Shown here piece by piece: positions 1-64,000 of a stretch of 64,000 nt of DNA. Location: positions 4,144,501 to 4,208,500 of the forward strand of contig NZ_CP016756.1 of NCBI RefSeq assembly GCF_001700965.1. Reading direction: 5' to 3'. The stretch is from Stenotrophomonas nitritireducens (GTDB lineage Bacteria; Pseudomonadota; Gammaproteobacteria; Xanthomonadales; Xanthomonadaceae). Below the pieces are notes generated by a model. The model saw only the letters and a list, made by a program, of their open reading frames with translations, was not told where the DNA came from and searched no databases. Position 1 is the stretch's first letter. The number at the start of each line of letters is the position of its first letter. A program made the translations under genes and the position numbers.

Positions 1-12
1 AGCCGTGGTGCT

Positions 13-495
13 ATGTCAGAAGCCTCACTAAAGTGGTTGCGAGAGGGCTACCCGGGCCGCTACGGACTAAGCCCCGAAGAAGTCGCTCATGTGCTCCGTG
101 GGCAGTCAACACGCGGGGTGGTGCAGCGAATCAGGGAAGGCATGAAGTCGGGCCGCTACCCGGGTGCCAGGAAGATCGACGGGCACTTGCAACTCCCAAT
201 TGAAGCTCTTGCCGAGATCTTGGAACCTTCGCCCAATCCGGCTCCTGTGGTTCCCACCGTTGATCATTCAAAGCCCATTGGTCGGCGGAAGTCAGCGATT
301 GGTCCCCGAATTGCGTTCGTTCGTGCCAGTGACTTCTGGGAACAGGTTCTCCGCTCCATTGGTGAGCCAGAGTTCGCCGATGAGCTTGCCGGTGCCTCAA
401 TGCAAGCAATTGCATCCTTAGAGCGAGACTTCGCACTCAGTAAAGCGGGGCGAGAGCGAAAAGAGTTGCAGGGATCGACACTCTCCATCAAATAA
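13..495 (+). CDS. Hypothetical protein with possible N-terminal helix-turn-helix
   Basis: 160 residues, function not recognised. Residues about 18-70 read like a small DNA-binding fold (LSPEEVAHVLRG, then a basic helix, then a strand with IDGHLQLP), as in excisionase or MerR-type winged helices. The C-terminal half is predicted helical, with a basic stretch (GRRK) between. It sits just upstream of the H-NS-like gene on the same strand. A role as a regulator is inference only. The ATG at 13 is the first start available in the window, so an upstream start cannot be excluded. Confidence 0.6.
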   Translation: MSEASLKWLREGYPGRYGLSPEEVAHVLRGQSTRGVVQRIREGMKSGRYPGARKIDGHLQLPIEALAEILEPSPNPAPVVPTVDHSKPIGRRKSAIGPRIAFVRASDFWEQVLRSIGEPEFADELAGASMQAIASLERDFALSKAGRERKELQGSTLSIK

Positions 496-563
496 ACGTT
501 GATCCAATAAAGGTGCGTTGATAGGATCAGATCGGTCTATCACTCTCCAACAAATAGAACACT

Positions 564-968
564 ATGAGCAAAGCACCGGGCACCACTCTTGAATCTATCG
601 CTTCCGCCAAAGCCAAGCTGGCTGAAGAGCTGAAGAAGCTTGAAGAGCAAGAAGTCAAGTTGATGGAAGAAGAAGCATCGAGCGCTTTCGCAAATGTCTC
701 GGAGCTTCTGAATCGTTTTGGTCACTTCTTCTCTGCCAAGCAGAAGTCTGAAATCGCCAATCACTTCAACGCTACTTCTTCGACTGGTAAAAAGTCGTCT
801 GGTTCCAGGAAGGAAGTTGCGCAGAAATACTGGCTGCCGCATACCCAGGAAACGTGGAGCGGCCGTGGTCGGACTCCGCGCGCCTTCGCCGCTTGGGAAG
901 GCTCCGCTGCTTACAAAGAATGGAAAGCAGCCCATCCGGACGAAAAGTTCCCGAAGTTCCCCGGTTAA
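564..968 (+). CDS. H-NS family nucleoid protein
   Basis: 134 residues. Residues 10-45 form a charged coiled coil (KAKLAEELKKLEEQEVKLMEEE), the usual H-NS oligomerisation part. The C-terminus carries the H-NS DNA-binding signature TWSGRGRTPRAF (about 95-106), followed by an aromatic/lysine tail. H-NS proteins bind AT-rich DNA and silence transcription. On mobile elements they can reduce the fitness cost of the incoming DNA, which suits this lower-GC element. A strong terminator follows at 981. An upstream TTGATC-17-TAGGAT pair near 509 could serve as promoter and is not of the element's promoter family. Confidence 0.88.
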   Translation: MSKAPGTTLESIASAKAKLAEELKKLEEQEVKLMEEEASSAFANVSELLNRFGHFFSAKQKSEIANHFNATSSTGKKSSGSRKEVAQKYWLPHTQETWSGRGRTPRAFAAWEGSAAYKEWKAAHPDEKFPKFPG

Positions 969-980
969 TTAACGCTCGGA

Positions 981-1006
981 AAGCCGACAGTAATGTCGGC
1001 TTTTTT
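981..1006 (+). terminator. Rho-independent terminator after the H-NS gene
   Basis: Perfect stem AAGCCGACA / TGTCGGCTT with a GTAA loop, followed by a T run. It lies 12 bases past the H-NS stop codon. Confidence 0.9.
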
Positions 1007-1008
1007 AT

Positions 1009-1692
1009 ATGCCAAGAATGACAAACGAGAAAGCTGAGGCAGAAGGCTTCAAGAACGCGTTGGAGTCGCTCTTCGCAGATAAAGAGGAGCGCAAAAGGAT
1101 AAAGGCGACTCAGGACTATGCATCGGTGCGCAAGAAGCTTCATGAGATGGGCGGTGATGCTTTGTTGACCCTATCCATGACTGCTTTCTTCTTGGGTATC
1201 ACAAGCAGTGCATTGCGAGAAGCCCGAAAGAAATATGATGATCCTTTCTTCCTGTCCAAAAGCCACACAGCTCGCAAAGATCAGATCTTGCGATGGTGGG
1301 CAACGGTCTTAAAGAAAAAGAGCGGGGTAGAAGAGGAAATCGAAGGCAGCGCTGGACTCGATCTTCGTCCCAGCCCAAACCTCTTTATCGTCTTCAAAGA
1401 CAAGATTACCGGCAGGCCGGTTGTTCTTTGCAATAGCCTGATCACCTCTGTCTCAGACGAGCTCTTGTCAGATACCTTACGGACTGGATGTCGTATCGTC
1501 GCCCTTACGCCTGAAAAGGCAATTGAGAAGCCCTGGGCGATGCATGAAGAAAAGGCTGCTTACATAGAGGCCTACCGGAAACATCTTGAAACCAAGCACC
1601 GGGAGAAGCTTCTATGGCTGGATCGAGAGCAGGCGCAAAGCAAAGCGATTGCTGATCGGGCTGAGCTTGATGCTTCAACGCCGAGAAGCTAG
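1009..1692 (+). CDS. Hypothetical protein, charged and largely helical
   Basis: 227 residues (or 224 from the in-frame ATG at 1018), family not recognised. Charged helices lie at both ends and a central mixed segment (about 120-175) looks like a small alpha/beta domain. There is no signal peptide or clear membrane segment. Neither ATG has a convincing Shine-Dalgarno sequence, and the start lies only a few bases past the terminator T run of the H-NS gene. Translation may therefore be weak, leaderless or start elsewhere. Its own terminator follows at 1719. Confidence 0.6.
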   Translation: MPRMTNEKAEAEGFKNALESLFADKEERKRIKATQDYASVRKKLHEMGGDALLTLSMTAFFLGITSSALREARKKYDDPFFLSKSHTARKDQILRWWATVLKKKSGVEEEIEGSAGLDLRPSPNLFIVFKDKITGRPVVLCNSLITSVSDELLSDTLRTGCRIVALTPEKAIEKPWAMHEEKAAYIEAYRKHLETKHREKLLWLDREQAQSKAIADRAELDASTPRS

Positions 1693-1718
1693 TTGCACCT
1701 ACCCATGTCCTGCATTCG

Positions 1719-1742
1719 AAGCCCCTGGAAAGGGGCTTTTTT
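1719..1742 (+). terminator. Rho-independent terminator
   Basis: AAGCCCCT / AGGGGCTT stem with a GGAA loop and a T run. It closes the 1009-1692 gene. Confidence 0.9.
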
Positions 1743-1754
1743 GATCTTCAAACA

Positions 1755-1783
1755 TTGACTTTGTTGGGCTGAGCCTTTTGATA
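1755..1783 (+). promoter_or_regulatory. Element-family promoter for the 1812 ankyrin gene
   Basis: TTGACT, 17 bp ending GAGCCTT, then TTGATA. This matches the repeated element promoter family in spacing and in the GCCTT block before the -10. An AAGGAGCTCC ribosome binding site follows before the ATG at 1812. Confidence 0.75.
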
Positions 1784-1811
1784 AGAACATACACTTATTC
1801 AAGGAGCTCCA

Positions 1812-2537
1812 ATGTTTGGATGGTTTGCTAAGAAGAGCGCCAAGGCCCGGGAGTTTCCGAGCTCATACTATGACCAAAGTGGCACGATCAACGCCAATGG
1901 TCATTTGATGACAATACTCATGCCAAAGTTCAAGGCGTGGATCGCTCAATTTCCGGGCGAAGAAAAGCAGCGCGTTGCCGCATGTGAACGGTTGATCGCG
2001 GCCGGATCGCTCGAAGAGTTGAAGGTTGCACTAGAGGAAGGTGCTTTCGTTGATTGCTATACCGGCTATCATAAATTTCCCACGCCTTTGACGAACGCTG
2101 CTTGCTCTGGCGAGCTTGATCAGATCAAGCTATTTTTGAACTATGGCGCTGACATCAATGACATGAGCGGAGATGCTTTTGGCTTTGGCAGTCCTGTCGA
2201 TACGGCGTATTCCCACAAGCAGTTTGGTGCAGTCGCTCTGTTGTTGAAAAGTGGAGCAAATTTTGAGGATGCCGAGTTCTTCCATCTCAAGAGCGACAAT
2301 GAGCTTCATGACTTGTTGGATCTTTACCTCCACAGCGGCCCCGAGGATGAAGATCGACCATGCCTGGAATTCTTAATTGAATTCTTGCTTGATAACGGGG
2401 CATGTTTGGTTGCGCGTAGCGACGACTCTTATGATGACTTTTATTCGCTTAAAGCGACAGTAGAGGAACTTCGGACGCTCCCGCCTCCGCGTTTCGAGGA
2501 ATTTTTGCATCGTGGGCACGTCGCTACTCGGCAGTGA
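1812..2537 (+). CDS. Ankyrin-repeat-like protein
   Basis: 241 residues. Ankyrin-like helical repeats run from about residue 58 to 150: RLIAAGSLEELKVALEEGA, then TPLTNAACSGELDQIKLFLNYGADIND, then PVDTAYSHKQFGAVALLLKSGANFED. A further LIEFLLDNGACL occurs near 195. Such repeats bind partner proteins, and no enzymatic domain is seen. The N-terminus (MFGWFAKK) is basic and aromatic but is not a signal peptide. It is one of several ankyrin-type proteins on this element, has its own family promoter at 1755 and appears monocistronic. It lacks the R-[R/V]-L tail found on other ankyrin proteins here. Confidence 0.75.
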   Translation: MFGWFAKKSAKAREFPSSYYDQSGTINANGHLMTILMPKFKAWIAQFPGEEKQRVAACERLIAAGSLEELKVALEEGAFVDCYTGYHKFPTPLTNAACSGELDQIKLFLNYGADINDMSGDAFGFGSPVDTAYSHKQFGAVALLLKSGANFEDAEFFHLKSDNELHDLLDLYLHSGPEDEDRPCLEFLIEFLLDNGACLVARSDDSYDDFYSLKATVEELRTLPPPRFEEFLHRGHVATRQ

Positions 2538-2560
2538 ATGTGTAACCACACGGATAACGC

Positions 2561-2589
2561 TTGACACCTTTGGAGTATGGCTTTTAATG
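2561..2589 (+). promoter_or_regulatory. Element-family promoter not followed by a gene
   Basis: TTGACA, 17 bp ending GGCTT, then TTAATG: a near-ideal member of the element promoter family. No open frame follows for about 150 bases. Two hairpins and a T run follow instead, so it may drive a small RNA. Confidence 0.65.
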
Positions 2590-2662
2590 GGTGTGAGGGG
2601 CTTCTCTCCTTGTCCTCTCACCCAGGGTGTGTGTGCTGGAACACACACACCCTAATCTTTTT
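2589..2662 (+). ncRNA. Candidate small RNA with two hairpins and intrinsic terminator
   Basis: Directly after the promoter at 2561 lies a 10-bp stem with one mismatch (GGGTGTGAGG, 2589-2598 / CCTCTCACCC, 2614-2623). A perfect 12-bp stem follows (AGGGTGTGTGTG, 2624-2635 / CACACACACCCT, 2642-2653) with a 6-nt loop and then a T-rich tract. A start near 2596 would give a transcript of roughly 65 nt ending at a Rho-independent terminator. The first stem begins inside the -10, so only part of it may be transcribed. It could instead be just the terminator of the ankyrin gene. Confidence 0.45.
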
Positions 2663-2686
2663 CAGTGATTGATCGTCCATTAACCA

Positions 2687-2715
2687 TTGCCAATTCTGGA
2701 TTTTCTGTTTTGTTG
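2687..2715 (+). promoter_or_regulatory. Element-family promoter for the GIY-YIG gene
   Basis: TTGCCA, 17 bp ending TTTTCTGTT, then TTGTTG. The last 17 bases are almost the same as in the promoter at 47777-47805 on the other strand, which supports a shared origin. Confidence 0.6.
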
Positions 2716-2743
2716 GGTCTAACTCAGCAAATCAGGAGATCCA

Positions 2744-3148
2744 GTGCGGTATAAGCGTGATCAGAAATACCATGCCAGGGAGCGTCATCTATACGCTCTC
2801 AAATTTAGCAGTGGGGCAGTCTACATCGGTCAGACCGTTGACATGGGCCGGCGGCAAAAGGAACACGAGTCGATTGCTGGCGGTTGGTCCCGTGCATTCG
2901 ACTTCCAGCATCTATCCACTATTCAAGGCACCCAGCTTGAAGCCGAGGATCACGAGAGAGCCTGGCGCTATGTTGCAGCCTCACACGGGCATCAAATCTT
3001 TGCCAAGCCACCTGGCATAGTCGTGGATTGCAGACGTCAGCAGACGCCTAATAGCTTAAAGATCGCGAAGACCCTGCGATGGCCTGGTGCAACAAAGAGC
3101 TTCTGGGCAGACGTGATAGACACTCTCGCACAGCTGCTCGGTCGCTAG
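2744..3148 (+). CDS. GIY-YIG domain nuclease-like protein
   Basis: 134 residues starting at GTG, set by the ribosome binding site CAGGAGAT 4 bases upstream. The N-terminal half has the GIY-YIG pattern: LYALKF (15-20) for the first motif, AVYIGQT (24-30) for the second, then RRQKEH (36-41) with the conserved arginine and histidine. These small nucleases cut one DNA strand in repair, homing or mobile-element roles. The GIY strand is altered to YAL, common in diverged members. The C-terminal half is basic and could bind nucleic acid. It is followed by the PD-(D/E)XK-like gene in the same direction. Confidence 0.75.
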   Translation: MRYKRDQKYHARERHLYALKFSSGAVYIGQTVDMGRRQKEHESIAGGWSRAFDFQHLSTIQGTQLEAEDHERAWRYVAASHGHQIFAKPPGIVVDCRRQQTPNSLKIAKTLRWPGATKSFWADVIDTLAQLLGR

Positions 3149-3193
3149 ATCCCGCTGTTACACAAGCAGAGGGTAGGGCGTTATCCTCGCTCT

Positions 3194-4399
3194 ATGCTAA
3201 CCGTCCTTCACCCCGAGCTATACCACCAGATTCTGAGCTATCCAGTCGGCATCATGGCTGCACCTGATCCAGATGGCGGTAACCCCTTCTTGATCGTTAA
3301 AGCGACGAAGGAATTCCTTCTAGCCGCGAAGCTTAGTGGCTTCTTCAAGGTGTATGTGTGCCCTGCGGACCTTGGCGGACGAGAGACGCTGGCATTGGTC
3401 TTCGCGTTCTTCGACGACGAAGACGAGCCCTTGAATATCCGCACGCCGCTGGTCGATGACGTCGAGAGTCGCCAGCTGTTGGCGGCACTGAAAAGTCCTT
3501 CCGTCAACGTCCATTTCTTCGATGAGCATGGACGCGAGTTCTTGGTCTACGAAGCGGAGATTGTTGTCCCAGAAGTCACAAGGGGCCGGCTCGATGGGCT
3601 GAGCCTGCTTGGATCGGACTTTGTCCAGGCTCAATACATGCTGCATGGAGTCGCTGACTGGTTCGGCCTGCGAACCCCCCAGGACGACGAAGAGGCGCTG
3701 ACCGTCAAGCTGATCCACAACCCGCTTGGAGAGAGCCTCGCGATACAAGATGCTCGGTATCCGCTCCATCAACATCATGGGGCAAAGGGATACAGCATCT
3801 CCACGTTAGAGAGGGAGGAGCCTGGGAACTTCCAAGAAGAAGACATCATCAAGTGCTTGGCGATGTGCTTTCCCCAAAGCCAGATTTATCATGGCCCGTT
3901 GAAAACGACTGACAAAGAAGAAATTTGTGATGTCCTGGTGGTGACAGATGATCGACTGCTCATCATCCAAGCCAAGGACAGTCCAAACGTTGAGCGCATC
4001 GCAAAGCAGAAGCTCAGTCGGAAGCAAACCAATGCGATGACCGCTTTCAAGAAAGCCGTGGCACAGGTTCGGGGTGCACAAAGTTACATCAAAGCAGGCA
4101 ACGGAACGCTTCGCTACACCCTCAACGGCGAAGAGAAGTCAATCGATATCAGCCAGAAGCAGCTCTTTGCGATCACGATCATCAAAGAAGTCTTTGAGCG
4201 AGAGAGCGAAGAATACGCGAAGATCCTCAATGTGCTGATGGTGGAGCGCAGCATCCCTTGCTACGTGATCTCATATGGCATGTTCTTTGAGCTCTGCTAT
4301 CGAGTTCATGACCCTGACAAGTTCTTTCAGTTTTCAGAAGAAATGGTAGAGAGCATCAAGCATCTGCAAGACCTACCTGTGATCAACTTTCACGGCTAG
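3194..4399 (+). CDS. Large protein with PD-(D/E)XK-like nuclease motif
   Basis: 401 residues, whole-protein family not recognised. In the C-terminal half, DVLVVTDDRLLIIQAKDSP (about 249-267) reads as the D-(X)n-(I/Q)XK core of restriction-endonuclease-fold enzymes: an acidic residue, a hairpin strand, then QAK. The N-terminal 200 residues are rich in DDEDE patches and beta strands and may form a regulatory or protein-binding domain. No helicase or methylase partner lies beside it, so a classical restriction system is unlikely. The ATG at 3194 is assigned; an alternative ATG is at 3254. It converges on the SOS operon. Confidence 0.65.
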   Translation: MLTVLHPELYHQILSYPVGIMAAPDPDGGNPFLIVKATKEFLLAAKLSGFFKVYVCPADLGGRETLALVFAFFDDEDEPLNIRTPLVDDVESRQLLAALKSPSVNVHFFDEHGREFLVYEAEIVVPEVTRGRLDGLSLLGSDFVQAQYMLHGVADWFGLRTPQDDEEALTVKLIHNPLGESLAIQDARYPLHQHHGAKGYSISTLEREEPGNFQEEDIIKCLAMCFPQSQIYHGPLKTTDKEEICDVLVVTDDRLLIIQAKDSPNVERIAKQKLSRKQTNAMTAFKKAVAQVRGAQSYIKAGNGTLRYTLNGEEKSIDISQKQLFAITIIKEVFERESEEYAKILNVLMVERSIPCYVISYGMFFELCYRVHDPDKFFQFSEEMVESIKHLQDLPVINFHG

Positions 4400-4411
4400 T
4401 GGGTGCATCGT

Positions 4412-4446
4412 GTAGACCGACGACCCCACAGGCATCGTTGGTCTAC
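4412..4446. terminator. Hairpin between convergent genes
   Basis: Twelve-pair stem with one G-T pair (GTAGACCGACGA, 4412-4423 / 4435-4446) between two convergent genes. It lacks a T run, so it is a possible Rho-type or structural terminator. Confidence 0.4.
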
Positions 4447-4496
4447 GGAGCAGCTGGCATGCTGCTGCAAGTCGATCCCGTGCTCCTACCTCGTGA

Positions 4497-5276
4497 CTAT
4501 TCCGCGTCAGGCTCAGCAGCGAGACTCACTGTCCAATGCCCGCCTTCCTCCAAGTGAGGGGTGAGCAGGTCATAGGTCTTCAACATGTCTACAAGCCCAG
4601 AATGCCCATACGCACTGGGCGAAAAGGCAGAGTCGGCACGTTTCAAATACTGGCTCAGAGCGCTCACGCTAACCCTTCCATCAGGCGTGCCTGCGGCCAG
4701 GAGGGAGACGGCTTCCACGACGAACCGTGGCCTACGCTTGATCTTGGCAGACGGGGTGGGCGCAGCGTTGGGCTTGGGTTGGGCTGGGGCCCGAGGTTTG
4801 GCTTCCGGGGTCTCGGCATCAGGTGCTTGCGCAGCGGCTTGTTCAGGGCTCCATTCGAAGAACCGGTCGCACGCATTGCGCAGTGCATCTGGTGTCTTTG
4901 CTTCGCCCACAATGAAGACCGTAGCGCCGCGTTCCCTCAGCCTGCGGCTGAGATATGCGAAGTCCGAGTCGCTCGTTACTAAGCAAAAGACCTCCGCACG
5001 CTTGTCGAACAGTGCCTCTTGAGCATCAAGAGCAAGCGCAATGTCAGCAGTGTTCTTCTTGGAAGCGTATTGGTATTGAAGGCATGGGGTGAACGCCTGA
5101 CGGACCAACGCTTGTTCCCAAGAATTACTGAGTGTTGCCTTGTTGCCATACCCACGGCGAAGGATCACTCGCCCGGCTTGAGCCGCCATGAGAAGTGCAA
5201 AGTCGATGATTGCTGGGGCCACGTTGTCGCAGTCGATCATGACCGCCACGGTTGCATCTTGCTGTTGCTGTGCCAT
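4497..5276 (-). CDS. NYN-LOTUS (OST-HTH) ribonuclease-like protein
   Basis: 259 residues from the ATG at 5276 (alternative ATG at 5306). Residues about 10-140 are a NYN/PIN-fold domain: VMIDCDNV at the N-terminus, KNTADIALALDAQEAL in the middle and VTSDSDFAYLSRRLRERGATV. The aspartates of D-x-D-N, D-I-x-L and S-D-S-D-F match the metal-binding set of LabA/NYN ribonucleases. After an alanine/proline linker, the last 75 residues look like a LOTUS/OST-HTH winged helix that binds RNA. It is the last gene of the umuD operon, about 50 bases after umuC, so it is likely co-induced by DNA damage. Confidence 0.8.
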   Translation of the reverse strand: MAQQQQDATVAVMIDCDNVAPAIIDFALLMAAQAGRVILRRGYGNKATLSNSWEQALVRQAFTPCLQYQYASKKNTADIALALDAQEALFDKRAEVFCLVTSDSDFAYLSRRLRERGATVFIVGEAKTPDALRNACDRFFEWSPEQAAAQAPDAETPEAKPRAPAQPKPNAAPTPSAKIKRRPRFVVEAVSLLAAGTPDGRVSVSALSQYLKRADSAFSPSAYGHSGLVDMLKTYDLLTPHLEEGGHWTVSLAAEPDAE

Positions 5277-5327
5277 GCCTGCTCTTCCTTGTATGGGTCC
5301 AGGCATCCTGCCGATGCCGCACCGGCA

Positions 5328-6590
5328 CTATCTCACGCGGATGAGCTGCTTCCAATCAGTGGTGTAAGCGGGGGAGAGCATGTCCCGTTTTACGGACCAG
5401 GCGGGCTTCTCAAGTGTCTTACCCCTTGGACGCCAAGCCGTGGAAGCAAAGCCCACAGAGCCTCGGCCGAACTTCTGGTTGGTCCGGTCCATGACATCCA
5501 TAATGGCCTTGCTGCGCTGATCGACCCCGGCGAACAGGTCTCCTTGCTGGACATCCATGTGGCTCAGATCAAGCAAGCTGACACCTGCTTTCTTGTAGCC
5601 GTAGCCATGTTTGAACATGGATTTGGCCAGCCCCTGGGCAACCATCAGAATTTCCCTGGTGTCAGCAGACGGCATCAACAATCGAAACGACTTTGATGGA
5701 TTGTATTGCGGCAAATTTTGCTTGAAAGGGTTCGTCTGGATGAAGACCCATACGCCCGCTGCTTGCAGCTGCCTTGAACGAAGCTTTTCGCAGGCTCGCT
5801 GTGCGAAAGTGGCAATGGCTTGCATCAGCTCGGTCTGTGACGTGATGTCTTTGCCGAATGTCCGAGACACCATAATTTCCTTGCGTTGTGGCTCGTGCTC
5901 TTCGAGCTCTGCACACGAGATACCCTGCAATTCACGCTGCGTGCGTGCCAGCACAACACCATATCGAGAACGCAGAGTGTCTACGTCAGTGGCAGCGAGA
6001 TCACCAGCCGTCAGGATGCCATCGGCACCCAGCCTTGCAGTGAGCTTCCTTCCCACGCCCCACACGTCTTCTACGGGGTAAGTGAGCAGGGCAGGGTCGT
6101 CAGGCATCGTCGTAACTACACCTTCCACGGTGGACTTGGCCCTCTTGTTGCTGAGCTTCGCCAGCGTCTTGGTCGGTCCAATTCCGACGCATGAAGGTAT
6201 GCCGGTCCACTTCAAAATTCGGGCTCGCGCTTCTGCTGCGAGACGCTCGTGATCCTTTGAGGGGATGCCTGCCAGGTCAATGAAGTTTTCATCGATGCTG
6301 TATTGCTCGATTGCAGGAAAGAGGTCTAGTAAGATCGACGCAATCCTGGCGCTGATGTCACCGTAGAGCGCGAAATTTGCAGAGCGAAAAGTGATCTGCC
6401 GGCGCACGTCTGGTGGGATCTGGTGAATTGGCGCACCCATGGGCACACCGAGTTTTTTGCTCAATGCGTCCCTGGCAATGACACAGCCATCCCCGCTGCT
6501 TGCCACACACACAGGCTTACCGCGAAGCCTCGGATCGAAGCTTGCTTCAACAGAGCAGTAGAAGTTGTTCCCGTCTTGGAGAGCGATCAT
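5328..6590 (-). CDS. umuC: DNA polymerase V catalytic subunit UmuC
   Basis: 420 residues, the usual UmuC length, starting at the ATG at 6590 just after the upstream gene's stop. It is a Y-family polymerase that copies damaged DNA when joined to cleaved UmuD. The catalytic motifs are present: ALQDGNNFY near the start (metal aspartate and steric-gate tyrosine) and YSIDENF near 100. A Q-x-x-L-F sliding-clamp motif (QQGDLF) lies in the C-terminal third. It is the third gene of an operon that begins at a LexA box, so SOS control is expected. The unusual feature is the extra gene between umuD and umuC. Confidence 0.95.
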   Translation of the reverse strand: MIALQDGNNFYCSVEASFDPRLRGKPVCVASSGDGCVIARDALSKKLGVPMGAPIHQIPPDVRRQITFRSANFALYGDISARIASILLDLFPAIEQYSIDENFIDLAGIPSKDHERLAAEARARILKWTGIPSCVGIGPTKTLAKLSNKRAKSTVEGVVTTMPDDPALLTYPVEDVWGVGRKLTARLGADGILTAGDLAATDVDTLRSRYGVVLARTQRELQGISCAELEEHEPQRKEIMVSRTFGKDITSQTELMQAIATFAQRACEKLRSRQLQAAGVWVFIQTNPFKQNLPQYNPSKSFRLLMPSADTREILMVAQGLAKSMFKHGYGYKKAGVSLLDLSHMDVQQGDLFAGVDQRSKAIMDVMDRTNQKFGRGSVGFASTAWRPRGKTLEKPAWSVKRDMLSPAYTTDWKQLIRVR

Positions 6591-6592
6591 GC

Positions 6593-7480
6593 TCACAGCC
6601 TGATCTCGCTCACATCGTGCCATCGAGTGATCTCAGCCGACAGCTCATCCCACTTCGCGTGAAGAACTGCGGGGTCGCCGCTGAAAAGGGGTTGCTCGAT
6701 GTGCTCAAACTGATCGAACTGGGGCCTTGGAAGGACCGAGCCAATGCCGTCATAGCAAAGGGCGCTACCTAGGATCTCTGCCGTTTGCGCAAGGTCCCTG
6801 AATGCATTTTTTGCATCCGTAAGCTGCCAGCTTTCCAACTGCCTTCCTGCCCGACTTGCTTCCGTAGCCGCATGAGCCACGTCGATGTGCGTGTGCGTAA
6901 CCACACCTTCAAGCCTTGCCATACGCTGTTCCAGCGCAACAAAGAAGTCTTCTCGAATCACATCATCAGCCGTTCTGTTTTGCTCGGTCGTTCCGCTCAG
7001 CGTGTCGAACTCGAGATGCCTACGGATCGATAGTTCTTCATCGAACCTCCGGCCGGAGACGATTGTGCTAGCGGGATGAGCGCGAACGAACTCTTCGAAC
7101 CGTGCACGAGTGGCTACGTAGTCATAGTTGAGGCCGGCAATCTCTTCTACAAAAACCCGTCTAGTGATGAGCTGACGAGCCGCCTTCGCATCAGCGATGA
7201 GGCCTCCAATCGAGCAGACGCCCCGTGCACCCCCAATAGGATGTTTGTCAGCCAGTTTACGGACGCCCAGGAACGCGCTGTGCCAAAAACCGTTGGCAAG
7301 CATGCTGACCATGACTCCGTTTAGCTGCTTGCCTTGAGGGCCATCTGGAGCTTGGTCGATGGCTTCCACTAGGCAGGTGAACACGGCAAGGTCCCAAGCC
7401 ATTCCGGATAGCTGCTTGCAGATGCTGTTCTCGTCGGTTTGGAAGATGCTCTTCCACTGCTCAATACGCTCGCGCATCAT
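6593..7480 (-). CDS. Unknown gene between umuD and umuC, possible HEPN/AbiU2-like
   Basis: 295 residues. It starts with a 4-base ATGA overlap on the umuD stop and ends 2 bases before umuC, so it is translationally coupled inside the SOS operon. The protein is mostly helical. GFWHSAFLGVRKLADKH (about 64-80) resembles the helix of AbiU2-type HEPN domains and contains an R-X5-H (R74, H80) compatible with the HEPN ribonuclease motif R-X(4-6)-H. That assignment is tentative. Polymerase V operons normally have umuD directly followed by umuC, so a coupled gene between them suggests a function tied to translesion synthesis or damage response. Confidence 0.7.
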   Translation of the reverse strand: MMRERIEQWKSIFQTDENSICKQLSGMAWDLAVFTCLVEAIDQAPDGPQGKQLNGVMVSMLANGFWHSAFLGVRKLADKHPIGGARGVCSIGGLIADAKAARQLITRRVFVEEIAGLNYDYVATRARFEEFVRAHPASTIVSGRRFDEELSIRRHLEFDTLSGTTEQNRTADDVIREDFFVALEQRMARLEGVVTHTHIDVAHAATEASRAGRQLESWQLTDAKNAFRDLAQTAEILGSALCYDGIGSVLPRPQFDQFEHIEQPLFSGDPAVLHAKWDELSAEITRWHDVSEIRL

Positions 7481-7932
7481 CGCCTCAGCTGCTTTTTAAA
7501 AGACCAAGTCACCACACCCCAGACATCCAGTTCAATGTCTGGGGGCACCAGGATAGGAGGGTGGTCCGGGTGTCCCGAGTGGAGTGCCAGGCGATTCCGG
7601 CTCATGGCAAGCCGCTTGACCATGAACCCCCCTTCCCACAGCACCAGGACGATGTCCCCGTGCTTGGGTTCCAGGCTGCGGTCAACGACCAGCGTGTCGC
7701 CCTGGTCGATCCCGAGCCCAGTCATGCTGTCCCCCTCGGCGGTGGCAAAGAACGTGGCCACTGGATTGCTGATGCAGTGCTGATTGAGACAGAGCGTGTC
7801 CTCTGCCCCGAAGAAGTCCTCGGCGGGGCTTGGGAAGCCACAGCTAACGCGCATCCTGAGCACGGGTAGGGCACGGGTAGGTGCAGTAGGGCTGAAAGCG
7901 CCCAGGAGGCTTGGAGGGGCGATGGGGTGCAT
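7477..7932 (-). CDS. umuD: UmuD-like SOS protease subunit
   Basis: 151 residues of the LexA/UmuD S24 family. It has a Cys-Gly self-cleavage site (SCGFPSP, C30-G31 region), catalytic Ser in GDSMTG (about 68) and catalytic Lys in FMVKRL (about 106). RecA-stimulated self-cleavage gives UmuD', which partners UmuC. There is no DNA-binding domain, so it is not LexA. The N-terminus is some 7 residues longer than usual before the cleavage site, and a start at the internal ATG ahead of RVSCG is possible but would be short. It is the first gene of the operon; the LexA box lies 83 bases upstream. Confidence 0.92.
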   Translation of the reverse strand: MHPIAPPSLLGAFSPTAPTRALPVLRMRVSCGFPSPAEDFFGAEDTLCLNQHCISNPVATFFATAEGDSMTGLGIDQGDTLVVDRSLEPKHGDIVLVLWEGGFMVKRLAMSRNRLALHSGHPDHPPILVPPDIELDVWGVVTWSFKKQLRR

Positions 7933-8014
7933 AGTGGGAGAGTCCGGGAAAGCTGAATCACGGGCTGAGACTGACAGGCCTCAGCATGCTGCTACGGCGC
8001 TAGCTTAGAACTGA

Positions 8015-8032
8015 GTTAGTGAAATTACTAAC
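8015..8032. promoter_or_regulatory. LexA (SOS) box between divergent operons
   Basis: GTTAGTGAAATTACTAAC has perfect 6-bp inverted arms and contains TTAG-N6-TACTA exactly, the LexA-binding sequence established for Xylella/Xanthomonas. It lies between umuD (left) and the 8070 gene (right), so both directions may be LexA-repressed. Confidence 0.85.
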
Positions 8033-8069
8033 AAATTCCATAAGTCATTGATGAAGAGGGATCGGCCCG

Positions 8070-8303
8070 ATGCCTGCGAACCTGAATACGCTAGACGCTC
8101 AGCTCGATGCGCTCGAGACCGAACATCCTGTGCTGATTCAGGCGCATGGCGGCTCGGGCGGCTTCTGGGCAGCATTCGCAGGCCTGGCAGACGTCATTGA
8201 AGACAACGCGGGAGCTCACCAGGAGTTGGTCGCTCGACGGATCAGTGCCATGCTTACCCGGCACGGCATTGCCTGCGAAGATGAGCCAGGTGCAGCGACC
8301 TAA
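8070..8303 (+). CDS. Small hypothetical protein divergent from umuD
   Basis: 77 residues, acidic, with no recognised domain. Its ATG lies only 38 bases right of the LexA box, so a promoter overlapping that box would be SOS-controlled. It is followed 17 bases later by the AbiU2/HEPN-like gene. The reading frame is intact and codon use is like its neighbours. It could be a regulator or partner of the downstream HEPN protein, but the sequence gives no direct evidence. Confidence 0.6.
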   Translation: MPANLNTLDAQLDALETEHPVLIQAHGGSGGFWAAFAGLADVIEDNAGAHQELVARRISAMLTRHGIACEDEPGAAT

Positions 8304-8320
8304 GGAAGAGGGGCGGACGT

Positions 8321-8905
8321 ATGGACATGGAAGAATCGAAGACTGTGGTGGTCTATCGCCTGATCACGTCCAGGCTCGTAGATACACGGCAGTCCTATGC
8401 GATAAGCAAAGAACTAAGTCGTGCACGGGGCGAAGACAGTCCCAGGCGACTGACCGACCGACTCAGCCGTTTTGAGGACGTCACGCTACCCATTCTTTGG
8501 TCATGCCAGCTCGCAACGTTCGTCGGGCTAGTGGCGGTGTTGGAAGACAGCAAGGGGAGTGCTTCGATCCCTGAGCTCGCTCGTTTGATCCGAGCGGATG
8601 GCACAGAAGTGCCGGCAGAGCTAGAAGCAGAAGCTGCGGTGATCTACGAGAAATATCGCGTCTTTCGCAACAAGCTCTTCTCTCATAATTCGACCCAACG
8701 CGAGCAGCATCGAGAGCTCTTTGACGAAGCTAAGATCAGCTGGGATCAGCTTGATGCCGACTTCGATGCAGTGACGCGGATACTCTTCCAAATTGCGGAC
8801 AGGAACCAGGAGCTTTCGCTCGATCTCGCGCCGCTCATGGCGTTCAATCATGTCGAAGCGACTGAGTCGAAGATGAGAGAGCTGCTTGCAAAGATTCAAG
8901 AATGA
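8321..8905 (+). CDS. AbiU2/HEPN-like protein
   Basis: 194 residues. The central helix ends in FRNKLFSHN (about 115-123), the R-N-X4-H motif of HEPN ribonucleases (R116, H122). The preceding helices, SCQLATFVGLVAVLEDS and the arrangement around them, resemble AbiU2-type HEPN proteins. HEPN proteins cleave RNA in abortive infection and toxin systems. It lies between the small 8070 gene and the SMC-like ATPase on the same strand, with a gap of about 150 bases to the ATPase. The family-level call is by motif only. Confidence 0.7.
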   Translation: MDMEESKTVVVYRLITSRLVDTRQSYAISKELSRARGEDSPRRLTDRLSRFEDVTLPILWSCQLATFVGLVAVLEDSKGSASIPELARLIRADGTEVPAELEAEAAVIYEKYRVFRNKLFSHNSTQREQHRELFDEAKISWDQLDADFDAVTRILFQIADRNQELSLDLAPLMAFNHVEATESKMRELLAKIQE

Positions 8906-9053
8906 GCAGTGTGCGCCTTGCAGGGCGTGTGATCACATTGCCAACGCCCTAGATCCAGGTCGTTGGATGTCCGAACACGTATGTGAATTGGAAACGATGA
9001 TGCTCGTCGGATCAATTGACCAGTAGTCGCCATACCACGCATCAGGGGGAAGT

Positions 9054-11657
9054 GTGAGTTCATTGAACGAAGAATATTTTAGTTTCGTAGAGCATCTTGA
9101 TGCATCGAATGCTGACCTTGAGGTGCGTCGTGTAGCGCATGTCATTCGCGTTCACCTCCAACGAATCGCTGACGCCCCAAGCGCCGGTGGCCGTAGGTCA
9201 CAGAACGTTGCAGCATTGCTCCGGGGAAGCTTGCACCGAGTTGAACAGCTGCCTGAGCTCGGAGCTCGCGCTGATCAGGATGCCCTCACTTGGTCTGACT
9301 TGAAGTCACTCAAAATTGGGCCGTTTCGTGGATTCAGAAGAGAGGAGATCTTCGACCTAAGCAAGCGAGTGACCCTCTTCTACGGTCCTAACGGAAGTGG
9401 CAAAACAAGTCTCTGTGAGGCTATCGAGTATGCGCTGACTGGTGACGTCGAAGAAGCTTCACTCAAGCGAGCAGGAGCTTTGGGGAGCTATTTCGCCAAC
9501 ATCCATGAAGGTCGATACTTGGCACCTGTGCTCTTCTCTCAAGGTGACGATGAGGGCGTTCCGGTTGCACCTGTTCCGGGTCTGCTGCGCTTTGCAATCA
9601 TCGAGAGGAACCGGATCGAGAGCTTCGCCAGGATCGCTGCACGCACGCCAGCCCAGGCTGGGGAGCTCATTGCATCGCTCTTTGGGCTTGAGGAATTTAG
9701 CGATTTCGTCAGGCAATTTCCCGCTGAAATCGATATCGGATTGTTGCTTGAAACGCCGAAGAAACTGCTCCTTGAAGGCAAGGCATCTGCCCTTGCCGCT
9801 GCTCAAGCGCGTCTCCGAGACGCAGATGTAACGTCAAAAGCGTTCGTTGACGAGCTAAGCGCACTCGCTGCGGAGCTTGAATGCAACATTGACCACGTCC
9901 GTGAACTCATCGACCCAGATGATCGCCAGAGCCGACTCCAAGGGCTCATCACCGCAGCAGATGAGATCATTCCCGCTCAGTCTGGTCTCAAAGCAAGTGG
10001 TGTTCGACCGTCCTTTCTTGCACTAAGGAGGAACCAGCGACAGCTGCATAACGTAAGAAGGCAACTAGCCGACTTGGCTGGGCAAGTCTCGTTCAAGAAG
10101 CTCTTTCAATCCATCCAGGAGCTCCGAGCTGAGGCTGGTGAAGCGTGTCCAGCCTGCTTGACGCCCCTGGCTCATGCAGTCGCCAATCCGTTTGAACGTG
10201 CAGACCATGAGCTGCGGAATCTTCAAGAATTGGCAGTGTTAGAAGATCAGGCAAGCACGCTCACAGAAGGCTGCAACGAGCTATTGCGCCAGATCCGAGC
10301 GTATCTTGCCCCAATTAAAGATCAAGCAGGATACGAAGCTCTAGCAAGCAACGCCGTAGTCCGTTGGGCCGTAAGTGGGCAAGGCGCTGACTGGAACATA
10401 GACGGCTTGAAGGCACACCATGTGCGTGACGTCTCTAAGGCGCTTGCAGCTTTGGAAGCGGGTGATTTGGAACTGAGCACGCGTGCTGAGTCTCGCCAAC
10501 AGGTGATCTCGGAGAGGGACAAGCTGAGTGACATCGCTCAACGTCTGGCGGTCATTGATGCCAAGATAGTTCAGCACGAAGCTGGCTTGGTGGCTGATAA
10601 GACGCTGGTCGAAGGCTTCGATCTGGCGAACTCAGATCTCATTGAAAGCGAGCGTCTCGAGGCTGAGTCTTACGCGTTCGAAACGCGTATTCGGACGGGC
10701 TATGCGGCATTCAGAGCTGCCATCAGAGCCTATCTTGACGGTCTGCCCAGGAAGTTCTTGGCGGACCTCAATGATCTAACGCTAGACCTCTACAACGCGT
10801 TCAATGAGGATGATCACGAAAGGGACAAGTTCACCTCACTATCTCTCCCCCTCAAAGGTGGAGAGAAAATTATGGTTGCGTTCGGTGCAGATCCTACCCG
10901 GATGCATGATGCGCTTCATGTGCTCAGCGAGGGGCATCTCAGGTGCCTTGGTCTAGCCATTCTTCTTGCTAAGAACATCAAGCTGGAACTGCCGCTGCTC
11001 GTCTTTGACGATGCTGTCAACGCGATTGATTCCGACCATCGAGCCGGCATACGAAAGACGCTGTTTGGCGACGAGCGGCTCAACATCAAGCAGATCATCA
11101 TCACCTGTCACGGCAATGAGTTCATCAAGGATATCCAGAATCAGCTTGGCAACGATGTCTCTAATTTGTATGTGCTGAGTCATCATGATGGCGACCATCA
11201 ACCGCGTGTCCAAGGGGGCACGAGTAGGAACTACCTCCTGCGTGCACGGCAGTTCCTCGACGAAGGTGATCAAAGACAGTGCCTAGCCTTCTGTCGCCAA
11301 GCCCTCGAAAACGTGACCGCCAAGACTTGGAAGAAGATCAGCGGTAAATCCAGGGAACTCGCCCAATTGAAGCTTCCCATCGCGCCGCCAATTTTCAAGC
11401 CAGAACTCGGGGCGCTTACCCAAGCTCTAAACAAGGCTTTGACTGAGGGAATACAGCGAGGACAGCTGACGGGGCAGGCGATGGCAGAACTCAGTGCGGG
11501 ATTCCAAGAAATTTTGAACGTCCCGAACAGTCAGCTGATCTGGTCATATTTCAACAAGGGCACTCACGACGAAGAGGACCGTGAGGATTTTGAGATCCAA
11601 GCCGTTCGCCAAACATATGCGGCGCTCGATAGGATAGCTAGAGCGCTACAAGAGTAG
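9054..11657 (+). CDS. RecF/SMC-like ATPase with zinc hook
   Basis: 867 residues, GTG start. Residues 84-120 carry the RecF/SMC opening (LKIGPFRGFRRE followed by Walker A GPNGSGKT at 111-118). A central coiled-coil region contains a C-P-A-C zinc hook (about 365), as in Rad50. The ABC signature region (LSEGHLRCLGLAIL, about 623) and Walker B (LLVFDDAVNAID, about 647) follow. Such ATPases sense or bridge DNA. The last 170 residues after the ATPase form a separate helical domain ending in FNKGTHDEEDRE and do not match RecF, RecN or Rad50. With the upstream HEPN gene this looks like a two-component defence or damage module. Confidence 0.8.
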   Translation: MSSLNEEYFSFVEHLDASNADLEVRRVAHVIRVHLQRIADAPSAGGRRSQNVAALLRGSLHRVEQLPELGARADQDALTWSDLKSLKIGPFRGFRREEIFDLSKRVTLFYGPNGSGKTSLCEAIEYALTGDVEEASLKRAGALGSYFANIHEGRYLAPVLFSQGDDEGVPVAPVPGLLRFAIIERNRIESFARIAARTPAQAGELIASLFGLEEFSDFVRQFPAEIDIGLLLETPKKLLLEGKASALAAAQARLRDADVTSKAFVDELSALAAELECNIDHVRELIDPDDRQSRLQGLITAADEIIPAQSGLKASGVRPSFLALRRNQRQLHNVRRQLADLAGQVSFKKLFQSIQELRAEAGEACPACLTPLAHAVANPFERADHELRNLQELAVLEDQASTLTEGCNELLRQIRAYLAPIKDQAGYEALASNAVVRWAVSGQGADWNIDGLKAHHVRDVSKALAALEAGDLELSTRAESRQQVISERDKLSDIAQRLAVIDAKIVQHEAGLVADKTLVEGFDLANSDLIESERLEAESYAFETRIRTGYAAFRAAIRAYLDGLPRKFLADLNDLTLDLYNAFNEDDHERDKFTSLSLPLKGGEKIMVAFGADPTRMHDALHVLSEGHLRCLGLAILLAKNIKLELPLLVFDDAVNAIDSDHRAGIRKTLFGDERLNIKQIIITCHGNEFIKDIQNQLGNDVSNLYVLSHHDGDHQPRVQGGTSRNYLLRARQFLDEGDQRQCLAFCRQALENVTAKTWKKISGKSRELAQLKLPIAPPIFKPELGALTQALNKALTEGIQRGQLTGQAMAELSAGFQEILNVPNSQLIWSYFNKGTHDEEDREDFEIQAVRQTYAALDRIARALQE

Positions 11658-11764
11658 TTGGAGAGCCTTCTCAGCCTCGGAAGAAGCTGCGACCGAAGCG
11701 TGTGCGACGCTGCATTCCCGCTCTATGTTCCCTATCGCCTACTACGAGCAACCCGAGGCTCGAT

Positions 11765-11875
11765 TTATGGTTCGGAAAATTTGAGAATTGAGTTATGAGC
11801 GTCAGATCTACCAGCTGCTACTACACTCTGTTTCGCTCCAAAGCGGAGTAGATTGTATCCACGGAGACTTGTGAT
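11765..11875 (-). pseudogene. Possible remnant of an ankyrin-repeat gene
   Basis: On the minus strand, after the helicase stop codon, a short frame reads YNLLRFGAKQ and ends at a stop at 11765. The same words (ALLRFGAKQ) occur in the ankyrin gene at 13917-14480. The DNA around CCAAAGCGGAGTAG is shared between the two places. It may be the tail of a duplicated ankyrin gene split by arrival of the helicase gene. Confidence 0.3.
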
Positions 11876-11879
11876 GCGG

Positions 11880-13835
11880 TTAGGATGTCAATTGAAGCTG
11901 ACTGAGGTGTGATTCGAAGAAGCCGATGTATGGGCTGTCCTGATCAAGGAAGACAAGAACATTCTGCTTCGCCCTGGTGAGGCCGGTGTAGACCATCTCA
12001 GGGCTGTCTTTTGCATTGACCAACAGGACGACATAGGGCGATTCAAATCCCTTGAAGCTGTGCGTCGATGTGAGCTTTATGACGCCGCTGTTAAGGTTGA
12101 AGGCCTTCTTCTTATTTGTGCTTATCTTTCGGTAGTGTCTGGAATATTTTGGATGGTTGGTCGCTTCCTTTGACGGGAAAGAACAAAGAGTTCTTTCGCG
12201 ATGGCTCTCACCATTCCTGATGTGATAGTCAAGTTCCGCTAGTATGAAATCATTAGACGACACAATCGTGATGTCGTTGGGGTGGATTTTTGCAGCCTTC
12301 GCCAGCGAGATGATCTGCCGTGCAACATTAGCTAGGTCAAGGTTGTCGAATAGCTGGTAACCTTGGATGCCAATGTTTATCAATGAAAGCTGGAAGGACT
12401 CATCCTCGTCGAGTTCATAGGACTGGCTGAGATATCTCCTTTGAAATGCGTCAATCAAAGGCAGAATTGGCGACTGGTCGAGATACCGAAAGCTCTTCGT
12501 GAGCTTCTCCCATGCCCCAAATCCCTCTACAACCTTGGATCTACGCTCCGCATCCAGGGATCTTTTATAGATGTTCTGCTTCTCATCGCCAAATAGGATC
12601 ATTTCTCCCTTTTCTTCAAGGAAATTGGCGCGGATAATTTTGATCCAGTCAGGCTTGTAGTCCTGGATTTCATCTATCAAGATCGTGTCGTATTTATATT
12701 CGATCTCCACATCGTCGAATATATTGAGGTTGGTGTAGTATTTCTTCTCCAGATATTCATCTAATTCCACAGACACGTTTCTTGCAACAGTTTTGTCTCG
12801 GCCATCGTAGTTGAGGTGGTCTGGAACGATGACCTCGATCTCTGCATTGTTGAGTGCGCTGGTAATGAATCGGTGGTAGGTGGAAATGTCGAAGGCCGAC
12901 CATGGGAAGTCGCATCTTACTGCGCTAATCTTGTCGTGGATGTAGCTGCTTAGCGTGATGTTGAACGATAAGACGAGAACTCTTTCACCATGCCGCTTAT
13001 GAGCATTCACCGCTCTTCCTGCAAGGACAACTGTTTTCCCGGATCCGGCAAGCCCACAGATCTTCGTTCTGTCACCTGCCTTGCTTGTGATGAGTCGCAG
13101 CTGCTTCGCCGAATAATTGAAGTCTTTCCCTTCATTGGCATAGTGCAATGGGGGATTGAGAAGCCTTCTGAACTCGCGATAGACACCGTCATCAAAAGTG
13201 GCCTCATTTCCTTTTAGTGGAAATTTTATTTTCCTAAGATTTTCCTTATGAAGACTGATTGACATGTCTCGCGAGAACTTGTCCTGGCGTTTGGCTGTTA
13301 TTTCGTTTTTGGATTCATACTCAGCAAAGTCTATGGCTCTACTCTTGAAAGCGTCAGCATGAGTTCGCGACTCGGTTCTAGCATCTTCAAGATGCTGCGA
13401 AAAAAGCGAATTGATAGCTTCTTTGCTTCCCTTGTGGAAGTAGACATACGTTTTGATGATGCTATAGAAGGCTTTGTTTTTGATGCTTTTTTCGAGAAGT
13501 CCATTGATGTGGACATCGAAAAAGCTCTTTTTATAAGCATAGACTTGCTGGAACGGTGACTTGACTAGTGAGTCGTTGGCTTTGAGGTGCCATTTGTTCT
13601 TCCGGTCAATCTCGTATAGATCAAGGTTCCAGTCCTTGACTTCGATGATGATCACCCCAAGCTTGCTGGACATGAGAACAATGTCAGGCCTGTCACCATT
13701 GAAGCAAGGCTGTGCATATATCTCTACATCATCTCCGAAATTAGAAATGAGATAATTGATCAAGTGCAGCTCGCCTTCGGTAGGCTTCTGCTTTGACTTC
13801 TTGATGACTTCGATGTCTGGAAAGATCTGCGCCAT
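11880..13835 (-). CDS. NERD-domain UvrD-like helicase
   Basis: 651 residues. The N-terminal NERD nuclease-related domain (about 16-130) contains DIVLMSSKLGVIIIEVKDW, with the acidic residue and E-x-K of a PD-(D/E)XK-type core. The superfamily 1 helicase part has Walker A GLAGSGKT (about 262-269), Walker B ILIDEIQD (about 384-391), motif III/IV near FGDEKQNIYKRS and a C-terminal motif with SFKGFE and LTRAKQN. Codon and base use are more AT-rich than its neighbours, suggesting separate acquisition. Stand-alone NERD helicases are found in mobile islands and linked to defence or DNA processing. It is oriented with the ardC-ankyrin genes but separated by 80 bases. Confidence 0.85.
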   Translation of the reverse strand: MAQIFPDIEVIKKSKQKPTEGELHLINYLISNFGDDVEIYAQPCFNGDRPDIVLMSSKLGVIIIEVKDWNLDLYEIDRKNKWHLKANDSLVKSPFQQVYAYKKSFFDVHINGLLEKSIKNKAFYSIIKTYVYFHKGSKEAINSLFSQHLEDARTESRTHADAFKSRAIDFAEYESKNEITAKRQDKFSRDMSISLHKENLRKIKFPLKGNEATFDDGVYREFRRLLNPPLHYANEGKDFNYSAKQLRLITSKAGDRTKICGLAGSGKTVVLAGRAVNAHKRHGERVLVLSFNITLSSYIHDKISAVRCDFPWSAFDISTYHRFITSALNNAEIEVIVPDHLNYDGRDKTVARNVSVELDEYLEKKYYTNLNIFDDVEIEYKYDTILIDEIQDYKPDWIKIIRANFLEEKGEMILFGDEKQNIYKRSLDAERRSKVVEGFGAWEKLTKSFRYLDQSPILPLIDAFQRRYLSQSYELDEDESFQLSLINIGIQGYQLFDNLDLANVARQIISLAKAAKIHPNDITIVSSNDFILAELDYHIRNGESHRERTLCSFPSKEATNHPKYSRHYRKISTNKKKAFNLNSGVIKLTSTHSFKGFESPYVVLLVNAKDSPEMVYTGLTRAKQNVLVFLDQDSPYIGFFESHLSQLQLTS

Positions 13836-13916
13836 TTAGATCTAGCTACTTTTGATGCTGGAAATCCATTCCTGAACATGATGCCACGAAAATATGCCTC
13901 TGGCGCAGCAGAAGCA

Positions 13917-14480
13917 TCACAAGCTTAGTGGTTTGAACACGGAGAGGTGACGAGCCGCACCCAACTCATGATGCCTTTCCATGATCAATACGGAAGCCGC
14001 ATCATTTCGCTCGCGTGCGGCTTGTATCGGCGTGTTGCCATAGTCATCGACGATGTCTTGCTTCGCCCCAAAGCGGAGTAGGGCATCGATCACGCCAAGG
14101 TCGTCAGCCAGGTGCAAGGCTGTCTGTCCTAACGCGTTGGTCGCGTTGACGTCTACATGTGAGCGGATAAGGCCCCTGGCTTCGTTCCAGCGCCCGTTCT
14201 CGACAGCGTCCAGGAGAGCGGTGCCGGGGAGCGTGTCATCCGGCTCAGACGCATAGACAAGCTGTTCTTTGTCACCCCGTATGCGGGCCAGAAGTAGTGC
14301 GTGGTTGATGAGGTGATCGAACCTCGAGCCGGCTCGGCTCGCTTCATAGATGGCCTGGGATTCGGGGCTTAGGTTGCCCAAGTCGAAGAGCTTGGGACGG
14401 GGTTCCTGCCCGGGCTGTGTGTAGCACTGCCGGCTCTCTTCCCGGTCTGAATTATGGATCTGTGGCAGCCGTTCGGTCAT
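13917..14480 (-). CDS. Ankyrin-repeat protein downstream of ardC
   Basis: 187 residues. Canonical ankyrin words lie at about 95-165: TALLDAVENGRWNEARGLIRS, then VDVNATNALGQTALHLADDLGVIDALLRFGAKQ, then DIVDDYGNTPIQAARERND. The start overlaps the ardC stop by 4 bases (ATGA), so the two are translationally coupled. The function is probably protein binding. No catalytic domain or signal peptide is seen. A fragment of similar sequence lies at 11765-11875. Confidence 0.8.
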   Translation of the reverse strand: MTERLPQIHNSDREESRQCYTQPGQEPRPKLFDLGNLSPESQAIYEASRAGSRFDHLINHALLLARIRGDKEQLVYASEPDDTLPGTALLDAVENGRWNEARGLIRSHVDVNATNALGQTALHLADDLGVIDALLRFGAKQDIVDDYGNTPIQAARERNDAASVLIMERHHELGAARHLSVFKPLSL

Positions 14481-15517
14481 AGCGCTATCGCCAGTTCTTT
14501 GGCTTTGCGCCGCGCTTTCATGTCTTTGATCTGATCGTCGAGCAACTCAGGTGCAAGGGGATCGACAGGTTTCGGCCTTGCTTTACGCACCGGCCGTTCT
14601 TGACGGGGCTCTTGGCCCGTTAGCTCTTGGTCCTGCACATGGCTCTGTTGAAGTTCCAGGTAGTGCGCGATCTTCAAGAAATTGCAGATCTTCTCTGCAT
14701 CCGCGCACGCGCGGAGGATCTCTTTGGGGTCATCTTTGAGGACCTTGATCCAGGATTTGATGTAGGCCGTGTGCTGACCAGGGTCATGTCCAATACCCAA
14801 GCGTTCGCCGGTCATGTAGGAGAAGATCTCGGCTCGCAGCTCTTCGATAGCATAGCTCTCACTACCAAACTTGCCCGATAAATCACGCCCCAACCGATTT
14901 TTATGGCCGGTGCTGTGGCCTAGCTCGTGAAGGGCTGTTGTATAGAAGCCGTCCTGGCTTTTAAACGCTGCTTTCGAAGGCATGAAGATCTGATCGATGT
15001 CAGGACGGTAGTAAGCCCTATCACCGCCATTAAAGTTGAACGGCACGCCCGAGTCAGTCATCAGCTGCTCGCACTTCTCATGTCGCCATTGCTCAGGAAC
15101 ATGTAGCTGGGCTTTCGGCTCAGGCAAGCCATCGCATTGATCGCGGTTAAAGACTGTGAAGTAGAAGACTTGCATGTGCTTCTTTGCCGCTGGGTCCTCA
15201 GCCAGTTGCTCTGCACTTGGCTCTGTCGTCTTCCAGAACTGGATCGACGTGCCTTTCTGGCCCCTACGCACTTTGCCACCGGCTTCCCCGATCTGCTTGA
15301 ACGTCAACCACTCAGCAGACTGATAGCCGCGTTCGTGCTGTGTCATGAGCAAGTTCATGAAATTGCCGCCCCGGTAGCTACGATTGGTCACGCCATTGTG
15401 GGGCCCCGCTGGGACCTCGCCGGGCTTCCATGGCTTTGTCCATGGCGCTGTGTGGCTCTCCAGACTGCGGATCACGAGATCAGCAAATTGGCGCGCGTAG
15501 TCGTCTGTCTTGCTCAT
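14477..15517 (-). CDS. ardC: ArdC-type antirestriction protein
   Basis: 346 residues. The N-terminal ssDNA-binding domain (about 5-125) carries the typical APWTKPWKPGE and NRSYRGGNFMNLL words. The C-terminal zincin-like domain has HELGHSTGH (197-205) and a downstream IEELRAEIFS glutamate. ArdC is carried on conjugative plasmids and protects incoming single-stranded DNA from the recipient's restriction enzymes. The start at 15517 overlaps the upstream gene by 4 bases. The last 60 residues, basic and proline-rich, are an addition after the metallopeptidase domain. Confidence 0.92.
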   Translation of the reverse strand: MSKTDDYARQFADLVIRSLESHTAPWTKPWKPGEVPAGPHNGVTNRSYRGGNFMNLLMTQHERGYQSAEWLTFKQIGEAGGKVRRGQKGTSIQFWKTTEPSAEQLAEDPAAKKHMQVFYFTVFNRDQCDGLPEPKAQLHVPEQWRHEKCEQLMTDSGVPFNFNGGDRAYYRPDIDQIFMPSKAAFKSQDGFYTTALHELGHSTGHKNRLGRDLSGKFGSESYAIEELRAEIFSYMTGERLGIGHDPGQHTAYIKSWIKVLKDDPKEILRACADAEKICNFLKIAHYLELQQSHVQDQELTGQEPRQERPVRKARPKPVDPLAPELLDDQIKDMKARRKAKELAIAL

Positions 15518-15732
15518 GCGCCAATCCAAATGCTTCGGTGTTGCATGAGAGCCAGATCGACCAGGTCGATGATCTCGAAGTCGTTAAAATGCCCTTCGAC
15601 CTCTGTCTGATCAGTTGCTACGCTAAAGAGCAGCCCGTCCCCGTGCCGTTCTGCGACGAACCGCTTAAAGGGTGGATAGACGTCATCAGGTGTTACCGCC
15701 GTTTCTTCGAAATACAGATCTTCATCAGCCAT
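15514..15732 (-). CDS. Small acidic protein coupled to ardC
   Basis: 72 residues, acidic (DEDLYFEE at the start), no known domain recognised. Its stop overlaps the ardC start in ATGA, so it is the first gene of the ardC-ankyrin operon. Upstream AGGAGGCACTT gives a strong ribosome binding site. Small acidic proteins on conjugative elements are sometimes DNA mimics or antitoxins, but nothing in the sequence proves this. Confidence 0.7.
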   Translation of the reverse strand: MADEDLYFEETAVTPDDVYPPFKRFVAERHGDGLLFSVATDQTEVEGHFNDFEIIDLVDLALMQHRSIWIGA

Positions 15733-15954
15733 AAGTGCCTCCTCTTGACCAAGCTAAGGCAACTGACTCGTTTGGCAAGGGGTTTCTAGCACAATTTATT
15801 TGGTCCAATTTGCAAATGGCTAGCGACAACGATCGGTCGCTAAACGCATTGCAAGCGCAAGCGCTCCTCCACTTTGTTCCGGCTTTCAGTGCAATGCGTT
15901 CTTGCCGCTTCCCTTGCTCTTATCGCGAGCAATTGGCTCAATTGGAGCAAGATG

Positions 15955-16140
15955 ATGAGCACGAAATTCTTCAAAGAAGCAAACGAGCACTTCACCAACA
16001 TGTTTGGCATCAGCATCGACGAAGCGGGCTTCTCAGAAGCCGAGTTCAAACAGCATTATGGCGATCTTTCAGCTCTCGAGGCCGCTCACCAAATTGGCCG
16101 CGACTACGACCTGGATCGCATCGATACCGGCTGGAACTGA
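15955..16140 (+). CDS. Small hypothetical protein
   Basis: 61 residues, acidic, starting at the second of two adjacent ATGs (15952, 15955) after the ribosome binding site TTGGAGCAAG. No domain was recognised. It is followed directly by a strong terminator at 16148. The 5' region (15740-15950) contains no other gene and no member of the element promoter family. Confidence 0.6.
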   Translation: MSTKFFKEANEHFTNMFGISIDEAGFSEAEFKQHYGDLSALEAAHQIGRDYDLDRIDTGWN

Positions 16141-16147
16141 GCAACAA

Positions 16148-16173
16148 AAAAGCCCCGAATTTCCGGGGCTTTC
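16148..16173. terminator. Bidirectional terminator
   Basis: AAGCCCCG AATTTC CGGGGCTT with an A run on the left and a T-rich run on the right. It serves the gene ending at 16140 and the opposite-strand gene ending at 16196. Confidence 0.85.
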
Positions 16174-16195
16174 TTCGTCTGCATCACGGCATGCT

Positions 16196-16435
16196 CTACC
16201 AGAATTTCTGCAGGACAGTCTTACCTTCCAAGTCAGTTCTAACGGCCTTATGCGTGACTTTGAAGCCCTTGATTGCCATATCTTCTGTGTATTCGACCTT
16301 GCCGACGACATCGCCACGGGCGTCAAGAACAGAGTAGTTGGTGATGTCAATGTTGGCCAACGGTCCCGTTTGTCGCGAGCTGTCTACGCGAAGTGTTTCG
16401 CCGTCTTTCAGATCAAGTTGTTCAGTCAAGGACAT
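16196..16435 (-). CDS. Small beta-rich hypothetical protein
   Basis: 79 residues with alternating strands (ETLRVDSSR, ITNYSVLDARGDVVGKVEY, GKTVLQKFW). No signal peptide and no known family. It lies 26 bases after the secreted-protein gene 16462-16926 and probably shares its transcript. The ribosome binding site is weak (AAGAAGAAC). Confidence 0.6.
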   Translation of the reverse strand: MSLTEQLDLKDGETLRVDSSRQTGPLANIDITNYSVLDARGDVVGKVEYTEDMAIKGFKVTHKAVRTDLEGKTVLQKFW

Positions 16436-16461
16436 GAAAGTTCTTCTTTAGTGTGTGTGGA

Positions 16462-16926
16462 TCAGTCAATGGGTGGGTCAAACGAAGCGAGCTTCTGAGG
16501 GACTTTGACACCAGCTTGCGCCATGCATGCAGCGTCACATCCTTCCTTCTCACTGATCGGCGTGAGGCTCACTGCATCATAGGCCTTGAAGTAGCGGGTG
16601 GCGGGTGCCTTGTCCTCGATGACAAGCAGAGTCCTCCGAGACTCTTCCAGACAGGCTGCGCTAATGCGTCCAACGCCCAGGGGAGGGGCGATGACCTTCC
16701 GCCCGGATGTGACCTTAATCGCCATGTCGCCACCGTAGTTCCATCCCCCGACGCGGCCATCAGTTGCGTTTTGATCAACACCTGTGAATTCGACGATACC
16801 TGGTCCGCAGAAACCCTTGGCGGAGCCGTTGGACCTATCGAAGGCCAAGTTCGCAAGATCCTGGGCATGAGACGAGTGCGCAATGCTCATCAGGACAAGT
16901 CCTGCGAATACGGTGTGTGATTTCAT
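16462..16926 (-). CDS. Secreted hypothetical protein
   Basis: 154 residues with a clear signal peptide: MKSHTVFAGLVLMSIAHSSHA, cleaved after the AHSSHA, giving a mature protein of about 132 residues. Four cysteines (in GFCGPG, AACLEE, GCDAACM) could form disulfides in the periplasm. Family not recognised. It is transcribed away from the replication origin and is followed by the small 16196 gene. Confidence 0.7.
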   Translation of the reverse strand: MKSHTVFAGLVLMSIAHSSHAQDLANLAFDRSNGSAKGFCGPGIVEFTGVDQNATDGRVGGWNYGGDMAIKVTSGRKVIAPPLGVGRISAACLEESRRTLLVIEDKAPATRYFKAYDAVSLTPISEKEGCDAACMAQAGVKVPQKLASFDPPID

Positions 16927-16949
16927 CCTTGATCCCCTTGTTGCTCAAA

Positions 16950-17290
16950 GCGAGCAAGCAGATCACAACGTAGATCATTCCCGACTTCAACCCCCCTGCG
17001 CCAACGCCCCCCAGGGGGCTGGCTGTGGAACGGGCTATCGCCCATCTGGCCGAGCCAAGCGGCCCTCATAGCTCATGCGGGCGAAGCCGCAGCGCAGCTG
17101 CCACGGGGAGCGATAGCCCCGGCTTACCCGCCGCCCCCTACCAGGGGGCACAGGCGGAAGGGGTGACAAGAGATTACTGCTTTGCTTTTGGCTTTTGATT
17201 TTTCCCTGAGCGATAGCGAAAAAAGCGCGAAGCGCCCTTTAACCTTTATACCTTAAAGCCTTAAGCGAGCGCAGGCCTTATGTGCCAAGG
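16950..17290. other. Gene-free GC-rich stretch at the replication origin
   Basis: No credible gene. It contains several short palindromes (for example CCCCCTACCAGGGGG near 17141) and three copies of GCGATAGC (near 17026, 17110, 17211) in either orientation. It ends in a run of AT-rich words before the iterons. No match to the TTATCCACA DnaA box was seen. Its place between a secreted-protein gene and the iterons suggests it is part of the vegetative origin. Confidence 0.45.
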
Positions 17291-17299
17291 CCTTCGGCG

Positions 17300-17404
17300 G
17301 CATTGGGTCCGCGTAACTGCGCATTTGGTCCGCACAAGTGCGCATTTGGTCCGAGTAAGTGCGCATTTGGTCCGCACAAGTGCGCATCGGGTCCGCGTAA
17401 CTGC
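17300..17404 (+). repeat. Five tandem 21-bp iterons (putative oriV)
   Basis: Five head-to-tail repeats of exactly 21 bp at 17300, 17321, 17342, 17363 and 17384, of the form GCATTTGGTCCGCACAAGTGC. Units 2 and 4 are identical. Units 1 and 5 share GGGTCCGCGTAACTGC and differ at one base; unit 3 is unique. The set is a mirror order 1-2-3-2-1. Iterons next to a TrfA-family gene are the standard binding sites of the initiator. Confidence 0.88.
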
Positions 17405-17449
17405 GCAGTGTCAATGAAGCGCTGTCTCCACTTTTTAAACCTTTCGTTA

Positions 17450-17478
17450 TTGACAAAAATCATATTCGCCTTATTTGT
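17450..17478 (+). promoter_or_regulatory. Element-family promoter of the replication gene
   Basis: TTGACA, 17 bp ending TTCGCCTT, then ATTTGT. It is the same family as the other element promoters, and its -10 is shared with those at 51271 and 52279. Confidence 0.75.
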
Positions 17479-17480
17479 GG

Positions 17481-17505
17481 TTGGAACAGATAGTTGGAAC
17501 AGATA
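17481..17505 (+). repeat. Tandem 13-bp repeat over the rep transcription start
   Basis: TTGGAACAGATAG followed by TTGGAACAGATAA, just after the -10 at 17473-17478 and just before the ribosome binding site. The position fits an operator for autoregulation by Rep or by the HTH protein encoded downstream. Confidence 0.6.
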
Positions 17506-17516
17506 AGGGGATAAAA

Positions 17517-18341
17517 ATGTTAGATAAAAAACAACTTGCACCTGTTCCGATGGGGTTAGTCAGGTCTGCACTTTTCGGGACGGCACGGTTTAATGGTGAG
17601 CGGATTGAGTCCGGAAGCATAGCCGCGCATCACGTTCTGGGAACTAAGATTGCTTACAAAGGGCCACGACTGAATCAGCTGCACGCGATTGTGTGGCAAT
17701 CAATTCTGCTGCTAACGAGAGAGCAGGGCTCATGCGTCGTGAGAGTCAGCGGAGATCGTCTCATCGATATGCTTGGCATGTCTTCAAGAAGTGGCACGAA
17801 TAGGGATCTTATTCTCCAGCGGCTTGAAGATCTTGTCGGAGCGACAGTCAGGTATCAAACGGACACGCACCGATATTTTGGAACGATGCTAGTTGGAGCG
17901 CTGCGTCACGAGAAGACAGGCCATTTCGAGATCGAAATCAACCCGAAGGTCATGGATCTGCTTGGCAATGAAGTCATCTGCAATGACTTGGAAAGAAAGG
18001 TCGCACTCGGAAAAAATCAGCTGGCGCTTTGGCTGCACGACTACTTGTCATCTCACAGAGTGATCTATCCCGTCTCGGTTGATGAGTTGCGGGTTCTAAG
18101 CGGCTCTGAAAAAGAGCTCAAGAAGTTTCGTTACGAGCTTAAGAAGTCTATGGCCATTGTCAGCACAGGTAACGATCCTTTGGTCAAGTCCTGGGCCATT
18201 AACGGCGACGACAAACTGACAGCTGAGAAGGGCGCGACAAAGGTAGTGTTAATTCCTAAGTCTACCGAATTGAAGCTTGCCCATGCCAGGAAGCGCAACA
18301 TGATTGATCAGGCCCGGAACCAACGGGTCAACCCACTATGA
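17517..18341 (+). CDS. TrfA-family plasmid replication initiator
   Basis: 274 residues. It starts at an ATG preceded by AAGGGG. The protein begins with the TrfA-type PMGLVRSALFG words, continues through a winged-helix dimer region (residues about 60-130) and a second winged helix with LALWLHDYLSSHRVIYPVSVDELRVLSG (about 163-190), matching the order in TrfA proteins of IncP-like plasmids. It should bind the five iterons at 17300 and open the origin. The HTH gene 18338 overlaps its stop by 4 bases. Presence on an integrated element suggests autonomous replication after excision. Confidence 0.85.
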   Translation: MLDKKQLAPVPMGLVRSALFGTARFNGERIESGSIAAHHVLGTKIAYKGPRLNQLHAIVWQSILLLTREQGSCVVRVSGDRLIDMLGMSSRSGTNRDLILQRLEDLVGATVRYQTDTHRYFGTMLVGALRHEKTGHFEIEINPKVMDLLGNEVICNDLERKVALGKNQLALWLHDYLSSHRVIYPVSVDELRVLSGSEKELKKFRYELKKSMAIVSTGNDPLVKSWAINGDDKLTAEKGATKVVLIPKSTELKLAHARKRNMIDQARNQRVNPL

Positions 18342-18640
18342 AGCGCATGACTAGGAACAAGAAAGCGAAATTGGTTTCACGGCTAAAGAATGGAAAGGAG
18401 AAACATTCGGACCTGGCCCGCATGTTTGGAATAAGCAGGCAGCGTGTGCATCAGATCGCGGCGAAGTCTAATGCTTGCATGCGGAGAGAAATAATTAAGG
18501 AGACTCGTATTACGGTGGCGAGGTTTATTGCGGATCATCCGTCCATGCCCTACGCAGAGGTTCGTCGGCGGTTCTCTGTCTCTCAATCGCTTGTTGTTTC
18601 TGCACTGAATTTGAGGATCCTTCTGGAAAGAGATCTTTGA
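18338..18640 (+). CDS. Helix-turn-helix protein coupled to rep
   Basis: 100 residues, very basic. Residues 13-38 form an HTH (LKNGKEKHSDLARMFGISRQRVHQIA), with a second HTH-like segment near 72-90 (YAEVRRRFSVSQSLVVSAL). The start overlaps the rep stop in ATGA. It is a candidate regulator of replication or copy number, acting perhaps on the 13-bp repeats at 17481 or on the element promoter family. Target unknown. Confidence 0.75.
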   Translation: MKRMTRNKKAKLVSRLKNGKEKHSDLARMFGISRQRVHQIAAKSNACMRREIIKETRITVARFIADHPSMPYAEVRRRFSVSQSLVVSALNLRILLERDL

Positions 18641-18666
18641 ATTCCATATCTCCAATTCGGCAAGAG

Positions 18667-18690
18667 TAAGGCCACTCTAAGTGGCCTTTA
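18667..18690. terminator. Bidirectional terminator
   Basis: AAGGCCACT CTA AGTGGCCTT, a perfect 9-bp stem between the rep operon (left) and the two small minus-strand genes (right). Confidence 0.8.
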
Positions 18691-18692
18691 GT

Positions 18693-18821
18693 TTATCTGG
18701 ATCCAATTCTCGCAAGAGATGACTCAATCGTTCGAATGCTTCCGATAGCCTTCGCCGCGAAGCAGTCAAGTCCGATCATCAAGCAAGCGATAAGAACTAG
18801 CCATGTGATCAGGCGTCTCAT
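18693..18821 (-). CDS. Very small membrane protein, second of a pair
   Basis: 42 residues. A hydrophobic helix (ITWLVLIACLMIGLDCF) near the N-terminus is followed by an amphipathic tail with basic residues. The start overlaps the previous gene's stop (GCATGA), so the two are coupled. It could be a single-pass inner-membrane protein, or a secreted peptide with cleavage after CFA. Function unknown. Confidence 0.6.
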   Translation of the reverse strand: MRRLITWLVLIACLMIGLDCFAAKAIGSIRTIESSLARIGSR

Positions 18822-18964
18822 GCGCCCGTTCCCAGGGCACTACTGATCAAGCGGCCAATTCCGGACAGCGCTGCGTAGCATCCAAGCAAGGCAAAGACCG
18901 TAAGCGTTGCCATCGAGCCTAATGAAATTAAAAGGCTTTCGTGGTTGAAAAGATATTTGAACAT
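18818..18964 (-). CDS. Very small membrane protein, first of a pair
   Basis: 48 residues. It has a short cytoplasmic start (MFKYLFNHE) and one long hydrophobic helix with small residues (SLGSMATLTVFALLGCYAAL). A strong AAAGGAGATCATC ribosome binding site precedes the ATG, and a family promoter lies at 19007-19035. Organisation and size resemble small pilin-like or entry-exclusion peptides of conjugative elements, but no family can be named. Confidence 0.65.
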   Translation of the reverse strand: MFKYLFNHESLLISLGSMATLTVFALLGCYAALSGIGRLISSALGTGA

Positions 18965-19006
18965 GATGATCTCCTTTAGATGATGGGGCTTTGAGTGCCT
19001 TTCATT

Positions 19007-19035
19007 GATTAAGAGGCCGATTGAACTTTTGTCAA
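19007..19035 (-). promoter_or_regulatory. Element-family promoter (minus) for the small membrane proteins
   Basis: On the minus strand: TTGACA, 17 bp ending CGGCCTC, then TTAATC. It is back to back with the plus-strand promoter at 19055; the two -35 boxes are about 20 bases apart. Confidence 0.7.
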
Positions 19036-19054
19036 GTATTTGGAGTAAAAACTA

Positions 19055-19083
19055 TTGACAAAAGTTTGAACTGCCTTTTCTTC
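19055..19083 (+). promoter_or_regulatory. Element-family promoter of the parA operon
   Basis: TTGACA, 17 bp ending AACTGCCTT, then TTCTTC, upstream of TTGGAGATCAGC and the ATG at 19116. Confidence 0.7.
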
Positions 19084-19115
19084 AATCTAGGGAATAACCC
19101 TAATTGGAGATCAGC

Positions 19116-19286
19116 ATGAAAATCAAATATGACATCGACACAACGGTCAAGTTTTATCAAGTTCATTTGAACCAAAAAGAAGAGCGAGCATCGCGTTTAA
19201 AGAACCGAGCTAAAGATCGAGATAGACGAATGATGGGTCATTGGAACCGTCAGCGCGCATCACAAGTCCAAGCGGTGCTCTCATGA
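19116..19286 (+). CDS. Small basic protein upstream of parA
   Basis: 56 residues, strongly basic in the second half (ASRLKNRAKDRDRR). It starts after TTGGAGATCAGC and its stop overlaps the parA start. It could be a DNA-binding accessory protein of the partition cassette. No family recognised. Confidence 0.65.
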   Translation: MKIKYDIDTTVKFYQVHLNQKEERASRLKNRAKDRDRRMMGHWNRQRASQVQAVLS

Positions 19287-19873
19287 AGATATGCATGTTG
19301 AACGGTAAAGGGGGAGTAGGGCGCACGACTCTCACGCTCAATCTCGCTCATTGCTTGCAGTGCACCTACCCAAGTTCCAGCGTCTATGTCGCTGACTTGG
19401 ACGTCCAAGGTTCATCCCTCGCCTGGTCAAGGCTGGCCGGGGAGACGGCCTTCACGGTGGGTGTCGTGAAGTCACGGGCACAGCATGACTTCCATATCTT
19501 CGACACCGCCCCAAAGCTTCCTGAGAATGGTCTCCTGCCTGACGCTGACGTCTACATCATCCCAACGCTCTTGGATGCAGTGAGCTTTGTCGTGTTCTTG
19601 AAAACAATGGAGCTCGTGCGCAAGAAAAGCTTGCCTCACATCATTGTGGCCAACCGTTTCAATCCGGACCGATCAGAGCATCGCCAGCGCTTCGCACAGC
19701 TTCCTGCTGGGGCACTGATCGTGAGGGATCGCGCCATCTTTGCTTCCTCATATGGTTACGGGGAGACGGTCTTTGATCGTGCTGGGGTGAGAGCCAGCCA
19801 CGCTCAGCAGGACATCAAAGCGATTGCGCGTGCAGTGAGAGGCTTTGACAGCCAAAGCTGGGGCGATCTATGA
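19283..19873 (+). CDS. ParA-like partition ATPase
   Basis: 196 residues, ParA/MinD fold. The deviant Walker A is KGGVGRTT (residues 9-16). VADLDVQGSSLAW (about 40-52) is motif A' and FDTAP (about 80) is motif 2/Walker B. It is short, like the small ParA proteins of plasmids that lack an N-terminal DNA-binding domain. It should form a nucleotide-dependent filament or gradient on the nucleoid to segregate the replicon. Start at 19283 overlaps the previous gene and its stop overlaps 19870, making a coupled cassette. Confidence 0.88.
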   Translation: MKICMLNGKGGVGRTTLTLNLAHCLQCTYPSSSVYVADLDVQGSSLAWSRLAGETAFTVGVVKSRAQHDFHIFDTAPKLPENGLLPDADVYIIPTLLDAVSFVVFLKTMELVRKKSLPHIIVANRFNPDRSEHRQRFAQLPAGALIVRDRAIFASSYGYGETVFDRAGVRASHAQQDIKAIARAVRGFDSQSWGDL

Positions 19874-20289
19874 GCAAGATGCCAGACCTCGACACTGCCC
19901 TGGATGTCATCCACAAGCCCCGACATCGCAGCAAGAAGCAGGTCAACGTCGAGCTCAGGTCTGCACCGGAGCCAGGGGATCACGAGTGCCGGCATTCCTA
20001 CTTTGACCTGGCTGTCCACAGTCGGAAAAGAGCAGAACCCCAGTTGCAGTTCCATCGCACGGCCCGGCTCCGCGACTACCGGACTCCTGAGGGCGTTCGC
20101 ACAAATCGTTCAATGATTACCGTGCCGCCGCGCCTCAAAGCGACGATCCAGGAGCTCCTGGAAGACCCTAGCGAGCCTTGGACCACCGGGCTGATAGCCC
20201 TTGCGGAATACGGGGCGCAAGTGCTGAGGAGCGAGCGGAAGGTCTTGAAGGTCACCAAGGCAAGATCCATGGGTGACGCGGGTGACTAG
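19870..20289 (+). CDS. Putative ParA partner (ParB-like)
   Basis: 139 residues, basic, coupled to parA by an ATGA overlap. The central part (TNRSMITVPPRLKATIQELLEDP) looks like a ribbon-helix-helix type DNA-binding start. By position it is the likely centromere-binding partner of ParA. No ParB/Spo0J nuclease-like domain is seen, so it would belong to the small-adaptor type of partition system. The centromere site was not found. Confidence 0.65.
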   Translation: MSKMPDLDTALDVIHKPRHRSKKQVNVELRSAPEPGDHECRHSYFDLAVHSRKRAEPQLQFHRTARLRDYRTPEGVRTNRSMITVPPRLKATIQELLEDPSEPWTTGLIALAEYGAQVLRSERKVLKVTKARSMGDAGD

Positions 20290-20770
20290 CTCAACGGAAG
20301 AACAGTTCATCGAGGCAGCAAGGACGGGTGACCTGGTTAAGTTGCATGAGCTGCTAGCCCAGGTTGACCCCAAGGTCCAGGACTCGAAAGCCTTGGCGGT
20401 CGCAGCAATGAACGCTCGACTCCAAGCCGCTCTGGTGCTCTATCCACTCTCTGACCCGGAGGCTATCGAACACTGGTGTCATCTACGGCAAGGCACAGAC
20501 CCTGATCTGATCCTGCGGATGGTCGAGTGGGCAAGGGCAGGGAGAGTGGGGCCAGGTAGCCCGAGCGAATACAGCAGGGCCACAGCAATCGCTGCGGAGG
20601 AGCAGCATGGGGGCCTCATGGGGCTTCTCTATCTGCACTGCTGTCCTGGGGAAGCTGTGAGCTATTGCCAGGAGAGAGCTTGGTTCGCCGCATCTAGGCG
20701 GCTGGAAGCCTATTTCATAGAGCGGGCAACACCAATCGCAAAAGCGCAAGTTAAGGTGCGGCGGTTGTGA
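20273..20770 (+). CDS. Variant ankyrin-type protein with RRL C-terminus
   Basis: 165 residues, GTG start inside the end of the previous gene (a second GTG is at 20282). It shares the 29-residue repeat of the next gene: DPKVQDSKALAVAAMNA... followed 29 residues later by SDPEAIEHW. The last residues are VKVRRL, the R-[R/V]-L tail shared by six element proteins. Cytoplasmic by sequence, no signal peptide. As the last gene of the parA operon its product may be an effector or immunity-type protein carried as cargo; that role is inference. Confidence 0.7.
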   Translation: MTRVTSSTEEQFIEAARTGDLVKLHELLAQVDPKVQDSKALAVAAMNARLQAALVLYPLSDPEAIEHWCHLRQGTDPDLILRMVEWARAGRVGPGSPSEYSRATAIAAEEQHGGLMGLLYLHCCPGEAVSYCQERAWFAASRRLEAYFIERATPIAKAQVKVRRL

Positions 20771-20826
20771 GGACAGTCTTTGCTCTGCTTAGCCGCCATT
20801 GGTTGAAGTTTTTATATCAATGGGTA

Positions 20827-20855
20827 TTGACAAAAATGCGATTAGCCTTTTACTG
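20827..20855 (+). promoter_or_regulatory. Element-family promoter for the ankyrin-repeat gene
   Basis: TTGACA, 17 bp ending TTAGCCTT, then TTACTG, followed by AAAAGGAGATCACT. The -35 to spacer start is nearly identical to the promoter at 23583. Confidence 0.8.
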
Positions 20856-20872
20856 GAGAAAAGGAGATCACT

Positions 20873-21676
20873 ATGACAAATGATAATGATGAGAAGTTGA
20901 TTATGGCAGCAGCTCAGGGCGACATCGAAACCGTTAGATGTCTCATTCCCGTTTCTGACCCTAAAGCAAGAGGGTCGAAGGCACTACGATATGCTGCGGA
21001 TAGAGGGCATGGCAGAATTGTTGAAATGCTTCTGCCTTTCTCAGATCCAGAAGCAAATGACTCGGAAGCACTGATACATGCCGCACGGGGGGGGTATGAG
21101 GAAATTGTGGAAATGCTTTTGCCTGTCTCAGATCCAAAAGCAAATGACTCGGAAGCACTGATATATGCCGCAGGGGGTGGCTATGAGGAAATTGTGGAAA
21201 TGCTTCTGCCTGTCTCAGACCCAAAAGCAAGTGACTCGGAAGCACTGATATATGCCGCACGGGGAGGCTATGAGGAAATTGTGGAAATGCTTCTGCCTGT
21301 CTCAGACCCAAAAGCAAGTGACTCGGAAGCACTGAGATATGCTGCATATAACGGATATAAGGAAATTGTTAAAATTCTTCTGCCGGTCTCAGATCCGAAC
21401 GCAGAAGGCTCAGAGGCATTGCAAAGTGCCGCTCGCAGGGGGCATCATGAAATTGTTGAGTTGTTAATTCCCGTGTCTGATGTTGATGCGGCGTGCGAAG
21501 AGCTTGATTATTCAGAAGTATCAATGGTTAGAGCTGTCGAAGCGAAGTTAAAGATGACAGAGCTTCAAGCCTCAACTGTCCAAATCCCACAAAGCTTCAA
21601 TCAATGCGTTGATCAAGCAAAGTCTGACAGCCAGGGCACGGCAGCGATTCAAAGGGCCCAGGCCAGGAGGCTCTAA
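20873..21676 (+). CDS. Protein of near-identical 29-residue ankyrin-variant repeats, RRL tail
   Basis: 267 residues. Seven repeats of exactly 29 residues start at bases 20954, 21041, 21128, 21215, 21302, 21389 and 21476, of the form SDPKANDSEALIYAA-x-GGYEEIVEMLLPV. Canonical ankyrin repeats are 33 residues, so this form has lost about four loop residues. The middle copies are nearly identical in DNA, showing recent expansion. After the repeats a tail has VQIPQSFNQCV and ends QARRL. VEIPPSFKECV and SRRL end the protein at 24874, so a shared export or targeting tail is plausible. Own family promoter at 20827. Confidence 0.85.
   Translation: MTNDNDEKLIMAAAQGDIETVRCLIPVSDPKARGSKALRYAADRGHGRIVEMLLPFSDPEANDSEALIHAARGGYEEIVEMLLPVSDPKANDSEALIYAAGGGYEEIVEMLLPVSDPKASDSEALIYAARGGYEEIVEMLLPVSDPKASDSEALRYAAYNGYKEIVKILLPVSDPNAEGSEALQSAARRGHHEIVELLIPVSDVDAACEELDYSEVSMVRAVEAKLKMTELQASTVQIPQSFNQCVDQAKSDSQGTAAIQRAQARRL
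20954..21475 (+). repeat. Six in-frame 87-bp tandem repeats
   Basis: Exact 87-bp spacing of the SDP word across 20954-21475 within the ankyrin-variant gene, with a seventh partial unit from 21476. Units starting at 21041, 21128 and 21215 differ by only a few bases, so copy number is likely to vary between isolates. Confidence 0.85.
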
Positions 21677-21727
21677 TGAGCCTTGCCATAATTACGCAAG
21701 AAAAATTGCGTGGCCCAAAGGATATGG

Positions 21728-22963
21728 TTAGTAAGAGTTCTGCGCGGCTTTCACCATATCGTACAGATCGTCAATTTTCTTGATGTCCTTATACTTGTCG
21801 GATGTTAGCAGCTCAGCGATAGCGGCTCTCGAATATTGAATTATTGTGGCATAACTCTGATCAATCTCCTTATTTCCGCCGTGAACAAGGGCGGACCTCA
21901 TTCGATACACTTTTTTTAGTAGTTTGCTCATCTCAATTCTTGATTCTTTGTCCTTCGCAACGATGAAGACGAACGTTTCCGCCAAGCGATCACCAATGCT
22001 CTTTTGGAAGAGGCTCCCTTCGTCGTAAGACAATAAGATTTCCAGGGCAATACAGGTGTGGATCACTGAGTCTTTTTCTGTTTGGGTCTTAAGGGCTTCG
22101 CCAAGGGAGATTGAGCAATTCAAAATCCTAGATCCAAAATCAGAGAGTTTTTTTCCATCCTTTCTATTTTTATATAGATCCCATAGTGCACCAAAGTTCT
22201 TATTGGCTGCGAAGAATTCATTGTCTAAAGGCACTTTCTCCACAATCATGTTTTTAATTGAGGTGGATGGGAAATCAATATTCTTTTTGAGGATTTGATA
22301 GGAGCTTGTTTCAACATACATCTGTTGATGTGAGATGCTGCCATAGGAGGGGAGGCCGGTTTTGACAAACATGGAATCATCTTTCCTGCCGGCAGTGAAG
22401 AAGATTAAGTTGATAAATTCTTGAAACTCATCATGAGCAATCGAGATTGATTTTTCGTTGTCATAGCTATCCTTAATTTCCGAGCTTATGTAGTAGCCAT
22501 TATCGTTTGCTATGGGGAGTTTGAGTGTGGATGAATGGCCAAGTTCAAACGGGCCGATGGATATTGGTCCTTCTGAATCAATCCTTATTCCTGATATTGG
22601 GGCAATTACCTTTACGTCCTCTGGCTTGGCATCTGTAAAAACCTTGAGGAGCTCCATCGTGCCCGCGTCCGAGAAATCACCTCCCGCAACTTTTTTATCA
22701 AAGATTGCCTTTTCAATGATTTTTAAAGCCGTTGCTCTACTGAATCGTGAGCTGATTTTTTTGTGTCCGCTGTAGATTGAGTCTAATGAAATGTAAAATG
22801 AAATAACATCGTCGATGCAATATCCTTTATTGTTTTTTGTATCAATCGTAAATTTCTTTGATTGGACTGCGTCATGTGGGCTGCACTCATGGATTAATTC
22901 CAGGGCGGAATTTAAGAGCATCTTAGTGTCCACGGTGTTTTCGTTCTTATCGGTTGAAGCCAT
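21728..22963 (-). CDS. ApeA-like HEPN protein
   Basis: 411 residues, AT-rich compared with its neighbours. The last 130 residues resemble ApeA-type HEPN domains: IHTCIALEILLSY, then YRMRSALVHGGN (about 353-364) with the R-X4-H motif (R356, H361). ApeA-like HEPN proteins are anti-phage RNases triggered by infection. The N-terminal 250 residues form a beta-rich domain that may sense the trigger; it has no recognised family here. Single gene, opposite in direction to the genes on both sides. The upstream TTTGGAGATCC may be its leader. Confidence 0.75.
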   Translation of the reverse strand: MASTDKNENTVDTKMLLNSALELIHECSPHDAVQSKKFTIDTKNNKGYCIDDVISFYISLDSIYSGHKKISSRFSRATALKIIEKAIFDKKVAGGDFSDAGTMELLKVFTDAKPEDVKVIAPISGIRIDSEGPISIGPFELGHSSTLKLPIANDNGYYISSEIKDSYDNEKSISIAHDEFQEFINLIFFTAGRKDDSMFVKTGLPSYGSISHQQMYVETSSYQILKKNIDFPSTSIKNMIVEKVPLDNEFFAANKNFGALWDLYKNRKDGKKLSDFGSRILNCSISLGEALKTQTEKDSVIHTCIALEILLSYDEGSLFQKSIGDRLAETFVFIVAKDKESRIEMSKLLKKVYRMRSALVHGGNKEIDQSYATIIQYSRAAIAELLTSDKYKDIKKIDDLYDMVKAAQNSY

Positions 22964-23008
22964 TTGTAGCGTCCTTTTACTCGGTTTGGAGATCCAGCGT
23001 TAAGGGTT

Positions 23009-23183
23009 CTATGAACGTTGGAGCCGTAATTGTCCTCTATCTTGCCACGTCATAAGTGGCATTGCCATTACCTCACTCAAGTGCATGTCAAGAAAACAGA
23101 TTACACGACGAGCTGCCGTTGCGAGCTATATGAATCATGTGAGGTGGCGAGAGCCCTCGGTCTTCCTGCACCAACGTTCATAG
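23009..23183. repeat. 13-bp inverted repeat enclosing 149 bp
   Basis: CTATGAACGTTGG (23009-23021) and its perfect complement CCAACGTTCATAG (23171-23183) flank a stretch with no convincing gene. It lies in the gap between the HEPN gene and the next small gene. It could be a small terminal-repeat element, a recombination site or a regulator binding pair. Confidence 0.5.
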
Positions 23184-23249
23184 GAGCTAGCTGTAATTGC
23201 AGCAAGCATCGGCGCACCCAGTTAAGGATGCCAATTCGATCTTAAAAGC

Positions 23250-23278
23250 TTGACAAAAGTTGGATCTGCCTTTTGCTA
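23250..23278 (+). promoter_or_regulatory. Element-family promoter
   Basis: TTGACA, 17 bp ending ATCTGCCTT, then TTGCTA, upstream of AAAAAAGGAGATCAC and the ATG at 23307. Confidence 0.8.
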
Positions 23279-23306
23279 AATATATCCACTCAAAAAAGGA
23301 GATCAC

Positions 23307-23540
23307 ATGAAAATCAACGCAATTCAGAGGCTCATCCGAAAGGCCCGTGAGACCGGAGTTATTTCGATTAAAGAAGGGGTCTTTCTTTCAACAGGAGAGA
23401 AGATCAAGGGGGAATTGCTTATTTGGGATGAGGCCGCGTCTATCAATGTTCTAGACGACGATCTCTGGATCTATACAGAAGGAGGGATGTATATGCAATT
23501 GGGGCAAAAGCCCGAGCGAGAGCTCAACTGCTATGTGTAA
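23307..23540 (+). CDS. Small hypothetical protein
   Basis: 77 residues. A basic N-terminal helix (KINAIQRLIRKARETG) is followed by beta strands with conserved-looking hydrophobics (GELLIWDEAASINVLDDDLWIY). Promoter of the element family at 23250 and a dedicated terminator at 23548, so it is a monocistronic unit. Function not recognised. Confidence 0.65.
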   Translation: MKINAIQRLIRKARETGVISIKEGVFLSTGEKIKGELLIWDEAASINVLDDDLWIYTEGGMYMQLGQKPERELNCYV

Positions 23541-23547
23541 AAAAAAG

Positions 23548-23570
23548 ACCGCCGAAAGGCGGTTTTTTTA
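23548..23570 (+). terminator. Rho-independent terminator
   Basis: ACCGCC GAAA GGCGGT with a T7 run, directly after the 23307-23540 gene. Confidence 0.9.
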
Positions 23571-23582
23571 CAACTGCGTCTA

Positions 23583-23611
23583 TTGACAAAAATGCGATCT
23601 GCCTTTTACTT
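23583..23611 (+). promoter_or_regulatory. Element-family promoter
   Basis: TTGACA, 17 bp ending ATCTGCCTT, then TTACTT. Together with 20827 it gives the clearest view of the family consensus. Confidence 0.8.
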
Positions 23612-23633
23612 AAATTATCAAGGGAGATCACTC

Positions 23634-23852
23634 ATGAATACTCAAATTAAACTCAAAGACATCACGACCCCCGAACAACTTAGAGAGCGTATTGGCAAAG
23701 ACGGTTTAGGATTTCCCAAGCTTTCACTGGGGATCTATTGGAAGCGCTTCAAAGGGTTGATGACGACCAACCGGACCAGTGACGAGCAAGTTGAGACTCG
23801 TGTTGAGTTCTGCTGCTTCGATGGCACCAAATCAGTCCGCCGATTCGTCTAA
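23634..23852 (+). CDS. Small basic hypothetical protein
   Basis: 72 residues after AAGGGAGATCACTC. No recognised domain. It begins with a polar strand-helix (LKDITTPEQLRERIG) and ends with basic-aromatic residues (KSVRRFV). First gene of a two-gene unit with 23866-24219, 13 bases apart. Confidence 0.65.
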   Translation: MNTQIKLKDITTPEQLRERIGKDGLGFPKLSLGIYWKRFKGLMTTNRTSDEQVETRVEFCCFDGTKSVRRFV

Positions 23853-23865
23853 TCCAGGAGACCTT

Positions 23866-24219
23866 ATGAACGCTTATATCTCAGATGTCCAAGTTTGCCT
23901 TGCTGCTAAAGAGAGCTTTGGTCTTTGCTCTCCAGCTGAATTCCTTCATCAATTAACGGGGTATGCTCAGTCTGATTTTGATCATGCTTTTGACAGAGCG
24001 GCACGCAAAGGCCTAGTCAACGTTTACGGACGAGACACGGTTCTGATTTCGGGCAAGGGCTCTTTGTTCTTGCAGAGTCAAGCCATCGAGGATCATAAAT
24101 GGCGTGCTGTTGAACGGGTCAAGCAAAGGCTGGTAGAGAGAGAAGAACGCCGGCGCTGGGAAGTCCAGCAGCTCATCAAATCAAAGATGGAGTTTGCTCG
24201 AGAGCTTCGAGCGGCTTGA
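23866..24219 (+). CDS. Hypothetical protein, winged-helix-like with basic coiled tail
   Basis: 117 residues, start set by CAGGAGACCTT. Residues about 20-65 (FGLCSPAEFLHQLTGYAQSDFDHAFDRAARKGLVNVYGRDTVLISGKG) have the helix-helix-wing order of a winged-helix fold. The C-terminal 50 residues are a very charged helix. It may bind DNA as a regulator of the element. It is in one unit with the 23634 gene. Confidence 0.65.
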   Translation: MNAYISDVQVCLAAKESFGLCSPAEFLHQLTGYAQSDFDHAFDRAARKGLVNVYGRDTVLISGKGSLFLQSQAIEDHKWRAVERVKQRLVEREERRRWEVQQLIKSKMEFARELRAA

Positions 24220-24304
24220 CCTGGATCATGGGCCGTTGGCCCACCGCGCCTTGGGTGCTTCGCACGCGATCATTGATCGCCCCGGGCGGGCCCGAGTCGC
24301 TTGC

Positions 24305-24688
24305 TCACGAACCAGGGCTCTTCCGCTCAATGGCATCCCATCGATCTGCTGCCGCACGGTAGATGAAGCCTAAGGCAGGAAACGTCAGCAGCACCGCTGC
24401 TCCGGCCGCAATGAAGGTTTTCAAAGGTTGGATGTCGCCCTCTTCGTCAGTCCAGCCCCAGTCGTCCGGCATCCAGAAGAGTGCGCTCTGTGTGCCTCCA
24501 TACAACATGATCGCAAGTCCCACCCACGCGAGGCCAAAGTAGATCCACTTTAGGGGTGACATGCCCGATTGGACGTGGGCGCGGCGAACGAACGCCTCAG
24601 GCTCGAAGTGAGCACTGCAAACGTAGTGGATCAAGGCAACAAGCGAAGCAGTGCTGATAGCACCCGCGATCATTGTAATGACAGACAT
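24305..24688 (-). CDS. Inner-membrane hypothetical protein
   Basis: 127 residues, start at the ATG after CCAGGAGGGCAG. Three hydrophobic segments: residues about 3-25, 48-65 and 90-110. No domain recognised. It stands alone on the minus strand between two plus-strand units. Confidence 0.65.
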   Translation of the reverse strand: MSVITMIAGAISTASLVALIHYVCSAHFEPEAFVRRAHVQSGMSPLKWIYFGLAWVGLAIMLYGGTQSALFWMPDDWGWTDEEGDIQPLKTFIAAGAAVLLTFPALGFIYRAAADRWDAIERKSPGS

Positions 24689-24817
24689 CTGCCCTCCTGG
24701 GCGGACTGAATTAGGTGCGTAGATCACTCATTGCATGTGCAGCAGTCTACCGCCGTGAGCGCTCGTTGCGCTGCCACCTATGGCGAGCGAATTCTTGCGA
24801 ATAAAGGGTAAAAACCA

Positions 24818-24846
24818 TTGCTAAAGAATAGTTTTGCGCTTTAATG
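24818..24846 (+). promoter_or_regulatory. Element-family promoter for the ART-like gene
   Basis: TTGCTA, 17 bp ending TTGCGCT, then TTAATG, upstream of TTAGGAGATCTC and the ATG at 24874. Confidence 0.65.
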
Positions 24847-24873
24847 AGGTTGTTCAAATAATTAGGAGATCTC

Positions 24874-25611
24874 ATGTTTTTATATCACTGCACTGACAGC
24901 GAAAATCTTTGTAAAATTGCATTAGATGATTTTACGAAGGACAATGTCATTCGTGGACTGTGCTTTTCTGATAACGCTCTAGATCACTTTGGTGACGTAA
25001 CGTATCGAATAGAGCTTAGAGATGAGGAGAATATGCTCACTACCGATATGCTTCACAACCTGGATGTATCACCAACCAATTCTATTGACTACATGTCTGA
25101 CAGGCATGGAAACCCGTTAATTATTAGGGGGGAAGATATTAGATCTGCTTTCGAGAAAGCCTGCCTTGAATTCGATTACGATAAAGAACAGTGGGAGAAC
25201 CTGTGGGCATGCGCGATTGAGTTTGACGACTGTAGTGGCAACGATGAGCTTATTGAATATGCCAATGGAGAAGATCCAGCCTGGGATTTGCAGAGCATAC
25301 GCGGCCGAACCGCCTATCATCTTGGTCTGGCCGGAGCTGTGATTTCAGATGAGAACGGAACTTCATACATCATCTCAGATAGCAGCCTTCGGCTTGATCG
25401 AGTCGAATACGATGACGAGAACATGGAGGATCAGTGGCGTGTCGTGGAAAGGTGCTCACATACTAAAGGCGCTGATGAGTCTACGTTGACCCAAAAAGAG
25501 TTCCAGACAAACTCAGTGGAAATTCCCCCGAGCTTCAAGGAATGCGTTGCAAGCCAGCATAGTCTTGGTCCGGCATCTGTAACGCGAGTCACCAGTTCCC
25601 GTCGTCTTTGA
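24874..25611 (+). CDS. ADP-ribosyltransferase-like protein with SRRL tail
   Basis: 245 residues. The N-terminus reads like a mono-ADP-ribosyltransferase fold: FLYHCTDSENLCKIALDDF (2-20) for the arginine/histidine strand region, then GLCFSDNALDHFGDVTYRIEL with the usual FS strand and a following hydrophobic strand. A late RGRTAYHLGLAGAV may close the site. This is a motif-level reading with no clear catalytic glutamate triad. The C-terminus has VEIPPSFKECV, matching VQIPQSFNQCV in the ankyrin-variant protein, and ends SSRRL. Together this suggests a toxin-like effector with a transport tail. Own promoter of the element family. Confidence 0.6.
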   Translation: MFLYHCTDSENLCKIALDDFTKDNVIRGLCFSDNALDHFGDVTYRIELRDEENMLTTDMLHNLDVSPTNSIDYMSDRHGNPLIIRGEDIRSAFEKACLEFDYDKEQWENLWACAIEFDDCSGNDELIEYANGEDPAWDLQSIRGRTAYHLGLAGAVISDENGTSYIISDSSLRLDRVEYDDENMEDQWRVVERCSHTKGADESTLTQKEFQTNSVEIPPSFKECVASQHSLGPASVTRVTSSRRL

Positions 25612-25713
25612 GCTAGCACACGGTGCATCGGCCGAGTGTCAGATTTTTCTGACACCCCTAGTCTTCACGTAGCGCTTACAATGCGGTTGTCGTCAAGGGA
25701 ACAGGGGAAGTTC

Positions 25714-26544
25714 GTGCGCTCTACCATTTCACCGGCCGTCCTGGCCGCACTATGCGTCTTTTTTGTAGGTTGTCAGCAGGACGCGGCTTCAACAACCTCC
25801 GGTCACGTGGCAAACAAGCCTCCGATTGTCATTACAGAGGAGCCTTGGGTAGGCAAAGCCTTCGATGGTGAGACGGTTCGTTTGAATCCTCCCATCCGGT
25901 TCTACCAGGAACTCATCCGGGCGCGCAACCAGGTGGCAAAAGGCGAGTTCGAAACCACCGCGGACTATGAGAAGCGGAAAGCGGAGCTATCTCTACCTGT
26001 TGGCATTGATGCCGGCAAAGTCTATCTCTTCGAATTCACGACGAAGGTCAAATATGATGCTGATCAAGGGGCGTATACAGCGGATCCCAGCTTTTGCACG
26101 GACTACGATTTCACCGCCTTGAAGAGCACATTGGCTTGCCGCCTGGCTAGTGTCGAGGGTGCGCCGCTAGTCAACAGGCGGGAGGTCTACGGACAGACCC
26201 AACTGTTTGAGAAGAAGACAGACACCGAGTATTCGGTGCTCATGTCCCCACAAGATGTTCGTAAGATCGCTAAGCGTTCCTCCCAATACGCAAGCTATGC
26301 GTTGCCCTCGAAGTGTCCAGTGGCCGTAGAGGAAGCTAAAAATTACGGCCCGATTGCCATGGCTTACGGTGTGACCTTTGAGCGACCTGACTTCGTCAAG
26401 GGAGACACCATGCATCTGCACACCTATCCGGAATATAAGAACGAATGGGACGTAGAAAAGATAGGCGTTTTTGGCAAGATGACATCACTGGTCTGCTACA
26501 CCAACGACGAGCACAAGCGTGTGGTCTATCGGCAGGTGCTCTAG
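25714..26544 (+). CDS. Predicted lipoprotein
   Basis: 276 residues from a GTG preceded by AGGGGAAG; upstream in-frame starts (25636, 25681) would give an N-terminus too long for export. The first 20 residues are a type II signal (RSTISPAVLAALCVFFVGC) with the lipid-carrying Cys at 20. The mature part is polar with DYEKRKAELSLP and several cysteines. No family recognised. The next gene starts on the base after its stop, so they form a unit. Confidence 0.65.
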   Translation: MRSTISPAVLAALCVFFVGCQQDAASTTSGHVANKPPIVITEEPWVGKAFDGETVRLNPPIRFYQELIRARNQVAKGEFETTADYEKRKAELSLPVGIDAGKVYLFEFTTKVKYDADQGAYTADPSFCTDYDFTALKSTLACRLASVEGAPLVNRREVYGQTQLFEKKTDTEYSVLMSPQDVRKIAKRSSQYASYALPSKCPVAVEEAKNYGPIAMAYGVTFERPDFVKGDTMHLHTYPEYKNEWDVEKIGVFGKMTSLVCYTNDEHKRVVYRQVL

Positions 26545-26850
26545 ATGCCACAGTCTAAAATTCGCAGGCGAACGCGGTTCGTGCACGGGCTAGCTCTTCT
26601 GTTCTTGGGGCCTCTCGCGTCTTGGCTCGCCTTCGGGCTACTTGTGGAGTTCCAGGAGTCGCCAAGTTCGGTGAGCACGATTCCGTCAACTTGGGGCTAC
26701 TACCTCGGGATCACGGCGATCCCGATGATCTTCGGGTTGATTCTTGTCGCGTTTGTGCGCCCAGCATATGGATGGCTGATCTATGCGCTCGGCGCTGCAT
26801 TTATGCTCTACGGACAGGCTGCATTATCGGCCATGCCAACCCCTTACTGA
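26545..26850 (+). CDS. Small inner-membrane protein
   Basis: 101 residues with three hydrophobic segments (about 12-32, 48-66 and 70-90) after a basic start (PQSKIRRRTRF). It starts immediately after the lipoprotein stop and is followed 12 bases later by the Abi_C-like gene, so the three may be one transcript. Function unknown. Confidence 0.65.
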   Translation: MPQSKIRRRTRFVHGLALLFLGPLASWLAFGLLVEFQESPSSVSTIPSTWGYYLGITAIPMIFGLILVAFVRPAYGWLIYALGAAFMLYGQAALSAMPTPY

Positions 26851-26862
26851 CCGGACCAAGTC

Positions 26863-27687
26863 ATGCTGAAAGAGTTCCCCAAGCCGTTGGCTGCCACCAT
26901 TGGTGATGTCGTTGGCTCCTACTACTACAGTCACCGACGCTTGGAGACGATGCTTTATGAAGCAGGCGCTTCTGGCGATGTTCCTGAGGGAAATTGCGTT
27001 GATAAGGTTCAAAATTGGCTTGTGAGAGAAGGGAAGGAGGATGTCTCTAAGGCCTTCACGATCCTTGGCAAGCTCATTGAAACGCTGATGGATGGTGAGG
27101 TCTCGACCTGGGACCCCGACAAAGAGCTCACTGCTCGCAAGCGAATCAACGAAATTCTTGCTCGCTATCAACTGTCCTATGGATTTGGCGGCCGCATTCT
27201 GGGCGCTCACTCTGTCACAGCTCCAAGCAAGGCGTTCGGCGATGCTTTGAAGGACTTCTCGGTCGCAGAGGTGGAGGAAGAGTTTGAGCGAGCGGTGAGA
27301 TTCATTGACAGTGATCCGGCTGCTGCCGTCACGGCAGCATGCGCCATTGTCGAAGCTCTCTGTAAGCACTACATCGCCACTGAGCGCCTGGATCTACCCA
27401 CGAGTCAGACAGTGAAGCCCCTGTGGGTTGTCGTTGCTAAGCACTTGAAGCTGTCGCCTGAGCAGCTGGAAGACGATGACTTGAAGCGTGTGCTGTCGGG
27501 GCTAAGCTCCATCATTGATGGCCTCGGTGCTTATCGAACGCATGCGGGCAGTGCCCACGGCCAGCACAAACGCGCCTACAAGGTCGCTCCAAGGCACGCA
27601 CGTCTTGTTGTCCACTCAGCTCATTCTTTGTGCCTGTTTGTGGTGGAAACTTGGCAGGCCCGGGAAGCCCTGGCCAAGGGGAGATAG
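26863..27687 (+). CDS. Abortive-infection C-terminal (HEPN) domain protein
   Basis: 274 residues. The second half matches the Abi_C pattern: FERAVRFIDSDPAAAVTAACAIVEALCKHYI, then KHLKLSPEQ, then a helix with LSGLSSIIDGLGAYRTHAGSAHG (about 211-233). The last contains R225 and H232 in the R-X6-H arrangement of HEPN nucleases. Proteins with this domain occur in phage-exclusion genes and alone in mobile islands. N-terminal half helical, unknown. The downstream gene 27692 begins 4 bases after the stop. Confidence 0.8.
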   Translation: MLKEFPKPLAATIGDVVGSYYYSHRRLETMLYEAGASGDVPEGNCVDKVQNWLVREGKEDVSKAFTILGKLIETLMDGEVSTWDPDKELTARKRINEILARYQLSYGFGGRILGAHSVTAPSKAFGDALKDFSVAEVEEEFERAVRFIDSDPAAAVTAACAIVEALCKHYIATERLDLPTSQTVKPLWVVVAKHLKLSPEQLEDDDLKRVLSGLSSIIDGLGAYRTHAGSAHGQHKRAYKVAPRHARLVVHSAHSLCLFVVETWQAREALAKGR

Positions 27688-27691
27688 GGAC

Positions 27692-28207
27692 ATGATCGAA
27701 CCAGACCGAAAAGCAGTATTAGCGGCGTTGCCGGAGCTCAGCTCAGTCATCCTAAGCCCCAGTTTTGCAGTGCTGACGACAGATCACGAGTGCTGGACAT
27801 GCGTGGCAGCGACATCGGTCAGCGCTCTTTGGGTGCCAAGCTTCGTTGAGCGCTTTGATGACGACGAAGAGCTGTCCGTCGCAGACGCAGCCGTTCTCAG
27901 ATTTGTGGAGTCGATCAACCTTCCAGCCGCGCAGCACATCTCAGCAGCTGCGCCCTGGATGCTTATGGCGACGACGAAGGGATCGGGCACGCGCTACCTG
28001 GTCAACCGTTGCCAAGCGTGTGGTGCTATCCAGGGCGACTTCCACCTCTTCGGAGTGGATGGTCCGTTCGGGTTGGTCACATTGGAAAAGCAGGGGACAG
28101 AGCACATCAATGTTCGCTATGTCGATTGCCCGATTGAAGCAGTTGCCGGGATTGCCCAAGCAACTTGGATTGATCAAATCTCTGCGAGAAATTTGCAGCC
28201 ACAGTAG
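27692..28207 (+). CDS. Hypothetical protein with cysteine pairs
   Basis: 171 residues, start at the ATG after GGAGATAGGGAC. Two Cys pairs (CWTC, about 31-34, and CQACG, about 108-112) could bind a metal. No family recognised. It closely follows the Abi_C-like gene and may be its partner or antitoxin. A terminator follows at 28233. Confidence 0.65.
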   Translation: MIEPDRKAVLAALPELSSVILSPSFAVLTTDHECWTCVAATSVSALWVPSFVERFDDDEELSVADAAVLRFVESINLPAAQHISAAAPWMLMATTKGSGTRYLVNRCQACGAIQGDFHLFGVDGPFGLVTLEKQGTEHINVRYVDCPIEAVAGIAQATWIDQISARNLQPQ

Positions 28208-28232
28208 TTTTTCAGCCTTCCAGCTGAGCTGA

Positions 28233-28258
28233 TAGCCTCGCTTTTGCGGGGCTTTTTT
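28233..28258 (+). terminator. Rho-independent terminator
   Basis: AGCCTCGC TTTT GCGGGGCT stem with one G-T pair and a T6 run, ending the Abi_C unit. Confidence 0.85.
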
Positions 28259-28382
28259 ATGCCGGGTGCCGATGCTGAACAAGCATTTATGGAAAGGGAC
28301 GCCTTTCACGTGGACCAAAACCTCCAATGAAAATACAGTTCTCATCGAAGTCTGGCATGGCGTCAGATAAGTGGAGAGCTTA

Positions 28383-28706
28383 ATGAGCTACATCAATTTG
28401 AGTGAACTTGATTCAACCGGCAGGAATAACATTCTGATGGACGTGGAGCTTGCACACGTGGTCCAGAATTATTCTTATGGAGACGATATTCAGTTGGAGT
28501 ATTCGCAGGTTTTCATCATTGTCAGTATGAAAGCTCTTGAGCAGCTTCGATGCACATCGGATGAGAGTGCGGACCTTTCATTTTCCTTCTATACCCAAAT
28601 TGGGACTGCACTTGTGAAAATCAATGTGACGGTAGTTGATAACGATGCTTTTGGGGAGTCGATGACCATGACTGTCGAGTTGGAGGAGGTCATGTATGTT
28701 GAGTAA
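28383..28706 (+). CDS. Hypothetical beta-rich protein
   Basis: 107 residues, start chosen at the ATG after GTGGAGAGC. Strand-rich, acidic, ending in EEVMYVE. No signal peptide, no family recognised. It shares direction with the DUF4942-like gene 28773. Confidence 0.6.
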   Translation: MSYINLSELDSTGRNNILMDVELAHVVQNYSYGDDIQLEYSQVFIIVSMKALEQLRCTSDESADLSFSFYTQIGTALVKINVTVVDNDAFGESMTMTVELEEVMYVE

Positions 28707-28772
28707 TTCGACCGCTGCTCTTCTGCAAGGGCGAACTAAAGCTTATTTTGACTCTGAAAAAAGGGGGGAAGC

Positions 28773-29531
28773 ATGAATGAGTTGCTCCCAGGGCTTGATT
28801 TTTCCGGCTACATCCAAGGCAGGGCCGAGATCTGCAACAGGATTAGGAGAGGCTTTGATGAAATTGAAGATGCGATAAAAATGGCCAAGGATGGCAAGCT
28901 TTTTGATCGGAGATTGCACGAGGGCAAACGATATCTCAGTCGCACAGAGAGCGAGCTGATCGACACTATTGATCGGTCAGCATGGCGCTACTTGATGGAA
29001 CAAAGTGGACTTTGGTCGTTTCTTAATGATGCAAGGCGCGATGAATGGACGCGAGGATTGGGTGGGTATGATCCAGTTCCTGAGTTCAGTTCAGATAATG
29101 TTGAGGCCACTTTTCGCGAATACTATGAATCGCGGGAGCAAATGCGAGACGACGGACTAAGGGATATTTTTTTGGAACTTAGTCGTGATTATAAGTGCAA
29201 TGAGCATCACTATCTCGCGGAAAAGTGCATTGTTAAGTTGTCTGACTGGACTGGTGGCTTTGATCAATCAAGTGTCAATGTTATCGATGATTTGGCAAGG
29301 GTCATGTGCTCACTTGATGGAAAGCCGGAGTTCGATCATCGAATCACTACATTTAGGATGCTTACACAGAATTGCTGGGAGGACGCACCTTGGAATGATT
29401 ACTTCTCATTGAAGGTATTCAAAAACAAGAACGGACATATCAAGTTTAAGCGACTGGATCTATTAGAAAGATTGAATAATGAGATTGGGAGGGTCTTTTC
29501 CAATGCACTGCCTCCCGAAATTAAGTTATGA
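28773..29531 (+). CDS. DUF4942-like protein
   Basis: 252 residues. The C-terminal 110 residues match the DUF4942 pattern seen in plasmid and phage proteins: LSDWTGGFDQSSVNVIDDLARVM, followed by NCWEDAPWNDYFSLKVFKN and GHIKFKRLDLLERLN. In many relatives that domain is fused to a methyltransferase; here no SAM motif is visible, so it is the domain alone. The ribosome binding site is AAAAAGGGGGG. The 3' end overlaps the opposite-strand HNH gene by 11 bases. It ends PEIKL, only partly like the RRL tail. Confidence 0.75.
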   Translation: MNELLPGLDFSGYIQGRAEICNRIRRGFDEIEDAIKMAKDGKLFDRRLHEGKRYLSRTESELIDTIDRSAWRYLMEQSGLWSFLNDARRDEWTRGLGGYDPVPEFSSDNVEATFREYYESREQMRDDGLRDIFLELSRDYKCNEHHYLAEKCIVKLSDWTGGFDQSSVNVIDDLARVMCSLDGKPEFDHRITTFRMLTQNCWEDAPWNDYFSLKVFKNKNGHIKFKRLDLLERLNNEIGRVFSNALPPEIKL

Positions 29532-30597
29532 GGTCTTGAAGTGCTACTAGCCGAGCCTCCAGGACGGCGCAAGCGCCGTCTTGGAGAGCATCCTTGATCC
29601 GATTTTGGTGATAGAGAGCGAGCCGCTGGCTGCGGTTGGTCTCAACTTTTGCGGCACTTTTCCGACGCTTCCGCAGTGCGTCAGGCTTGTTAGATAGCGC
29701 GCGTGTTGCATCAGGGCAGCGGGCGAGCTCACCGAACTTGCTGGCATGACCAGGCCTCAGGCGGGACCTGAGTGCAGCGACTGACCGAACATGGTCCGGC
29801 CAGAAGTCTTGCCACTCGCTACCGGGAGCTACCGCGTCATTGCTTGGGAGGGGCACAGGCACGACGAGTGCGTTGAGCTCGATGAGTGACCAGATCAAGG
29901 GTAGGAAGCGCCCTGGATCTACCTGGTAGACCCTCACGGCTTCTCCCACCAGCGCTAGGCGGGCACCCTGAAACTTGGTCAGCACCTTGGCGATACCAAG
30001 GCTCCCGCCATCACCGGAGCGCCGGGTAAAGCCAATGAGGGCTAGGTCAGACGAATGGTGGACGAAGACACGAAAGCGTGGCTCAGCCCAACGCTTGGCC
30101 AGGTGCCTCAGCACAGTGCACTTCATCGAATTGCGGGTATGAGGCGTCCAGTGGTTGGCAGAGCGAGCTAGCAATTCCAGACGCCGCTGCACCAAGTCGG
30201 TTGGAGAAAAGCCCAGGGCGCGGCCGTGCGATGGAAGGGGTGGGGCAGCAGCTGGGCTGCAGAACGGTTCGCCAAGGCTGAGCAGATCTGAAGTGCCGCG
30301 TCTTCGATTGCAGCGCTCACAGCACAGGAAGCAGTTCGAGAAGTCATCCGGGCCGCCAAGCTCAACGGGAACGATCTGAGCGACGACGATTGACGATCTC
30401 TGGGTGAAGTCAGACGCGCAGATCGGGCAAGAGGTCTGCATCGCTCTCAAATGCTCACGAAGTTTTGCTGGCAGATTGAATGATTGGTGAGCCGAAAGTT
30501 CAGAGATGGCTTGGCTGAAATTCGCAATCGGATCATCAAGAGAACTTTGCTTCGCTTCGTTCACTTGCTCGATCCTAATTTTGTCTGTCGTCTCCAT
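29521..30597 (-). CDS. HNH-fold protein with altered catalytic site
   Basis: 358 residues. Residues 56-100 carry the HNH zinc frame: CPICASDF, then VVAQIVPVELGGPDDFSNCFLCC and ERCNRRRG. In active HNH enzymes the strand ahead of the P-x-x-x-G-G reads D-H; here it reads A-Q, so the first catalytic histidine appears lost. The C-terminal 250 residues are helical and basic. It may bind DNA without cutting it, or use another residue. The start region holds a repeated word GGAGACGACAGA (30584-30595, 30602-30613) so an ATG-duplicating event shaped the leader. A palindrome at 30625 may control it. Confidence 0.7.
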   Translation of the reverse strand: METTDKIRIEQVNEAKQSSLDDPIANFSQAISELSAHQSFNLPAKLREHLRAMQTSCPICASDFTQRSSIVVAQIVPVELGGPDDFSNCFLCCERCNRRRGTSDLLSLGEPFCSPAAAPPLPSHGRALGFSPTDLVQRRLELLARSANHWTPHTRNSMKCTVLRHLAKRWAEPRFRVFVHHSSDLALIGFTRRSGDGGSLGIAKVLTKFQGARLALVGEAVRVYQVDPGRFLPLIWSLIELNALVVPVPLPSNDAVAPGSEWQDFWPDHVRSVAALRSRLRPGHASKFGELARCPDATRALSNKPDALRKRRKSAAKVETNRSQRLALYHQNRIKDALQDGACAVLEARLVALQDLIT

Positions 30598-30624
30598 AAA
30601 ATCTGTCGTCTCCCGTTCTTGCTA

Positions 30625-30656
30625 GATCTCATTTCAGTGAAGCAGAAATTGAGATC
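30625..30656. promoter_or_regulatory. Palindromic operator-like site before the HNH gene
   Basis: GATCTCATTTC on the left and GAAATTGAGATC on the right form a 32-bp imperfect palindrome, 28 bases upstream of the HNH start codon. Candidate autoregulatory site. Confidence 0.45.
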
Positions 30657-30674
30657 GGCGCAAGAGTCAGCATT

Positions 30675-30731
30675 GAAAAGAAAGACCAGGAGCGAAAAGA
30701 AAGAGCAGGAGCGAAAAGAAAGAGCAGAAGC
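30675..30731 (+). repeat. Three tandem 19-bp purine-rich repeats
   Basis: Three copies of GAAAAGAAAGAGCAGGAGC-like units at 30675, 30694 and 30713. They lie in a region with no supported gene. Purine-rich direct repeats may reflect slippage. Confidence 0.6.
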
Positions 30732-30870
30732 GTCGGCTAGCGGAACGGCAAAGGCATCGTCATTTTCACAAGTCTAGATCATACACATGACGCACCTTGG
30801 GGTGTTCCGCGCTGACCCCCGCGCGCCCTGTGTAGAGCCTCTGAGAGCTTTTCAGCGCAAGGATTAAAAG

Positions 30871-30894
30871 AAGCCCCCGGTGAGGGGCTTTTTT
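30871..30894 (+). terminator. Rho-independent terminator
   Basis: AAGCCCC CGGTG GGGGCTT type stem followed by T6. It separates cargo from the transfer region; no clear gene ends just before it. Confidence 0.8.
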
Positions 30895-30947
30895 AACGCC
30901 TTCGATTCACCGCAGCATCTTTCGCTAAATAATTTTAAGCAGACCCC

Positions 30948-30976
30948 TTGCCAATTCACGGAATCGCCTTACGGTC
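30948..30976 (+). promoter_or_regulatory. Element-family promoter of the transfer region
   Basis: TTGCCA, 17 bp ending AATCGCCTT, then a weak ACGGTC. Placed 24 bases upstream of the ATG at 31000. Confidence 0.5.
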
Positions 30977-30999
30977 AATTTATGCCAAACGGAGAATTT

Positions 31000-31446
31000 A
31001 TGAAGCTGATCAAAAGAAATGTATTACTTGAGAGTGATCAATTGAGATCACTCAGCGCAATGGCAATTCGGAAAAGAACAAGCGTCAATGAGTTGGTGCG
31101 ACTAGCTGTCGATGGACTGTTGAACGATCAACTGTTCAACGAGCTCCATGAAAAAACAATGCAAGAGCTTAGGAGCTTTGCTGGTCGCGAGGAAAAGCGA
31201 CTAACAGAGGTTCGTAGAGAACTTCTTGCAGATCTAAGTGCAGGAGTCCAGGCAATGAACGAGGCATCCGAGCGGCACATCGAACGAAGCACTGATCTGA
31301 CTAAGGCCTTTGTTCGCAATCTTTCAGATGCATTGAACGGTGAGCCGATCCAAGAAAAAGCGATGCCGGCAGTGAGGTCGAGCCGAGAAATATTGAATTG
31401 GATGCAGAGTCAAGGCGTCACCAAAACTAATAACAACCCTAACTAA
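31000..31446 (+). CDS. Ribbon-helix-helix protein, possible relaxosome accessory factor
   Basis: 148 residues, start set by GGAG at 30991. Residues 1-42 have RHH character: a strand (KLIKRNVLLE) then two helices (DQLRSLSAMAIRKR, VNELVRLAVDGLL). The rest is a long charged helix. RHH proteins next to relaxase systems (TraM, MobC types) help recognise oriT. Here it opens the transfer region, but the relaxase is 9 kb away and no oriT was identified, so a general regulator remains possible. Confidence 0.65.
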   Translation: MKLIKRNVLLESDQLRSLSAMAIRKRTSVNELVRLAVDGLLNDQLFNELHEKTMQELRSFAGREEKRLTEVRRELLADLSAGVQAMNEASERHIERSTDLTKAFVRNLSDALNGEPIQEKAMPAVRSSREILNWMQSQGVTKTNNNPN

Positions 31447-31460
31447 CAAAGGAGATATAA

Positions 31461-32072
31461 ATGAACAAACTAAAATTAACGATGATCGCAATGCTTGCTG
31501 CCTCGCTCACTGGATGCGCCACCATCGACCAACTTGCCGGTGGAAGCGCATCTCCGATCAACAAAGGCACAGTCGCTAAAGGTGCAGGAATTGGCTGTGC
31601 AGCGGGTGGGGCGCTCGGGGCCATTTTCGCAGGCAAAGACGGTGCGCTGAAAGGATGTGCGGCGGGCGGATTGATCGGTGGAGGCTTTGCTTACAAGCAA
31701 GAGCTCGCACGAGCCAGAGAAGCCGCAGATGCAGCTCGCCTGGCAGGCATGAAAGCAACAGTGGGCGTGAAGACCGAGACCTCTGCTGATGGGAAGGCTA
31801 CGGAAAAATTCCAAGGCCTAGTGATCGAGTATGACCCCGCATCGGTGGTCAAGCCTGACGACAAGACCAAAGCCTTCTTCGATAAGCTCGGCACGATCTT
31901 GAAGTCTTCAAAAAATGAGCTGACTGTTCGAACCGAAGGTGGAGCAGGGTGCTTGGCTGTTGTCGGCGAGTTGAACGGACGCAATGCTTTGACTAAGCAC
32001 AAGCTCGACAACCAGTGCGGCAAAGTTCCGACTCACCGCATCTTAGTCTCTCCACTGCCGGAGCTGAAATAA
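31461..32072 (+). CDS. Lipoprotein with glycine-zipper
   Basis: 203 residues. The type II signal is KLTMIAMLAASLTGC with the lipid Cys at 19. Residues 36-72 hold glycine-zipper repeats (GAGIGCAAGGALGAIFAGK and GCAAGGLIGGGF) that usually sit in an outer membrane or span it. The C-terminal 120 residues form an alpha/beta domain of the OmpA-like size (ELTVRTEGGAGCLAVVGELNGRNA). Likely an outer-membrane part of the transfer or surface machinery. Confidence 0.75.
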   Translation: MNKLKLTMIAMLAASLTGCATIDQLAGGSASPINKGTVAKGAGIGCAAGGALGAIFAGKDGALKGCAAGGLIGGGFAYKQELARAREAADAARLAGMKATVGVKTETSADGKATEKFQGLVIEYDPASVVKPDDKTKAFFDKLGTILKSSKNELTVRTEGGAGCLAVVGELNGRNALTKHKLDNQCGKVPTHRILVSPLPELK

Positions 32073-32075
32073 GTG

Positions 32076-32096
32076 GAGCCCTTCGGGGCTCTTCTT
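32076..32096 (+). terminator. Rho-independent terminator
   Basis: GAGCCC TTCG GGGCTC with a T-rich end, directly after the lipoprotein stop. Confidence 0.75.
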
Positions 32097-32115
32097 ATCT
32101 CAAAAGGAGATCAAG

Positions 32116-32784
32116 ATGAGTATCAGTGATTACGAGCGAAGAAAATTATTGGAAAAAGCTGCAAAGCTTAAAGCTGAAAAAGAAGACGGGTCATCTTTTC
32201 CAACTCCTCTAAACTTGCAGCAAGTTCAAGATCGGAAGATGGATCAGCGCTTGGAAAAGACCCAGGTCGCGGCCAAGGCAACTGCACAAGCCACGAGCGG
32301 ATTTGCCAAAGAGCTTGCGGCCAAGACTGCCAAGCTTGCTCAGGAACAAGCGCAGCGTGCCAAAGCAAAGGCAGATGCTTGGAGGCAAGCACAAGATGCG
32401 AAGCGAACAGAGCACGAAGAGGTTAATCGGATCCAGGATGCTGAGCTTGATCGGGAAGAGCAAAACCCGGCCATCGAGAACACAGACGTTGCCAATCCCC
32501 AAGCGCTATCGAAGCCCACTTTCAAGATCCTGGCTTCCATAGCAGTCTTCACCGCTCTTTCAGGAGCAGGTGTATGGTTCTGGACTCAGCACGAGAGCGA
32601 GAAGACCCCTGAGCTGCACCAGGTCGATGTGCCTTCCCCACTGCCTGTTGCGCCAGCACCTCAGGTCCAGGAAGCGCCCAAAGCATCTGAGCCCGCCCAG
32701 GTCATAGAGCCTGTGCATGAGATGTCTGTGACGCCCAGTGTCGAGGAGCAGCCAAGTCGGTTGAACCGAAGCTCCAGAAGGTAG
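32116..32784 (+). CDS. Bitopic membrane protein, probably frameshifted at the 3' end
   Basis: 222 residues. A charged coiled coil (residues 1-130, many Lys/Glu/Gln) is followed by one membrane helix (FKILASIAVFTALSGAGVWFW, about 136-156) and a proline-rich periplasmic stretch. The frame closes at 32784 with LNRSSRR. In the -1 frame, reading continues without stop from 32721 to 32932 and encodes a plausible further 55 residues. This points to a one-base change or a regulated frameshift. The layout resembles TonB-like or TrbI/VirB10-type proteins, but it is too short to name. Confidence 0.7.
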   Translation: MSISDYERRKLLEKAAKLKAEKEDGSSFPTPLNLQQVQDRKMDQRLEKTQVAAKATAQATSGFAKELAAKTAKLAQEQAQRAKAKADAWRQAQDAKRTEHEEVNRIQDAELDREEQNPAIENTDVANPQALSKPTFKILASIAVFTALSGAGVWFWTQHESEKTPELHQVDVPSPLPVAPAPQVQEAPKASEPAQVIEPVHEMSVTPSVEEQPSRLNRSSRR

Positions 32785-32932
32785 ACCGATCACCTGCACC
32801 CATTGCGATTGTTCGCGCACCCAAAAAACGTTCAGAGATGCGACAACAGATTGAACAACCCAATACAAAGGGAAGTGATTGGGTAGACAAAGCTAACAAT
32901 GATCTCGATCACTTCGCAGAACAATTAAAATA
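32721..32932 (+). pseudogene. Out-of-frame 3' tail of the 32116 gene
   Basis: Continuous coding-like frame shifted by one base relative to 32116-32784. It reads SVEPKLQKVDRSPAPIAIV, then IEQPNTKGSDWVDKAN and ends HFAEQLK at a TAA just before the terminator. No start codon with a ribosome binding site is present, and the terminator follows it directly, so it is best explained as the true C-terminus of the upstream protein. Confidence 0.6.
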
Positions 32933-32933
32933 A

Positions 32934-32966
32934 AAAAAGCGCAGCCTTCGTGTTGCGCTTTTTGCT
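32934..32966 (+). terminator. Rho-independent terminator
   Basis: AAAAAGCGCA (32934-32943) pairs with TGCGCTTTTT (32954-32963). It overlaps the promoter at 32953. Confidence 0.8.
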
Positions 32967-32981
32967 TTTTGGCTTATTGCT
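32953..32981 (+). promoter_or_regulatory. Element-family promoter for the membrane protein-ATPase pair
   Basis: TTGCGC, 17 bp ending TTGGCTT, then ATTGCT, followed by CAGGAGATCA and the GTG at 33013. The -35 lies in the right arm of the preceding terminator. Confidence 0.5.
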
Positions 32982-33012
32982 GATCTACCACTCAAAAAAA
33001 CAGGAGATCAGT

Positions 33013-33492
33013 GTGTTCGAAAGTCTATTCCGTCAATTCAGAACAAAGGTCAAGAGCGCAGACGGCTCGCGCTGGATGCACCTTCATGGAAGGTTGCTTA
33101 TCGGAAGCGTTGAAAGCAAGGGTCTGGGTCCGTTGCACCCCGATGTGATTCGCACCTACTACTACTTCCACAAAGACCGCTACCCGCTGGACGGGGTCAT
33201 GACTCAGTCGGGATGGGGACGAGACTGTCAAAGAGCCGACATACGTCGACGAGTCGAGGCCAGCTATGTCGGTGTCTATGCGTGCTTGCTTAGCACAGCC
33301 CTCATCACTGCAATGCTATTTGCTTTCATGATGATGATGGGCCTGGGTTCTCTCGGAAGCAAGGTAGGTAGCGCGGTCGGTCTATCACCTTCATATGCGG
33401 CGTGCAAAGCGCAGTATCAGAAATCAATCGAGACTGGATCAGATGTAAATCCGAAGTGCCAAGAAGTTATGGAAAAGGCGGGTGAACTATGA
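33013..33492 (+). CDS. Membrane protein coupled to TraG-like ATPase
   Basis: 159 residues from GTG (CAGGAGATCA upstream). A cytoplasmic first half with FHKDRYPLD is followed by a long hydrophobic segment (YVGVYACLLSTALITAMLFAFMMMMGLG, about 95-125), and a small C-terminal domain with two cysteines (AACKAQY, NPKCQEV). Its stop overlaps the ATPase start by 4 bases, so the two probably assemble together. Family not recognised. Confidence 0.7.
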   Translation: MFESLFRQFRTKVKSADGSRWMHLHGRLLIGSVESKGLGPLHPDVIRTYYYFHKDRYPLDGVMTQSGWGRDCQRADIRRRVEASYVGVYACLLSTALITAMLFAFMMMMGLGSLGSKVGSAVGLSPSYAACKAQYQKSIETGSDVNPKCQEVMEKAGEL

Positions 33493-36302
33493 TGCCCACC
33501 ATATTCCAAGTTCTGAGCGTTCTCGGAAAAATTCCGGGGTTGAAGCGATTTGTTGATGTTGAAGCGTCAATACAAGAGCGCACCAATGAAGAAATTCATG
33601 AAGTGGTCGGCGCATTCGATGACTTCGTTAAAGTCCCAAGCAACATCCTGGTAGATGTCAATGAAGAAGATCAGGCCATTGTAGAAGCATATGGGGCGAT
33701 TCAATTCCCTGATGGGTCCTGGCACGTAAGCGATGATTTGAAGCATTCGAAGGATCTTGAACCGTGGATGCCTGACGCCACTGACGACATGATCGTTCGC
33801 TTTGAAAATTCTAAGATCACGCGCTCTGGCAAGCCGATGGACGGCGTAGTGCTACCTCAAGACACGATCACTGGATCCGTCTCCTCAGCGATGCCATTGA
33901 TGTTCGCAGCGCTTCCCGTTATCGCTTGCGTAGCCTTCATTCTTAGTCGTTTCTTCGGAGCTTATGGATACCTGGCTCTTCTTGCAGCAGTGCCATATCT
34001 AAAAGCTATTCGTGTTGACAAGTCAGCCTCTCATGCCATTGGTTCTTTCTTCTGTTTGCTGGTCGGACCACTATTTGTTGGCATCCAATCGTTGGGCGAT
34101 GAGCGCGTGGCAGCCTTAAGAAGTCTCCTGTTCGGGCCGGGTTTGATTCCGATGGGAATAGCGTTCTTGGTTGTCGTTACCCTCACATTTGCTTGCTGCT
34201 ATTTCAGCAGCAAGCAGGGAACCAAGCATGAGAAATCACTCGACCTATTCGCGAGAGCGTTGAAGGTCGAAGTCTCATTCGTTGTCTATGCCGTGGCTGT
34301 TTCGCTTCTTCCCGCACCATTGAGCTTGATCTTTATATTTGCAGTGCCGAATTTGTATTGCATTCGCTACACACAGATTGAGCGTGAAACTCGCACGTCT
34401 GAGACATCGTCAAACAGCAATCACTTCACAATCGGACGTCATGAGAAGACTGCTCGCGGAATGATGAAGAAGCAGTGGATCGCCCAGGCATTGCGTGCGC
34501 TTAACGATAAGTCGCCGCTCATCCCACTGGGAAAAGCCACTGGCTTCTTGTTCAACAAGATGTATCGTTTTGCGCCAGTCCCAGGAAAAATGCTTGTGGC
34601 TTCTCTAAAGGACACCTCTCAGCACATCCTGGTGATCGGCAAGTCTGGTGGCGGCAAGACCTTCTGGCTTCGAAAGATCATGGCCTTGGTGAAGTTGACG
34701 AAATGGGCCGGGGCCATTGTGGGTGACGGAAAAAACGTGCTCGTTCGAGAAGTAATGAGCTTGATGGATATCGTGATTGAGCCTGGCATCAACCTATCTC
34801 TAAGCCAAGGAATGAACGCTCAACAGTTGGTCCAAGCGTTCAGAGAGTTGAAGCGCAAAGGCAAAATGTCGGAGGACGAGAGCAGCTTCTGGACAAGCAT
34901 GGGTTTCATCGTCTTAGAGCACGTTGCCATGATTGTTGAAGCGGCATGCGAAGCTGAGAAGTTTGTTCGCACAAACACGGCACTATTGATCTCAGACGAA
35001 GAACAGCAATTGATCAAGTTCACTGCAATTGAGCAACTTGCGGAGTTGGAAGATGATCAAGAGCGATTAAAGCATGCAAGAAATGCGATTGCTGAGACCA
35101 ATGCAAATATCCGCAAGTTGGAAGCATCTTTGAAACAGCCGCGCTCGTGTTATTGGACAATTGGTCAGATCCAGCGCTTCTTAAACGTGGTCAATCAGAT
35201 CAAGCAAACGGAAAAAGGTTTCGAGCTCCACGAAGAGTTCCGGGGCGCGTTCGACTTCATTGAAAAATCTGGCTATCTAAATGTGGCGGATGCAGCCAAC
35301 CAGATCAAAGGGTCAGTCTCGTATTTCGCAAACACCTGGGCAGTGATGGCACCTGAAACCCGCACCAGCATCACTTCGAACATCGACAACGCCTTGAACG
35401 ACGTCTTCCGTGGGCGACATCTCAAAAACGCGGATGGAGTTCTGTGGGCCGACACCGAGACAGGCATCGACTTCCAAGGTGTATTGACCGAAAAGCTCTG
35501 GATCGGTGTCAACTTGCCAACCATGGTCCATGGCGTGGGTGGACAGATCACAGCGGACATCGTGCGGATGCGCGTTTACAACCTGATCAAAAATCGCCCT
35601 GTCAATTGGGCTGACCTTGAAGGGCACAACCCTGTCTTCAACTTCATCGATGAGGCTCAGTCTGTGATCGGTGAAGCGGAGCGTGACTTGATCGCAATGG
35701 CGCGAAGCTTGGGTTGCTACTTCGTTTTCTTGACTCAGAACATCAGCTCCTTCCTCGCCAATTTCAGTGAACACGGGGCGCACAACTTATTCGAGCTCTT
35801 CGCTACCAAAGTTCTTATGCAGAACGAGAGTTCTCATAGCACCTACAAGTATTTCCAAGAAATGCTGGGCAAAGCTAGGCTCACGCCCTACAAGACCGCG
35901 TCAGTGGGGATCAACAACCAGGCTATGCTCCAGCGCTACGCCAATAGCGCCCTGGTCGATCCCGAACATCCCGATGCTGTCTTCATGCAGAAGTTGAGAG
36001 AGAAAGGAGTCGGCGCGATACAGAACTCCTATGTCCACTCCGCTCCCCGGCAAATCGATGTTAAGGATGCGGCCCACCGCTTTGAAGACGTTGCACGAAT
36101 CAAGAACTTCGATCTTGAAACAGTGCAGGGCACTGAGTTGTCCTGGGTGATGGACGATGACGACTTTGCCAACACGCTGTTCCAGGGCCAGGCATTGATC
36201 GTCGTGTCGCGCGCCGGTTCGACGCGAACAGAGATCTGTGAGGTCGGAGGACTAGAGGCAGATCAAGTGGAGGATTTCATGAGAGAGAACAGTAGGGCCT
36301 GA
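33489..36302 (+). CDS. Large membrane-bound TraG/VirD4-like ATPase
   Basis: 937 residues. N-terminal cytoplasmic part (1-130), then several membrane segments (about 133-205, 215-240, 262-295), then a P-loop ATPase with Walker A GKSGGGKT (about 383-390) and Walker B VFNFIDEAQ (about 715-723). Downstream, CYFVFLTQNISSFLANF is the typical motor segment of coupling or secretion ATPases. It may be a second coupling protein or a large mating-apparatus ATPase; a separate split coupling protein is encoded at 38606-40452. Coupled to 33013 by ATGA. Confidence 0.8.
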   Translation: MMPTIFQVLSVLGKIPGLKRFVDVEASIQERTNEEIHEVVGAFDDFVKVPSNILVDVNEEDQAIVEAYGAIQFPDGSWHVSDDLKHSKDLEPWMPDATDDMIVRFENSKITRSGKPMDGVVLPQDTITGSVSSAMPLMFAALPVIACVAFILSRFFGAYGYLALLAAVPYLKAIRVDKSASHAIGSFFCLLVGPLFVGIQSLGDERVAALRSLLFGPGLIPMGIAFLVVVTLTFACCYFSSKQGTKHEKSLDLFARALKVEVSFVVYAVAVSLLPAPLSLIFIFAVPNLYCIRYTQIERETRTSETSSNSNHFTIGRHEKTARGMMKKQWIAQALRALNDKSPLIPLGKATGFLFNKMYRFAPVPGKMLVASLKDTSQHILVIGKSGGGKTFWLRKIMALVKLTKWAGAIVGDGKNVLVREVMSLMDIVIEPGINLSLSQGMNAQQLVQAFRELKRKGKMSEDESSFWTSMGFIVLEHVAMIVEAACEAEKFVRTNTALLISDEEQQLIKFTAIEQLAELEDDQERLKHARNAIAETNANIRKLEASLKQPRSCYWTIGQIQRFLNVVNQIKQTEKGFELHEEFRGAFDFIEKSGYLNVADAANQIKGSVSYFANTWAVMAPETRTSITSNIDNALNDVFRGRHLKNADGVLWADTETGIDFQGVLTEKLWIGVNLPTMVHGVGGQITADIVRMRVYNLIKNRPVNWADLEGHNPVFNFIDEAQSVIGEAERDLIAMARSLGCYFVFLTQNISSFLANFSEHGAHNLFELFATKVLMQNESSHSTYKYFQEMLGKARLTPYKTASVGINNQAMLQRYANSALVDPEHPDAVFMQKLREKGVGAIQNSYVHSAPRQIDVKDAAHRFEDVARIKNFDLETVQGTELSWVMDDDDFANTLFQGQALIVVSRAGSTRTEICEVGGLEADQVEDFMRENSRA

Positions 36303-36321
36303 TTGCTCAGTCTCCATAGAA

Positions 36322-36350
36322 TTAGCCCCGAGCAATCGGGGCTAATTGCT
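36322..36350 (+). terminator. Rho-independent terminator
   Basis: TTAGCCCCGA GCAA TCGGGGCTAA, a perfect 10-bp stem after the TraG-like gene, followed by TTGCTTT. Confidence 0.85.
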
Positions 36351-36378
36351 TTACAAGATCCCAAACTGCCTTATGTTG
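36350..36378 (+). promoter_or_regulatory. Element-family promoter
   Basis: TTTACA, 17 bp ending AAACTGCCTT, then ATGTTG, before ATGGAGACC and the ATG at 36406. Confidence 0.6.
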
Positions 36379-36405
36379 GTTTTACCCCAATTATGGAGAC
36401 CATTC

Positions 36406-36912
36406 ATGACAAGTTTTGCAGAAGCACAAAAGAGGCGCAACGAGTTCTACCAGAACAATCCTGGTCCACAGGCCACAATGACTGATCAGGTCAAGTCATT
36501 TAAGCAAGAAGAGCACAAGATCACTTCACAAGCGGGCGATGCTCTGAAAACTGAACTCACTTCACTGTCTAAGAGTTCGGATCCTGAGTTATTGAAATCA
36601 ACGGTTAGCCAGGTTGAATTCCAAAGCAAGCTGTCGGTCTATCGCTCTGACCAAATTGAACAAATCATACATGCGCAAACGCTGAACGCGGAGCGCGTGT
36701 CACGCAGTCAGAACAACGACGGCTATCAGAAGCAGTTCATCAACCGAGATGGCATTGACGAAGAGAAGCAACACGAAGAGAAATTCAATGCATTCATGCG
36801 TGAGAAGGGACGCGTTCCTGTCGAGGGCGAGATGGATAAGTTCACCGCCAAGCCAACGCTGACTCAGTCAGATAAGCCCTGGGAGCAAAAGTCTAAAACA
36901 CAGTCCATGTAA
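36406..36912 (+). CDS. Hypothetical helical protein
   Basis: 168 residues, very polar, mostly helical with heptad-like content, Gln/Lys/Glu-rich. No signal peptide, membrane segment or domain recognised. The start after TGGAGACC removes an upstream out-of-context extension. Own promoter and own terminator: a single-gene unit inside the transfer region, possibly an accessory of the relaxosome or mating bridge. Confidence 0.65.
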   Translation: MTSFAEAQKRRNEFYQNNPGPQATMTDQVKSFKQEEHKITSQAGDALKTELTSLSKSSDPELLKSTVSQVEFQSKLSVYRSDQIEQIIHAQTLNAERVSRSQNNDGYQKQFINRDGIDEEKQHEEKFNAFMREKGRVPVEGEMDKFTAKPTLTQSDKPWEQKSKTQSM

Positions 36913-36916
36913 AAAT

Positions 36917-36938
36917 AGGCCCTACGGGGCCTTTTTCT
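36917..36938 (+). terminator. Rho-independent terminator
   Basis: AGGCCC TACG GGGCCT stem with T5. Confidence 0.85.
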
Positions 36939-36952
36939 TATACCTCCATCTC

Positions 36953-36981
36953 TTGACTTTAGTTGCATCTGCCTTTGACTG
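36953..36981 (+). promoter_or_regulatory. Element-family promoter of the ankyrin-coupling protein operon
   Basis: TTGACT, 17 bp ending ATCTGCCTT, then TGACTG. It precedes five overlapping genes (37013-40452). Confidence 0.8.
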
Positions 36982-37012
36982 ATTTTACTCAAAAAAAATC
37001 GGAGATGCACAA

Positions 37013-37582
37013 ATGATCAATGCTATCGAACGCTTGCCAATCATGCAGCGTGACCTTGTCAGGATGATTGCCTGTTCTAATCCTTGGCAACAAAAGCTCT
37101 TTGAAGTGGCGAATTCAGTGTGCTTGGGTAGGTCTGATAGTCCCCCTGCCGTTGATGACATCACTTGCATCTTCCTCCACAACCTTTCGATGCTTGATCA
37201 TCCCAGCGAATGGATTGGTGATCATCGCTATGAAGCTTCCAGCTACGTCGATCACTTGCATGGTCTTCTGATGTTTGGCGCTGATCCAAATGCACAGCTG
37301 AGCAACGGGCGCAATCTCTTGGATGTTCTCACCGCCGAAGGCCGATATTGGCGCTGGAAAGACGCAAGCGAGAACATCCCAGACCTTGTGCTTGCTGCTT
37401 TCTCGCTCGGTGCGGTCGCATCTGCTGATGCAGCTAAGGCAATGATCCTTCCTGTCCATCAGAACATCCGCGCTGGTCAGATTGATCACGAGAGTAATCA
37501 CATTGTCTCATTGATCGACCGCGTGTTGCTTGATCAAACTTCGGCATATGTCGCGCTGACCAAGATTGGAGTTCGTTTATGA
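37013..37582 (+). CDS. Ankyrin-like protein with VRL tail
   Basis: 189 residues. Ankyrin-like words: YVDHLHGLLMFGADPNAQLSNGRNLLDVLTAEGR (about 82-115) and LVLAAFSLGAVASADAAK (about 127-144). It ends LTKIGVRL, the R-[R/V]-L-type tail shared by six element proteins. Its stop overlaps the next start (ATGA). First gene of a five-gene coupled operon that ends with the coupling protein, so it may be a transfer substrate or a regulator of the apparatus. Confidence 0.7.
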   Translation: MINAIERLPIMQRDLVRMIACSNPWQQKLFEVANSVCLGRSDSPPAVDDITCIFLHNLSMLDHPSEWIGDHRYEASSYVDHLHGLLMFGADPNAQLSNGRNLLDVLTAEGRYWRWKDASENIPDLVLAAFSLGAVASADAAKAMILPVHQNIRAGQIDHESNHIVSLIDRVLLDQTSAYVALTKIGVRL

Positions 37583-37983
37583 GCAAGAAGCCAATATTGA
37601 TCAGTCATTCGTTCAGCAGTAGTGGTCTGTCGTTTTGTCTTGTTGATGAAATATACATTGACGAAGCCAATTATGAGCTTATCAAAGTCGACTTGGCTGC
37701 TCCGCCGCTGCCACCGCTTGCCCATACTCCGATGGCGATGCAGGGATTTAGGGTAAATCATTTGTTGCGGGAGGTGCGTGACATCGCTCGTGATCTTAAG
37801 AGGCCCGTGCGATCAAGTTCGGGCTGCAATTCTTGGAAATGTGATCTAGATATTGCCCAGGAAGAACTTGAGAGCAAGAAGCGCCATGAAATAGACCGTA
37901 TAGATCGACTTCTAGATCAGAGGGGCGCACTACAAAGAAATACGCCTAAGGTAAGTCTTGTTCATAAGCCGGTGCGCTTATGA
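37579..37983 (+). CDS. Small protein with VRL tail
   Basis: 134 residues. A beta-rich first half (ILISHSFSSSGLSFCLVDEIYIDE) is followed by basic helices and a C-terminus reading KVSLVHKPVRL. No domain recognised. Overlaps both neighbours by 4 bases, so expression is coupled to the upstream ankyrin protein and downstream to the 37980 gene. Confidence 0.65.
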   Translation: MSKKPILISHSFSSSGLSFCLVDEIYIDEANYELIKVDLAAPPLPPLAHTPMAMQGFRVNHLLREVRDIARDLKRPVRSSSGCNSWKCDLDIAQEELESKKRHEIDRIDRLLDQRGALQRNTPKVSLVHKPVRL

Positions 37984-38609
37984 GGAACATCCTTAGTAGA
38001 TTGATTGATGCGAGTAGGGTGTCCATCTGGGACGGCTTTGGGATCCTTCGTCATGACTATGACGAAGGGCTGATCGACTTCATGTGCGGTTCGAGGCAGG
38101 TGAGCTGGCGTGGGCCCGAGAGGGCGCTTGTCGTTGGGGAGCTCGCTGAAAAGCTGTCAATGTGCTGCCCGGAGCTAGACCCCGAAGAAAAGGACATCGA
38201 GTTAGCCGAAATGGCTGCCAAATCCCAGCATCAGGGCCCTGAGTCCTGGTTGTTCCGTGAAATGAGGGATCTGGTCGTTGATGGTGCCAATCCCGAATTT
38301 TTGACTGAGCAAGGCAGCTACTTGCAACTACTCATGCGGTATTACTCCATAGCGCGTTCGCTAGAGCACGAGTATGACGCGGATGTTGTTGGGGACCTAC
38401 TGCTCTGCCTGTCAAAGATCGATAGCCTCGATGTCTCCTCCGGGAATGCGGATCTCGTCGCCGCCTTACTGAATTGCGAGAGTCTGGCAGGGTCACCGTT
38501 GATCACTGCTGACGATGTCAGGTCGTTGGCTGCAAGCAATGATCGAGCCGCTCTTGAACGATCGACTTTGCATGTGTTGGTGCAGCCACAAGTTTCCAGG
38601 CGTCTATGA
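37980..38609 (+). CDS. Helical protein with RRL tail, coupled to the coupling protein
   Basis: 209 residues, helical and acidic. The repeat-like words MRDLVVDGANPEFLTEQGSYLQLLMRY (about 97-123) resemble a degenerate ankyrin repeat. It ends QVSRRL. The stop overlaps by 4 bases with the membrane half of the coupling protein at 38606. Three coupled genes each ending R-[R/V]-L and leading directly into the coupling protein is the strongest local hint that the tail is read by the transfer system. Confidence 0.65.
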   Translation: MRNILSRLIDASRVSIWDGFGILRHDYDEGLIDFMCGSRQVSWRGPERALVVGELAEKLSMCCPELDPEEKDIELAEMAAKSQHQGPESWLFREMRDLVVDGANPEFLTEQGSYLQLLMRYYSIARSLEHEYDADVVGDLLLCLSKIDSLDVSSGNADLVAALLNCESLAGSPLITADDVRSLAASNDRAALERSTLHVLVQPQVSRRL

Positions 38610-39091
38610 AGGCATTGGTCTACAACGCGTTCGGCAAGGTCCCGACCTCCATTCCGCCTAGCCAGCCCGTTCGCCGGGTTGACCATGGCGTAGCCCTATT
38701 CCTGATCTTGTTCCTAACTGCCTATCCAGGCCTCACGTGGCTCACCTGGCAGCTTCCAGGTAGCCCACTGAGCCCGAGCCTGTCATTTGACCTCTTGGGG
38801 GCACCCGCTGCCCTCTTGCATTGGCTTTCTCTTGGCTCGCTCTTCCCCAATGCCGCTCATGCTTACACCAGCTTCCTTTGGGAGCCTTGGAAGGTGTGGG
38901 TCCGGGTTGGTCCCTCGCTATTTGTGAGCTTGGCAGTAGCAACCTGGGTAGGTGCAAAGGCGCTGGAACCCCGGTCCAACACTTGGCATGTGTCCGGCCC
39001 AAGATTGCTAGATGGAAAAGCAGCGATCAGAGAGGCACATCGCCGCTCGATGACGCCAAAGCAAATTAGGGGGGATGGATGGCCAGGATGA
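38606..39091 (+). CDS. Coupling protein, membrane half (split VirD4/TraD)
   Basis: 161 residues. Two hydrophobic segments (VALFLILFLTAYPGLTWL, about 29-46, and VGPSLFVSLAVATWVGAK, about 101-118) flank a periplasmic loop, the usual N-terminal layout of type IV coupling proteins. After the second helix, HVSGPRLLDGKAAIREA matches the linker that in TraD-like proteins leads into the ATPase. Here the frame stops at 39091 and the ATPase domain starts in another frame at 39079 with its own AGGGGGG ribosome binding site, so the protein is made as two pieces. Confidence 0.75.
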   Translation: MKALVYNAFGKVPTSIPPSQPVRRVDHGVALFLILFLTAYPGLTWLTWQLPGSPLSPSLSFDLLGAPAALLHWLSLGSLFPNAAHAYTSFLWEPWKVWVRVGPSLFVSLAVATWVGAKALEPRSNTWHVSGPRLLDGKAAIREAHRRSMTPKQIRGDGWPG

Positions 39092-40452
39092 GCTTGAAGC
39101 TCCATCCGGAGCTGCACCTACCCAAGTCCCATTGGTCGAGGCACACGCTCTTACAGGGCTCGGTGGGAAGCGGCAAGACGCAGATCTTGTTGCCGATCAT
39201 TGAGCAGATCATCCGGGCGGATCACAAGCTGTTCCTCTACGACACCAAAGGCGACTTCACGAGCTATTTCAGGAAGCCGATCATCGTTTGCCCTTTCGAT
39301 GAGCGCTCCTACTATTGGGACATAGCCGCTGACTGCCGCTACCCACTGCAAGCCGCAATGCTTGCAGAGATCCTCATCCCTACAAGCCCTGATCAAAAAA
39401 ATGGTGATTTCTGGTCGATGGCAGCAAGGCAGCTGCTCGTCGCCGCTATCCGATCCCTTCAAGTGGAAACGCCCGGCGTGTGGACATGGGCCGATCTCGC
39501 ATCGCTAAAGAACCAGTCCGCAGAGGCGATGCTTCCCATGATCCAACAACATTTCGCCACAGCGGCAAGCTTAGTGGAGAACACTGAGAGCCAGACCACC
39601 GCTTCATTGCTTGCCACGCTCGTAGCTCAAACGAAGCTGATCGACGACTTGGCAATGGCCTGGCCCGTGCGCAAAGAGAGCCGCCGCTTTGCTATCACCG
39701 AATGGGCGCAGGACGGCTATAAGGGGCGTAAGCAAGTCATCGTGCAAAGCGGCCCAGAGGAGGCCATGACGAAGGCTTACATCAGTGCTCTGGTCAACCT
39801 TGCCGTCCCTGAAATCATCTCGCCCAAGCTCCCAGATGCGGAGAAGGATCGCTTCATCGGTTTCGTGTTCGATGAGTTGGCATCGGCTGGCAAGATCAAC
39901 ATCGGTCCATTGATTGACAAAGGCCGAAGCAAAGGAGTGGTCTTCATAGGGTGCTATAAGAACATCGCCCAAGTAGCCCAGGTCTATGGCGATAAGTTCG
40001 CCGAAACGATGTCGTCTATGGTCGGCACCCACATCATCTGTCAGTTGCAGATCGGTGAGACAAGAGAGAAGGCCGCTCAGCAACTTGGCAAGCATCGTGT
40101 TGCGTATCGAACGCATGACGAGAAGGCCGCAGTGCACGAAGAGAGCAGGGCGCTGGTCAGCCCGGGTGAGCTTACGGACCGCCTTGGCCCGCGCAAAGGC
40201 AAGCAATATGGCCCGCATGGATTTGGGGTGAAGGCAATTGTCCAGATGGGGGGTGACCCACTACTCCTAGACTTCCCCGGTGTCGTCATGAGGACCAAGC
40301 GCCCAGGTCAAGTTCCAGCGCGATGGATGACTCAACCTCACCAGCGCAACAACCTAGCCATTCCCGGACCTACCCAGGCTGCATCTCTTAGCGCTCAGCC
40401 AAAGCGGGTGGGGATGACGAAAGAAGAGATCGATCAGTTCTTTCGAGAATGA
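39079..40452 (+). CDS. Coupling protein, ATPase half (VirD4/TraD-like)
   Basis: 457 residues. Walker A GSVGSGKT at 27-34, then FLYDTKGDFTSYF (about 52-64) and Walker B region FIGFVFDELASAGK (about 258-271), followed by a GVVFIGCYKNIAQV motor segment. This is the TraD/TrwB-type coupling ATPase that hands relaxase-bound DNA to the secretion channel. It lacks the membrane anchor, which is supplied by the overlapping upstream gene. An ATG at 39088 (ATGA overlap) is an alternative start. The last 50 residues are polar with EEIDQFFRE at the end, perhaps contacting the relaxase. Confidence 0.88.
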   Translation: MARMSLKLHPELHLPKSHWSRHTLLQGSVGSGKTQILLPIIEQIIRADHKLFLYDTKGDFTSYFRKPIIVCPFDERSYYWDIAADCRYPLQAAMLAEILIPTSPDQKNGDFWSMAARQLLVAAIRSLQVETPGVWTWADLASLKNQSAEAMLPMIQQHFATAASLVENTESQTTASLLATLVAQTKLIDDLAMAWPVRKESRRFAITEWAQDGYKGRKQVIVQSGPEEAMTKAYISALVNLAVPEIISPKLPDAEKDRFIGFVFDELASAGKINIGPLIDKGRSKGVVFIGCYKNIAQVAQVYGDKFAETMSSMVGTHIICQLQIGETREKAAQQLGKHRVAYRTHDEKAAVHEESRALVSPGELTDRLGPRKGKQYGPHGFGVKAIVQMGGDPLLLDFPGVVMRTKRPGQVPARWMTQPHQRNNLAIPGPTQAASLSAQPKRVGMTKEEIDQFFRE

Positions 40453-40487
40453 TGCAAAGCATCCACACCCAACCATGTCCTTTGATC

Positions 40488-40516
40488 TTGACGTTTGCTC
40501 TGAATGCCTTTGACTG
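40488..40516 (+). promoter_or_regulatory. Element-family promoter of the relaxase gene
   Basis: TTGACG, 17 bp ending TGAATGCCTT, then TGACTG, before GAGGAGATCAGAC and the TTG at 40544. Confidence 0.75.
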
Positions 40517-40543
40517 ATCACATCACATTAGAGGAGATCAGAC

Positions 40544-43366
40544 TTGATTCCAATCACCGCACTTACAGCGCAAGGCAGGAACAAAGACGGCAAGGCAGTC
40601 GTTGAATACCTGCTCGCTACCGAAGGCTTGATTCGCTACTACAACGGCGAGACTCAAGAGATCTCGGCGTCATATTGGGGCGGAAAGCTCGCGCATAAAA
40701 TGAAGCTCGCTGGCGTTGCTGTGGATGGTAAGCATATGCTCTCTCTATGCGACGGATTTCATCCTTTCACTCATGAACCGCTTTGCCAGAATGCTGGCGA
40801 AAAGCCGGTCCTAAAGCCAAAGTTCGATGCGAAGGGTGCTCCGCTCTGGGACGAGGATGGCAACCAGGTCATGATTGAGCAGGGCGGTCATCGTGTTGGT
40901 TATGAGCTGACGTTTAGTGCGCCAAAGTCATTGTCTACCGTGTTTGCTCTGGCAGATCAGGATGAGCGAGAGAAGATACTGGAAGTTCAACGTAGGGCTG
41001 TCGAGCGGGCCTTTGTCTACATCGAAAGCAAGGTCGAGACCCGGCGTGATCAAGGTGGCAAGACTGTCATCCCAGTCGATGGATTGATCGTCTCTTTTCA
41101 TCAGCATCTAAGTTCAAGGAATCTGGACCCTCAGATTCACACCCATGCGCTTGCGTATGCCGTTGCGAAGGGGGTCGATGGGAAGTGGGGCACATACGAT
41201 AGCTACGAGATTTTCGCTCATCGCAAAGCGGCTGATGAGATCTACAAGAACGAGCTCGCTGCGGGCTTGAAAGCCTTGGGTTGCAAGATTGAACAGCACG
41301 TCGAGGTCAATGCCCTGGGCGAGAAGACGGGTGTTCGCACATGGGAGATTCCTGGCACAGAACGGCTTTCAAAGCTCTGGTCAAGTCGTCGCGAAGACAT
41401 CTTGAAACATCAGCAAGAAAATGGCGGGACGATGCAGCAAGCGTCTCTTGCAACACGCAAGCACAAGGATGAACCCACTTTCCTTGAGCTGGTTGAAGCC
41501 TGGAAACAGGATGCTATTGAGTTGAAGAAGCAGCACCCCGAGCTTCTGACGACCGTTACTGAGATCAAGCGGCAGGAGATCACCAGGGAGTTCGTCCCTG
41601 CTACTGACGAAGAGATCTTGGAGCTTCTCCACGAGAACGAAGCAATCTTTGATGAAAAAGAGCTCCGTTTTCGGTTGGGACAGGCTAACTCGGGAATGAT
41701 CGACTCAATTCAGCTGGACGCCATGGTGCCGGACTTCATACAGCGCAACAATCTTGTGCGTGTCTGCCCTGAGCGAATCCACACGGACGACATGGGCTCA
41801 ACCTTAGCTCGCCGGCATACAGAGCAGCGCTTTGCAGCACCCTGGATGGTGTCGATGGAGCAGGAGATCCTCCATAAGACTTTGAGTCGCGAGGGCGAGA
41901 TCTCCCAGCACATGCCGCTCGATAAGCTTAACGACGCCATCCAAGCCTTCGAAGCCGCAAAAGGCTTCCAGATCAGTCCAGAGCAGCGTGAGGCAGTTGA
42001 GCACCTCACCATCAATACAGGGGGCGTGGGCGTGCTCTCCGGGCTTGCTGGAACAGGAAAGACAACAGTGAGCCAGATCTATGCAGAGGCCTTCAAAGCC
42101 GATGGGCGCACCGTGCTTGGAGCCTGTGTTTCGAACGAGGCGGCCGAAAAGCTTCACCAGGAATCGGGCCTTGTGTGCACTAGCGTTGCCAAGCTGATCA
42201 GTGATTTGGGCAAGTCCAAGCTCAAACTGACGGATAAGCACGTCGTCGTCCTGGACGAGGCAGGAATGGTGGACAGCCGCCAGACTCGGGACCTGATGGC
42301 CTATTGCCAAAAAGCAGGAGCAAAGCTCATCTTGCAGGGTGACCAGGAGCAAATCCAACCGGTGGGTGCGGGCTCGGGCATGTCCATTGCAAAAGAGGCA
42401 ATTGGCGACGCAAAGCTCACGGAGATCCGCCGTCAGAAGAACGCACAGGACCGACATACAGCAGGGCTTTTCTACAACTACGGCGCTGATGGCAAGGTCC
42501 GAAACGCAGACAAAGTGCAGTCACGCGGTGACATCATTGAGAAGAGCAAGAAGATCTTTCAAGCGCTTGCAGACAACGGCCAGGTAGACGAGTGGGCAAC
42601 TGCTGAGCAAGCCAAAAAGGCTTGTATCAAAGCCTATTTCAACAGTTCTGCACCTACCCAAGAGCGTCTCATTCTTGCTCACTCGAACGAAGATATGCAG
42701 GATCTCAATCGACGGGTTCGGCAGGAATTGAAGGCACGTGGTCAGGTAGACAAAGAGGACTGCACGTTCCGATCTATTGGCAAAAATAAGGTGTTTCGTG
42801 ACCTTACGTTGAGCCGGGGTGATCAGGTCATCTTCAACGTCAAAGATGAAGGCCTGGATGTCATCAACGGAACGAAAGGGATAGTGAAAAGCATCAAGCA
42901 AGGCAGTGCGGGCGGGGTGAGCCTTGGCGTTGAGATCGAGCGCAACGGGGTCACGAAGACGATCCGCTTTGACTCGCATGAATACAGTGCTCTTGATCTG
43001 TCCTATTGCTCAACAATCCATAAGGCCCAGGGGCAGGGCAAGACTGACATCTTCCATCTCGGACATGCTGGAATGACCGACAACCAGAGCGCTTTGGTGG
43101 CCTTTACCCGGCTGACCAAAGGCAGCTACACGCTGTTCGCCGACTCTATGAGCTTAGAACAGATCAAAGGGAAGCTTGGGCAGCAACGGCTCAAAGAGAA
43201 CGCCATTGAGGTGAAGAAGCCCATGCGGGTGAAGCAGCCCGACCTGAAAGGCGAGTTTGAGCAGCTGGGTCAGCAGCTGGGGCAAAAATTGAAGGTCAAT
43301 TCCGATTTCGTGGCACGTTTGACCGCTCGTCGGAAAAGACAAGCCCGGGTGGCACTAACACGTTGA
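40544..43366 (+). CDS. MobF-type relaxase-helicase (TraI/TrwC-like)
   Basis: 940 residues, TTG start after GAGGAGATC. The relaxase domain (1-300) has candidate catalytic tyrosines near the N-terminus (Y32, Y33) and the metal-binding histidines in FHQH (185-188) and QIHTHA (198-202). The helicase part has Walker A GLAGTGKT (about 499-506), VVLDEAGMVDSRQ (about 566-578) and a C-terminal SF1B block with STIHKAQGQ. It nicks oriT, pilots the strand into the recipient and unwinds it 5' to 3'. It ends in an arginine-rich tail (ARRKRQARVALTR), a pattern common in secreted relaxases. Immediately downstream of the coupling protein operon. Confidence 0.93.
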   Translation: MIPITALTAQGRNKDGKAVVEYLLATEGLIRYYNGETQEISASYWGGKLAHKMKLAGVAVDGKHMLSLCDGFHPFTHEPLCQNAGEKPVLKPKFDAKGAPLWDEDGNQVMIEQGGHRVGYELTFSAPKSLSTVFALADQDEREKILEVQRRAVERAFVYIESKVETRRDQGGKTVIPVDGLIVSFHQHLSSRNLDPQIHTHALAYAVAKGVDGKWGTYDSYEIFAHRKAADEIYKNELAAGLKALGCKIEQHVEVNALGEKTGVRTWEIPGTERLSKLWSSRREDILKHQQENGGTMQQASLATRKHKDEPTFLELVEAWKQDAIELKKQHPELLTTVTEIKRQEITREFVPATDEEILELLHENEAIFDEKELRFRLGQANSGMIDSIQLDAMVPDFIQRNNLVRVCPERIHTDDMGSTLARRHTEQRFAAPWMVSMEQEILHKTLSREGEISQHMPLDKLNDAIQAFEAAKGFQISPEQREAVEHLTINTGGVGVLSGLAGTGKTTVSQIYAEAFKADGRTVLGACVSNEAAEKLHQESGLVCTSVAKLISDLGKSKLKLTDKHVVVLDEAGMVDSRQTRDLMAYCQKAGAKLILQGDQEQIQPVGAGSGMSIAKEAIGDAKLTEIRRQKNAQDRHTAGLFYNYGADGKVRNADKVQSRGDIIEKSKKIFQALADNGQVDEWATAEQAKKACIKAYFNSSAPTQERLILAHSNEDMQDLNRRVRQELKARGQVDKEDCTFRSIGKNKVFRDLTLSRGDQVIFNVKDEGLDVINGTKGIVKSIKQGSAGGVSLGVEIERNGVTKTIRFDSHEYSALDLSYCSTIHKAQGQGKTDIFHLGHAGMTDNQSALVAFTRLTKGSYTLFADSMSLEQIKGKLGQQRLKENAIEVKKPMRVKQPDLKGEFEQLGQQLGQKLKVNSDFVARLTARRKRQARVALTR

Positions 43367-43427
43367 TTCTGCTCTAGATATGGTGCAGCATGGCCTTGCC
43401 GGGGTTGGCCTGGTCAAAGGAATCGAC

Positions 43428-43934
43428 ATGAGCCTTCTTACCAAGTTCTCCAACATCTTGAGCCAGCAAAACAAACAAGCTGTGGATCAGGGACTCAATA
43501 GCATTCATGGTGACCAGGTCGCCCACCAAGCCGACCGAGCACGAGAGTATCGAGGACAGGCACGCACTGCACAGTTCGAGAACGTGCAGCTTGGGATCAA
43601 TCTGGGCAACGCAACGAGCGAGCTTGAAGTCACGAAGAAGGCGCTCTTGAAGTCCAAGTGCGAGACTGCTCGGATGCAGGGGTTCGTTGAGAACTACGCA
43701 GCGACGATGAGTGTCATGAAGGACGTCATTGAAGACCTTCGTCGCGATGAGTCCCAATTCCGTGGGCTTGATGACAAGGCTTTTGCCGAAATGCTCAACG
43801 ACGCGGTCGAAAAAGTGCGAACTTCGCCTGACGGAAAACAACTCGGGAAGCATCGTGTCAGTCATTTTGTGGAAGGCTGTGAGTTCACAAATCCTGATGG
43901 TGGCTTTATTTTTGAGTATCCTCATTTCATCTAA
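43428..43934 (+). CDS. Coiled-coil protein downstream of the relaxase
   Basis: 168 residues from the ATG after AAAGGAATCGAC. Long heptad-rich helix from about 10 to 110, then a short ordered C-terminus (GKHRVSHFVEGCEFTNPDGGFIFEYP). No domain recognised. It is in the relaxase transcription unit and closed by a strong terminator at 43954; perhaps a relaxosome or pilus accessory. Confidence 0.65.
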   Translation: MSLLTKFSNILSQQNKQAVDQGLNSIHGDQVAHQADRAREYRGQARTAQFENVQLGINLGNATSELEVTKKALLKSKCETARMQGFVENYAATMSVMKDVIEDLRRDESQFRGLDDKAFAEMLNDAVEKVRTSPDGKQLGKHRVSHFVEGCEFTNPDGGFIFEYPHFI

Positions 43935-43953
43935 TAGATCCGTGCTTCATTTC

Positions 43954-43977
43954 AGCCGCCTTCGGGCGGTTTTTTTT
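43954..43977 (+). terminator. Rho-independent terminator
   Basis: AGCCGCC TTC GGGCGGT with T8, closing the relaxase unit. Confidence 0.9.
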
Positions 43978-43986
43978 GCCCAATGA

Positions 43987-44015
43987 TTGACAAACGAATG
44001 ATCTGGCTTTTGATG
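43987..44015 (+). promoter_or_regulatory. Element-family promoter of the prepilin unit
   Basis: TTGACA, 17 bp ending ATCTGGCTT, then TTGATG, before AGAGGAGATCGTC and the ATG at 44041. Confidence 0.75.
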
Positions 44016-44040
44016 AAAAGACCCATCAGAGGAGATCGTC

Positions 44041-44238
44041 ATGAAAAAAATTCCAAATCCACTTTTGCTCGCAGCCGTTGTGGCGAGCTTCGTTTCAATG
44101 CTGATCCTTTGGCCGAGCTATGGAGCTTCGCCCTTCCAACTCTCTACATACATGGCATCAGCTGCCCTTGCACTGGCTCTGTGCTTGACGCGCTTGAAGA
44201 AGATCTTGGTGGCAGAGCGAGTAAAGGCCAAGCAATGA
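44041..44238 (+). CDS. Small membrane protein upstream of prepilin
   Basis: 65 residues with two hydrophobic helices (LLLAAVVASFVSMLILW and STYMASAALALALCL) and a basic C-terminus (LKKILVAERVKAKQ). Its stop overlaps the prepilin start (ATGA). It may be an inner-membrane chaperone or assembly factor for the prepilin; no family recognised. Confidence 0.7.
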   Translation: MKKIPNPLLLAAVVASFVSMLILWPSYGASPFQLSTYMASAALALALCLTRLKKILVAERVKAKQ

Positions 44239-44732
44239 GGTCTCGAGGCTTTGCACTCGTCGAGCTCAGCCTTGTCGTTGGCCTTGCTGCGATAGCCAGT
44301 GTAGGTGCCTGGATGGCCTTCGGTCCTACATCCGTTGGCACAAGGATCCAACAAGAAGCGGCAAATCTTACCCAATTGGCTGACGCCATCGCTGCGGACT
44401 TCGCTGTCGCAGAAGGGCGCTACCAAAGCGTCAATGCAGCAAGCGCCGTTGAGCGCAAGTTGGCACCGTCAGCCTGGGTAGACGGCCAAGGTCTTCACTC
44501 TCGGACCCTTGGCAACATCGAGCTTTCAACCCTCAATGCAGGGCAGGGCTTCCGAATCACCGCGACTGCAGTCCAGGCGAAGCTTTGCCTAGGGCTGGTG
44601 CAGAGCTCTGTCAGGGCGTTTTCGGAAGTCCACGTCAATGGCGTGCTGGTTTACTCTCGCCGTTCTCTCAATCACGGTGCGTTGGCCGAGAGCTGTGCTG
44701 AGGGTGGCGAAGTAGCATTTGACCGCAGCTAG
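44235..44732 (+). CDS. Type IV prepilin-like protein
   Basis: 165 residues. The N-terminus MRSRGFALVELSLVVGLAAIAS has the features of a type IV prepilin: a short basic leader ending in G at 5, then F, and E at position 5 of the mature helix, followed by a long hydrophobic alpha-1. Prepilin peptidase would cut after G5. The globular part has two cysteines (KLCLGLV, ESCAEG) placed for a D-loop. No other pilin, prepilin peptidase or assembly ATPase lies in the window; it may be the PilS/PilV-like part of a conjugative thin pilus whose other genes are outside. Confidence 0.8.
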   Translation: MRSRGFALVELSLVVGLAAIASVGAWMAFGPTSVGTRIQQEAANLTQLADAIAADFAVAEGRYQSVNAASAVERKLAPSAWVDGQGLHSRTLGNIELSTLNAGQGFRITATAVQAKLCLGLVQSSVRAFSEVHVNGVLVYSRRSLNHGALAESCAEGGEVAFDRS

Positions 44733-44750
44733 AACACAAAAGCAGCAATC

Positions 44751-45179
44751 CTATTTGCGGCCTGTGGTGAAATAGTTGTCAGGACTGTTTGCCCCTCTGC
44801 ACGTCCGTGAGACATCAATAGATCGCTGTGAGTTAGCAAACCCGTGCCTGAGCTTGGCTAGCCTATCAGCGGCCCCCTCGAAATATGCACTAGCCAGGAA
44901 GTAGTCAGCAGCTGCCTCTCTCGCCAGACGTTTGCTATCGAGCGACGCACTGGCACACAATAAATTCTCGGGGTGCTTTTCGGCGTAATCGCTGACAATC
45001 AAGCTCTCTTCAAAAGCTTGCTTCGTTTGTAATCTGAGTCTCGGCAGATCGCGTTTCATCTGTTCAATTATTTTGGGAGATGGGCCGCTTTGAAATTTGA
45101 GCTGATTGCTGTCTTTTACGGTTTCAGCGTTGAAAAAGATGGCAAGCGCCAGTGGTAGAAATAATAGATACAGCTTCAT
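44751..45179 (-). CDS. Exported helical protein
   Basis: 142 residues starting at MKLYLLFLPLALAIFF. The hydrophobic N-terminus is a signal peptide or anchor. The rest is helical with three cysteines. The start is fixed by AAGGAGACC. A family promoter at 45209 (minus strand) drives it. Function unknown; it lies beside prepilin and adhesin genes, so a surface role is likely. Confidence 0.65.
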   Translation of the reverse strand: MKLYLLFLPLALAIFFNAETVKDSNQLKFQSGPSPKIIEQMKRDLPRLRLQTKQAFEESLIVSDYAEKHPENLLCASASLDSKRLAREAAADYFLASAYFEGAADRLAKLRHGFANSQRSIDVSRTCRGANSPDNYFTTGRK

Positions 45180-45208
45180 CGAGGTCTCCTTTGTTATTGA
45201 GTAGTCCT

Positions 45209-45237
45209 CAGTCAAAGGTGATCTGGGCTGTTGTCAA
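45209..45237 (-). promoter_or_regulatory. Element-family promoter (minus)
   Basis: On the minus strand: TTGACA, 17 bp ending ATCACCTT, then TGACTG, 30 bases before the start at 45179. Confidence 0.75.
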
Positions 45238-45257
45238 TGCTTCTGAGGAAAAAAGAT

Positions 45258-45325
45258 GGGGGCCCCCTCACTCAAAAAGGGAGCCCCCGCCTGGGAAGAA
45301 GGAGATCGGATCTCCCCAGGTTTGA
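45258..45325. terminator. Terminator and palindrome after the adhesin gene
   Basis: GGGGGC...GCCCCC arms (45259-45288) form a long hairpin downstream of the adhesin stop. A second palindrome, GGAGATC-G-GATCTCC (45301-45315), follows within CCTGGG...CCCAGG arms. The first is the probable adhesin terminator. Confidence 0.6.
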
Positions 45326-45332
45326 ACAATTA

Positions 45333-47378
45333 TTAGCGGCCGAGGTTGACTGAGATGCCAATACCACCCTGCATGGATCCGCCACCCATTCCTTTGGAGA
45401 AGCCTGCCGACAAGTTGACCCTCTCACTCACGCGGGCCTTCCAACCCACCGCCACAGCAGCTTTGTTGCCATAGAATCCAACGCCAGCAGTGGCATGGAC
45501 TTCACCGATGACGCCAGAAGTCTGTGCACCCATCATTGAAGCGAATGCTGCGGACTGAGCTCCCTGGATCTTGACCTCACGTTCCAGATTGCCAACGCGC
45601 CGTGTGGTGTCTTCCCAACGATCTGACCACTGTTGCTGCATGTCATAGAGCTGACCGCCATTGACCGCGTCTGTTGATCCCTGGGAGATCGAGCCGTTGC
45701 CCACCCCGGTTACCCGGTTGCCACCAGCGTTGATTCCATCACCGTTGATGATGGTCTTGGCTACCTTGATCGATCCGTGATCGCTCAGCTCGACTTGATC
45801 TGAGAGGCTCACAGAGGTGCTCCCATCTGCCTGAGTCTGAACTTCGATGTTCTTGCCAGCTGCCACATTGGCCGAGCCGTTTTTCCCATCTTGACCTGGA
45901 TCGCCCTTATCGCCTTTAGGGCCTTGCGCTCCCACGTCACCTTTCTCGCCCTGCGGTCCAGGAGTGTTGGATCCACCGCCACCAGGTGCGTTCTCCAAGC
46001 CCGTCACCCGACCATCCAGATCTGCCAGCGCATCGCCAACCGTGTTGTAGCTCGCACCGCTCAGGAAGTTGAAGCTTGGAGCTGTGATGGTGTTCGTGAC
46101 CGCGTTGTAGTTGGCACCGCCACCCAAATAGCTGGTGGTCGAAGAGAGAGCGTTTTGGGTGTTGGTGACTTGAACGGAGACGCTGTTGAGCTGACCCATG
46201 TTGACCGCGTCAGTCTCATCCTGGCCGCTCGCGATGTTCGTCAAGCGAACGGGCTGACCAGCCGCGCTGCCAAAGCTCGCGGTCATTGACTCAGTGCACA
46301 ATGCACCGTAGCCAATGGCAATGCAGTCCTGTCCGGCCTTTGCGTATGCACCCAAAGCCACTGACGAATCACCAGCAACGGTTTGATGTCCGCCCGCAAA
46401 AGCAGAATCACCCGCTGAACTGAGACTGCCGACGACTGTCGATCCATAGAGCGAAGCCGCGCTGTCTGCGCCAATTACAGTGTTGTATGTGCCGGTTGCC
46501 TTGGCCCCGGGACCTGCTGCTACGACCGACTGACCTGTGGCTTGTGTGGTGTCTGAACCATCAGAGACAGGGGATGTCGCCTTGAAATATGGTGAGGCCG
46601 ATCCACTGCTTGGCTTGTTGTCCAGGGCGGTCAAGGCAGCTCCGACAGTTGTATAAGTGCCGGTCGAAAGAGCGTAGCTTGGAGCGGTGAAAGCGCCATT
46701 CGTGAAGCTCGCTCCGCCCCCCAGAGACGCAGCAAGTGGGACAATCTGGCTCACGATCACTGCATCATTTGCACCCTGACCGGCTGCAACATTGACGATT
46801 CGGCGACGCAAGCTGCTGTCACCCACAGAAACGGTATTGGCACCCCCGTCTGTGGAACCGTGGCCTAGGGAGACAGCATTTTGGGAGGACGCTTCGCCGC
46901 CAATAGCGATTGTGCGGGCCCCTGTTGCTTGTCCGCCAACGGCAATCGCTGAGCCAAACATGCTGCCGTTTGCGACCGCACCAGATCCGATGGCAATGCT
47001 CGAAAGCGTCGAAGCGTTAGCATTGAATCCAATGGCTACGGCGGTAGTCGTTGCTTGGGAGAAGTTGCCGATGGCTGTTCCACCATAGCTAGAGGACGAT
47101 GTGTCGCCGATGGCAACCCCGCCATAAGTGTTGCTTGATCTGTTGCCGATGACTGTTGCGGTCCCAGTCTCCATGCCATTTCCTAGGGTCCAGGCACCGA
47201 CCCAGGCGGTTGCACCGTTTCCGAGCACCAAGCACCCTGCATAGGCGTTCTGAGCGCAAGTAGCTGCCTCAGTCCCTTTGATGTAGATCTGATCGCCGAC
47301 TGTGTCAGCCATGGCCGGATGGGCGAAGGCTGCAAGTGCGAACGACAGCGCGAGTGAGAGTTTTCGTAAGGCATTCAT
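45333..47378 (-). CDS. YadA-type trimeric autotransporter adhesin with collagen-like segment
   Basis: 681 residues from the ATG at 47378. Signal peptide (ALRKLSLALSFALAAFAHPAMA), then a head rich in short left-handed-helix repeats (AIGxxA, SVALGA words, about 90-390) and neck motifs (IVNVAAG, LTNIASG). A collagen-like stretch of about nine G-X-Y triplets (GPQGEKGDVGAQG and following, near 470-500) precedes a coiled-coil stalk and the YadA C-terminal beta-barrel anchor ending in ISVNLGR. It should trimerise and export itself to bind surfaces or host cells. Coupled to the upstream 47375 gene. Confidence 0.93.
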   Translation of the reverse strand: MNALRKLSLALSFALAAFAHPAMADTVGDQIYIKGTEAATCAQNAYAGCLVLGNGATAWVGAWTLGNGMETGTATVIGNRSSNTYGGVAIGDTSSSSYGGTAIGNFSQATTTAVAIGFNANASTLSSIAIGSGAVANGSMFGSAIAVGGQATGARTIAIGGEASSQNAVSLGHGSTDGGANTVSVGDSSLRRRIVNVAAGQGANDAVIVSQIVPLAASLGGGASFTNGAFTAPSYALSTGTYTTVGAALTALDNKPSSGSASPYFKATSPVSDGSDTTQATGQSVVAAGPGAKATGTYNTVIGADSAASLYGSTVVGSLSSAGDSAFAGGHQTVAGDSSVALGAYAKAGQDCIAIGYGALCTESMTASFGSAAGQPVRLTNIASGQDETDAVNMGQLNSVSVQVTNTQNALSSTTSYLGGGANYNAVTNTITAPSFNFLSGASYNTVGDALADLDGRVTGLENAPGGGGSNTPGPQGEKGDVGAQGPKGDKGDPGQDGKNGSANVAAGKNIEVQTQADGSTSVSLSDQVELSDHGSIKVAKTIINGDGINAGGNRVTGVGNGSISQGSTDAVNGGQLYDMQQQWSDRWEDTTRRVGNLEREVKIQGAQSAAFASMMGAQTSGVIGEVHATAGVGFYGNKAAVAVGWKARVSERVNLSAGFSKGMGGGSMQGGIGISVNLGR

Positions 47379-47749
47379 TGCTTCACCCCACAAACAAACG
47401 TGGGGCCAGGCACTGCGCTGATCTTCCCGACTTTGTCTGGCTTGGAGATCACGACTTCTTGGAAGCTCCCTCCTTTCTTTGATGCAAAGGTCGCGGTGTA
47501 GCGCCCGTCTCTGCCTGTGCGTGCTTCCGCGACGGGAGACGTTCCCTGATTTGCTCGAATGACGATATGCGCATCAGAGACGAGTTCGTTAGCAACTATC
47601 AGTGCGCCTTCGACCGTGCAAACGCCGTTCTGGAAAGACACTGTTGGCTTGACGGCCGCATTGAATGCCTGGGGATCGACAGTTGTGATCACTGTTGCAA
47701 AGGCTGGTGTCGATAAAAGGGCAAGTAGTGGGATAAATAATTTAAACAC
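47375..47749 (-). CDS. Exported protein coupled to the adhesin
   Basis: 124 residues from GTG (CGGAGATCCA upstream). Signal peptide (FKLFIPLLALLSTPAFA) then a beta-sandwich-like domain: [25 protein letters not shown] words resemble a carboxypeptidase-regulatory or Ig-like fold. Two cysteines (GVCTVEG, FVCGVK). The stop overlaps the adhesin start (ATGA), so a role in adhesin export or stability is likely. Confidence 0.65.
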   Translation of the reverse strand: MFKLFIPLLALLSTPAFATVITTVDPQAFNAAVKPTVSFQNGVCTVEGALIVANELVSDAHIVIRANQGTSPVAEARTGRDGRYTATFASKKGGSFQEVVISKPDKVGKISAVPGPTFVCGVKQ

Positions 47750-47776
47750 TGGATCTCCGTTTCGTTGAGTTGCCTT

Positions 47777-47805
47777 CAACAAAACAGAAAAAATCTAAAG
47801 CGCAA
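47777..47805 (-). promoter_or_regulatory. Element-family promoter of the adhesin operon (minus)
   Basis: On the minus strand: TTGCGC, 17 bp ending TTTTTTCTGTT, then TTGTTG. It matches the GIY-YIG promoter at 2687 in its last 12 bases. Confidence 0.6.
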
Positions 47806-47817
47806 GACGTTGATCAC

Positions 47818-47845
47818 AAAAAAACCGCCCGAAGGCGGCTTTATT
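47818..47845 (-). terminator. Rho-independent terminator of the pilus operon
   Basis: CCGCC CGAA GGCGG with runs of A and T on both sides; on the minus strand it ends the pilin gene. Confidence 0.85.
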
Positions 47846-47860
47846 TTATGCGCGGCGATC

Positions 47861-48379
47861 TTAGTAAGAGATCGTGATTTGACGTTCTGCTGTGTAAGTG
47901 CCAACAGCTGCATATGTCGCGTCCGTGTTGACAGTGATGCGAGTGCTAAACACTTGTTCTGCGCCAGTCCCAACGGAGCTCAATGCCGCGTTGTTTGCGG
48001 TAGTGCTAAAAGGTTGCCAGTTCGACGGGCCCGTCAAGCCAAAGCTTGCGCGTGCCTTGATCTCTTTTGAAGTCGCAGCGTCAGTCATCGCGAAGTTGCC
48101 AGATGCATCCGCTGTATCCATTTCAACGGTGTAGGGGAGATCTTTGTTGCAGGTGACAGTCAAATCCTGGACCGCAGAGAGCGCGACCAGGACGCTTCCC
48201 TCGTCTTTATCGCCGAGCTGCATGAAAACATCCTGCGGGATAGCCATGGTGCAGATCGCTGCTTGAACGGCAGTGACGTTCATTGTCTGTGTGTCAGTCG
48301 CAGCAAAAGCCGGATTTGCAGCTGCCATCGCTAATCCAAACGCTAAGCCGGTCGCGACAGTGATTTTACTTTTTAACAT
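47861..48379 (-). CDS. Csu/spore-coat-U type pilin subunit
   Basis: 172 residues. Signal peptide ITVATGLAFGLAMAAANPAFA, then a beta-sandwich of the spore-coat-U (SCPU) family with conserved early Cys (AAICTMAIP) and DLTVTCNKDLPYTV. It ends in the strand ERQITISY used for donor-strand exchange. It is the only pilin of the operon, so it probably forms the fibre. Last gene on the minus strand after chaperone and usher. Confidence 0.85.
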   Translation of the reverse strand: MLKSKITVATGLAFGLAMAAANPAFAATDTQTMNVTAVQAAICTMAIPQDVFMQLGDKDEGSVLVALSAVQDLTVTCNKDLPYTVEMDTADASGNFAMTDAATSKEIKARASFGLTGPSNWQPFSTTANNAALSSVGTGAEQVFSTRITVNTDATYAAVGTYTAERQITISY

Positions 48380-48455
48380 CGATTGATCTCCTTCATTGAT
48401 AAGCGGAATTGCTTAGGATCCAGTCGAAGTTAAGGCGAATTTAAATTTGCGCAAG

Positions 48456-50615
48456 TCATTCGCACTCAATTTCTTCAAGATCTTTATCGTCCTTATCGAT
48501 GGGAAGGACACCGCTGCAAGTGACGCTATCTGTTTTGATCGTGATGCTTCTGCCAGGTTTGTAGGTGGGAAGGAATATTCGGCCGTCATCAGCGATTGGA
48601 ACTTCCAAGTCGTCTGCGACCGCGACCCCTGAACCACGCACGATTTTCCCTTGGAACATCGCTCGCAGTTCTAGCGGTTTGGTGTAAGAGATTGGGAAGG
48701 TCACTTTGCTTCCGAACAACCGTGGCGGCGTCGTTGTCTGTGTGCGCTCGTTGACCTGGGCATCGAGGGGCAGGGAGCTTACGTCTAGACCAACGTTCGA
48801 TGTTCGATATGCGGACAGGGGGAACAATGCGTATCCACGCTTATTCGTGACTTGTCTTGACCCGTTGGCGTTGAGCTTTGCGTTAGTGGTGTTAGCAACT
48901 TCGACGAGAGCAAAGGAGCGATTGAGAGTGCGGCCGATAAGTGCGCCACCTTCGCCCAGCCAGACTGAGCCTTCATACCGGCCTGACAGGCTCGTTTGAC
49001 CATCGCGCATCGTGGACTGTGCTTGGAAGCGTCCTGCGCGGGTGTCGAGCCCGGCATTGGCGTAAGAGCCCGTGTCAGACGTCCCCAATCCATAATTAAT
49101 CTTTCCAGCTCGGCCGTTGAGCGCCACGCTTCTGTGCTCATCACTGAAAGAGACGCTCCCTCGCTGCCGGGTGCCGAACTGGCGGGTGTAGAACACATAG
49201 AAGCCGCTCTCATCTCGATCACGATAGAGCTGGGCGCTCAGCGTGCTCTTGGCACCGGAGTAGCGTCCGGTGAGGCTCAGGCGTTCGTTCTGAGCTCCCG
49301 TTGAGTAGGTATTCGAAGACCAGGACAATCCAACTTGGAACGGGCGATGGGTGTATGAAAGGCTCGCCAAGTTGCTTTTGGTGATGACTGATCCTCCGCG
49401 CCATTGATCACTGAGCTGCCAGCTGTCCGGGGCCCGCTTCCGAGTCTGAGCATTGACCGACCAGTTACGGGTCTGGAAGCTGTATCCAGCGGAGTAAGAC
49501 AGGGCGTTTTGCCCACCTGATTGGCTTGCCAGACTGCTTAGGGTGAGGGCACCAGCGGTCCCGAGGACGACAGTTGCATCCAGCCCCAGGTTCGCGTTCT
49601 GCCCCATCATTTGTGCAGAGGAACCGAGCGTAAGGAATGAGCTGACGCCCCTGCGGTAGAAGCCCACGAGCGCAAGATCTCGGTAGTCGTTGCCAATGGA
49701 TCCATAGCGGCTCATGCCGCCAGTCAGTGACCATTCGGACGCTCCAGGACGCAGGGCACGGTTGGTAAAATAGAAGTCACTCTGGATGATCTGCTCGCGG
49801 CCAAACTGGTCTCTCAGCACGACTGACGATGAGTTCAAGCCATTGAGCATTGATCCCTGTTCGATGGAGTAGGGCCCTTGGTCGAGGTTGAGCTGGCGTT
49901 GCCTCTCATTGTTGAGATAGATCTCCGCAGTTGTCCGGCTATCCGCGATGCCGGCGATGACTGGGACGGGGTAGAGATCGCCCCTAAGCTCGCGCTCCGT
50001 GCCGACTTTGAAGCCCAGCAAATTCGACGTGGACGTGATGCCTAGCGTAGGCGTAAAGACATCCCCGATCTCCACCGAGAGTCCCTTCATGATGTAGTCC
50101 TTGGTCCATGTCGTGAGTCCCCGTGTGTTGGTAGAACCACCCGGTTGAACGTTCAGTTGCCCCGTGTTGATCAGCACACCACCTGCGAGACCTGTTCGCA
50201 TGTCATAGCCCCAAGATGCTGCCCAGTCGCCTCTGGATGAGCGGATGACGGCGAGATCTTGGTTGATCAAGATGCCCTTCGGTGCGGGGTCTGCCTCTAC
50301 AAGCGCGTCCGCTGATCCCACGACCTGAGGCTTGAAATATTTGCCAGGCACGGTGAGAGCGACGAGCTGCTTCTCACCGTTCACTTCCACCCCGACACCG
50401 AGTGCTTTCATACTTTGGATAGAGGCGAAGTCGCCGACCAGGCCGTAGCTTTTGAGCTTGTCTGATGGCACGAGCAAATCGCCGTCTTCGGTTGTTGTCG
50501 CTAGAAGTGCCTCATCGACGGTTTTGCCGTTGATCGCAATGGCATAGATGCTCTCAGCACCATATGAATTCGAACACCAAAGAAGAGGGGCTAGCGCAAA
50601 GGCGCGCCAGGCCAT
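48456..50615 (-). CDS. Outer-membrane usher (PapC/FimD family, archaic type)
   Basis: 719 residues. Signal peptide (FALAPLLWCSNSYGA), N-terminal domain (SIYAIAINGKTVDEALL), a long beta barrel with repeated LSL-x-G-R and SWSSNTY-like strands, and a small C-terminal domain ending DLEEIECE. The protein is short for the FimD class and fits the archaic Csu-like ushers that secrete one or few pilins. The start shares one base with the chaperone stop (TAATG), giving coupled translation. Confidence 0.88.
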   Translation of the reverse strand: MAWRAFALAPLLWCSNSYGAESIYAIAINGKTVDEALLATTTEDGDLLVPSDKLKSYGLVGDFASIQSMKALGVGVEVNGEKQLVALTVPGKYFKPQVVGSADALVEADPAPKGILINQDLAVIRSSRGDWAASWGYDMRTGLAGGVLINTGQLNVQPGGSTNTRGLTTWTKDYIMKGLSVEIGDVFTPTLGITSTSNLLGFKVGTERELRGDLYPVPVIAGIADSRTTAEIYLNNERQRQLNLDQGPYSIEQGSMLNGLNSSSVVLRDQFGREQIIQSDFYFTNRALRPGASEWSLTGGMSRYGSIGNDYRDLALVGFYRRGVSSFLTLGSSAQMMGQNANLGLDATVVLGTAGALTLSSLASQSGGQNALSYSAGYSFQTRNWSVNAQTRKRAPDSWQLSDQWRGGSVITKSNLASLSYTHRPFQVGLSWSSNTYSTGAQNERLSLTGRYSGAKSTLSAQLYRDRDESGFYVFYTRQFGTRQRGSVSFSDEHRSVALNGRAGKINYGLGTSDTGSYANAGLDTRAGRFQAQSTMRDGQTSLSGRYEGSVWLGEGGALIGRTLNRSFALVEVANTTNAKLNANGSRQVTNKRGYALFPLSAYRTSNVGLDVSSLPLDAQVNERTQTTTPPRLFGSKVTFPISYTKPLELRAMFQGKIVRGSGVAVADDLEVPIADDGRIFLPTYKPGRSITIKTDSVTCSGVLPIDKDDKDLEEIECE

Positions 50616-51241
50616 TACTCAATCACTAGCTCAGTAGCGACGCCATTGATCAGCGCTCTGACTGATGTCGCGTTGCCCTTGGAGATGATCATTTCTTCGC
50701 CCGGGAGCAAGTAGCCGACCAGACCATCACGACGATGGCTGCCATAGTTGAGGTTCGCGATCTGGGCAGTAATCGGGCTTGCATTGCGAAGAACAATGGT
50801 TGATCCAGAAGACTTTGCGGTCACTGTGGCTCGATCAGATGCTCGCCAAAAAATGGGGAAGTTCATGTTGAAGACGGGCTCAACCCCAGTCGTCTCCAGC
50901 TTCTTGACGTTCTTCTCTTTGACGACGACGCGATAAGCAAGCTCAGCACTGGATGTTTCGCTGTTGATGAAGCGGACTACTTGAGATTTGCCGCCGTCAA
51001 GGTAGAACGAGCTTGGAGCGAAACGGATAGCGTCAACAGGTGTGCGGCTCTGCTTTCCATCCACCAAGATCCATTTATATGCTTGGATCTGGTATTCCTT
51101 CTTTTCATTCGACGTGTTGGCAACAGTCAACGAGCCATTGTTTTTGCTCGGGTTGATGGTTTGAGCCAGGGGCGAGACTTGCATTGCATTTGATGTAAAT
51201 GGACAGAGCGCTAGAGCTGCGCTTAACAATAGATATTTCAT
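50615..51241 (-). CDS. Periplasmic pilus chaperone (PapD-like)
   Basis: 208 residues. Signal peptide KYLLLSAALALCPFTSNA, then the two-domain Ig-like fold of pilus chaperones: QVSPLAQTINPSKNNGSLTVANTS, then RFAPSSFYLDGGKSQVVRF (the typical G1-proximal words) and AYRVVVKEKN. It holds the pilin until the usher takes it. First gene of the pilus operon with its own promoter at 51271. Confidence 0.9.
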   Translation of the reverse strand: MKYLLLSAALALCPFTSNAMQVSPLAQTINPSKNNGSLTVANTSNEKKEYQIQAYKWILVDGKQSRTPVDAIRFAPSSFYLDGGKSQVVRFINSETSSAELAYRVVVKEKNVKKLETTGVEPVFNMNFPIFWRASDRATVTAKSSGSTIVLRNASPITAQIANLNYGSHRRDGLVGYLLPGEEMIISKGNATSVRALINGVATELVIE

Positions 51242-51270
51242 TGGATCTCCGAATGTTTTGAGTGTTCTTC

Positions 51271-51299
51271 ACAAATAACGGAGGTCCACGCAATGTCAA
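51271..51299 (-). promoter_or_regulatory. Element-family promoter of the pilus operon (minus)
   Basis: On the minus strand: TTGACA, 17 bp ending CTCCGTT, then ATTTGT, before TCGGAGATCCA and the chaperone ATG. Confidence 0.75.
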
Positions 51300-51311
51300 G
51301 GATTGATCAAT

Positions 51312-51335
51312 AAAAAAGCCGCAACAATGTGCGGC
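51312..51335 (-). terminator. Rho-independent terminator after the M15 peptidase
   Basis: GCCGCA / TGCGGC stem, T6 on the minus strand, located after the 51355 stop. Confidence 0.85.
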
Positions 51336-51354
51336 TCTATGATCTAAAATATGG

Positions 51355-52248
51355 TTAGGAAAAAGCGTAAAGATAAAGATCTGATCTAGATATGCATGCT
51401 CTGCTTTGGCTCTGAACTGTCCAGCCCCACAAAGCAAATCTTTCTTTACCCATAGCGATGCAGGTGGCTTCCAATCCTATCGGGCACCAAGTCGAAATCA
51501 GCGCTCGTTCAAGAATTAGAGATGATGGTTCGCCAGCGTTCGCGGTGAACTTGGGTAGAGGTTGGCCGTGGCGCTTTGCCAATTTGGACTGACCACACTC
51601 GGCTTTCATCTCAACGTGCGGATAGTCTTTGGGAGAGGTCCACCGGCCGCCCCAATTTAAACCGAGAATTTCCGCCAGCTCGCCGAACCGCTCATAGCCT
51701 GCAATGACGTGCGGATCTCTCAAATTCCAGCTCGGCTTTCCACCTACGTAGACAGCGGCATCTAGGGCTAAGCCATAGTTGTGACAACTCGACCATGCGC
51801 CAACACTGGTGACGCCCGATGCAGAAGCGAGTAGGGTGGTTTGACGCTCGGGACTCCGATAACCCTCCACTGGTCTCAGATCAAACCCTTCCGCTTTCAT
51901 GACATCTTGGATTGCTTCGATCTTTTCTCTGAGATCAGGATGAACACCTTTCCAGATCCGTTCTTGGCCAGGATGGAAGAATCGATAGATGCGTCCACGT
52001 GGCTTCTTCGTTGATCTCTGTGTTTCGGATTGGATCGAGATGCTATCGGAGACAACATCTCCATAGGAAGCAGGAGTTGAAGATCCGAAGATGACGCCAC
52101 TTGAACCCTGATCAAAAATTCGAACATGGGCAGTGCTCGGGCTCACCAGGAAATTCGATGAAGTGAGTTTTGACCAATAAGGTTCTTGAGCAGCAAGGGC
52201 AGTTGTTGGTGCAAGGAGCATGAGTAAGCTAAAAAGCAGTTTGCGCAT
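51355..52248 (-). CDS. M15-family peptidoglycan peptidase (VanY/endolysin-like)
   Basis: 297 residues. Signal peptide KLLFSLLMLLAPTTALA. The catalytic part (about 100-215) has the M15 frame: EGYRSPERQ, then SCHNYGLALDAAV (zinc His and Asp) and DYPHVEM (third zinc ligand). Such enzymes cut L-Ala-D-Glu or D-Ala-D-Ala links in the cell wall. In this place it may open the wall for pilus or transfer-complex passage. N-terminal 80 residues and the cysteine-bearing C-terminus are extra. Confidence 0.85.
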   Translation of the reverse strand: MRKLLFSLLMLLAPTTALAAQEPYWSKLTSSNFLVSPSTAHVRIFDQGSSGVIFGSSTPASYGDVVSDSISIQSETQRSTKKPRGRIYRFFHPGQERIWKGVHPDLREKIEAIQDVMKAEGFDLRPVEGYRSPERQTTLLASASGVTSVGAWSSCHNYGLALDAAVYVGGKPSWNLRDPHVIAGYERFGELAEILGLNWGGRWTSPKDYPHVEMKAECGQSKLAKRHGQPLPKFTANAGEPSSLILERALISTWCPIGLEATCIAMGKERFALWGWTVQSQSRACISRSDLYLYAFS

Positions 52249-52278
52249 TGGATCTCCAGTTTTATTTGAGTGTTAATC

Positions 52279-52307
52279 ACAAATAAGCCGAGGCCGCGCG
52301 ATGTCAA
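52279..52307 (-). promoter_or_regulatory. Element-family promoter of the M15 peptidase (minus)
   Basis: On the minus strand: TTGACA, 17 bp ending CTCGGCTT, then ATTTGT, before CTGGAGATCCA and the ATG. Confidence 0.75.
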
Positions 52308-52320
52308 GGATTCAGGCGTA

Positions 52321-52347
52321 AAAAAGCCGCCATTGGCTGGCGGCTTT
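52321..52347 (-). terminator. Rho-independent terminator after the integrase
   Basis: AAGCCGCC / GGCGGCTT stem with T6 on the minus strand. Confidence 0.85.
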
Positions 52348-52369
52348 AAGAGCTGGTGTAACTTCGAAC

Positions 52370-53779
52370 TTATTTGCTTTTCATGCGTGCATTGAAGGCG
52401 AGAGAGATAGCGGCAGTCATATCTTCACTGCTCAAAAGAAGCAGGGATCGAACCACTTCCTGGATGCTGGTCTCAACATCTCCCCGGCTTTCGAGCTCAT
52501 CGATCTTCTTCCCGAGTTCTACGGGATCGGGATTGAAGTAGCGCATGAACATTTTCAAGTCTTTGTGCCCAGAGATCTTCGCCGCTTCTGCTGGGTTGAG
52601 ATAGTGGCCAAGTTCGGTGATGCGGGTATGACGAAGATCGTGAATTCGCGCGGTCAAGATGTCGGGGTTGTCTTGGCTAGTTGCGACGTCCGAACGTGCC
52701 CGGTCCCAAGCCTGGGTTATCGTGTCTGGCCGAGACCTTTTGCCGCGACTTGATACGAAGACCGGACCTCTTTTTTCTGATGACGACTTATGCCGCTCTT
52801 CCAAAAGGCTCAGTGCATCTTTGTTGAGCGGAATTGTCCGTTCAACATATTTGCCATCATTGGCCTTTGTTCCGCGCAGTCGTGCGGTCTTGTTTTTAAA
52901 GTTGATGTCTGACCAATCAAGCTTAATGCACTCAGAGCGTCGAGCCGCAGTAAAGCGGGCGAAACGGATGACATCAATGGTTGCCGGATCTGTTCGTCCT
53001 TTTTCCAAGCGATCAATGATCGAGTTCCACTCGTCTTCTGTGAGGGTCCTGGATCGTGAATCGTCTTGATTCAGGGATTTGAGTGTGGCAATAGGTGAGC
53101 GGATATCGATCTTCCAGGCGTCATAGGCATGCTTAAAGATCGTTTGGATTGTGGTCAAGGCGCGCTTCTTGCTTCCCGGCACAATTTCGCGAACGGACCC
53201 GTCTTTCAGGACTTTTACGTAGAGATTGACGAAAGAGGTTGGGTGCTTGCCCAGGAAATCGTCACTCGTGAGGTCCTTGGCGAGCTTGCTGCTGAGCAGC
53301 GGCATGCCTGTCTTGTGCAGCCCCAAGCCCTTGCCGGTGCCCAAAAACAACATGATGTTCGACCGGTCAGTCTTCACAGAAGAGTGTTTGATCACACCCG
53401 AATCGATCTCATCCACATAGCGCCGCAGGAGGTCTCCAAACGTCCAGGCGTCGGCCGTGTTGGCGAAAGGGGTCTGCCGGAGCTCGAGGGAGGCGTGTTC
53501 ACGGCTCACGTAGGCTTCGGCCATGAGCCTTGCCGTATCGATATGGTGCTCGGTCCCGACCTTGGCCTTGGGATCGACTGGGTAGCGTTTGAGGGGGAAT
53601 TTGAGGGCCTGGCCGTCCAGGGAGCGCCTGATTCGGGCCTCCCACCGCAGTTGGCCATCGATCCGCAACGTCACGCCAGCCGCAAGGCTCACGGCCTGGG
53701 AGGGCTTGATCCCTGAGGGCAGGGCACCGGAAAACGACTTGATTCTGCCCTTCTTGACGACCTTCTTCTCTTTGCTCAC
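52370..53779 (-). CDS. int: Tyrosine site-specific integrase
   Basis: 469 residues from GTG at 53779; a longer frame would run antisense through the tRNA and is not believed. The catalytic set is present: ARFTAARRSECIKL (Arg I), RIHDLRHTRI (H-x-x-R) and SGHKDLKMFMRYF with the tyrosine nucleophile. An N-terminal arm-binding and core-binding region (about 1-270) comes before. The gene reads away from tRNA-Arg and is close to the att region, as in many tRNA-targeting ICEs and islands. Confidence 0.93.
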   Translation of the reverse strand: MSKEKKVVKKGRIKSFSGALPSGIKPSQAVSLAAGVTLRIDGQLRWEARIRRSLDGQALKFPLKRYPVDPKAKVGTEHHIDTARLMAEAYVSREHASLELRQTPFANTADAWTFGDLLRRYVDEIDSGVIKHSSVKTDRSNIMLFLGTGKGLGLHKTGMPLLSSKLAKDLTSDDFLGKHPTSFVNLYVKVLKDGSVREIVPGSKKRALTTIQTIFKHAYDAWKIDIRSPIATLKSLNQDDSRSRTLTEDEWNSIIDRLEKGRTDPATIDVIRFARFTAARRSECIKLDWSDINFKNKTARLRGTKANDGKYVERTIPLNKDALSLLEERHKSSSEKRGPVFVSSRGKRSRPDTITQAWDRARSDVATSQDNPDILTARIHDLRHTRITELGHYLNPAEAAKISGHKDLKMFMRYFNPDPVELGKKIDELESRGDVETSIQEVVRSLLLLSSEDMTAAISLAFNARMKSK

Positions 53780-53818
53780 GAGTCCAACCCCTGTATCCTT
53801 AACGGGCAACTGCTGCAA

Positions 53819-53895
53819 GGCCCCGTGGCACAATTGGATAGCGCGCGTCCCTCCTAAGGACGAGGTTGCTGGTTCGAACCCAGCCGGGGTCACCA
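53819..53895 (+). tRNA. tRNA-Arg (anticodon CCT)
   Basis: 77 bases. Acceptor GGCCCCG pairs with CGGGGTC, D arm with a GCAC/GCGC stem (one mismatch), anticodon stem CGTCC/GGACG with loop CTCCTAA (CCT), T stem GCTGG/CCAGC with TTCGAAC loop, and encoded ACCA. It is probably the attachment gene or a copy brought by the element, since it stands between the integrase and the truncated tRNA copy. Confidence 0.9.
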
Positions 53896-53968
53896 TTTCA
53901 GGCCGCTCGCCACAAGAGCGCCACAGCGATGCTACCTTTCGCGCCTAAAGCCTTGCAGGGCTTAGGTT

Positions 53969-54033
53969 TGAGGATAACGTGGTTTTCCCTCCTAAGGGAC
54001 AGGTCGCACGTTCGAATCGTGTCGGGGTCACCA
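53969..54033 (+). other. Truncated tRNA-Arg 3' copy (att-type remnant)
   Basis: From GAGGATA on, this reads as the D-loop end, anticodon loop CTCCTAA, AGGTC, T arm GCACG/CGTGT with TTCGAAT, and CGGGGTCACCA. The 5' acceptor half is missing, so it cannot fold as a full tRNA. It shares CCCTCCTAAGG and CGGGGTCACCAT with the intact gene 150 bases to the left. It is the expected product of integration into a tRNA gene. Confidence 0.75.
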
Positions 54034-54086
54034 TCTTTCGGCGCAGTCTGCGGCACCGCTGCACGCGCCAGCCACCCCCGGTATTG

Positions 54087-54839
54087 ATGCCGATGCAGTG
54101 CGCTGAAACCCTCAGTTTTCGCAGCTATGGCCCTGCGGGTCACTCGCACAGCCACGATCACCTGCAGCTGGTACTGCCGGTGCACGGCAGCCTGGAGCTG
54201 GAAATCGAAGGGCGCGGCGGCCGTCTGGACGCGCTGCATGGGGCCCTGGTCGTCCCGGGTGCCTGCCATGTGCAGGCCGGCGACGGGCGCAACCGGTTTC
54301 TGGTGGTCGACTGCGACAGTGCCTTGTTGGACCGGTCACAGTTGGAGCGGGGGTGGCAACGTCCGTTCCTGCAGGTTTCCGCCGCTGCCCGCAGCTTGCT
54401 TGAATTTGTTGAAATACGAACCGGGTCGCAGGCAGCGGTGAGCACGGCGCTGGCACAGCATGCGCTGCCGTTGTTGCTGGACGCCCTGTTTGCCGAACCC
54501 GTGGCGGTGGTGCCGCACGCAGCTGGATTGCAGCGCCTGTACGCGCAGATTCTGGATGCGCCCGGTCAGCCTTGGCCATTGGTACGCATGGCGCAGGTGG
54601 CCGGTATCGGCTTGACCGCCTTGCACGGCGTATTCAAGCGCGAGTATGGGCTTACCCCCGGGCAATGGTTGCTGCAGCAGCGGCTGCGGTTCGCCCAGCG
54701 GCAATTGGCTGCCGGCAGTCAGTCACTGGCGCAGATTGCCCAGCAGTCCGGTTTTTCCGATCAAGCCGCCTTGAGCCGTGCCATGCGCCGTTCGCTGGGC
54801 ACCACGCCGGGGCAGTACCGTCGTCGGTTCGATGCGTAG
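54087..54839 (+). CDS. AraC-family transcription regulator
   Basis: 250 residues from the ATG at 54087 (54093 also possible). N-terminal cupin-like sensor domain (HSHDHLQLVLPVHGSLELE with histidines, about 22-40, and GALVVPGACHVQAG). The C-terminal AraC domain has two HTHs: LVRMAQVAGIGLTALHGVFKREYGLTPGQWLL and LAQIAQQSGFSDQAALSRAMRRSLGTTPGQYRR. First chromosomal gene beside the element. It probably controls the EamA transporter gene 88 bases downstream, by position. Confidence 0.85.
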   Translation: MPMQCAETLSFRSYGPAGHSHSHDHLQLVLPVHGSLELEIEGRGGRLDALHGALVVPGACHVQAGDGRNRFLVVDCDSALLDRSQLERGWQRPFLQVSAAARSLLEFVEIRTGSQAAVSTALAQHALPLLLDALFAEPVAVVPHAAGLQRLYAQILDAPGQPWPLVRMAQVAGIGLTALHGVFKREYGLTPGQWLLQQRLRFAQRQLAAGSQSLAQIAQQSGFSDQAALSRAMRRSLGTTPGQYRRRFDA

Positions 54840-54926
54840 TTTCAGCCCATCGCCGCGTAGTTTGGGACAATACAGGCCCGGCCGGCACATGGATGCTGGT
54901 GCGGTATCGGAACAGCGGGTGGGTTG

Positions 54927-55871
54927 ATGAAAGATCGGATGTGGTTCGGTATCGGCAATGGCATTGCTTCCGGTGCGCTGTGGGGGCTGGTGTTCCTGGC
55001 GCCGGCGGTGCTGGCCGATTTCTCGCCGATGCAGCTGGCTGCGGCGCGTTACCTTATTTATGGCCTGGTGGCGGTGATCCTGCTGGTGCCGCGCTGGCCG
55101 GCGCTGCGCGTGCGTATAGGCAAGGCCGAATGGACCGCGCTGACCTGGTTGAGCCTGCTGGGCAATCTGCTCTATTTCGTCATGTTGTCCATCTGCGTGC
55201 AGTGGAGCGGGGGCGGCGCTGCTGCGTTGATCGTCGGCATGGTGCCGGTGTTGGTGGCGGTGGTGGGGGCGCGTGAGCCAGGTGCGGTGCCGTTGTCACG
55301 GCTGGCACCGGCATTGGCCTTGTGCGTGGCCGGCGTGGTGCTGATGGGCTACGAGGCCATCGTCTCCTCACATGTACAGGCCAGCACCACGCAGCGCCTG
55401 ATCGGCCTGTTGTGCGGTGTGGGCGCGCTGCTGTCCTGGACTGCCTATTCGGTAGGCAATACCCGCTGGTTGGCCAGGGTGCCGGAGGTATCCGGGCATG
55501 ACTGGTCATTGCTGACCGGCGTGGCGACTGGCGGATTGGCCTTGCTGCTGGCGCCCATCGCCTTCGCCGATGGCGGGGCCGGGCATACGGGCCGCGAGTG
55601 GACCGGTTTCTGGATGATGGCGGCGGCGGTGGCGGTGTTCGCCTCGATCCTGGGCAATGCCTGCTGGAACCGCGCCAGCCGCGCCCTGCCATTGACCCTG
55701 GGCGGCCAGATGATCGTGTTCGAGACCTTGTTTGGGCTGCTCTATGGCTTTGTCTGGCAGCAGCGCTGGCCGGTTGCGGTCGAGGTGATCGCCGCGCTGT
55801 GCCTGATTGCCGGGGTTGCGTGGAGCGCGGCGGCACACCGTCCGGCGACGCCTGCAACCGATCCAGCCTGA
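54927..55871 (+). CDS. EamA/DMT-family transporter
   Basis: 314 residues with about ten membrane helices in two repeats: the first begins IASGALWGLVFLAPAVL and the second LLCGVGALLSWTAYSVGNTRW. This is the drug/metabolite transporter family, which exports small metabolites or amino acids across the inner membrane. Start at the ATG at 54927. It follows the AraC-type gene in the same direction, so it is a probable target of that regulator. Substrate cannot be read from sequence. Confidence 0.88.
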   Translation: MKDRMWFGIGNGIASGALWGLVFLAPAVLADFSPMQLAAARYLIYGLVAVILLVPRWPALRVRIGKAEWTALTWLSLLGNLLYFVMLSICVQWSGGGAAALIVGMVPVLVAVVGAREPGAVPLSRLAPALALCVAGVVLMGYEAIVSSHVQASTTQRLIGLLCGVGALLSWTAYSVGNTRWLARVPEVSGHDWSLLTGVATGGLALLLAPIAFADGGAGHTGREWTGFWMMAAAVAVFASILGNACWNRASRALPLTLGGQMIVFETLFGLLYGFVWQQRWPVAVEVIAALCLIAGVAWSAAAHRPATPATDPA

Positions 55872-56133
55872 AGGTTTCCGCGCAGTCAGGCAGCGAAAGC
55901 CGGCTTTGACTGGTGCTTTCGAATGGAATGGCAGTCGCCCCCGCGTAAGGTCCGGTCAGACGACTGCCCTACGTTGTGCGAGGCATTGACCGCTGCTTGG
56001 GCGTGAGATGCGCGACGTTCGCGGCTGGTGACATTTGCAACTTTTACCTGCCGCTTCGGCGAAGTTGCCTTCAATTGGGTTTTTGCATCGCAGCACTTGA
56101 CAGCCTGATCGGTGCTGTTGTCTCTTGAGGGCC
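55872..56133. other. Intergenic region before the thr operon
   Basis: No credible gene. It is expected to hold the thr promoter ahead of the leader peptide at 56134. No clear repeat was seen. Confidence 0.5.
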
Positions 56134-56274
56134 ATGAACAGCCCGCAGTCCCCCGCCATGACCTCGCAAACGCCCCTGGGCGGCCGAGTGAGCGTGCCTG
56201 GCTTCGGCGGCGCCATTACCACCACCACTATTACCGTCACCATTAGCCCGGTGCGGCCCGTCGTCTTCGCGTAA
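56134..56274 (+). CDS. thrL: thr operon leader peptide
   Basis: 46 residues, with the run ITTTTITVTI near residue 28-37: five threonine and three isoleucine codons within ten. In thr operons such a run makes the ribosome stall when charged Thr- or Ile-tRNA is scarce and so lifts attenuation. It ends at 56274, 16 bases before a strong hairpin. Start ATG at 56134; a second ATG at 56158 is possible. Confidence 0.88.
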   Translation: MNSPQSPAMTSQTPLGGRVSVPGFGGAITTTTITVTISPVRPVVFA

Positions 56275-56290
56275 TTTCCGAAAACCACGG

Positions 56291-56316
56291 CCCCGCACCC
56301 GGATCAGGATGCGGGG
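56291..56316 (+). promoter_or_regulatory. Attenuator-type hairpin of the thr operon
   Basis: CCCCGCA / TGCGGGG, a 7-bp GC stem with a 12-base loop between thrL and thrA. It lacks a long T run, so termination may be partly Rho-dependent, or the hairpin may act as an antiterminator alternative. Confidence 0.65.
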
Positions 56317-56363
56317 GAACTCCATCCAGATGCGTGTCGGGGCCTTCAGCCGAGGTTCTTCCG

Positions 56364-58868
56364 ATGTCGCCAGTTGCTGCTTCACCCGCCGATCCTGCCG
56401 CGAACGCTGCCGTCCGCACCGTCGTGCACAAATTCGGCGGTACCTCCGTCGCTGACGCTGACCGTTACCGCCATGTAGGCAAGCTGCTGCTTGACCGCGA
56501 CGAGCAGCAGCAGGTGACCGTGGTCTCGGCGATGAAGGGCGTCACCGATGCGCTGATCGACCTGGCCAGGGCCGCAGCGGCGGCTGACCCGGCCTGGGAC
56601 GAGCGCTGGCACGAGCTGCGCGCGCGCCATCGCGGCGCGGCTGCTGCGCTGCTGGGCGAACATTCCGGGGCGACCATCGAATGGCTGGACGCGCGCTTCG
56701 AGCGCCTGCGTGAAATCCTTGCCGCATTGGCGGTGATCGGCGAGCTGCCGCAGGAAGTGCTGGATCGCGTGCAGGGTCTGGGCGAGGTGTTTTCCGCCCA
56801 CCTGCTGGGCCATCACCTGCAGGTACTGGGCGAAGATGCCGATGTGCTCGATGCCCGCGACGTGCTGGTGGTCAACCACGGCGAGCTGGGTGTGGACGTG
56901 GACTGGAAGTCCAGCGCCGCCAGACTCGCACTGTGGCGCGAAACGCATCCGGCGCGACGCTTGGTGGTGACCGGCTTCGTGGCCCGTGACCGCAAGGGCC
57001 ATATCACCACGCTGGGCCGCAACGGCAGTGATTTCTCTGGCGCGATCTTCGCGGCCTTGTTCGCGGCTGACGAACTGCATATCTGGACCGATGTGGATGG
57101 CGTGCTGTCGGCCGACCCACGGGTGGTGCCTGAGGCCGTGCAGCTGGACGCCCTCAGCTATGACGAAGCCTGCGAACTGGCCTATTTCGGCGCAAAGGTT
57201 GTACATCCGCAGACCATGTCGCCGGCGATCGAACGTGGCCTGCCGATCATCATCCGCAACACGTTCCAGCCCGATCATCCGGGCACCCGCATCACCGCCG
57301 AAAGCTCCAGCAGCGGCCCGATCAAGGGTTTGACCTTGAGCTCGGATCTGGCCGTGCTGAATCTGGAAGGTACCGGCCTGATGGGTGTGCCGGGCACCGC
57401 CGAGCGTGTCTTCGCCGCGCTGCGCAATGCGCACGTTTCGGTGGTGATGATCTCGCAGGGCTCGTCCGAGCACTCGATCTGCTGCGTGGTCAAGCAGGGC
57501 GAGTCCGAGCGCGCACGCGATGCCTTGTTACAGGGCTTCTCGCACGAGCTGGCAGCGGGCCAGGTGCAGCGTGTACAGCTGACCCAAGGGGTGAGCGTGC
57601 TCGCCGCCGTCGGCGACGGCATGGCCGGCCAGCCGGGCGTGGCCGCACGCCTGTTCGAGGCGTTGGGCCGGGCCCAGGTCAATATTCTTGCCATTGCGCA
57701 GGGTTCGTCCGAGCGCAACATCTCGGTGGCGATCGGGGCGGGCGACGCCACTAAAGCCTTGCGTGCAGCGCATGCCGGGTTCTGGCTGTCGCCGCAGACC
57801 TTCTCGGTAGGCGTGATCGGGCCGGGCAACGTGGGCGCGGCCCTGCTCGAGCAGCTGTATGCGTCCGAAGCAGCACTGCTGGCCAGGGCGAAACTGGACC
57901 TGCGGCTGCGTGCGGTGGCCTCGCGCAACCGTATGGTGCTCGACCAGCGGGGCCTGCACGGCAACTGGAAGGCGGCATTCGATTCGGCCGCGCTGCCCAA
58001 TGACCTGGACCTGTTCACCGAGCATCTGTTGTCGGCGCGGCTGCCGCACACGTTGATCATCGACTGCAGTGGCAGCGCCGAGGTGGCCGACCGCTACGCG
58101 GGCTGGCTGGCTGCGGGCATCCATGTGGTGACGCCCAACAAACAGGCCGGTTCCGGCCCATTGGCGCGCTATCAGGCCATCCGTGAGGCGGCCGCATCGA
58201 CCGGTGCGCGCTTCCGCTACGAAGCGACGGTGGGCGCCGGCCTGCCGGTGATCACCACCTTGCGCGATCTGGTGGATACCGGCGATGAAGTCACCGCGAT
58301 AGCCGGTATTTTCTCCGGCACCTTGGCGTGGCTGTTCAATAAATATGATGGCAGCGTGCCGTTCTCCGAGCTGGTCACGCAGGCGCGCGGCATGGGGTAT
58401 ACCGAGCCGGACCCGCGCGATGATCTGTCTGGCGTGGACGTGGCGCGCAAGCTGGTCATCCTGGCACGCGAGGCTGGTTACGAGCTGAGCCTGGAAGATG
58501 TTGCGGTGGAAAGCCTGGTGCCGGCGGCGCTGCAGCAGGCAAGCGTGGACGACTTCATGGCGCGCCTGCATGAGGTGGACGCGGGCTTCGCACAACGGCT
58601 TGCCGAAGCGCGCGCACGTGGCAATGTACTGCGCTATGTGGCCCAGTTCAAACCGGGTCAGCAGCCCAGCGTGGGACTGGTCGAGTTGCCGGGTGACCAT
58701 GCCTTCGCCAACCTGCGCCTGACCGACAACGTGGTGCAGTTCACCACCCGTCGCTATTGCGACAATCCATTGGTGGTGCAGGGCCCGGGTGCAGGCCCGG
58801 AAGTGACGGCAGCCGGCGTATTTGCGGATGTGCTGCGGGTCGCAGCAGGCGAGGGAGCGCGATTGTGA
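56364..58868 (+). CDS. thrA: Bifunctional aspartokinase / homoserine dehydrogenase
   Basis: 834 residues from the ATG at 56364. Aspartokinase domain opens with [12 protein letters not shown] and contains [10 protein letters not shown] and the ATP region. Two ACT domains lie between about 315 and 465 ([13 protein letters not shown] and [18 protein letters not shown]). The homoserine dehydrogenase part starts [13 protein letters not shown] (NAD(P) site) and has [10 protein letters not shown] with [11 protein letters not shown]. It performs the first and third steps from aspartate to threonine. First gene of thrABC under thrL attenuation; thrB overlaps its stop. Confidence 0.96.
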
Positions 58869-59809
58869 GTGATGGCTTGAGGAATTCAGGGTTGCGCGAA
58901 GCGCGGGCGTTCTCGCCCGCTTCGGTGGCCAACGTAGCGGTTGGTTTTGATCTGCTCGGCTACGCGGTACCGGATGTCGGCGACACCGTAACCGTGCGCC
59001 GCATAGACGCGCCGGAAGTGCGCATCGCCGCCATTCGTGGCGCTGCTGTGGAATTGCCGTTGGATGCGCCCAGCAACACCGCCGGCGCGGCGTTGATCGC
59101 ATTGCGCCAGGCCTTGGGGCTGACGTACGGCTTTGAAGTGGAGATCGACAAGGGCATTCCACTCAGTTCCGGGATGGGCGGCTCGGCGGCATCGTGCGTG
59201 GCTGCACTGGTGGCGGCCAATGCACTGCTGGATATGCCTTTGAGCCGCGAGCAGCTGTATCTGTATTCACTGGAAGGCGAGGCGGTGGCCAGCGGCAGCC
59301 GCCACGGCGACAACCTGGGACCGATGTTTCTTGGCGGGCTGGTGTTGTCCACCTTGGAGCGGCTGGTGCCGGTGTCGGTGCCCGCACAGTGGCATAGCCT
59401 GCTGGTACATCCGGATGCTTTGCTGGAAACGCGCCGCGCCCGCGCCGCCTTGCAGGGAAGCTATGCATTGAAGGAGTTCGTCGCGCAGAGCAGTAATCTG
59501 GCGCTGGTACTGGCCGGTTGCCACGCTGGCGATGCCAACTTGGTGCGGGCTGGCTTGGCCGACGTGCTGATCGAACCACGGCGTGCGCCGTTGATCATCG
59601 GCTTTGACGCCGCCAAGGCAGCGGCACTGGCGGCCGGAGCGATGGGCGCCAGTATTTCCGGTGCTGGTCCCAGCGTGTTTGCCTGGTTTGAGGACCGTGA
59701 CACCGCGCTCGCGGCCGCACCCAAGGTGCAGTCGGCATTTGCTGCGGCAGGATTCGGCAGCCAAAGCTGGGTGACCCCGGTCAACAGTCCCGGTGCGCGC
59801 CTGCTGTGA
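58865..59809 (+). CDS. thrB: Homoserine kinase
   Basis: 314 residues from GTG, overlapping the thrA stop by 4 bases (GTGA). GHMP-kinase family: [16 protein letters not shown] near the N-terminus, [17 protein letters not shown] as the ATP loop (about 97-113) and a C-terminal [14 protein letters not shown]. It phosphorylates homoserine before threonine synthase. The longer upstream frame within thrA is not used. Confidence 0.95.
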
Positions 59810-59888
59810 GCCCGCAGCGGCCGGATTGAACGGCCGCTCATCACGCTTGCGTCGCATGCAGTACTTCAACCCTTTCGCGGATTTTCGA

Positions 59889-61184
59889 ATGAACTTCATC
59901 TCTACCCGCAACGCTTCTCCCGCCGTCACCTTGAGCCAGGCCATTGCGGCCGGGCTGGCACCGGACGGTGGCCTGTACGTGCCGCAGCAGATGCCTGCAG
60001 CGCGCAACCTGAAGCCCGGTACCACGCTTGCGGCCACCGCTGCCGACCTGCTGCAGCCGTTCTTCGCAGCCGATGCATTGGCGCCTGAGTTGGCGGCAAT
60101 CTGCAGCGAGGCCTTTGATTTCCCCGCACCGCTGCAGGCCTTGGCTACACCCAATGATCATGTGCTGGAGCTGTTCCACGGGCCCACCGCGGCGTTCAAG
60201 GATTTCGGTGCGCGCTTCCTCGCTGCCAGCCTGTCGCGCTTGCGCACAGGGCAGGAGCGACCGCTGACGATCGTGGTTGCGACCTCCGGTGATACCGGTG
60301 CCGCCGTCGCTGCCGCCTTCCACAATCAGCCGAATCTGCAGGTGGTGGTGCTGTACCCGGATGGGCGGGTATCGCCGCGGCAAGCGCATCAATTAGGTTG
60401 CCTGGGCGGCAACATCCGTGCGCTGCGGGTGGCCGGCTCGTTTGATGATTGCCAGACCATGGCCAAGCAGGCGCTGGGCGACACCGAGCTGCAGGCACAG
60501 GTACCGTTGAGCTCGGCCAACAGCATCAGCCTCGGCAGATTGCTGCCGCAGATGAGCTATTACGCGCATGCGGCGCTCACCCATCAGGCCGCGCACGGCG
60601 GCCTGCTGAACTTCGTCATTCCTACCGGCAATCTGGGCAATGCGATGGCGGCGGTGATGGCGCGAGCGCTGGGTGTGCCATTGGGGCGGATCGTATTGGC
60701 GACCAATGCCAATCGCGTGTTGCCGGATTACTTCAGCGGCGGCGATTACGCGCCCAAGGCCAGCGTTGCGACCTTGGCCAACGCCATGGATGTTGGCGCG
60801 CCCAGCAACTTCGAGCGGCTGCGCTGGCTGTACAACGGCGATGATGCAGCCTTGCGCGCTGCATTCACCTCGCAGGCGGTAAGCGACGCCACCATCCGCG
60901 ACACGATTGCCGCCCGCTACCGCGATCATGGCGAAGTGTTCTGCCCGCATACCGCAACCGCGGTGTATGTGCTGGAGCAACTGCGTGCCAGTGGTAGTGC
61001 GGCCGCCAATGAACATTGGGCGGTGGCGGCGACTGCGCACCCGGCCAAGTTCGAATCGGTGGTCGAGCCGCTGATAGGTCGCGAAGTCGAGGTGCCGCCG
61101 GCCTTGGCCGAGCTGCTCAAGCGCCCGGCCCACGCCGAACCCTGCGCCCCGGAATACGCCGCCCTGCGCGAAAAACTGCTCTAA
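59889..61184 (+). CDS. threonine synthase thrC: Threonine synthase
   Basis: 431 residues from the ATG before NFISTRNASPAV, the known start of this family; an upstream in-frame ATG at 59856 is less likely. PLP enzyme: FHGPTAAFKDFGARF carries the lysine that binds PLP (about 96-110), VVATSGDTGAA binds phosphate, and IPTGNLGNAMAA follows. It turns O-phosphohomoserine into threonine. Last gene of the operon. Confidence 0.96.
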   Translation: MNFISTRNASPAVTLSQAIAAGLAPDGGLYVPQQMPAARNLKPGTTLAATAADLLQPFFAADALAPELAAICSEAFDFPAPLQALATPNDHVLELFHGPTAAFKDFGARFLAASLSRLRTGQERPLTIVVATSGDTGAAVAAAFHNQPNLQVVVLYPDGRVSPRQAHQLGCLGGNIRALRVAGSFDDCQTMAKQALGDTELQAQVPLSSANSISLGRLLPQMSYYAHAALTHQAAHGGLLNFVIPTGNLGNAMAAVMARALGVPLGRIVLATNANRVLPDYFSGGDYAPKASVATLANAMDVGAPSNFERLRWLYNGDDAALRAAFTSQAVSDATIRDTIAARYRDHGEVFCPHTATAVYVLEQLRASGSAAANEHWAVAATAHPAKFESVVEPLIGREVEVPPALAELLKRPAHAEPCAPEYAALREKLL

Positions 61185-61193
61185 CCCGCAGTC

Positions 61194-61590
61194 TGTAGTG
61201 CCGAGCCATGCTCGGCAGGGGCTTCACCGGAAGATCAACTATAGGAGCGGCGTAAGCCGCGAAGCCGGCACTGTTTCGCAGCCAATAATTTCTGCAATCT
61301 GAAAATGCAGGAGCTTCGCGGCTTACGCCGCTCCCACAGGAAGCGCCGGCCGGCCTCGCTTGTAGTGCCGAGCGATACTCGGCAGAGGCCTTACCGATAG
61401 GCCAGCTGCATAAGCCGCGAAGCAGATATTGTTTCGCAGTCAACAATTTTTGCGTTCTGGAAGTGTACGGGCTTCGCGGCTTACGCCGCTCCTACAGCTT
61501 CCGCAGGCGTCGCGCCCCTGTAGTGCCGAGCCATGCTCGGCAGAAGCTTCACCGTAGAGCTTCAGCCGAGCATGGCTCGGCTCTACTGGT
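61194..61590. repeat. Cluster of SMAG-type GTAG palindromes and REP-like inverted repeats
   Basis: GTAGTGCCGAGCCATGCTCGGCA occurs at 61196 and 61520 and, varied, at 61361, with a reverse copy around 61563-61584. These match the GTAG-plus-hairpin SMAG elements of Stenotrophomonas. Between them a second repeated word, AGGAGCGGCGTAAGCCGCGAAGC, occurs in both directions (61242, 61313, 61471). No gene is present. They lie between thrC and the convergent FNR-type gene and may terminate transcription or stabilise mRNA. Confidence 0.85.
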
Positions 61591-61596
61591 GCAGCC

Positions 61597-62355
61597 TCAA
61601 AACTCGTCGTTGGCCAGGTGCTGCAGCTCGGCGAAATCCAGGATCTCGACCACGTTCAGATGGGGCAGGGCGATCAGCCCCTGCTGGCGCAGCTTGGTGA
61701 AGGTGCGGCTCACCGTTTCCATGGTCAGGCCCAGATGGTCGGCGATATCGCCGCGGCCCATCGGCAGCGAGACACGGTTGCTGCTGCGCCCGTTCAAGGT
61801 GGCCTCGCGCGCGGCCAGCCGCAGCAGGAAATCCGCCAGCCGCTCCGGCGGCTGCAACCGCGCCAGGGCCAATGCGTTGTCCTGTGCCGCGTCCAGTTCC
61901 TGGCAGGCGCGCTGCAACAGCTTGCGCTCCAGGTGCGGGTAGCGTTGGCGCAGGTCGCGCATCTGCGTGGTGGGGACGCGGCAGACGCGGCTGTCCGCGA
62001 TCGCCTCGATGTCGTAACGGTGATGGTCGCTGCCGCTCAGGCCCAGGTAATCGCCCGGCAGTACGAAACCGTTCACCTGGCGGCGGCCATCGGCCAAGGT
62101 CCGGACCAGGCGCAGCGCGCCCTCGGTTACTGTATAGACATATGCGCGCGGCTCGCCGGCACGGGCCAGCGTGGTGCCCATCGCCACCGGCGTGGACACG
62201 GTAATCTGCTCCAGCGCATGCACTTCATCGCAGGACAGGGCCGAGCACACCGACAGGTGGCGGACCGAGCACTGCAGGCACTCGCGCACGCCATTGCCTT
62301 CTGCCGCAATGGACGAAACCGGGGATTGCTCGGTGCCTTGGGCTGGCCGGGACAT
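61597..62355 (-). CDS. FNR/CRP-family regulator
   Basis: 252 residues. N-terminal cysteines CLQCSVRHLSVC (about 27-38) match the FNR pattern for an oxygen-sensitive iron-sulfur cluster, then a cyclic-nucleotide-like sensor domain (TEGALRLVRTLADGRRQVNGFVLPGD). The HTH is GRGDIADHLGLTMETVSRTFTKL, with the E-x-x-S-R contact set that recognises the TTGAT half-site. Likely controls respiration in low oxygen. It is divergent from hisS. Identity as the species' FNR/ANR protein is probable. Confidence 0.88.
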   Translation of the reverse strand: MSRPAQGTEQSPVSSIAAEGNGVRECLQCSVRHLSVCSALSCDEVHALEQITVSTPVAMGTTLARAGEPRAYVYTVTEGALRLVRTLADGRRQVNGFVLPGDYLGLSGSDHHRYDIEAIADSRVCRVPTTQMRDLRQRYPHLERKLLQRACQELDAAQDNALALARLQPPERLADFLLRLAAREATLNGRSSNRVSLPMGRGDIADHLGLTMETVSRTFTKLRQQGLIALPHLNVVEILDFAELQHLANDEF

Positions 62356-62464
62356 GTCTTGATTGGGGGGACGGTTGTCCTAAATGATACTTCATGCGGC
62401 CAGACGGGCGGTGTGCGGCTAGAATTGGCAACCGTTTCCCTATTGAGTTGCAGGAGTTTTGCCC

Positions 62465-63874
62465 GTGATCAAGCCCCGTACCCCGCCCGGCATCATGGAA
62501 TTGTTGCCGCGCGAGCAGATCGCGTTCCAGCGCATGCTGGACGTCATCCGCCGCAACTACGAGCGCTTCGGGTTCCTGCCGGTGGAAACCCCGGTGTTCG
62601 AGCTGTCCGACGTGCTGCTGACCAAATCCGGCGGCGAAACCGAGCGCCAGGTGTACTTCGTGCAGTCCACCGGTGCGCTGGCCAATGCCGCCGAATCGGC
62701 CGACAAGGGCGGGCTGCCGGAAATGGCGCTGCGCTTCGACCTGACCGTGCCGCTGGCCCGCTATGTAGCCGAGCATGAGCATGACTTGACCTTCCCGTTC
62801 CGCCGCTACCAGATGCAGCGCGTCTACCGTGGTGAGCGCGCCCAGCGTGGCCGCTTCCGCGAGTTCTACCAGTGCGACGTCGATGTGATCGGCAAGGACA
62901 GCTTGAGCATCCGCTACGACGCCGAAGTGCTGGCGGTGATCTACGCGGTGTTCTCCGAGCTGCGCATCGGCAACTTTGCCGTGCAGCTGAACAACCGCAA
63001 GCTGATGCGCGGCTTCTTTGAAGCGCAGGGCGTGGTGGATGCCGAGCAGCAGGCGCTGGTGCTGCGTGAAGTCGACAAGCTCGACAAGCGCGGTCCCGAT
63101 TACGTGCGTGAAACCCTGGTTGGCCCGGATTTCGGCCTGCCGGCCGACGCGGTCGAGCGCATCCTGTCCTTTGTCGAAGTGCGCTCCAGCTCGCACGCGG
63201 ATGCATTGGCGCAGATCGACGCGGTGCTGGCGGCGGCTGGCCAATCGGCCAGTGAGTCGCTGCGCACCGGCGCTGCCGAGCTGCGTGAAGTGCTGGAACT
63301 GGTGAAGGCGCTGGGTGTGCCGGAGACCGCCTATTGCCTGAATTTCTCCATCGCCCGCGGCCTGGATTACTACACCGGCACGGTTTACGAGACCAGCCTG
63401 GTCGACCACCCGCAGATCGGCTCGATCTGCTCGGGCGGCCGTTACGAGGACCTGGCCAGCCACTACACCAAGTCCAAGCTGCCAGGCGTTGGCATTTCCA
63501 TCGGCCTGACACGCCTGTTCTGGCAGCTGCGCGAAGCCAACCTGATCGATGGCATTGCTGAAAGCAGCGTGCACGCGATGGTGGCCTTGATGGACGAGGC
63601 GGCCATGCCGCAGTCGCTGGATATCGCCCGTCGCCTGCGCGCTGGCGGCATCAACACCGAAGTGCAGATGGAGCCGAAGAAGATCGGCAAGCAGTTCCAG
63701 TACGCCGCCAAGGCAGGCATCCGCTTCGTGGTGCTGGCCGGTGAGGATGAGTTGGCGCGCGGTGTGGTCGCGGTCAAGGACCTGCTGCGTGAACAGCAGT
63801 TCGAAGTGGCCAGGGATGAACTGGCATCTACCCTCCAGGTAGAGCTGGAACAGACCCGCGCAATGGCGCGCTGA
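62465..63874 (+). CDS. hisS: Histidyl-tRNA synthetase
   Basis: 469 residues from GTG at 62465, spaced 8 bases from CAGGAG; a TTG at 62459 is too close. Class II synthetase: motif 1 near [17 protein letters not shown], motif 2 with [23 protein letters not shown] (about 113-135), histidine loops [10 protein letters not shown] (about 299-308) and SGGRYEDL. The C-terminal anticodon domain starts at about 370. It charges tRNA-His. It is a long form, as in Xanthomonadaceae. Confidence 0.96.
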
Positions 63875-63879
63875 TCGAA

Positions 63880-63906
63880 AAGCCCCGCATAGCGGGGCTT
63901 TTTTTA
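63880..63906 (+). terminator. Rho-independent terminator after hisS
   Basis: AAGCCCCGC ATA GCGGGGCTT with T7. Confidence 0.9.
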
Positions 63907-63939
63907 TGCCTTCGCGATGAAGGTGGCCGGCACGAAAGG

Positions 63940-64000
63940 TAGTGCCAAGCCATGCTCGGCAAAGGCCTTCCTGGTAATGCCCCAGCCGAGCATGGCTCGG
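63940..64000. repeat. SMAG-type palindrome pair at the window end
   Basis: GTAGTGCCAAGCCATGCTCGGCA and the reverse-type copy GCCGAGCATGGCTCGG, cut by the window end. Same repeat family as at 61194. Confidence 0.75.

Follow-up and report, generated by a model that had tools for sequence, protein, structure and literature searches.

Unrelated proteins of a MobF-type element in Stenotrophomonas nitritireducens share a short basic C-terminal tail, a candidate element-specific sorting signal

Background

Six predicted proteins encoded in a 64,000-nucleotide stretch of the Stenotrophomonas nitritireducens genome (the window) end in nearly the same three residues, and the question raised by this locus is why unrelated proteins lying within and around a transfer operon should stop alike. 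Published accounts offer several precedents. In the Agrobacterium VirB/D4 system effectors carry positively charged C-terminal signals, and across type IV secretion systems (T4SS) such signals follow no consensus (PMC10025392), F plasmids send proteins to recipients via TraD (PMC8406263), and delivery of counter-defence proteins together with DNA has been put forward as an idea for polyvalent proteins and ArdC (PMC5512222). A limited literature search, covering titles and the opening parts of abstracts, returned no description of tails such as these. A first-pass annotation had proposed a conjugation-coupled effector set with a minimal C-terminal signal, and this proposal was followed up computationally.

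Results and discussion

The six carriers (Table 1) end as originally listed, at a frequency far above chance. The formula first given for the tail, R-[R/V]-L, was rejected as one residue out of register; the common end is [R/V]-R-L, with arginine at position −2, and the tails were rescored as [RV]-R-L, superseding counts with R[RV]L, which pick up only RRL ends. No two of the tails have the same three codons (CGG CGG TTG, AGG AGG CTC, CGT CGT CTT, GTT CGT TTA, GTG CGC TTA and AGG CGT CTA), as had been noted. These ends are found on 6 of 61 called element genes and on none of the 296 genes sampled at 18 loci of the host chromosome, the calls having been made by a purpose-written simple caller, not a standard annotator, with some genes missed, some doubtful, some starts wrong and carrier 5 added by hand to the 61. 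Nine further loci chosen for ankyrin genes, eight from other genomes and one from the window's genome, yielded 2 matches in 169 genes: one belongs to a second element of the same type as that in the window, the other to an ankyrin protein about 30 kb from a transfer cluster. The earlier expectation of well under one such end agrees with the 0.044 given by residue composition for a motif picked after the data had been viewed. The last 12 residues of the carriers have a net charge of +2 to +4 (chromosomal mean 0.28, sd 1.85), and a search for TM-like stretches in the six found none. In this the tails have the form of a T4SS or coupling-protein (T4CP) type C-terminal signal, being positively charged overall and placed at the very C-terminal end of several soluble proteins that are unrelated to one another.

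Table 1 Features of the element, in window coordinates
Feature	Coordinates	Strand	Details
Ankyrin protein without tail	13917..14480	-	ends KPLSL
ArdC anti-restriction gene, same element	14477..15529	-	ArdcN + MPTase-PolyVal; without tail
Carrier 1	20273..20770	+	165 aa; no Pfam family; end FIERATPIAKAQVKVRRL (KVRRL)
Carrier 2, ankyrin-repeat protein	20873..21676	+	267 aa; [IV]PxSFxxCV block; end QARRL
Carrier 3, AcrIF11-like anti-CRISPR ADP-ribosyltransferase relative	24874..25611	+	C-terminal extension; [IV]PxSFxxCV; end SSRRL
Lipoprotein, transfer cluster	31461..32072	+	homologues in relatives; type read from translation
Single-TM protein, transfer cluster	32116..32784	+	homologues in relatives; type read from translation
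Membrane protein, transfer cluster	32950..33492	+	homologues in relatives; type read from translation
Second coupling-protein-like ATPase, T4CP2	33489..36302	+	937 aa; PF10412/PF12696 in C-terminal part; alternative candidate reader
Carrier 4	37013..37582	+	189 aa; end IGVRL; 24/24 homologues found end R-L
Carrier 5	37579..37983	+	134 aa; end LQRNTPKVSLVHKPVRL (KPVRL); ATGA overlap with carrier 4
Carrier 6	37980..38609	+	209 aa; end LERSTLHVLVQPQVSRRL (VSRRL); ATGA overlap with carrier 5
TraD coupling protein, N-terminal membrane piece	38606..39091	+	ATGA overlap with carrier 6
TraD coupling protein, ATPase piece	39079..40452	+	PF10412 6.3e-59; candidate tail reader
MobF/TrwC-type relaxase-helicase TraI	40544..43366	+	without tail; ends VALTR
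Tyrosine integrase, right end of element	52370..53896	-	beside tRNA-Arg(CCT) 53819..53895

The surrounding genes identify a MobF relaxase element, with a TrwC relaxase domain (PF08751, 7.8e-59) beside the VirD4/TraD-type ATPase. The coupling protein, described at first pass as split, is real, its two pieces aligning to approximately residues 1-160 and 160-620 of one-piece TraD relatives, and in a close relative element TraD is split in the same way. The ATGA overlaps said to join three carriers to it are present at 37579, 37980 and 38606, and the ATPase piece may itself start at the ATG at 39088, giving a further ATGA overlap. A direct repeat marking the left end of the element was sought and not found. 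Plasmid searches returned six distant matches and no close relative, and one scan of genome contigs also gave none.

Among the carriers, the ankyrin repeats of carrier 2 score above the Pfam cut-off (PF12796, 1e-39), identifying it as an ankyrin-repeat protein; ankyrin similarity is generic. For carrier 3, called ADP-ribosyltransferase-like at first pass, that label agrees with an alignment to the AcrIF11 anti-CRISPR family (NCBIfam NF052490) over residues 1-167 with E 1.7e-12 and 48.4 bits, just below the curated cut-off of 50; AcrF11 in the PDB scores E 0.03. Carrier 3 differs from that family in an extra C-terminal extension of about 75 residues bearing the tail and an IPxSFxxCV block, and this block is indeed common to carriers 2 and 3, as reported earlier. 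AlphaFold models were poor (mean pLDDT 39.7 for carrier 3 and 43.9 for T4CP2). A seventh carrier was weighed in the ankyrin protein at 13917-14480, whose homologue in G399 ends AMRL (G numbers designate the genomes and elements compared), and was dropped because the proteins in G000 and G401 have no such tail; the G401 homologue ends MSKPT, so the end is not constrained.

In the family of carrier 4, 25 of 25 rows, 52-92% identical, end [VKR]-R-L. Entropy is 0 at positions −1 and −2 compared with 1.2-2.5 bits at −4 to −16, there is no conserved column in the 14 residues preceding R-L, and the 25 rows contain 19 distinct last-13 strings, with the tail-adjacent sequence present in at least eight versions by eye. 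Since every row ends R-L though the preceding 14 residues vary, the alignment shows the tail, as judged by conservation, to be a C-terminal signal under selection. RRL is likewise kept in 10 of the 12 carrier 3 proteins found (the window's own being one of the ten) and in 9 of the 10 carrier 6 proteins found, and in the three exceptions (P0011, P0012 and P0022) the C-terminal sequence is altered or shortened. The relatives in G399 point the same way: that of carrier 1 has another pre-tail and keeps GRRL, that of carrier 4 has the different end VERAAKVVRL, and a 114-residue ORF in the same operon slot, without a match in the window, ends VRRI. Across different cargo proteins, a basic residue followed by a terminal leucine (methionine in some elements) is kept while the preceding sequence changes freely.

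Distant relatives identified through T4CP2 and TraD first looked nearly empty of RRL-type ends, because their tails differ; G399 apart, such ends are few there and lie mostly on doubtful ORFs. Within this bacterial family, distant elements whose TraD, TraI and second-ATPase genes are homologous to those of the window have basic-plus-Leu/Met tails of their own, many of them on ankyrin proteins. A single loose criterion gave 14 carriers in G256, of which 12 end RRM, RRKM or RRRM and the others GRKI and SHKM; 13 in G010, eight with ARR[SG]RGRx[M/L]; 10 in G426, nine ending xRL; and eight and seven in G125 and G401. Different elements use their own versions of the tail, and two elements with different tails are present in the single genome G401. 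A slot beside the transfer ATPases also holds different carriers in G000 and G399. On chromosomes the crude ankyrin filter over-calls, and obvious ankyrins alone were compared by eye.

Under tail criterion S1, tails were found on 16 of 72 genes in G256 (p = 7e-10) and 15 of 83 in G010 (p = 3e-8), and the pooled tail count was 100 of 1401 versus 8 of 465 (p = 1.4e-6), with related elements counted separately and with core homologues of the 32116 protein, whose LEKRL or AWAKKL ends pass the loose filter, kept in. These core proteins were left out of the shuffle and TraD-clade tests described below. After correction for 27 elements, S1 enrichment was significant only in G125, G010, G256 and G426. 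No S1 tail was present in G071, G277a, G398, G414, G429a or G429b, and one in each of G115, G152, G189, G277b and G419, the single match in G115 and G189 being a core HNH gene ending RLPRAL; several of these low-tail elements are short stretches, but G277a, G115, G189, G277b and G419 comprise 46-62 called genes each. Equivalent tails on different proteins are thus present in several related elements and absent from the chromosomal genes examined, and some relatives have none or one.

Tails resemble each other within an element beyond any of 5000 shuffles (68 carriers, nine elements), a result inflated by shared ancestry, collapsing related carriers having removed 1 of 69; G010 and G125 carriers have longer common C-terminal blocks. 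Tail similarity follows TraD clade more than host genus (mean 8.97 vs 5.69; 91 carriers, 18 elements, 0/1000 shuffles), the clades being taken from a quick tree with weak deep forks, and plain common descent would also produce this co-variation. The tail did not prove to be a minimal signal as first proposed, since in four of the six window carriers it is the tip of a signal of about 20 residues, with a short [LI]xx[AQNS]T motif lying 12-13 residues before the C-terminus; this motif also occurs in some carriers of other elements. As defined on the window, the motif was found on other elements in 5 of 87 carriers versus 3 of 1012 non-carriers (p = 1.3e-4), and G426 supplied four of these five carriers. 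This test is only partly independent, because the motif was first noticed by eye over several elements; a looser version fitted on the same data also occurs in 12 of 296 chromosomal proteins.

A conventional T4SS should not simply be assumed as the channel, since the element has no recognisable VirB4: PF03135, PF11130 and PF19044 found none in it, which leaves it without a recognisable form of this ATPase of VirB/D4-type systems. The only PF03135 match in the window's genome is 2.7 Mb from the element, PF19044 matches only there too, and PF11130 has no match in that genome. Eight of 24 carrier genomes, several being draft assemblies, likewise gave no PF03135 hit at all; searches for PF11130 and for PF19044, each over 11 genomes, matched one and three, and these do not include any of the eight.

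The same short tag on unrelated element proteins, with own versions in related elements, suggests from sequence comparison an address label, whose most likely role is to mark proteins for sending with the DNA into the next cell. In our preferred reading, which we hold at slightly better than even odds (about 0.55), the tail would form the extreme end of a C-terminal sorting signal that is specific to each element and is recognised by a receptor which the element encodes. TraD is the best candidate and most likely reader, since the last three carriers run into it by ATGA overlaps and tail type co-varies with it. During conjugation the receptor would hand the carriers (ankyrin proteins, the anti-CRISPR-like ADP-ribosyltransferase and proteins of no assigned type) to the transfer apparatus of the element, which would bring them into the recipient; there they would act by disarming defences or by adjusting the new host. 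The conjugation-coupled effector set proposed at first pass is partly supported, by its selected basic tail, its transfer-operon setting, its anti-CRISPR-like member and its freedom from TM-like stretches; the lack of a recognisable VirB4 tells against it, as does the lack of the tail on TraI and ArdC, which should also travel.

Published accounts place this reading among known systems. As in Agrobacterium VirB/D4, a short positive C-terminal signal is carried by different effectors (PMC10025392); there the consensus is of arginines, whereas here a fixed terminal Leu/Met follows Arg/Lys, in element-specific versions and with no element VirB4. As proposed here, F plasmid pED208 sends element-encoded helper proteins to recipients via TraD (PMC8406263), but its cargo consists of SSB, Psi and Par proteins in place of ankyrins and an anti-CRISPR-like protein, and no common terminal tag is described in the available text. 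Polyvalent-protein elements share the idea of counter-defence delivery, and ArdC is encoded here too (PMC5512222), but polyvalent proteins are multi-domain fusions with proteases, whereas here separate small proteins have a common tail that ArdC lacks. The effectors of the bacterial-killing X-T4SS of Xanthomonas and Stenotrophomonas likewise have a C-terminal signal, there read by VirD4, in Stenotrophomonas hosts (PMC11253643), but it is a folded XVIPCD of about 120 residues rather than a tail of about 20.

This last comparison bears on whether the carriers are substrates of a resident chromosomal system, such as an X-T4SS, rather than of the element, for which the VirB4 and VirD4-like pair at about 1.49 Mb in the window's genome could serve. 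We regard this as hardly likely at all, as the tails differ by element within one genus and known X-T4SS effectors bear the XVIPCD (PMC10025392, PMC11253643). On the gene side, searches of the six carriers at E up to 0.1 reported no such Pfam family, and by this measure they do not qualify as X-T4SS effectors. An XVIPCD model is presumably included in Pfam. Descent only, in which each element reshuffled a small number of ancestral cargo proteins that retained old functionless ends, would suit the longer block common to eight G010 tails (such as DLASPDE..ARRSRGR.M), the roughly 55 C-terminal residues common to three G125 carriers and the IPxSFxxCV block of two window carriers. It is already disfavoured and very improbable, since full neutrality predicts loss of R-L in divergent homologues and the carrier 4 family keeps it throughout beside its many versions of neighbouring sequence; the differing codons also speak against it.

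The tail might instead act inside one cell. ClpX is known to recognise C-terminal ends that combine basic and hydrophobic residues, that of phage Mu MuA among them, and a degron for a host protease such as ClpXP, giving short-lived early proteins, would match the shape of the G256 tails RRKM and GRKI; anti-defence cargo could profit from a short life. The protease should, however, be the same where the tails differ, among elements of one host genus and within G401, and the tails track TraD clade more than host genus, making a degron quite improbable. A somewhat better case, though still an unlikely one, can be made for a tail that binds another element protein (a scaffold, regulator or chaperone) and holds the cargo in a complex in the donor or new host: element-specificity demands an element-encoded partner, not export, and the window cluster includes proteins of no assigned role (36346 and 43380). 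No common partner is evident, and the ankyrin and anti-CRISPR-like carriers, with the slot variation between G000 and G399, resemble a delivered set more than a complex.

Conclusions

Several elements thus carry different cargo with a short tag that is recognisable by eye, varies by element and has a candidate receptor to match, so recognition by the coupling protein can be tested by simple tail swaps. The work also brings to light a transfer module without a recognisable VirB4. More broadly, and tentatively, Xanthomonadaceae elements may possess an evolving address code, each marking a large number of ankyrin and counter-defence proteins with its own tag for a matched TraD-type receptor, that would keep the cargoes of co-resident elements apart during a VirB4-less delivery together with the DNA. 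The tail would also provide a sequence-based criterion for recognising proteins delivered by conjugation in this bacterial family, and it points to ankyrin proteins and an anti-CRISPR as candidates for such delivery.

A shared C-terminal tail on six proteins of an integrated element

The window spans positions 4144501-4208500 of a genome that forms a single contig of 4.54 Mb; protein matches that carry a name come from Stenotrophomonas and Xanthomonas, pointing to the family Xanthomonadaceae. The window holds an integrated mobile element with a GC content of 43-58%, compared to 59-66% on either flank; a direct repeat marking its left end was sought and not found. Six of its proteins (carriers 1-6) share a C-terminal tail, which the first-pass annotation had read as R-[R/V]-L and had proposed to be the signal of a conjugation-coupled effector set. 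All six open-reading frames and tails are present as described, while the common end is properly [R/V]-R-L. The codons differ between tails, as had been claimed, with no pair among the six having identical three codons. Such ends occur in 6 of 61 called element genes versus none of 296 genes from 18 chromosomal loci of the same genome (0.044 expected from composition); the motif was picked post hoc, the margin being large nonetheless. Another nine loci, all but one of them from other genomes, contributed 169 genes with 2 such ends, one on the second element of genome G401, which is of the window's type, and one on an ankyrin protein ~30 kb from a transfer cluster.

One window carrier is an ankyrin protein and another is AcrIF11-like. 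Acidic bodies were found in five of the six, the last 12 residues carry +2 to +4, and a TM-like stretch is present in none of them and in 1 of 53 carriers from five other elements. Pfam searches of 20 carriers from other elements, picked partly to sample non-ankyrins, returned nine with ankyrin repeats, one piece of a TrwC relaxase and ten without a convincing family. The tail is absent from the clear chromosomal ankyrin proteins at loci L178, L179, L180 and L183.

Features of the element (window coordinates)
Feature	Position	Remark
Integrated element	1 to ~53.9 kb	low GC
Tyrosine integrase		adjoins tRNA-Arg(CCT); low-GC region
ParA and ArdC		low-GC region
Carrier 1	20273-20770	
Carrier 2	20873-21676	
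Carrier 3	24874-25611	
Abortive-infection gene	26863-27687	Abi_C / AbiJ-like
HNH-domain gene	29521-30597(-)	
Transfer cluster	31461-43366	
T4CP2	33489-36302	second coupling-protein-like ATPase
Carrier 4	37013-37582	
Carrier 5	37579-37983	
Carrier 6	37980-38609	
TraD coupling protein, split	38606-39091 and 39079-40452	membrane piece and ATPase piece (38606-40452)
TraI	40544-43366	TrwC-type relaxase; low-GC region
PilS-like pilin	43983-44732	after TraI; PF08805, 21.6 bits, just below cut-off 22
Trimeric-autotransporter-like protein	45333-47393	after TraI; read from translation
Fimbrial genes	47861-52248	chaperone-usher-like type; read from translations

Homologues of the HNH-domain gene lie ~4-7 kb before T4CP2 in many other elements compared, and in several relatives a minus-strand protein of similar look to the window's post-TraI protein also follows TraI.

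Conservation of the tail within carrier families

A homology search with carrier 4 found 24 proteins at 52-92% identity, including Stenotrophomonas and Xanthomonas members, and all 25 rows (the window's own counted) end in [V/K/R]-R-L. Positions -2 and -1 show zero entropy, and no column is invariant among the 14 residues preceding R-L, where at least eight versions can be told apart by eye (e.g., SAYVALTKIGVRL, TSSPSGQASAKRL, VPKYQVAVKKPVRL and TPIVAPEAQARRL). RRL is kept in 10 of 12 carrier 3 proteins found, the window's own included, and in 9 of 10 for carrier 6; the exceptions (P0011, P0012 and P0022) have an altered or shortened C-terminal sequence. Carrier 6 homologues bear the same body with alternative N-terminal heads, MRNILSRL... 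and MKNTLKRL..., which suggests recombination. In the nearest relative element, G399, whose TraD is 93% identical, carrier 1 keeps GRRL after a different pre-tail and carrier 4 has a different end, yet still VRL; in place of carriers 5 and 6 there is a 114-aa ORF, unmatched in the window, whose end is VRRI.

Four of the six carriers in the window have [LI]xx[AQNS]T ahead of the tail, at a distance of 12-13 residues from the C-terminus (FIERATPIAKAQVKVRRL, LLDQTSAYVALTKIGVRL, ALQRNTPKVSLVHKPVRL and ALERSTLHVLVQPQVSRRL). On other elements, G399 excluded, this motif was found in 5 of 87 carriers versus 3 of 1012 non-carriers (p = 1.3e-4), a comparison that is only partly independent since the motif was defined after those elements had been seen; G426 supplies four of the five. 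A looser motif, fitted on the same data as its counts, occurs in 16 of 59 R[LI]-enders versus 29 of 1268 others on elements, and also in 12 of 296 chromosomal proteins. By eye, G010 and G355 have DLA[ST]P[DE]-like stretches and G256 a KxxLLxEL-like stretch with a linker containing Pro. In general shape, the signal runs from a short stretch resembling a helix through a linker to basic residues and a final Leu or Met.

Tail versions in related elements

Among genomes sampled from the family, 16 of 395 (the window's genome counted) had a T4CP2 match; of 369 sampled from the class, 3 did, each of them a member of the family. For TraD, matches turned up in 13 of the 91 genomes sampled from the genus, again counting the window's own. 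The surrounding loci were fetched for tail comparison, and several elements carry their own versions: ...MRRKM, PKRRM and ARRRM in G256; ...ARRSRGRSM, ARRGRGRMM and TRRAM in G010; ...YGRAM in G355; ...ARVGRL, PKVVRL and AKARRL in G426; ...RNVRL and RRQGRL in G125; and ...RQRVRL, KRARL and SRPRL in G160/G266/G401/G408/G431. Counting tails with a basic residue at -2 or -3, a terminal L/I/M and at least two basic residues in the last seven gave 100 of 1401 genes near clusters (27 loci) versus 8 of 465 control genes (p = 1.4e-6, related elements entered separately). Uncorrected p was below 0.05 for G256, G010, G426, G125, G401, G000 (the window's own), G399, G160 and G215, of which the first four were significant after correction for 27 loci; six loci had no such tail and five just one. 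In many relatives, the ORF directly before TraD is ankyrin-like, overlaps the traD start and ends in [RH]EQxxxL, for instance HEQTQAL or REQVHGL, which may be one more type of tail.

Possible role of the tail

Similarity over the last six residues was higher within than between elements, with 0 of 5000 label shuffles as high (68 carriers in 9 elements selected because they have carriers), a result inflated by related carriers, the collapse step having dropped 1 of 69, and by longer C-terminal blocks common to carriers in G010 and in G125. Tail similarity was 8.97 for the same TraD clade in different host genera versus 5.69 for the same genus and different clades (91 carriers, 18 elements), a difference reached in 0 of 1000 clade shuffles, with clades assigned from a quick tree whose deep forks are weak. 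Within G401, the clade-A element has mostly RxRL- or PRL-type tails, and the insertion-ridden second element has GRRL, ARRL and SSRRL (L175 and L176, G401:C1:1905001-1945000). Neutral descent is one rival reading, and common descent does add to the clade pattern, which therefore supports, and does not prove, a receptor matched to the tail. We firmly conclude that the tag is real and selected, with element-specific versions.

Less probably, the tag would be a degron, a non-transport tag or a mark of substrates for a resident T4SS. We consider a conjugative export address the likely role. TraD, the candidate reader, would recognize the C-terminal sorting signal, and carriers bearing it would be delivered during conjugation; the identity of the reader, the export itself and the channel used are all inferred. 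Known precedents are protein transfer via TraD in F plasmids (PMC8406263) and, in the Agrobacterium system, C-terminal signals that are charged (PMC10025392). As for the channel, no VirB4 match was found in the element; PF03135, the profile used for VirB4, matched in 16 of 24 carrier genomes and nowhere in the other eight, and PF11130 and PF19044 matched in 1 and 3 of 11 genomes, respectively, none of them among those eight. These results count against a conventional channel. TraD is split in the same way in G399 and is one ORF in the relatives compared. The transfer cluster and its homologous loci encode a lipoprotein, two membrane proteins, T4CP2, TraD and TraI, without VirB4, and may possibly represent an undescribed conjugation machine.
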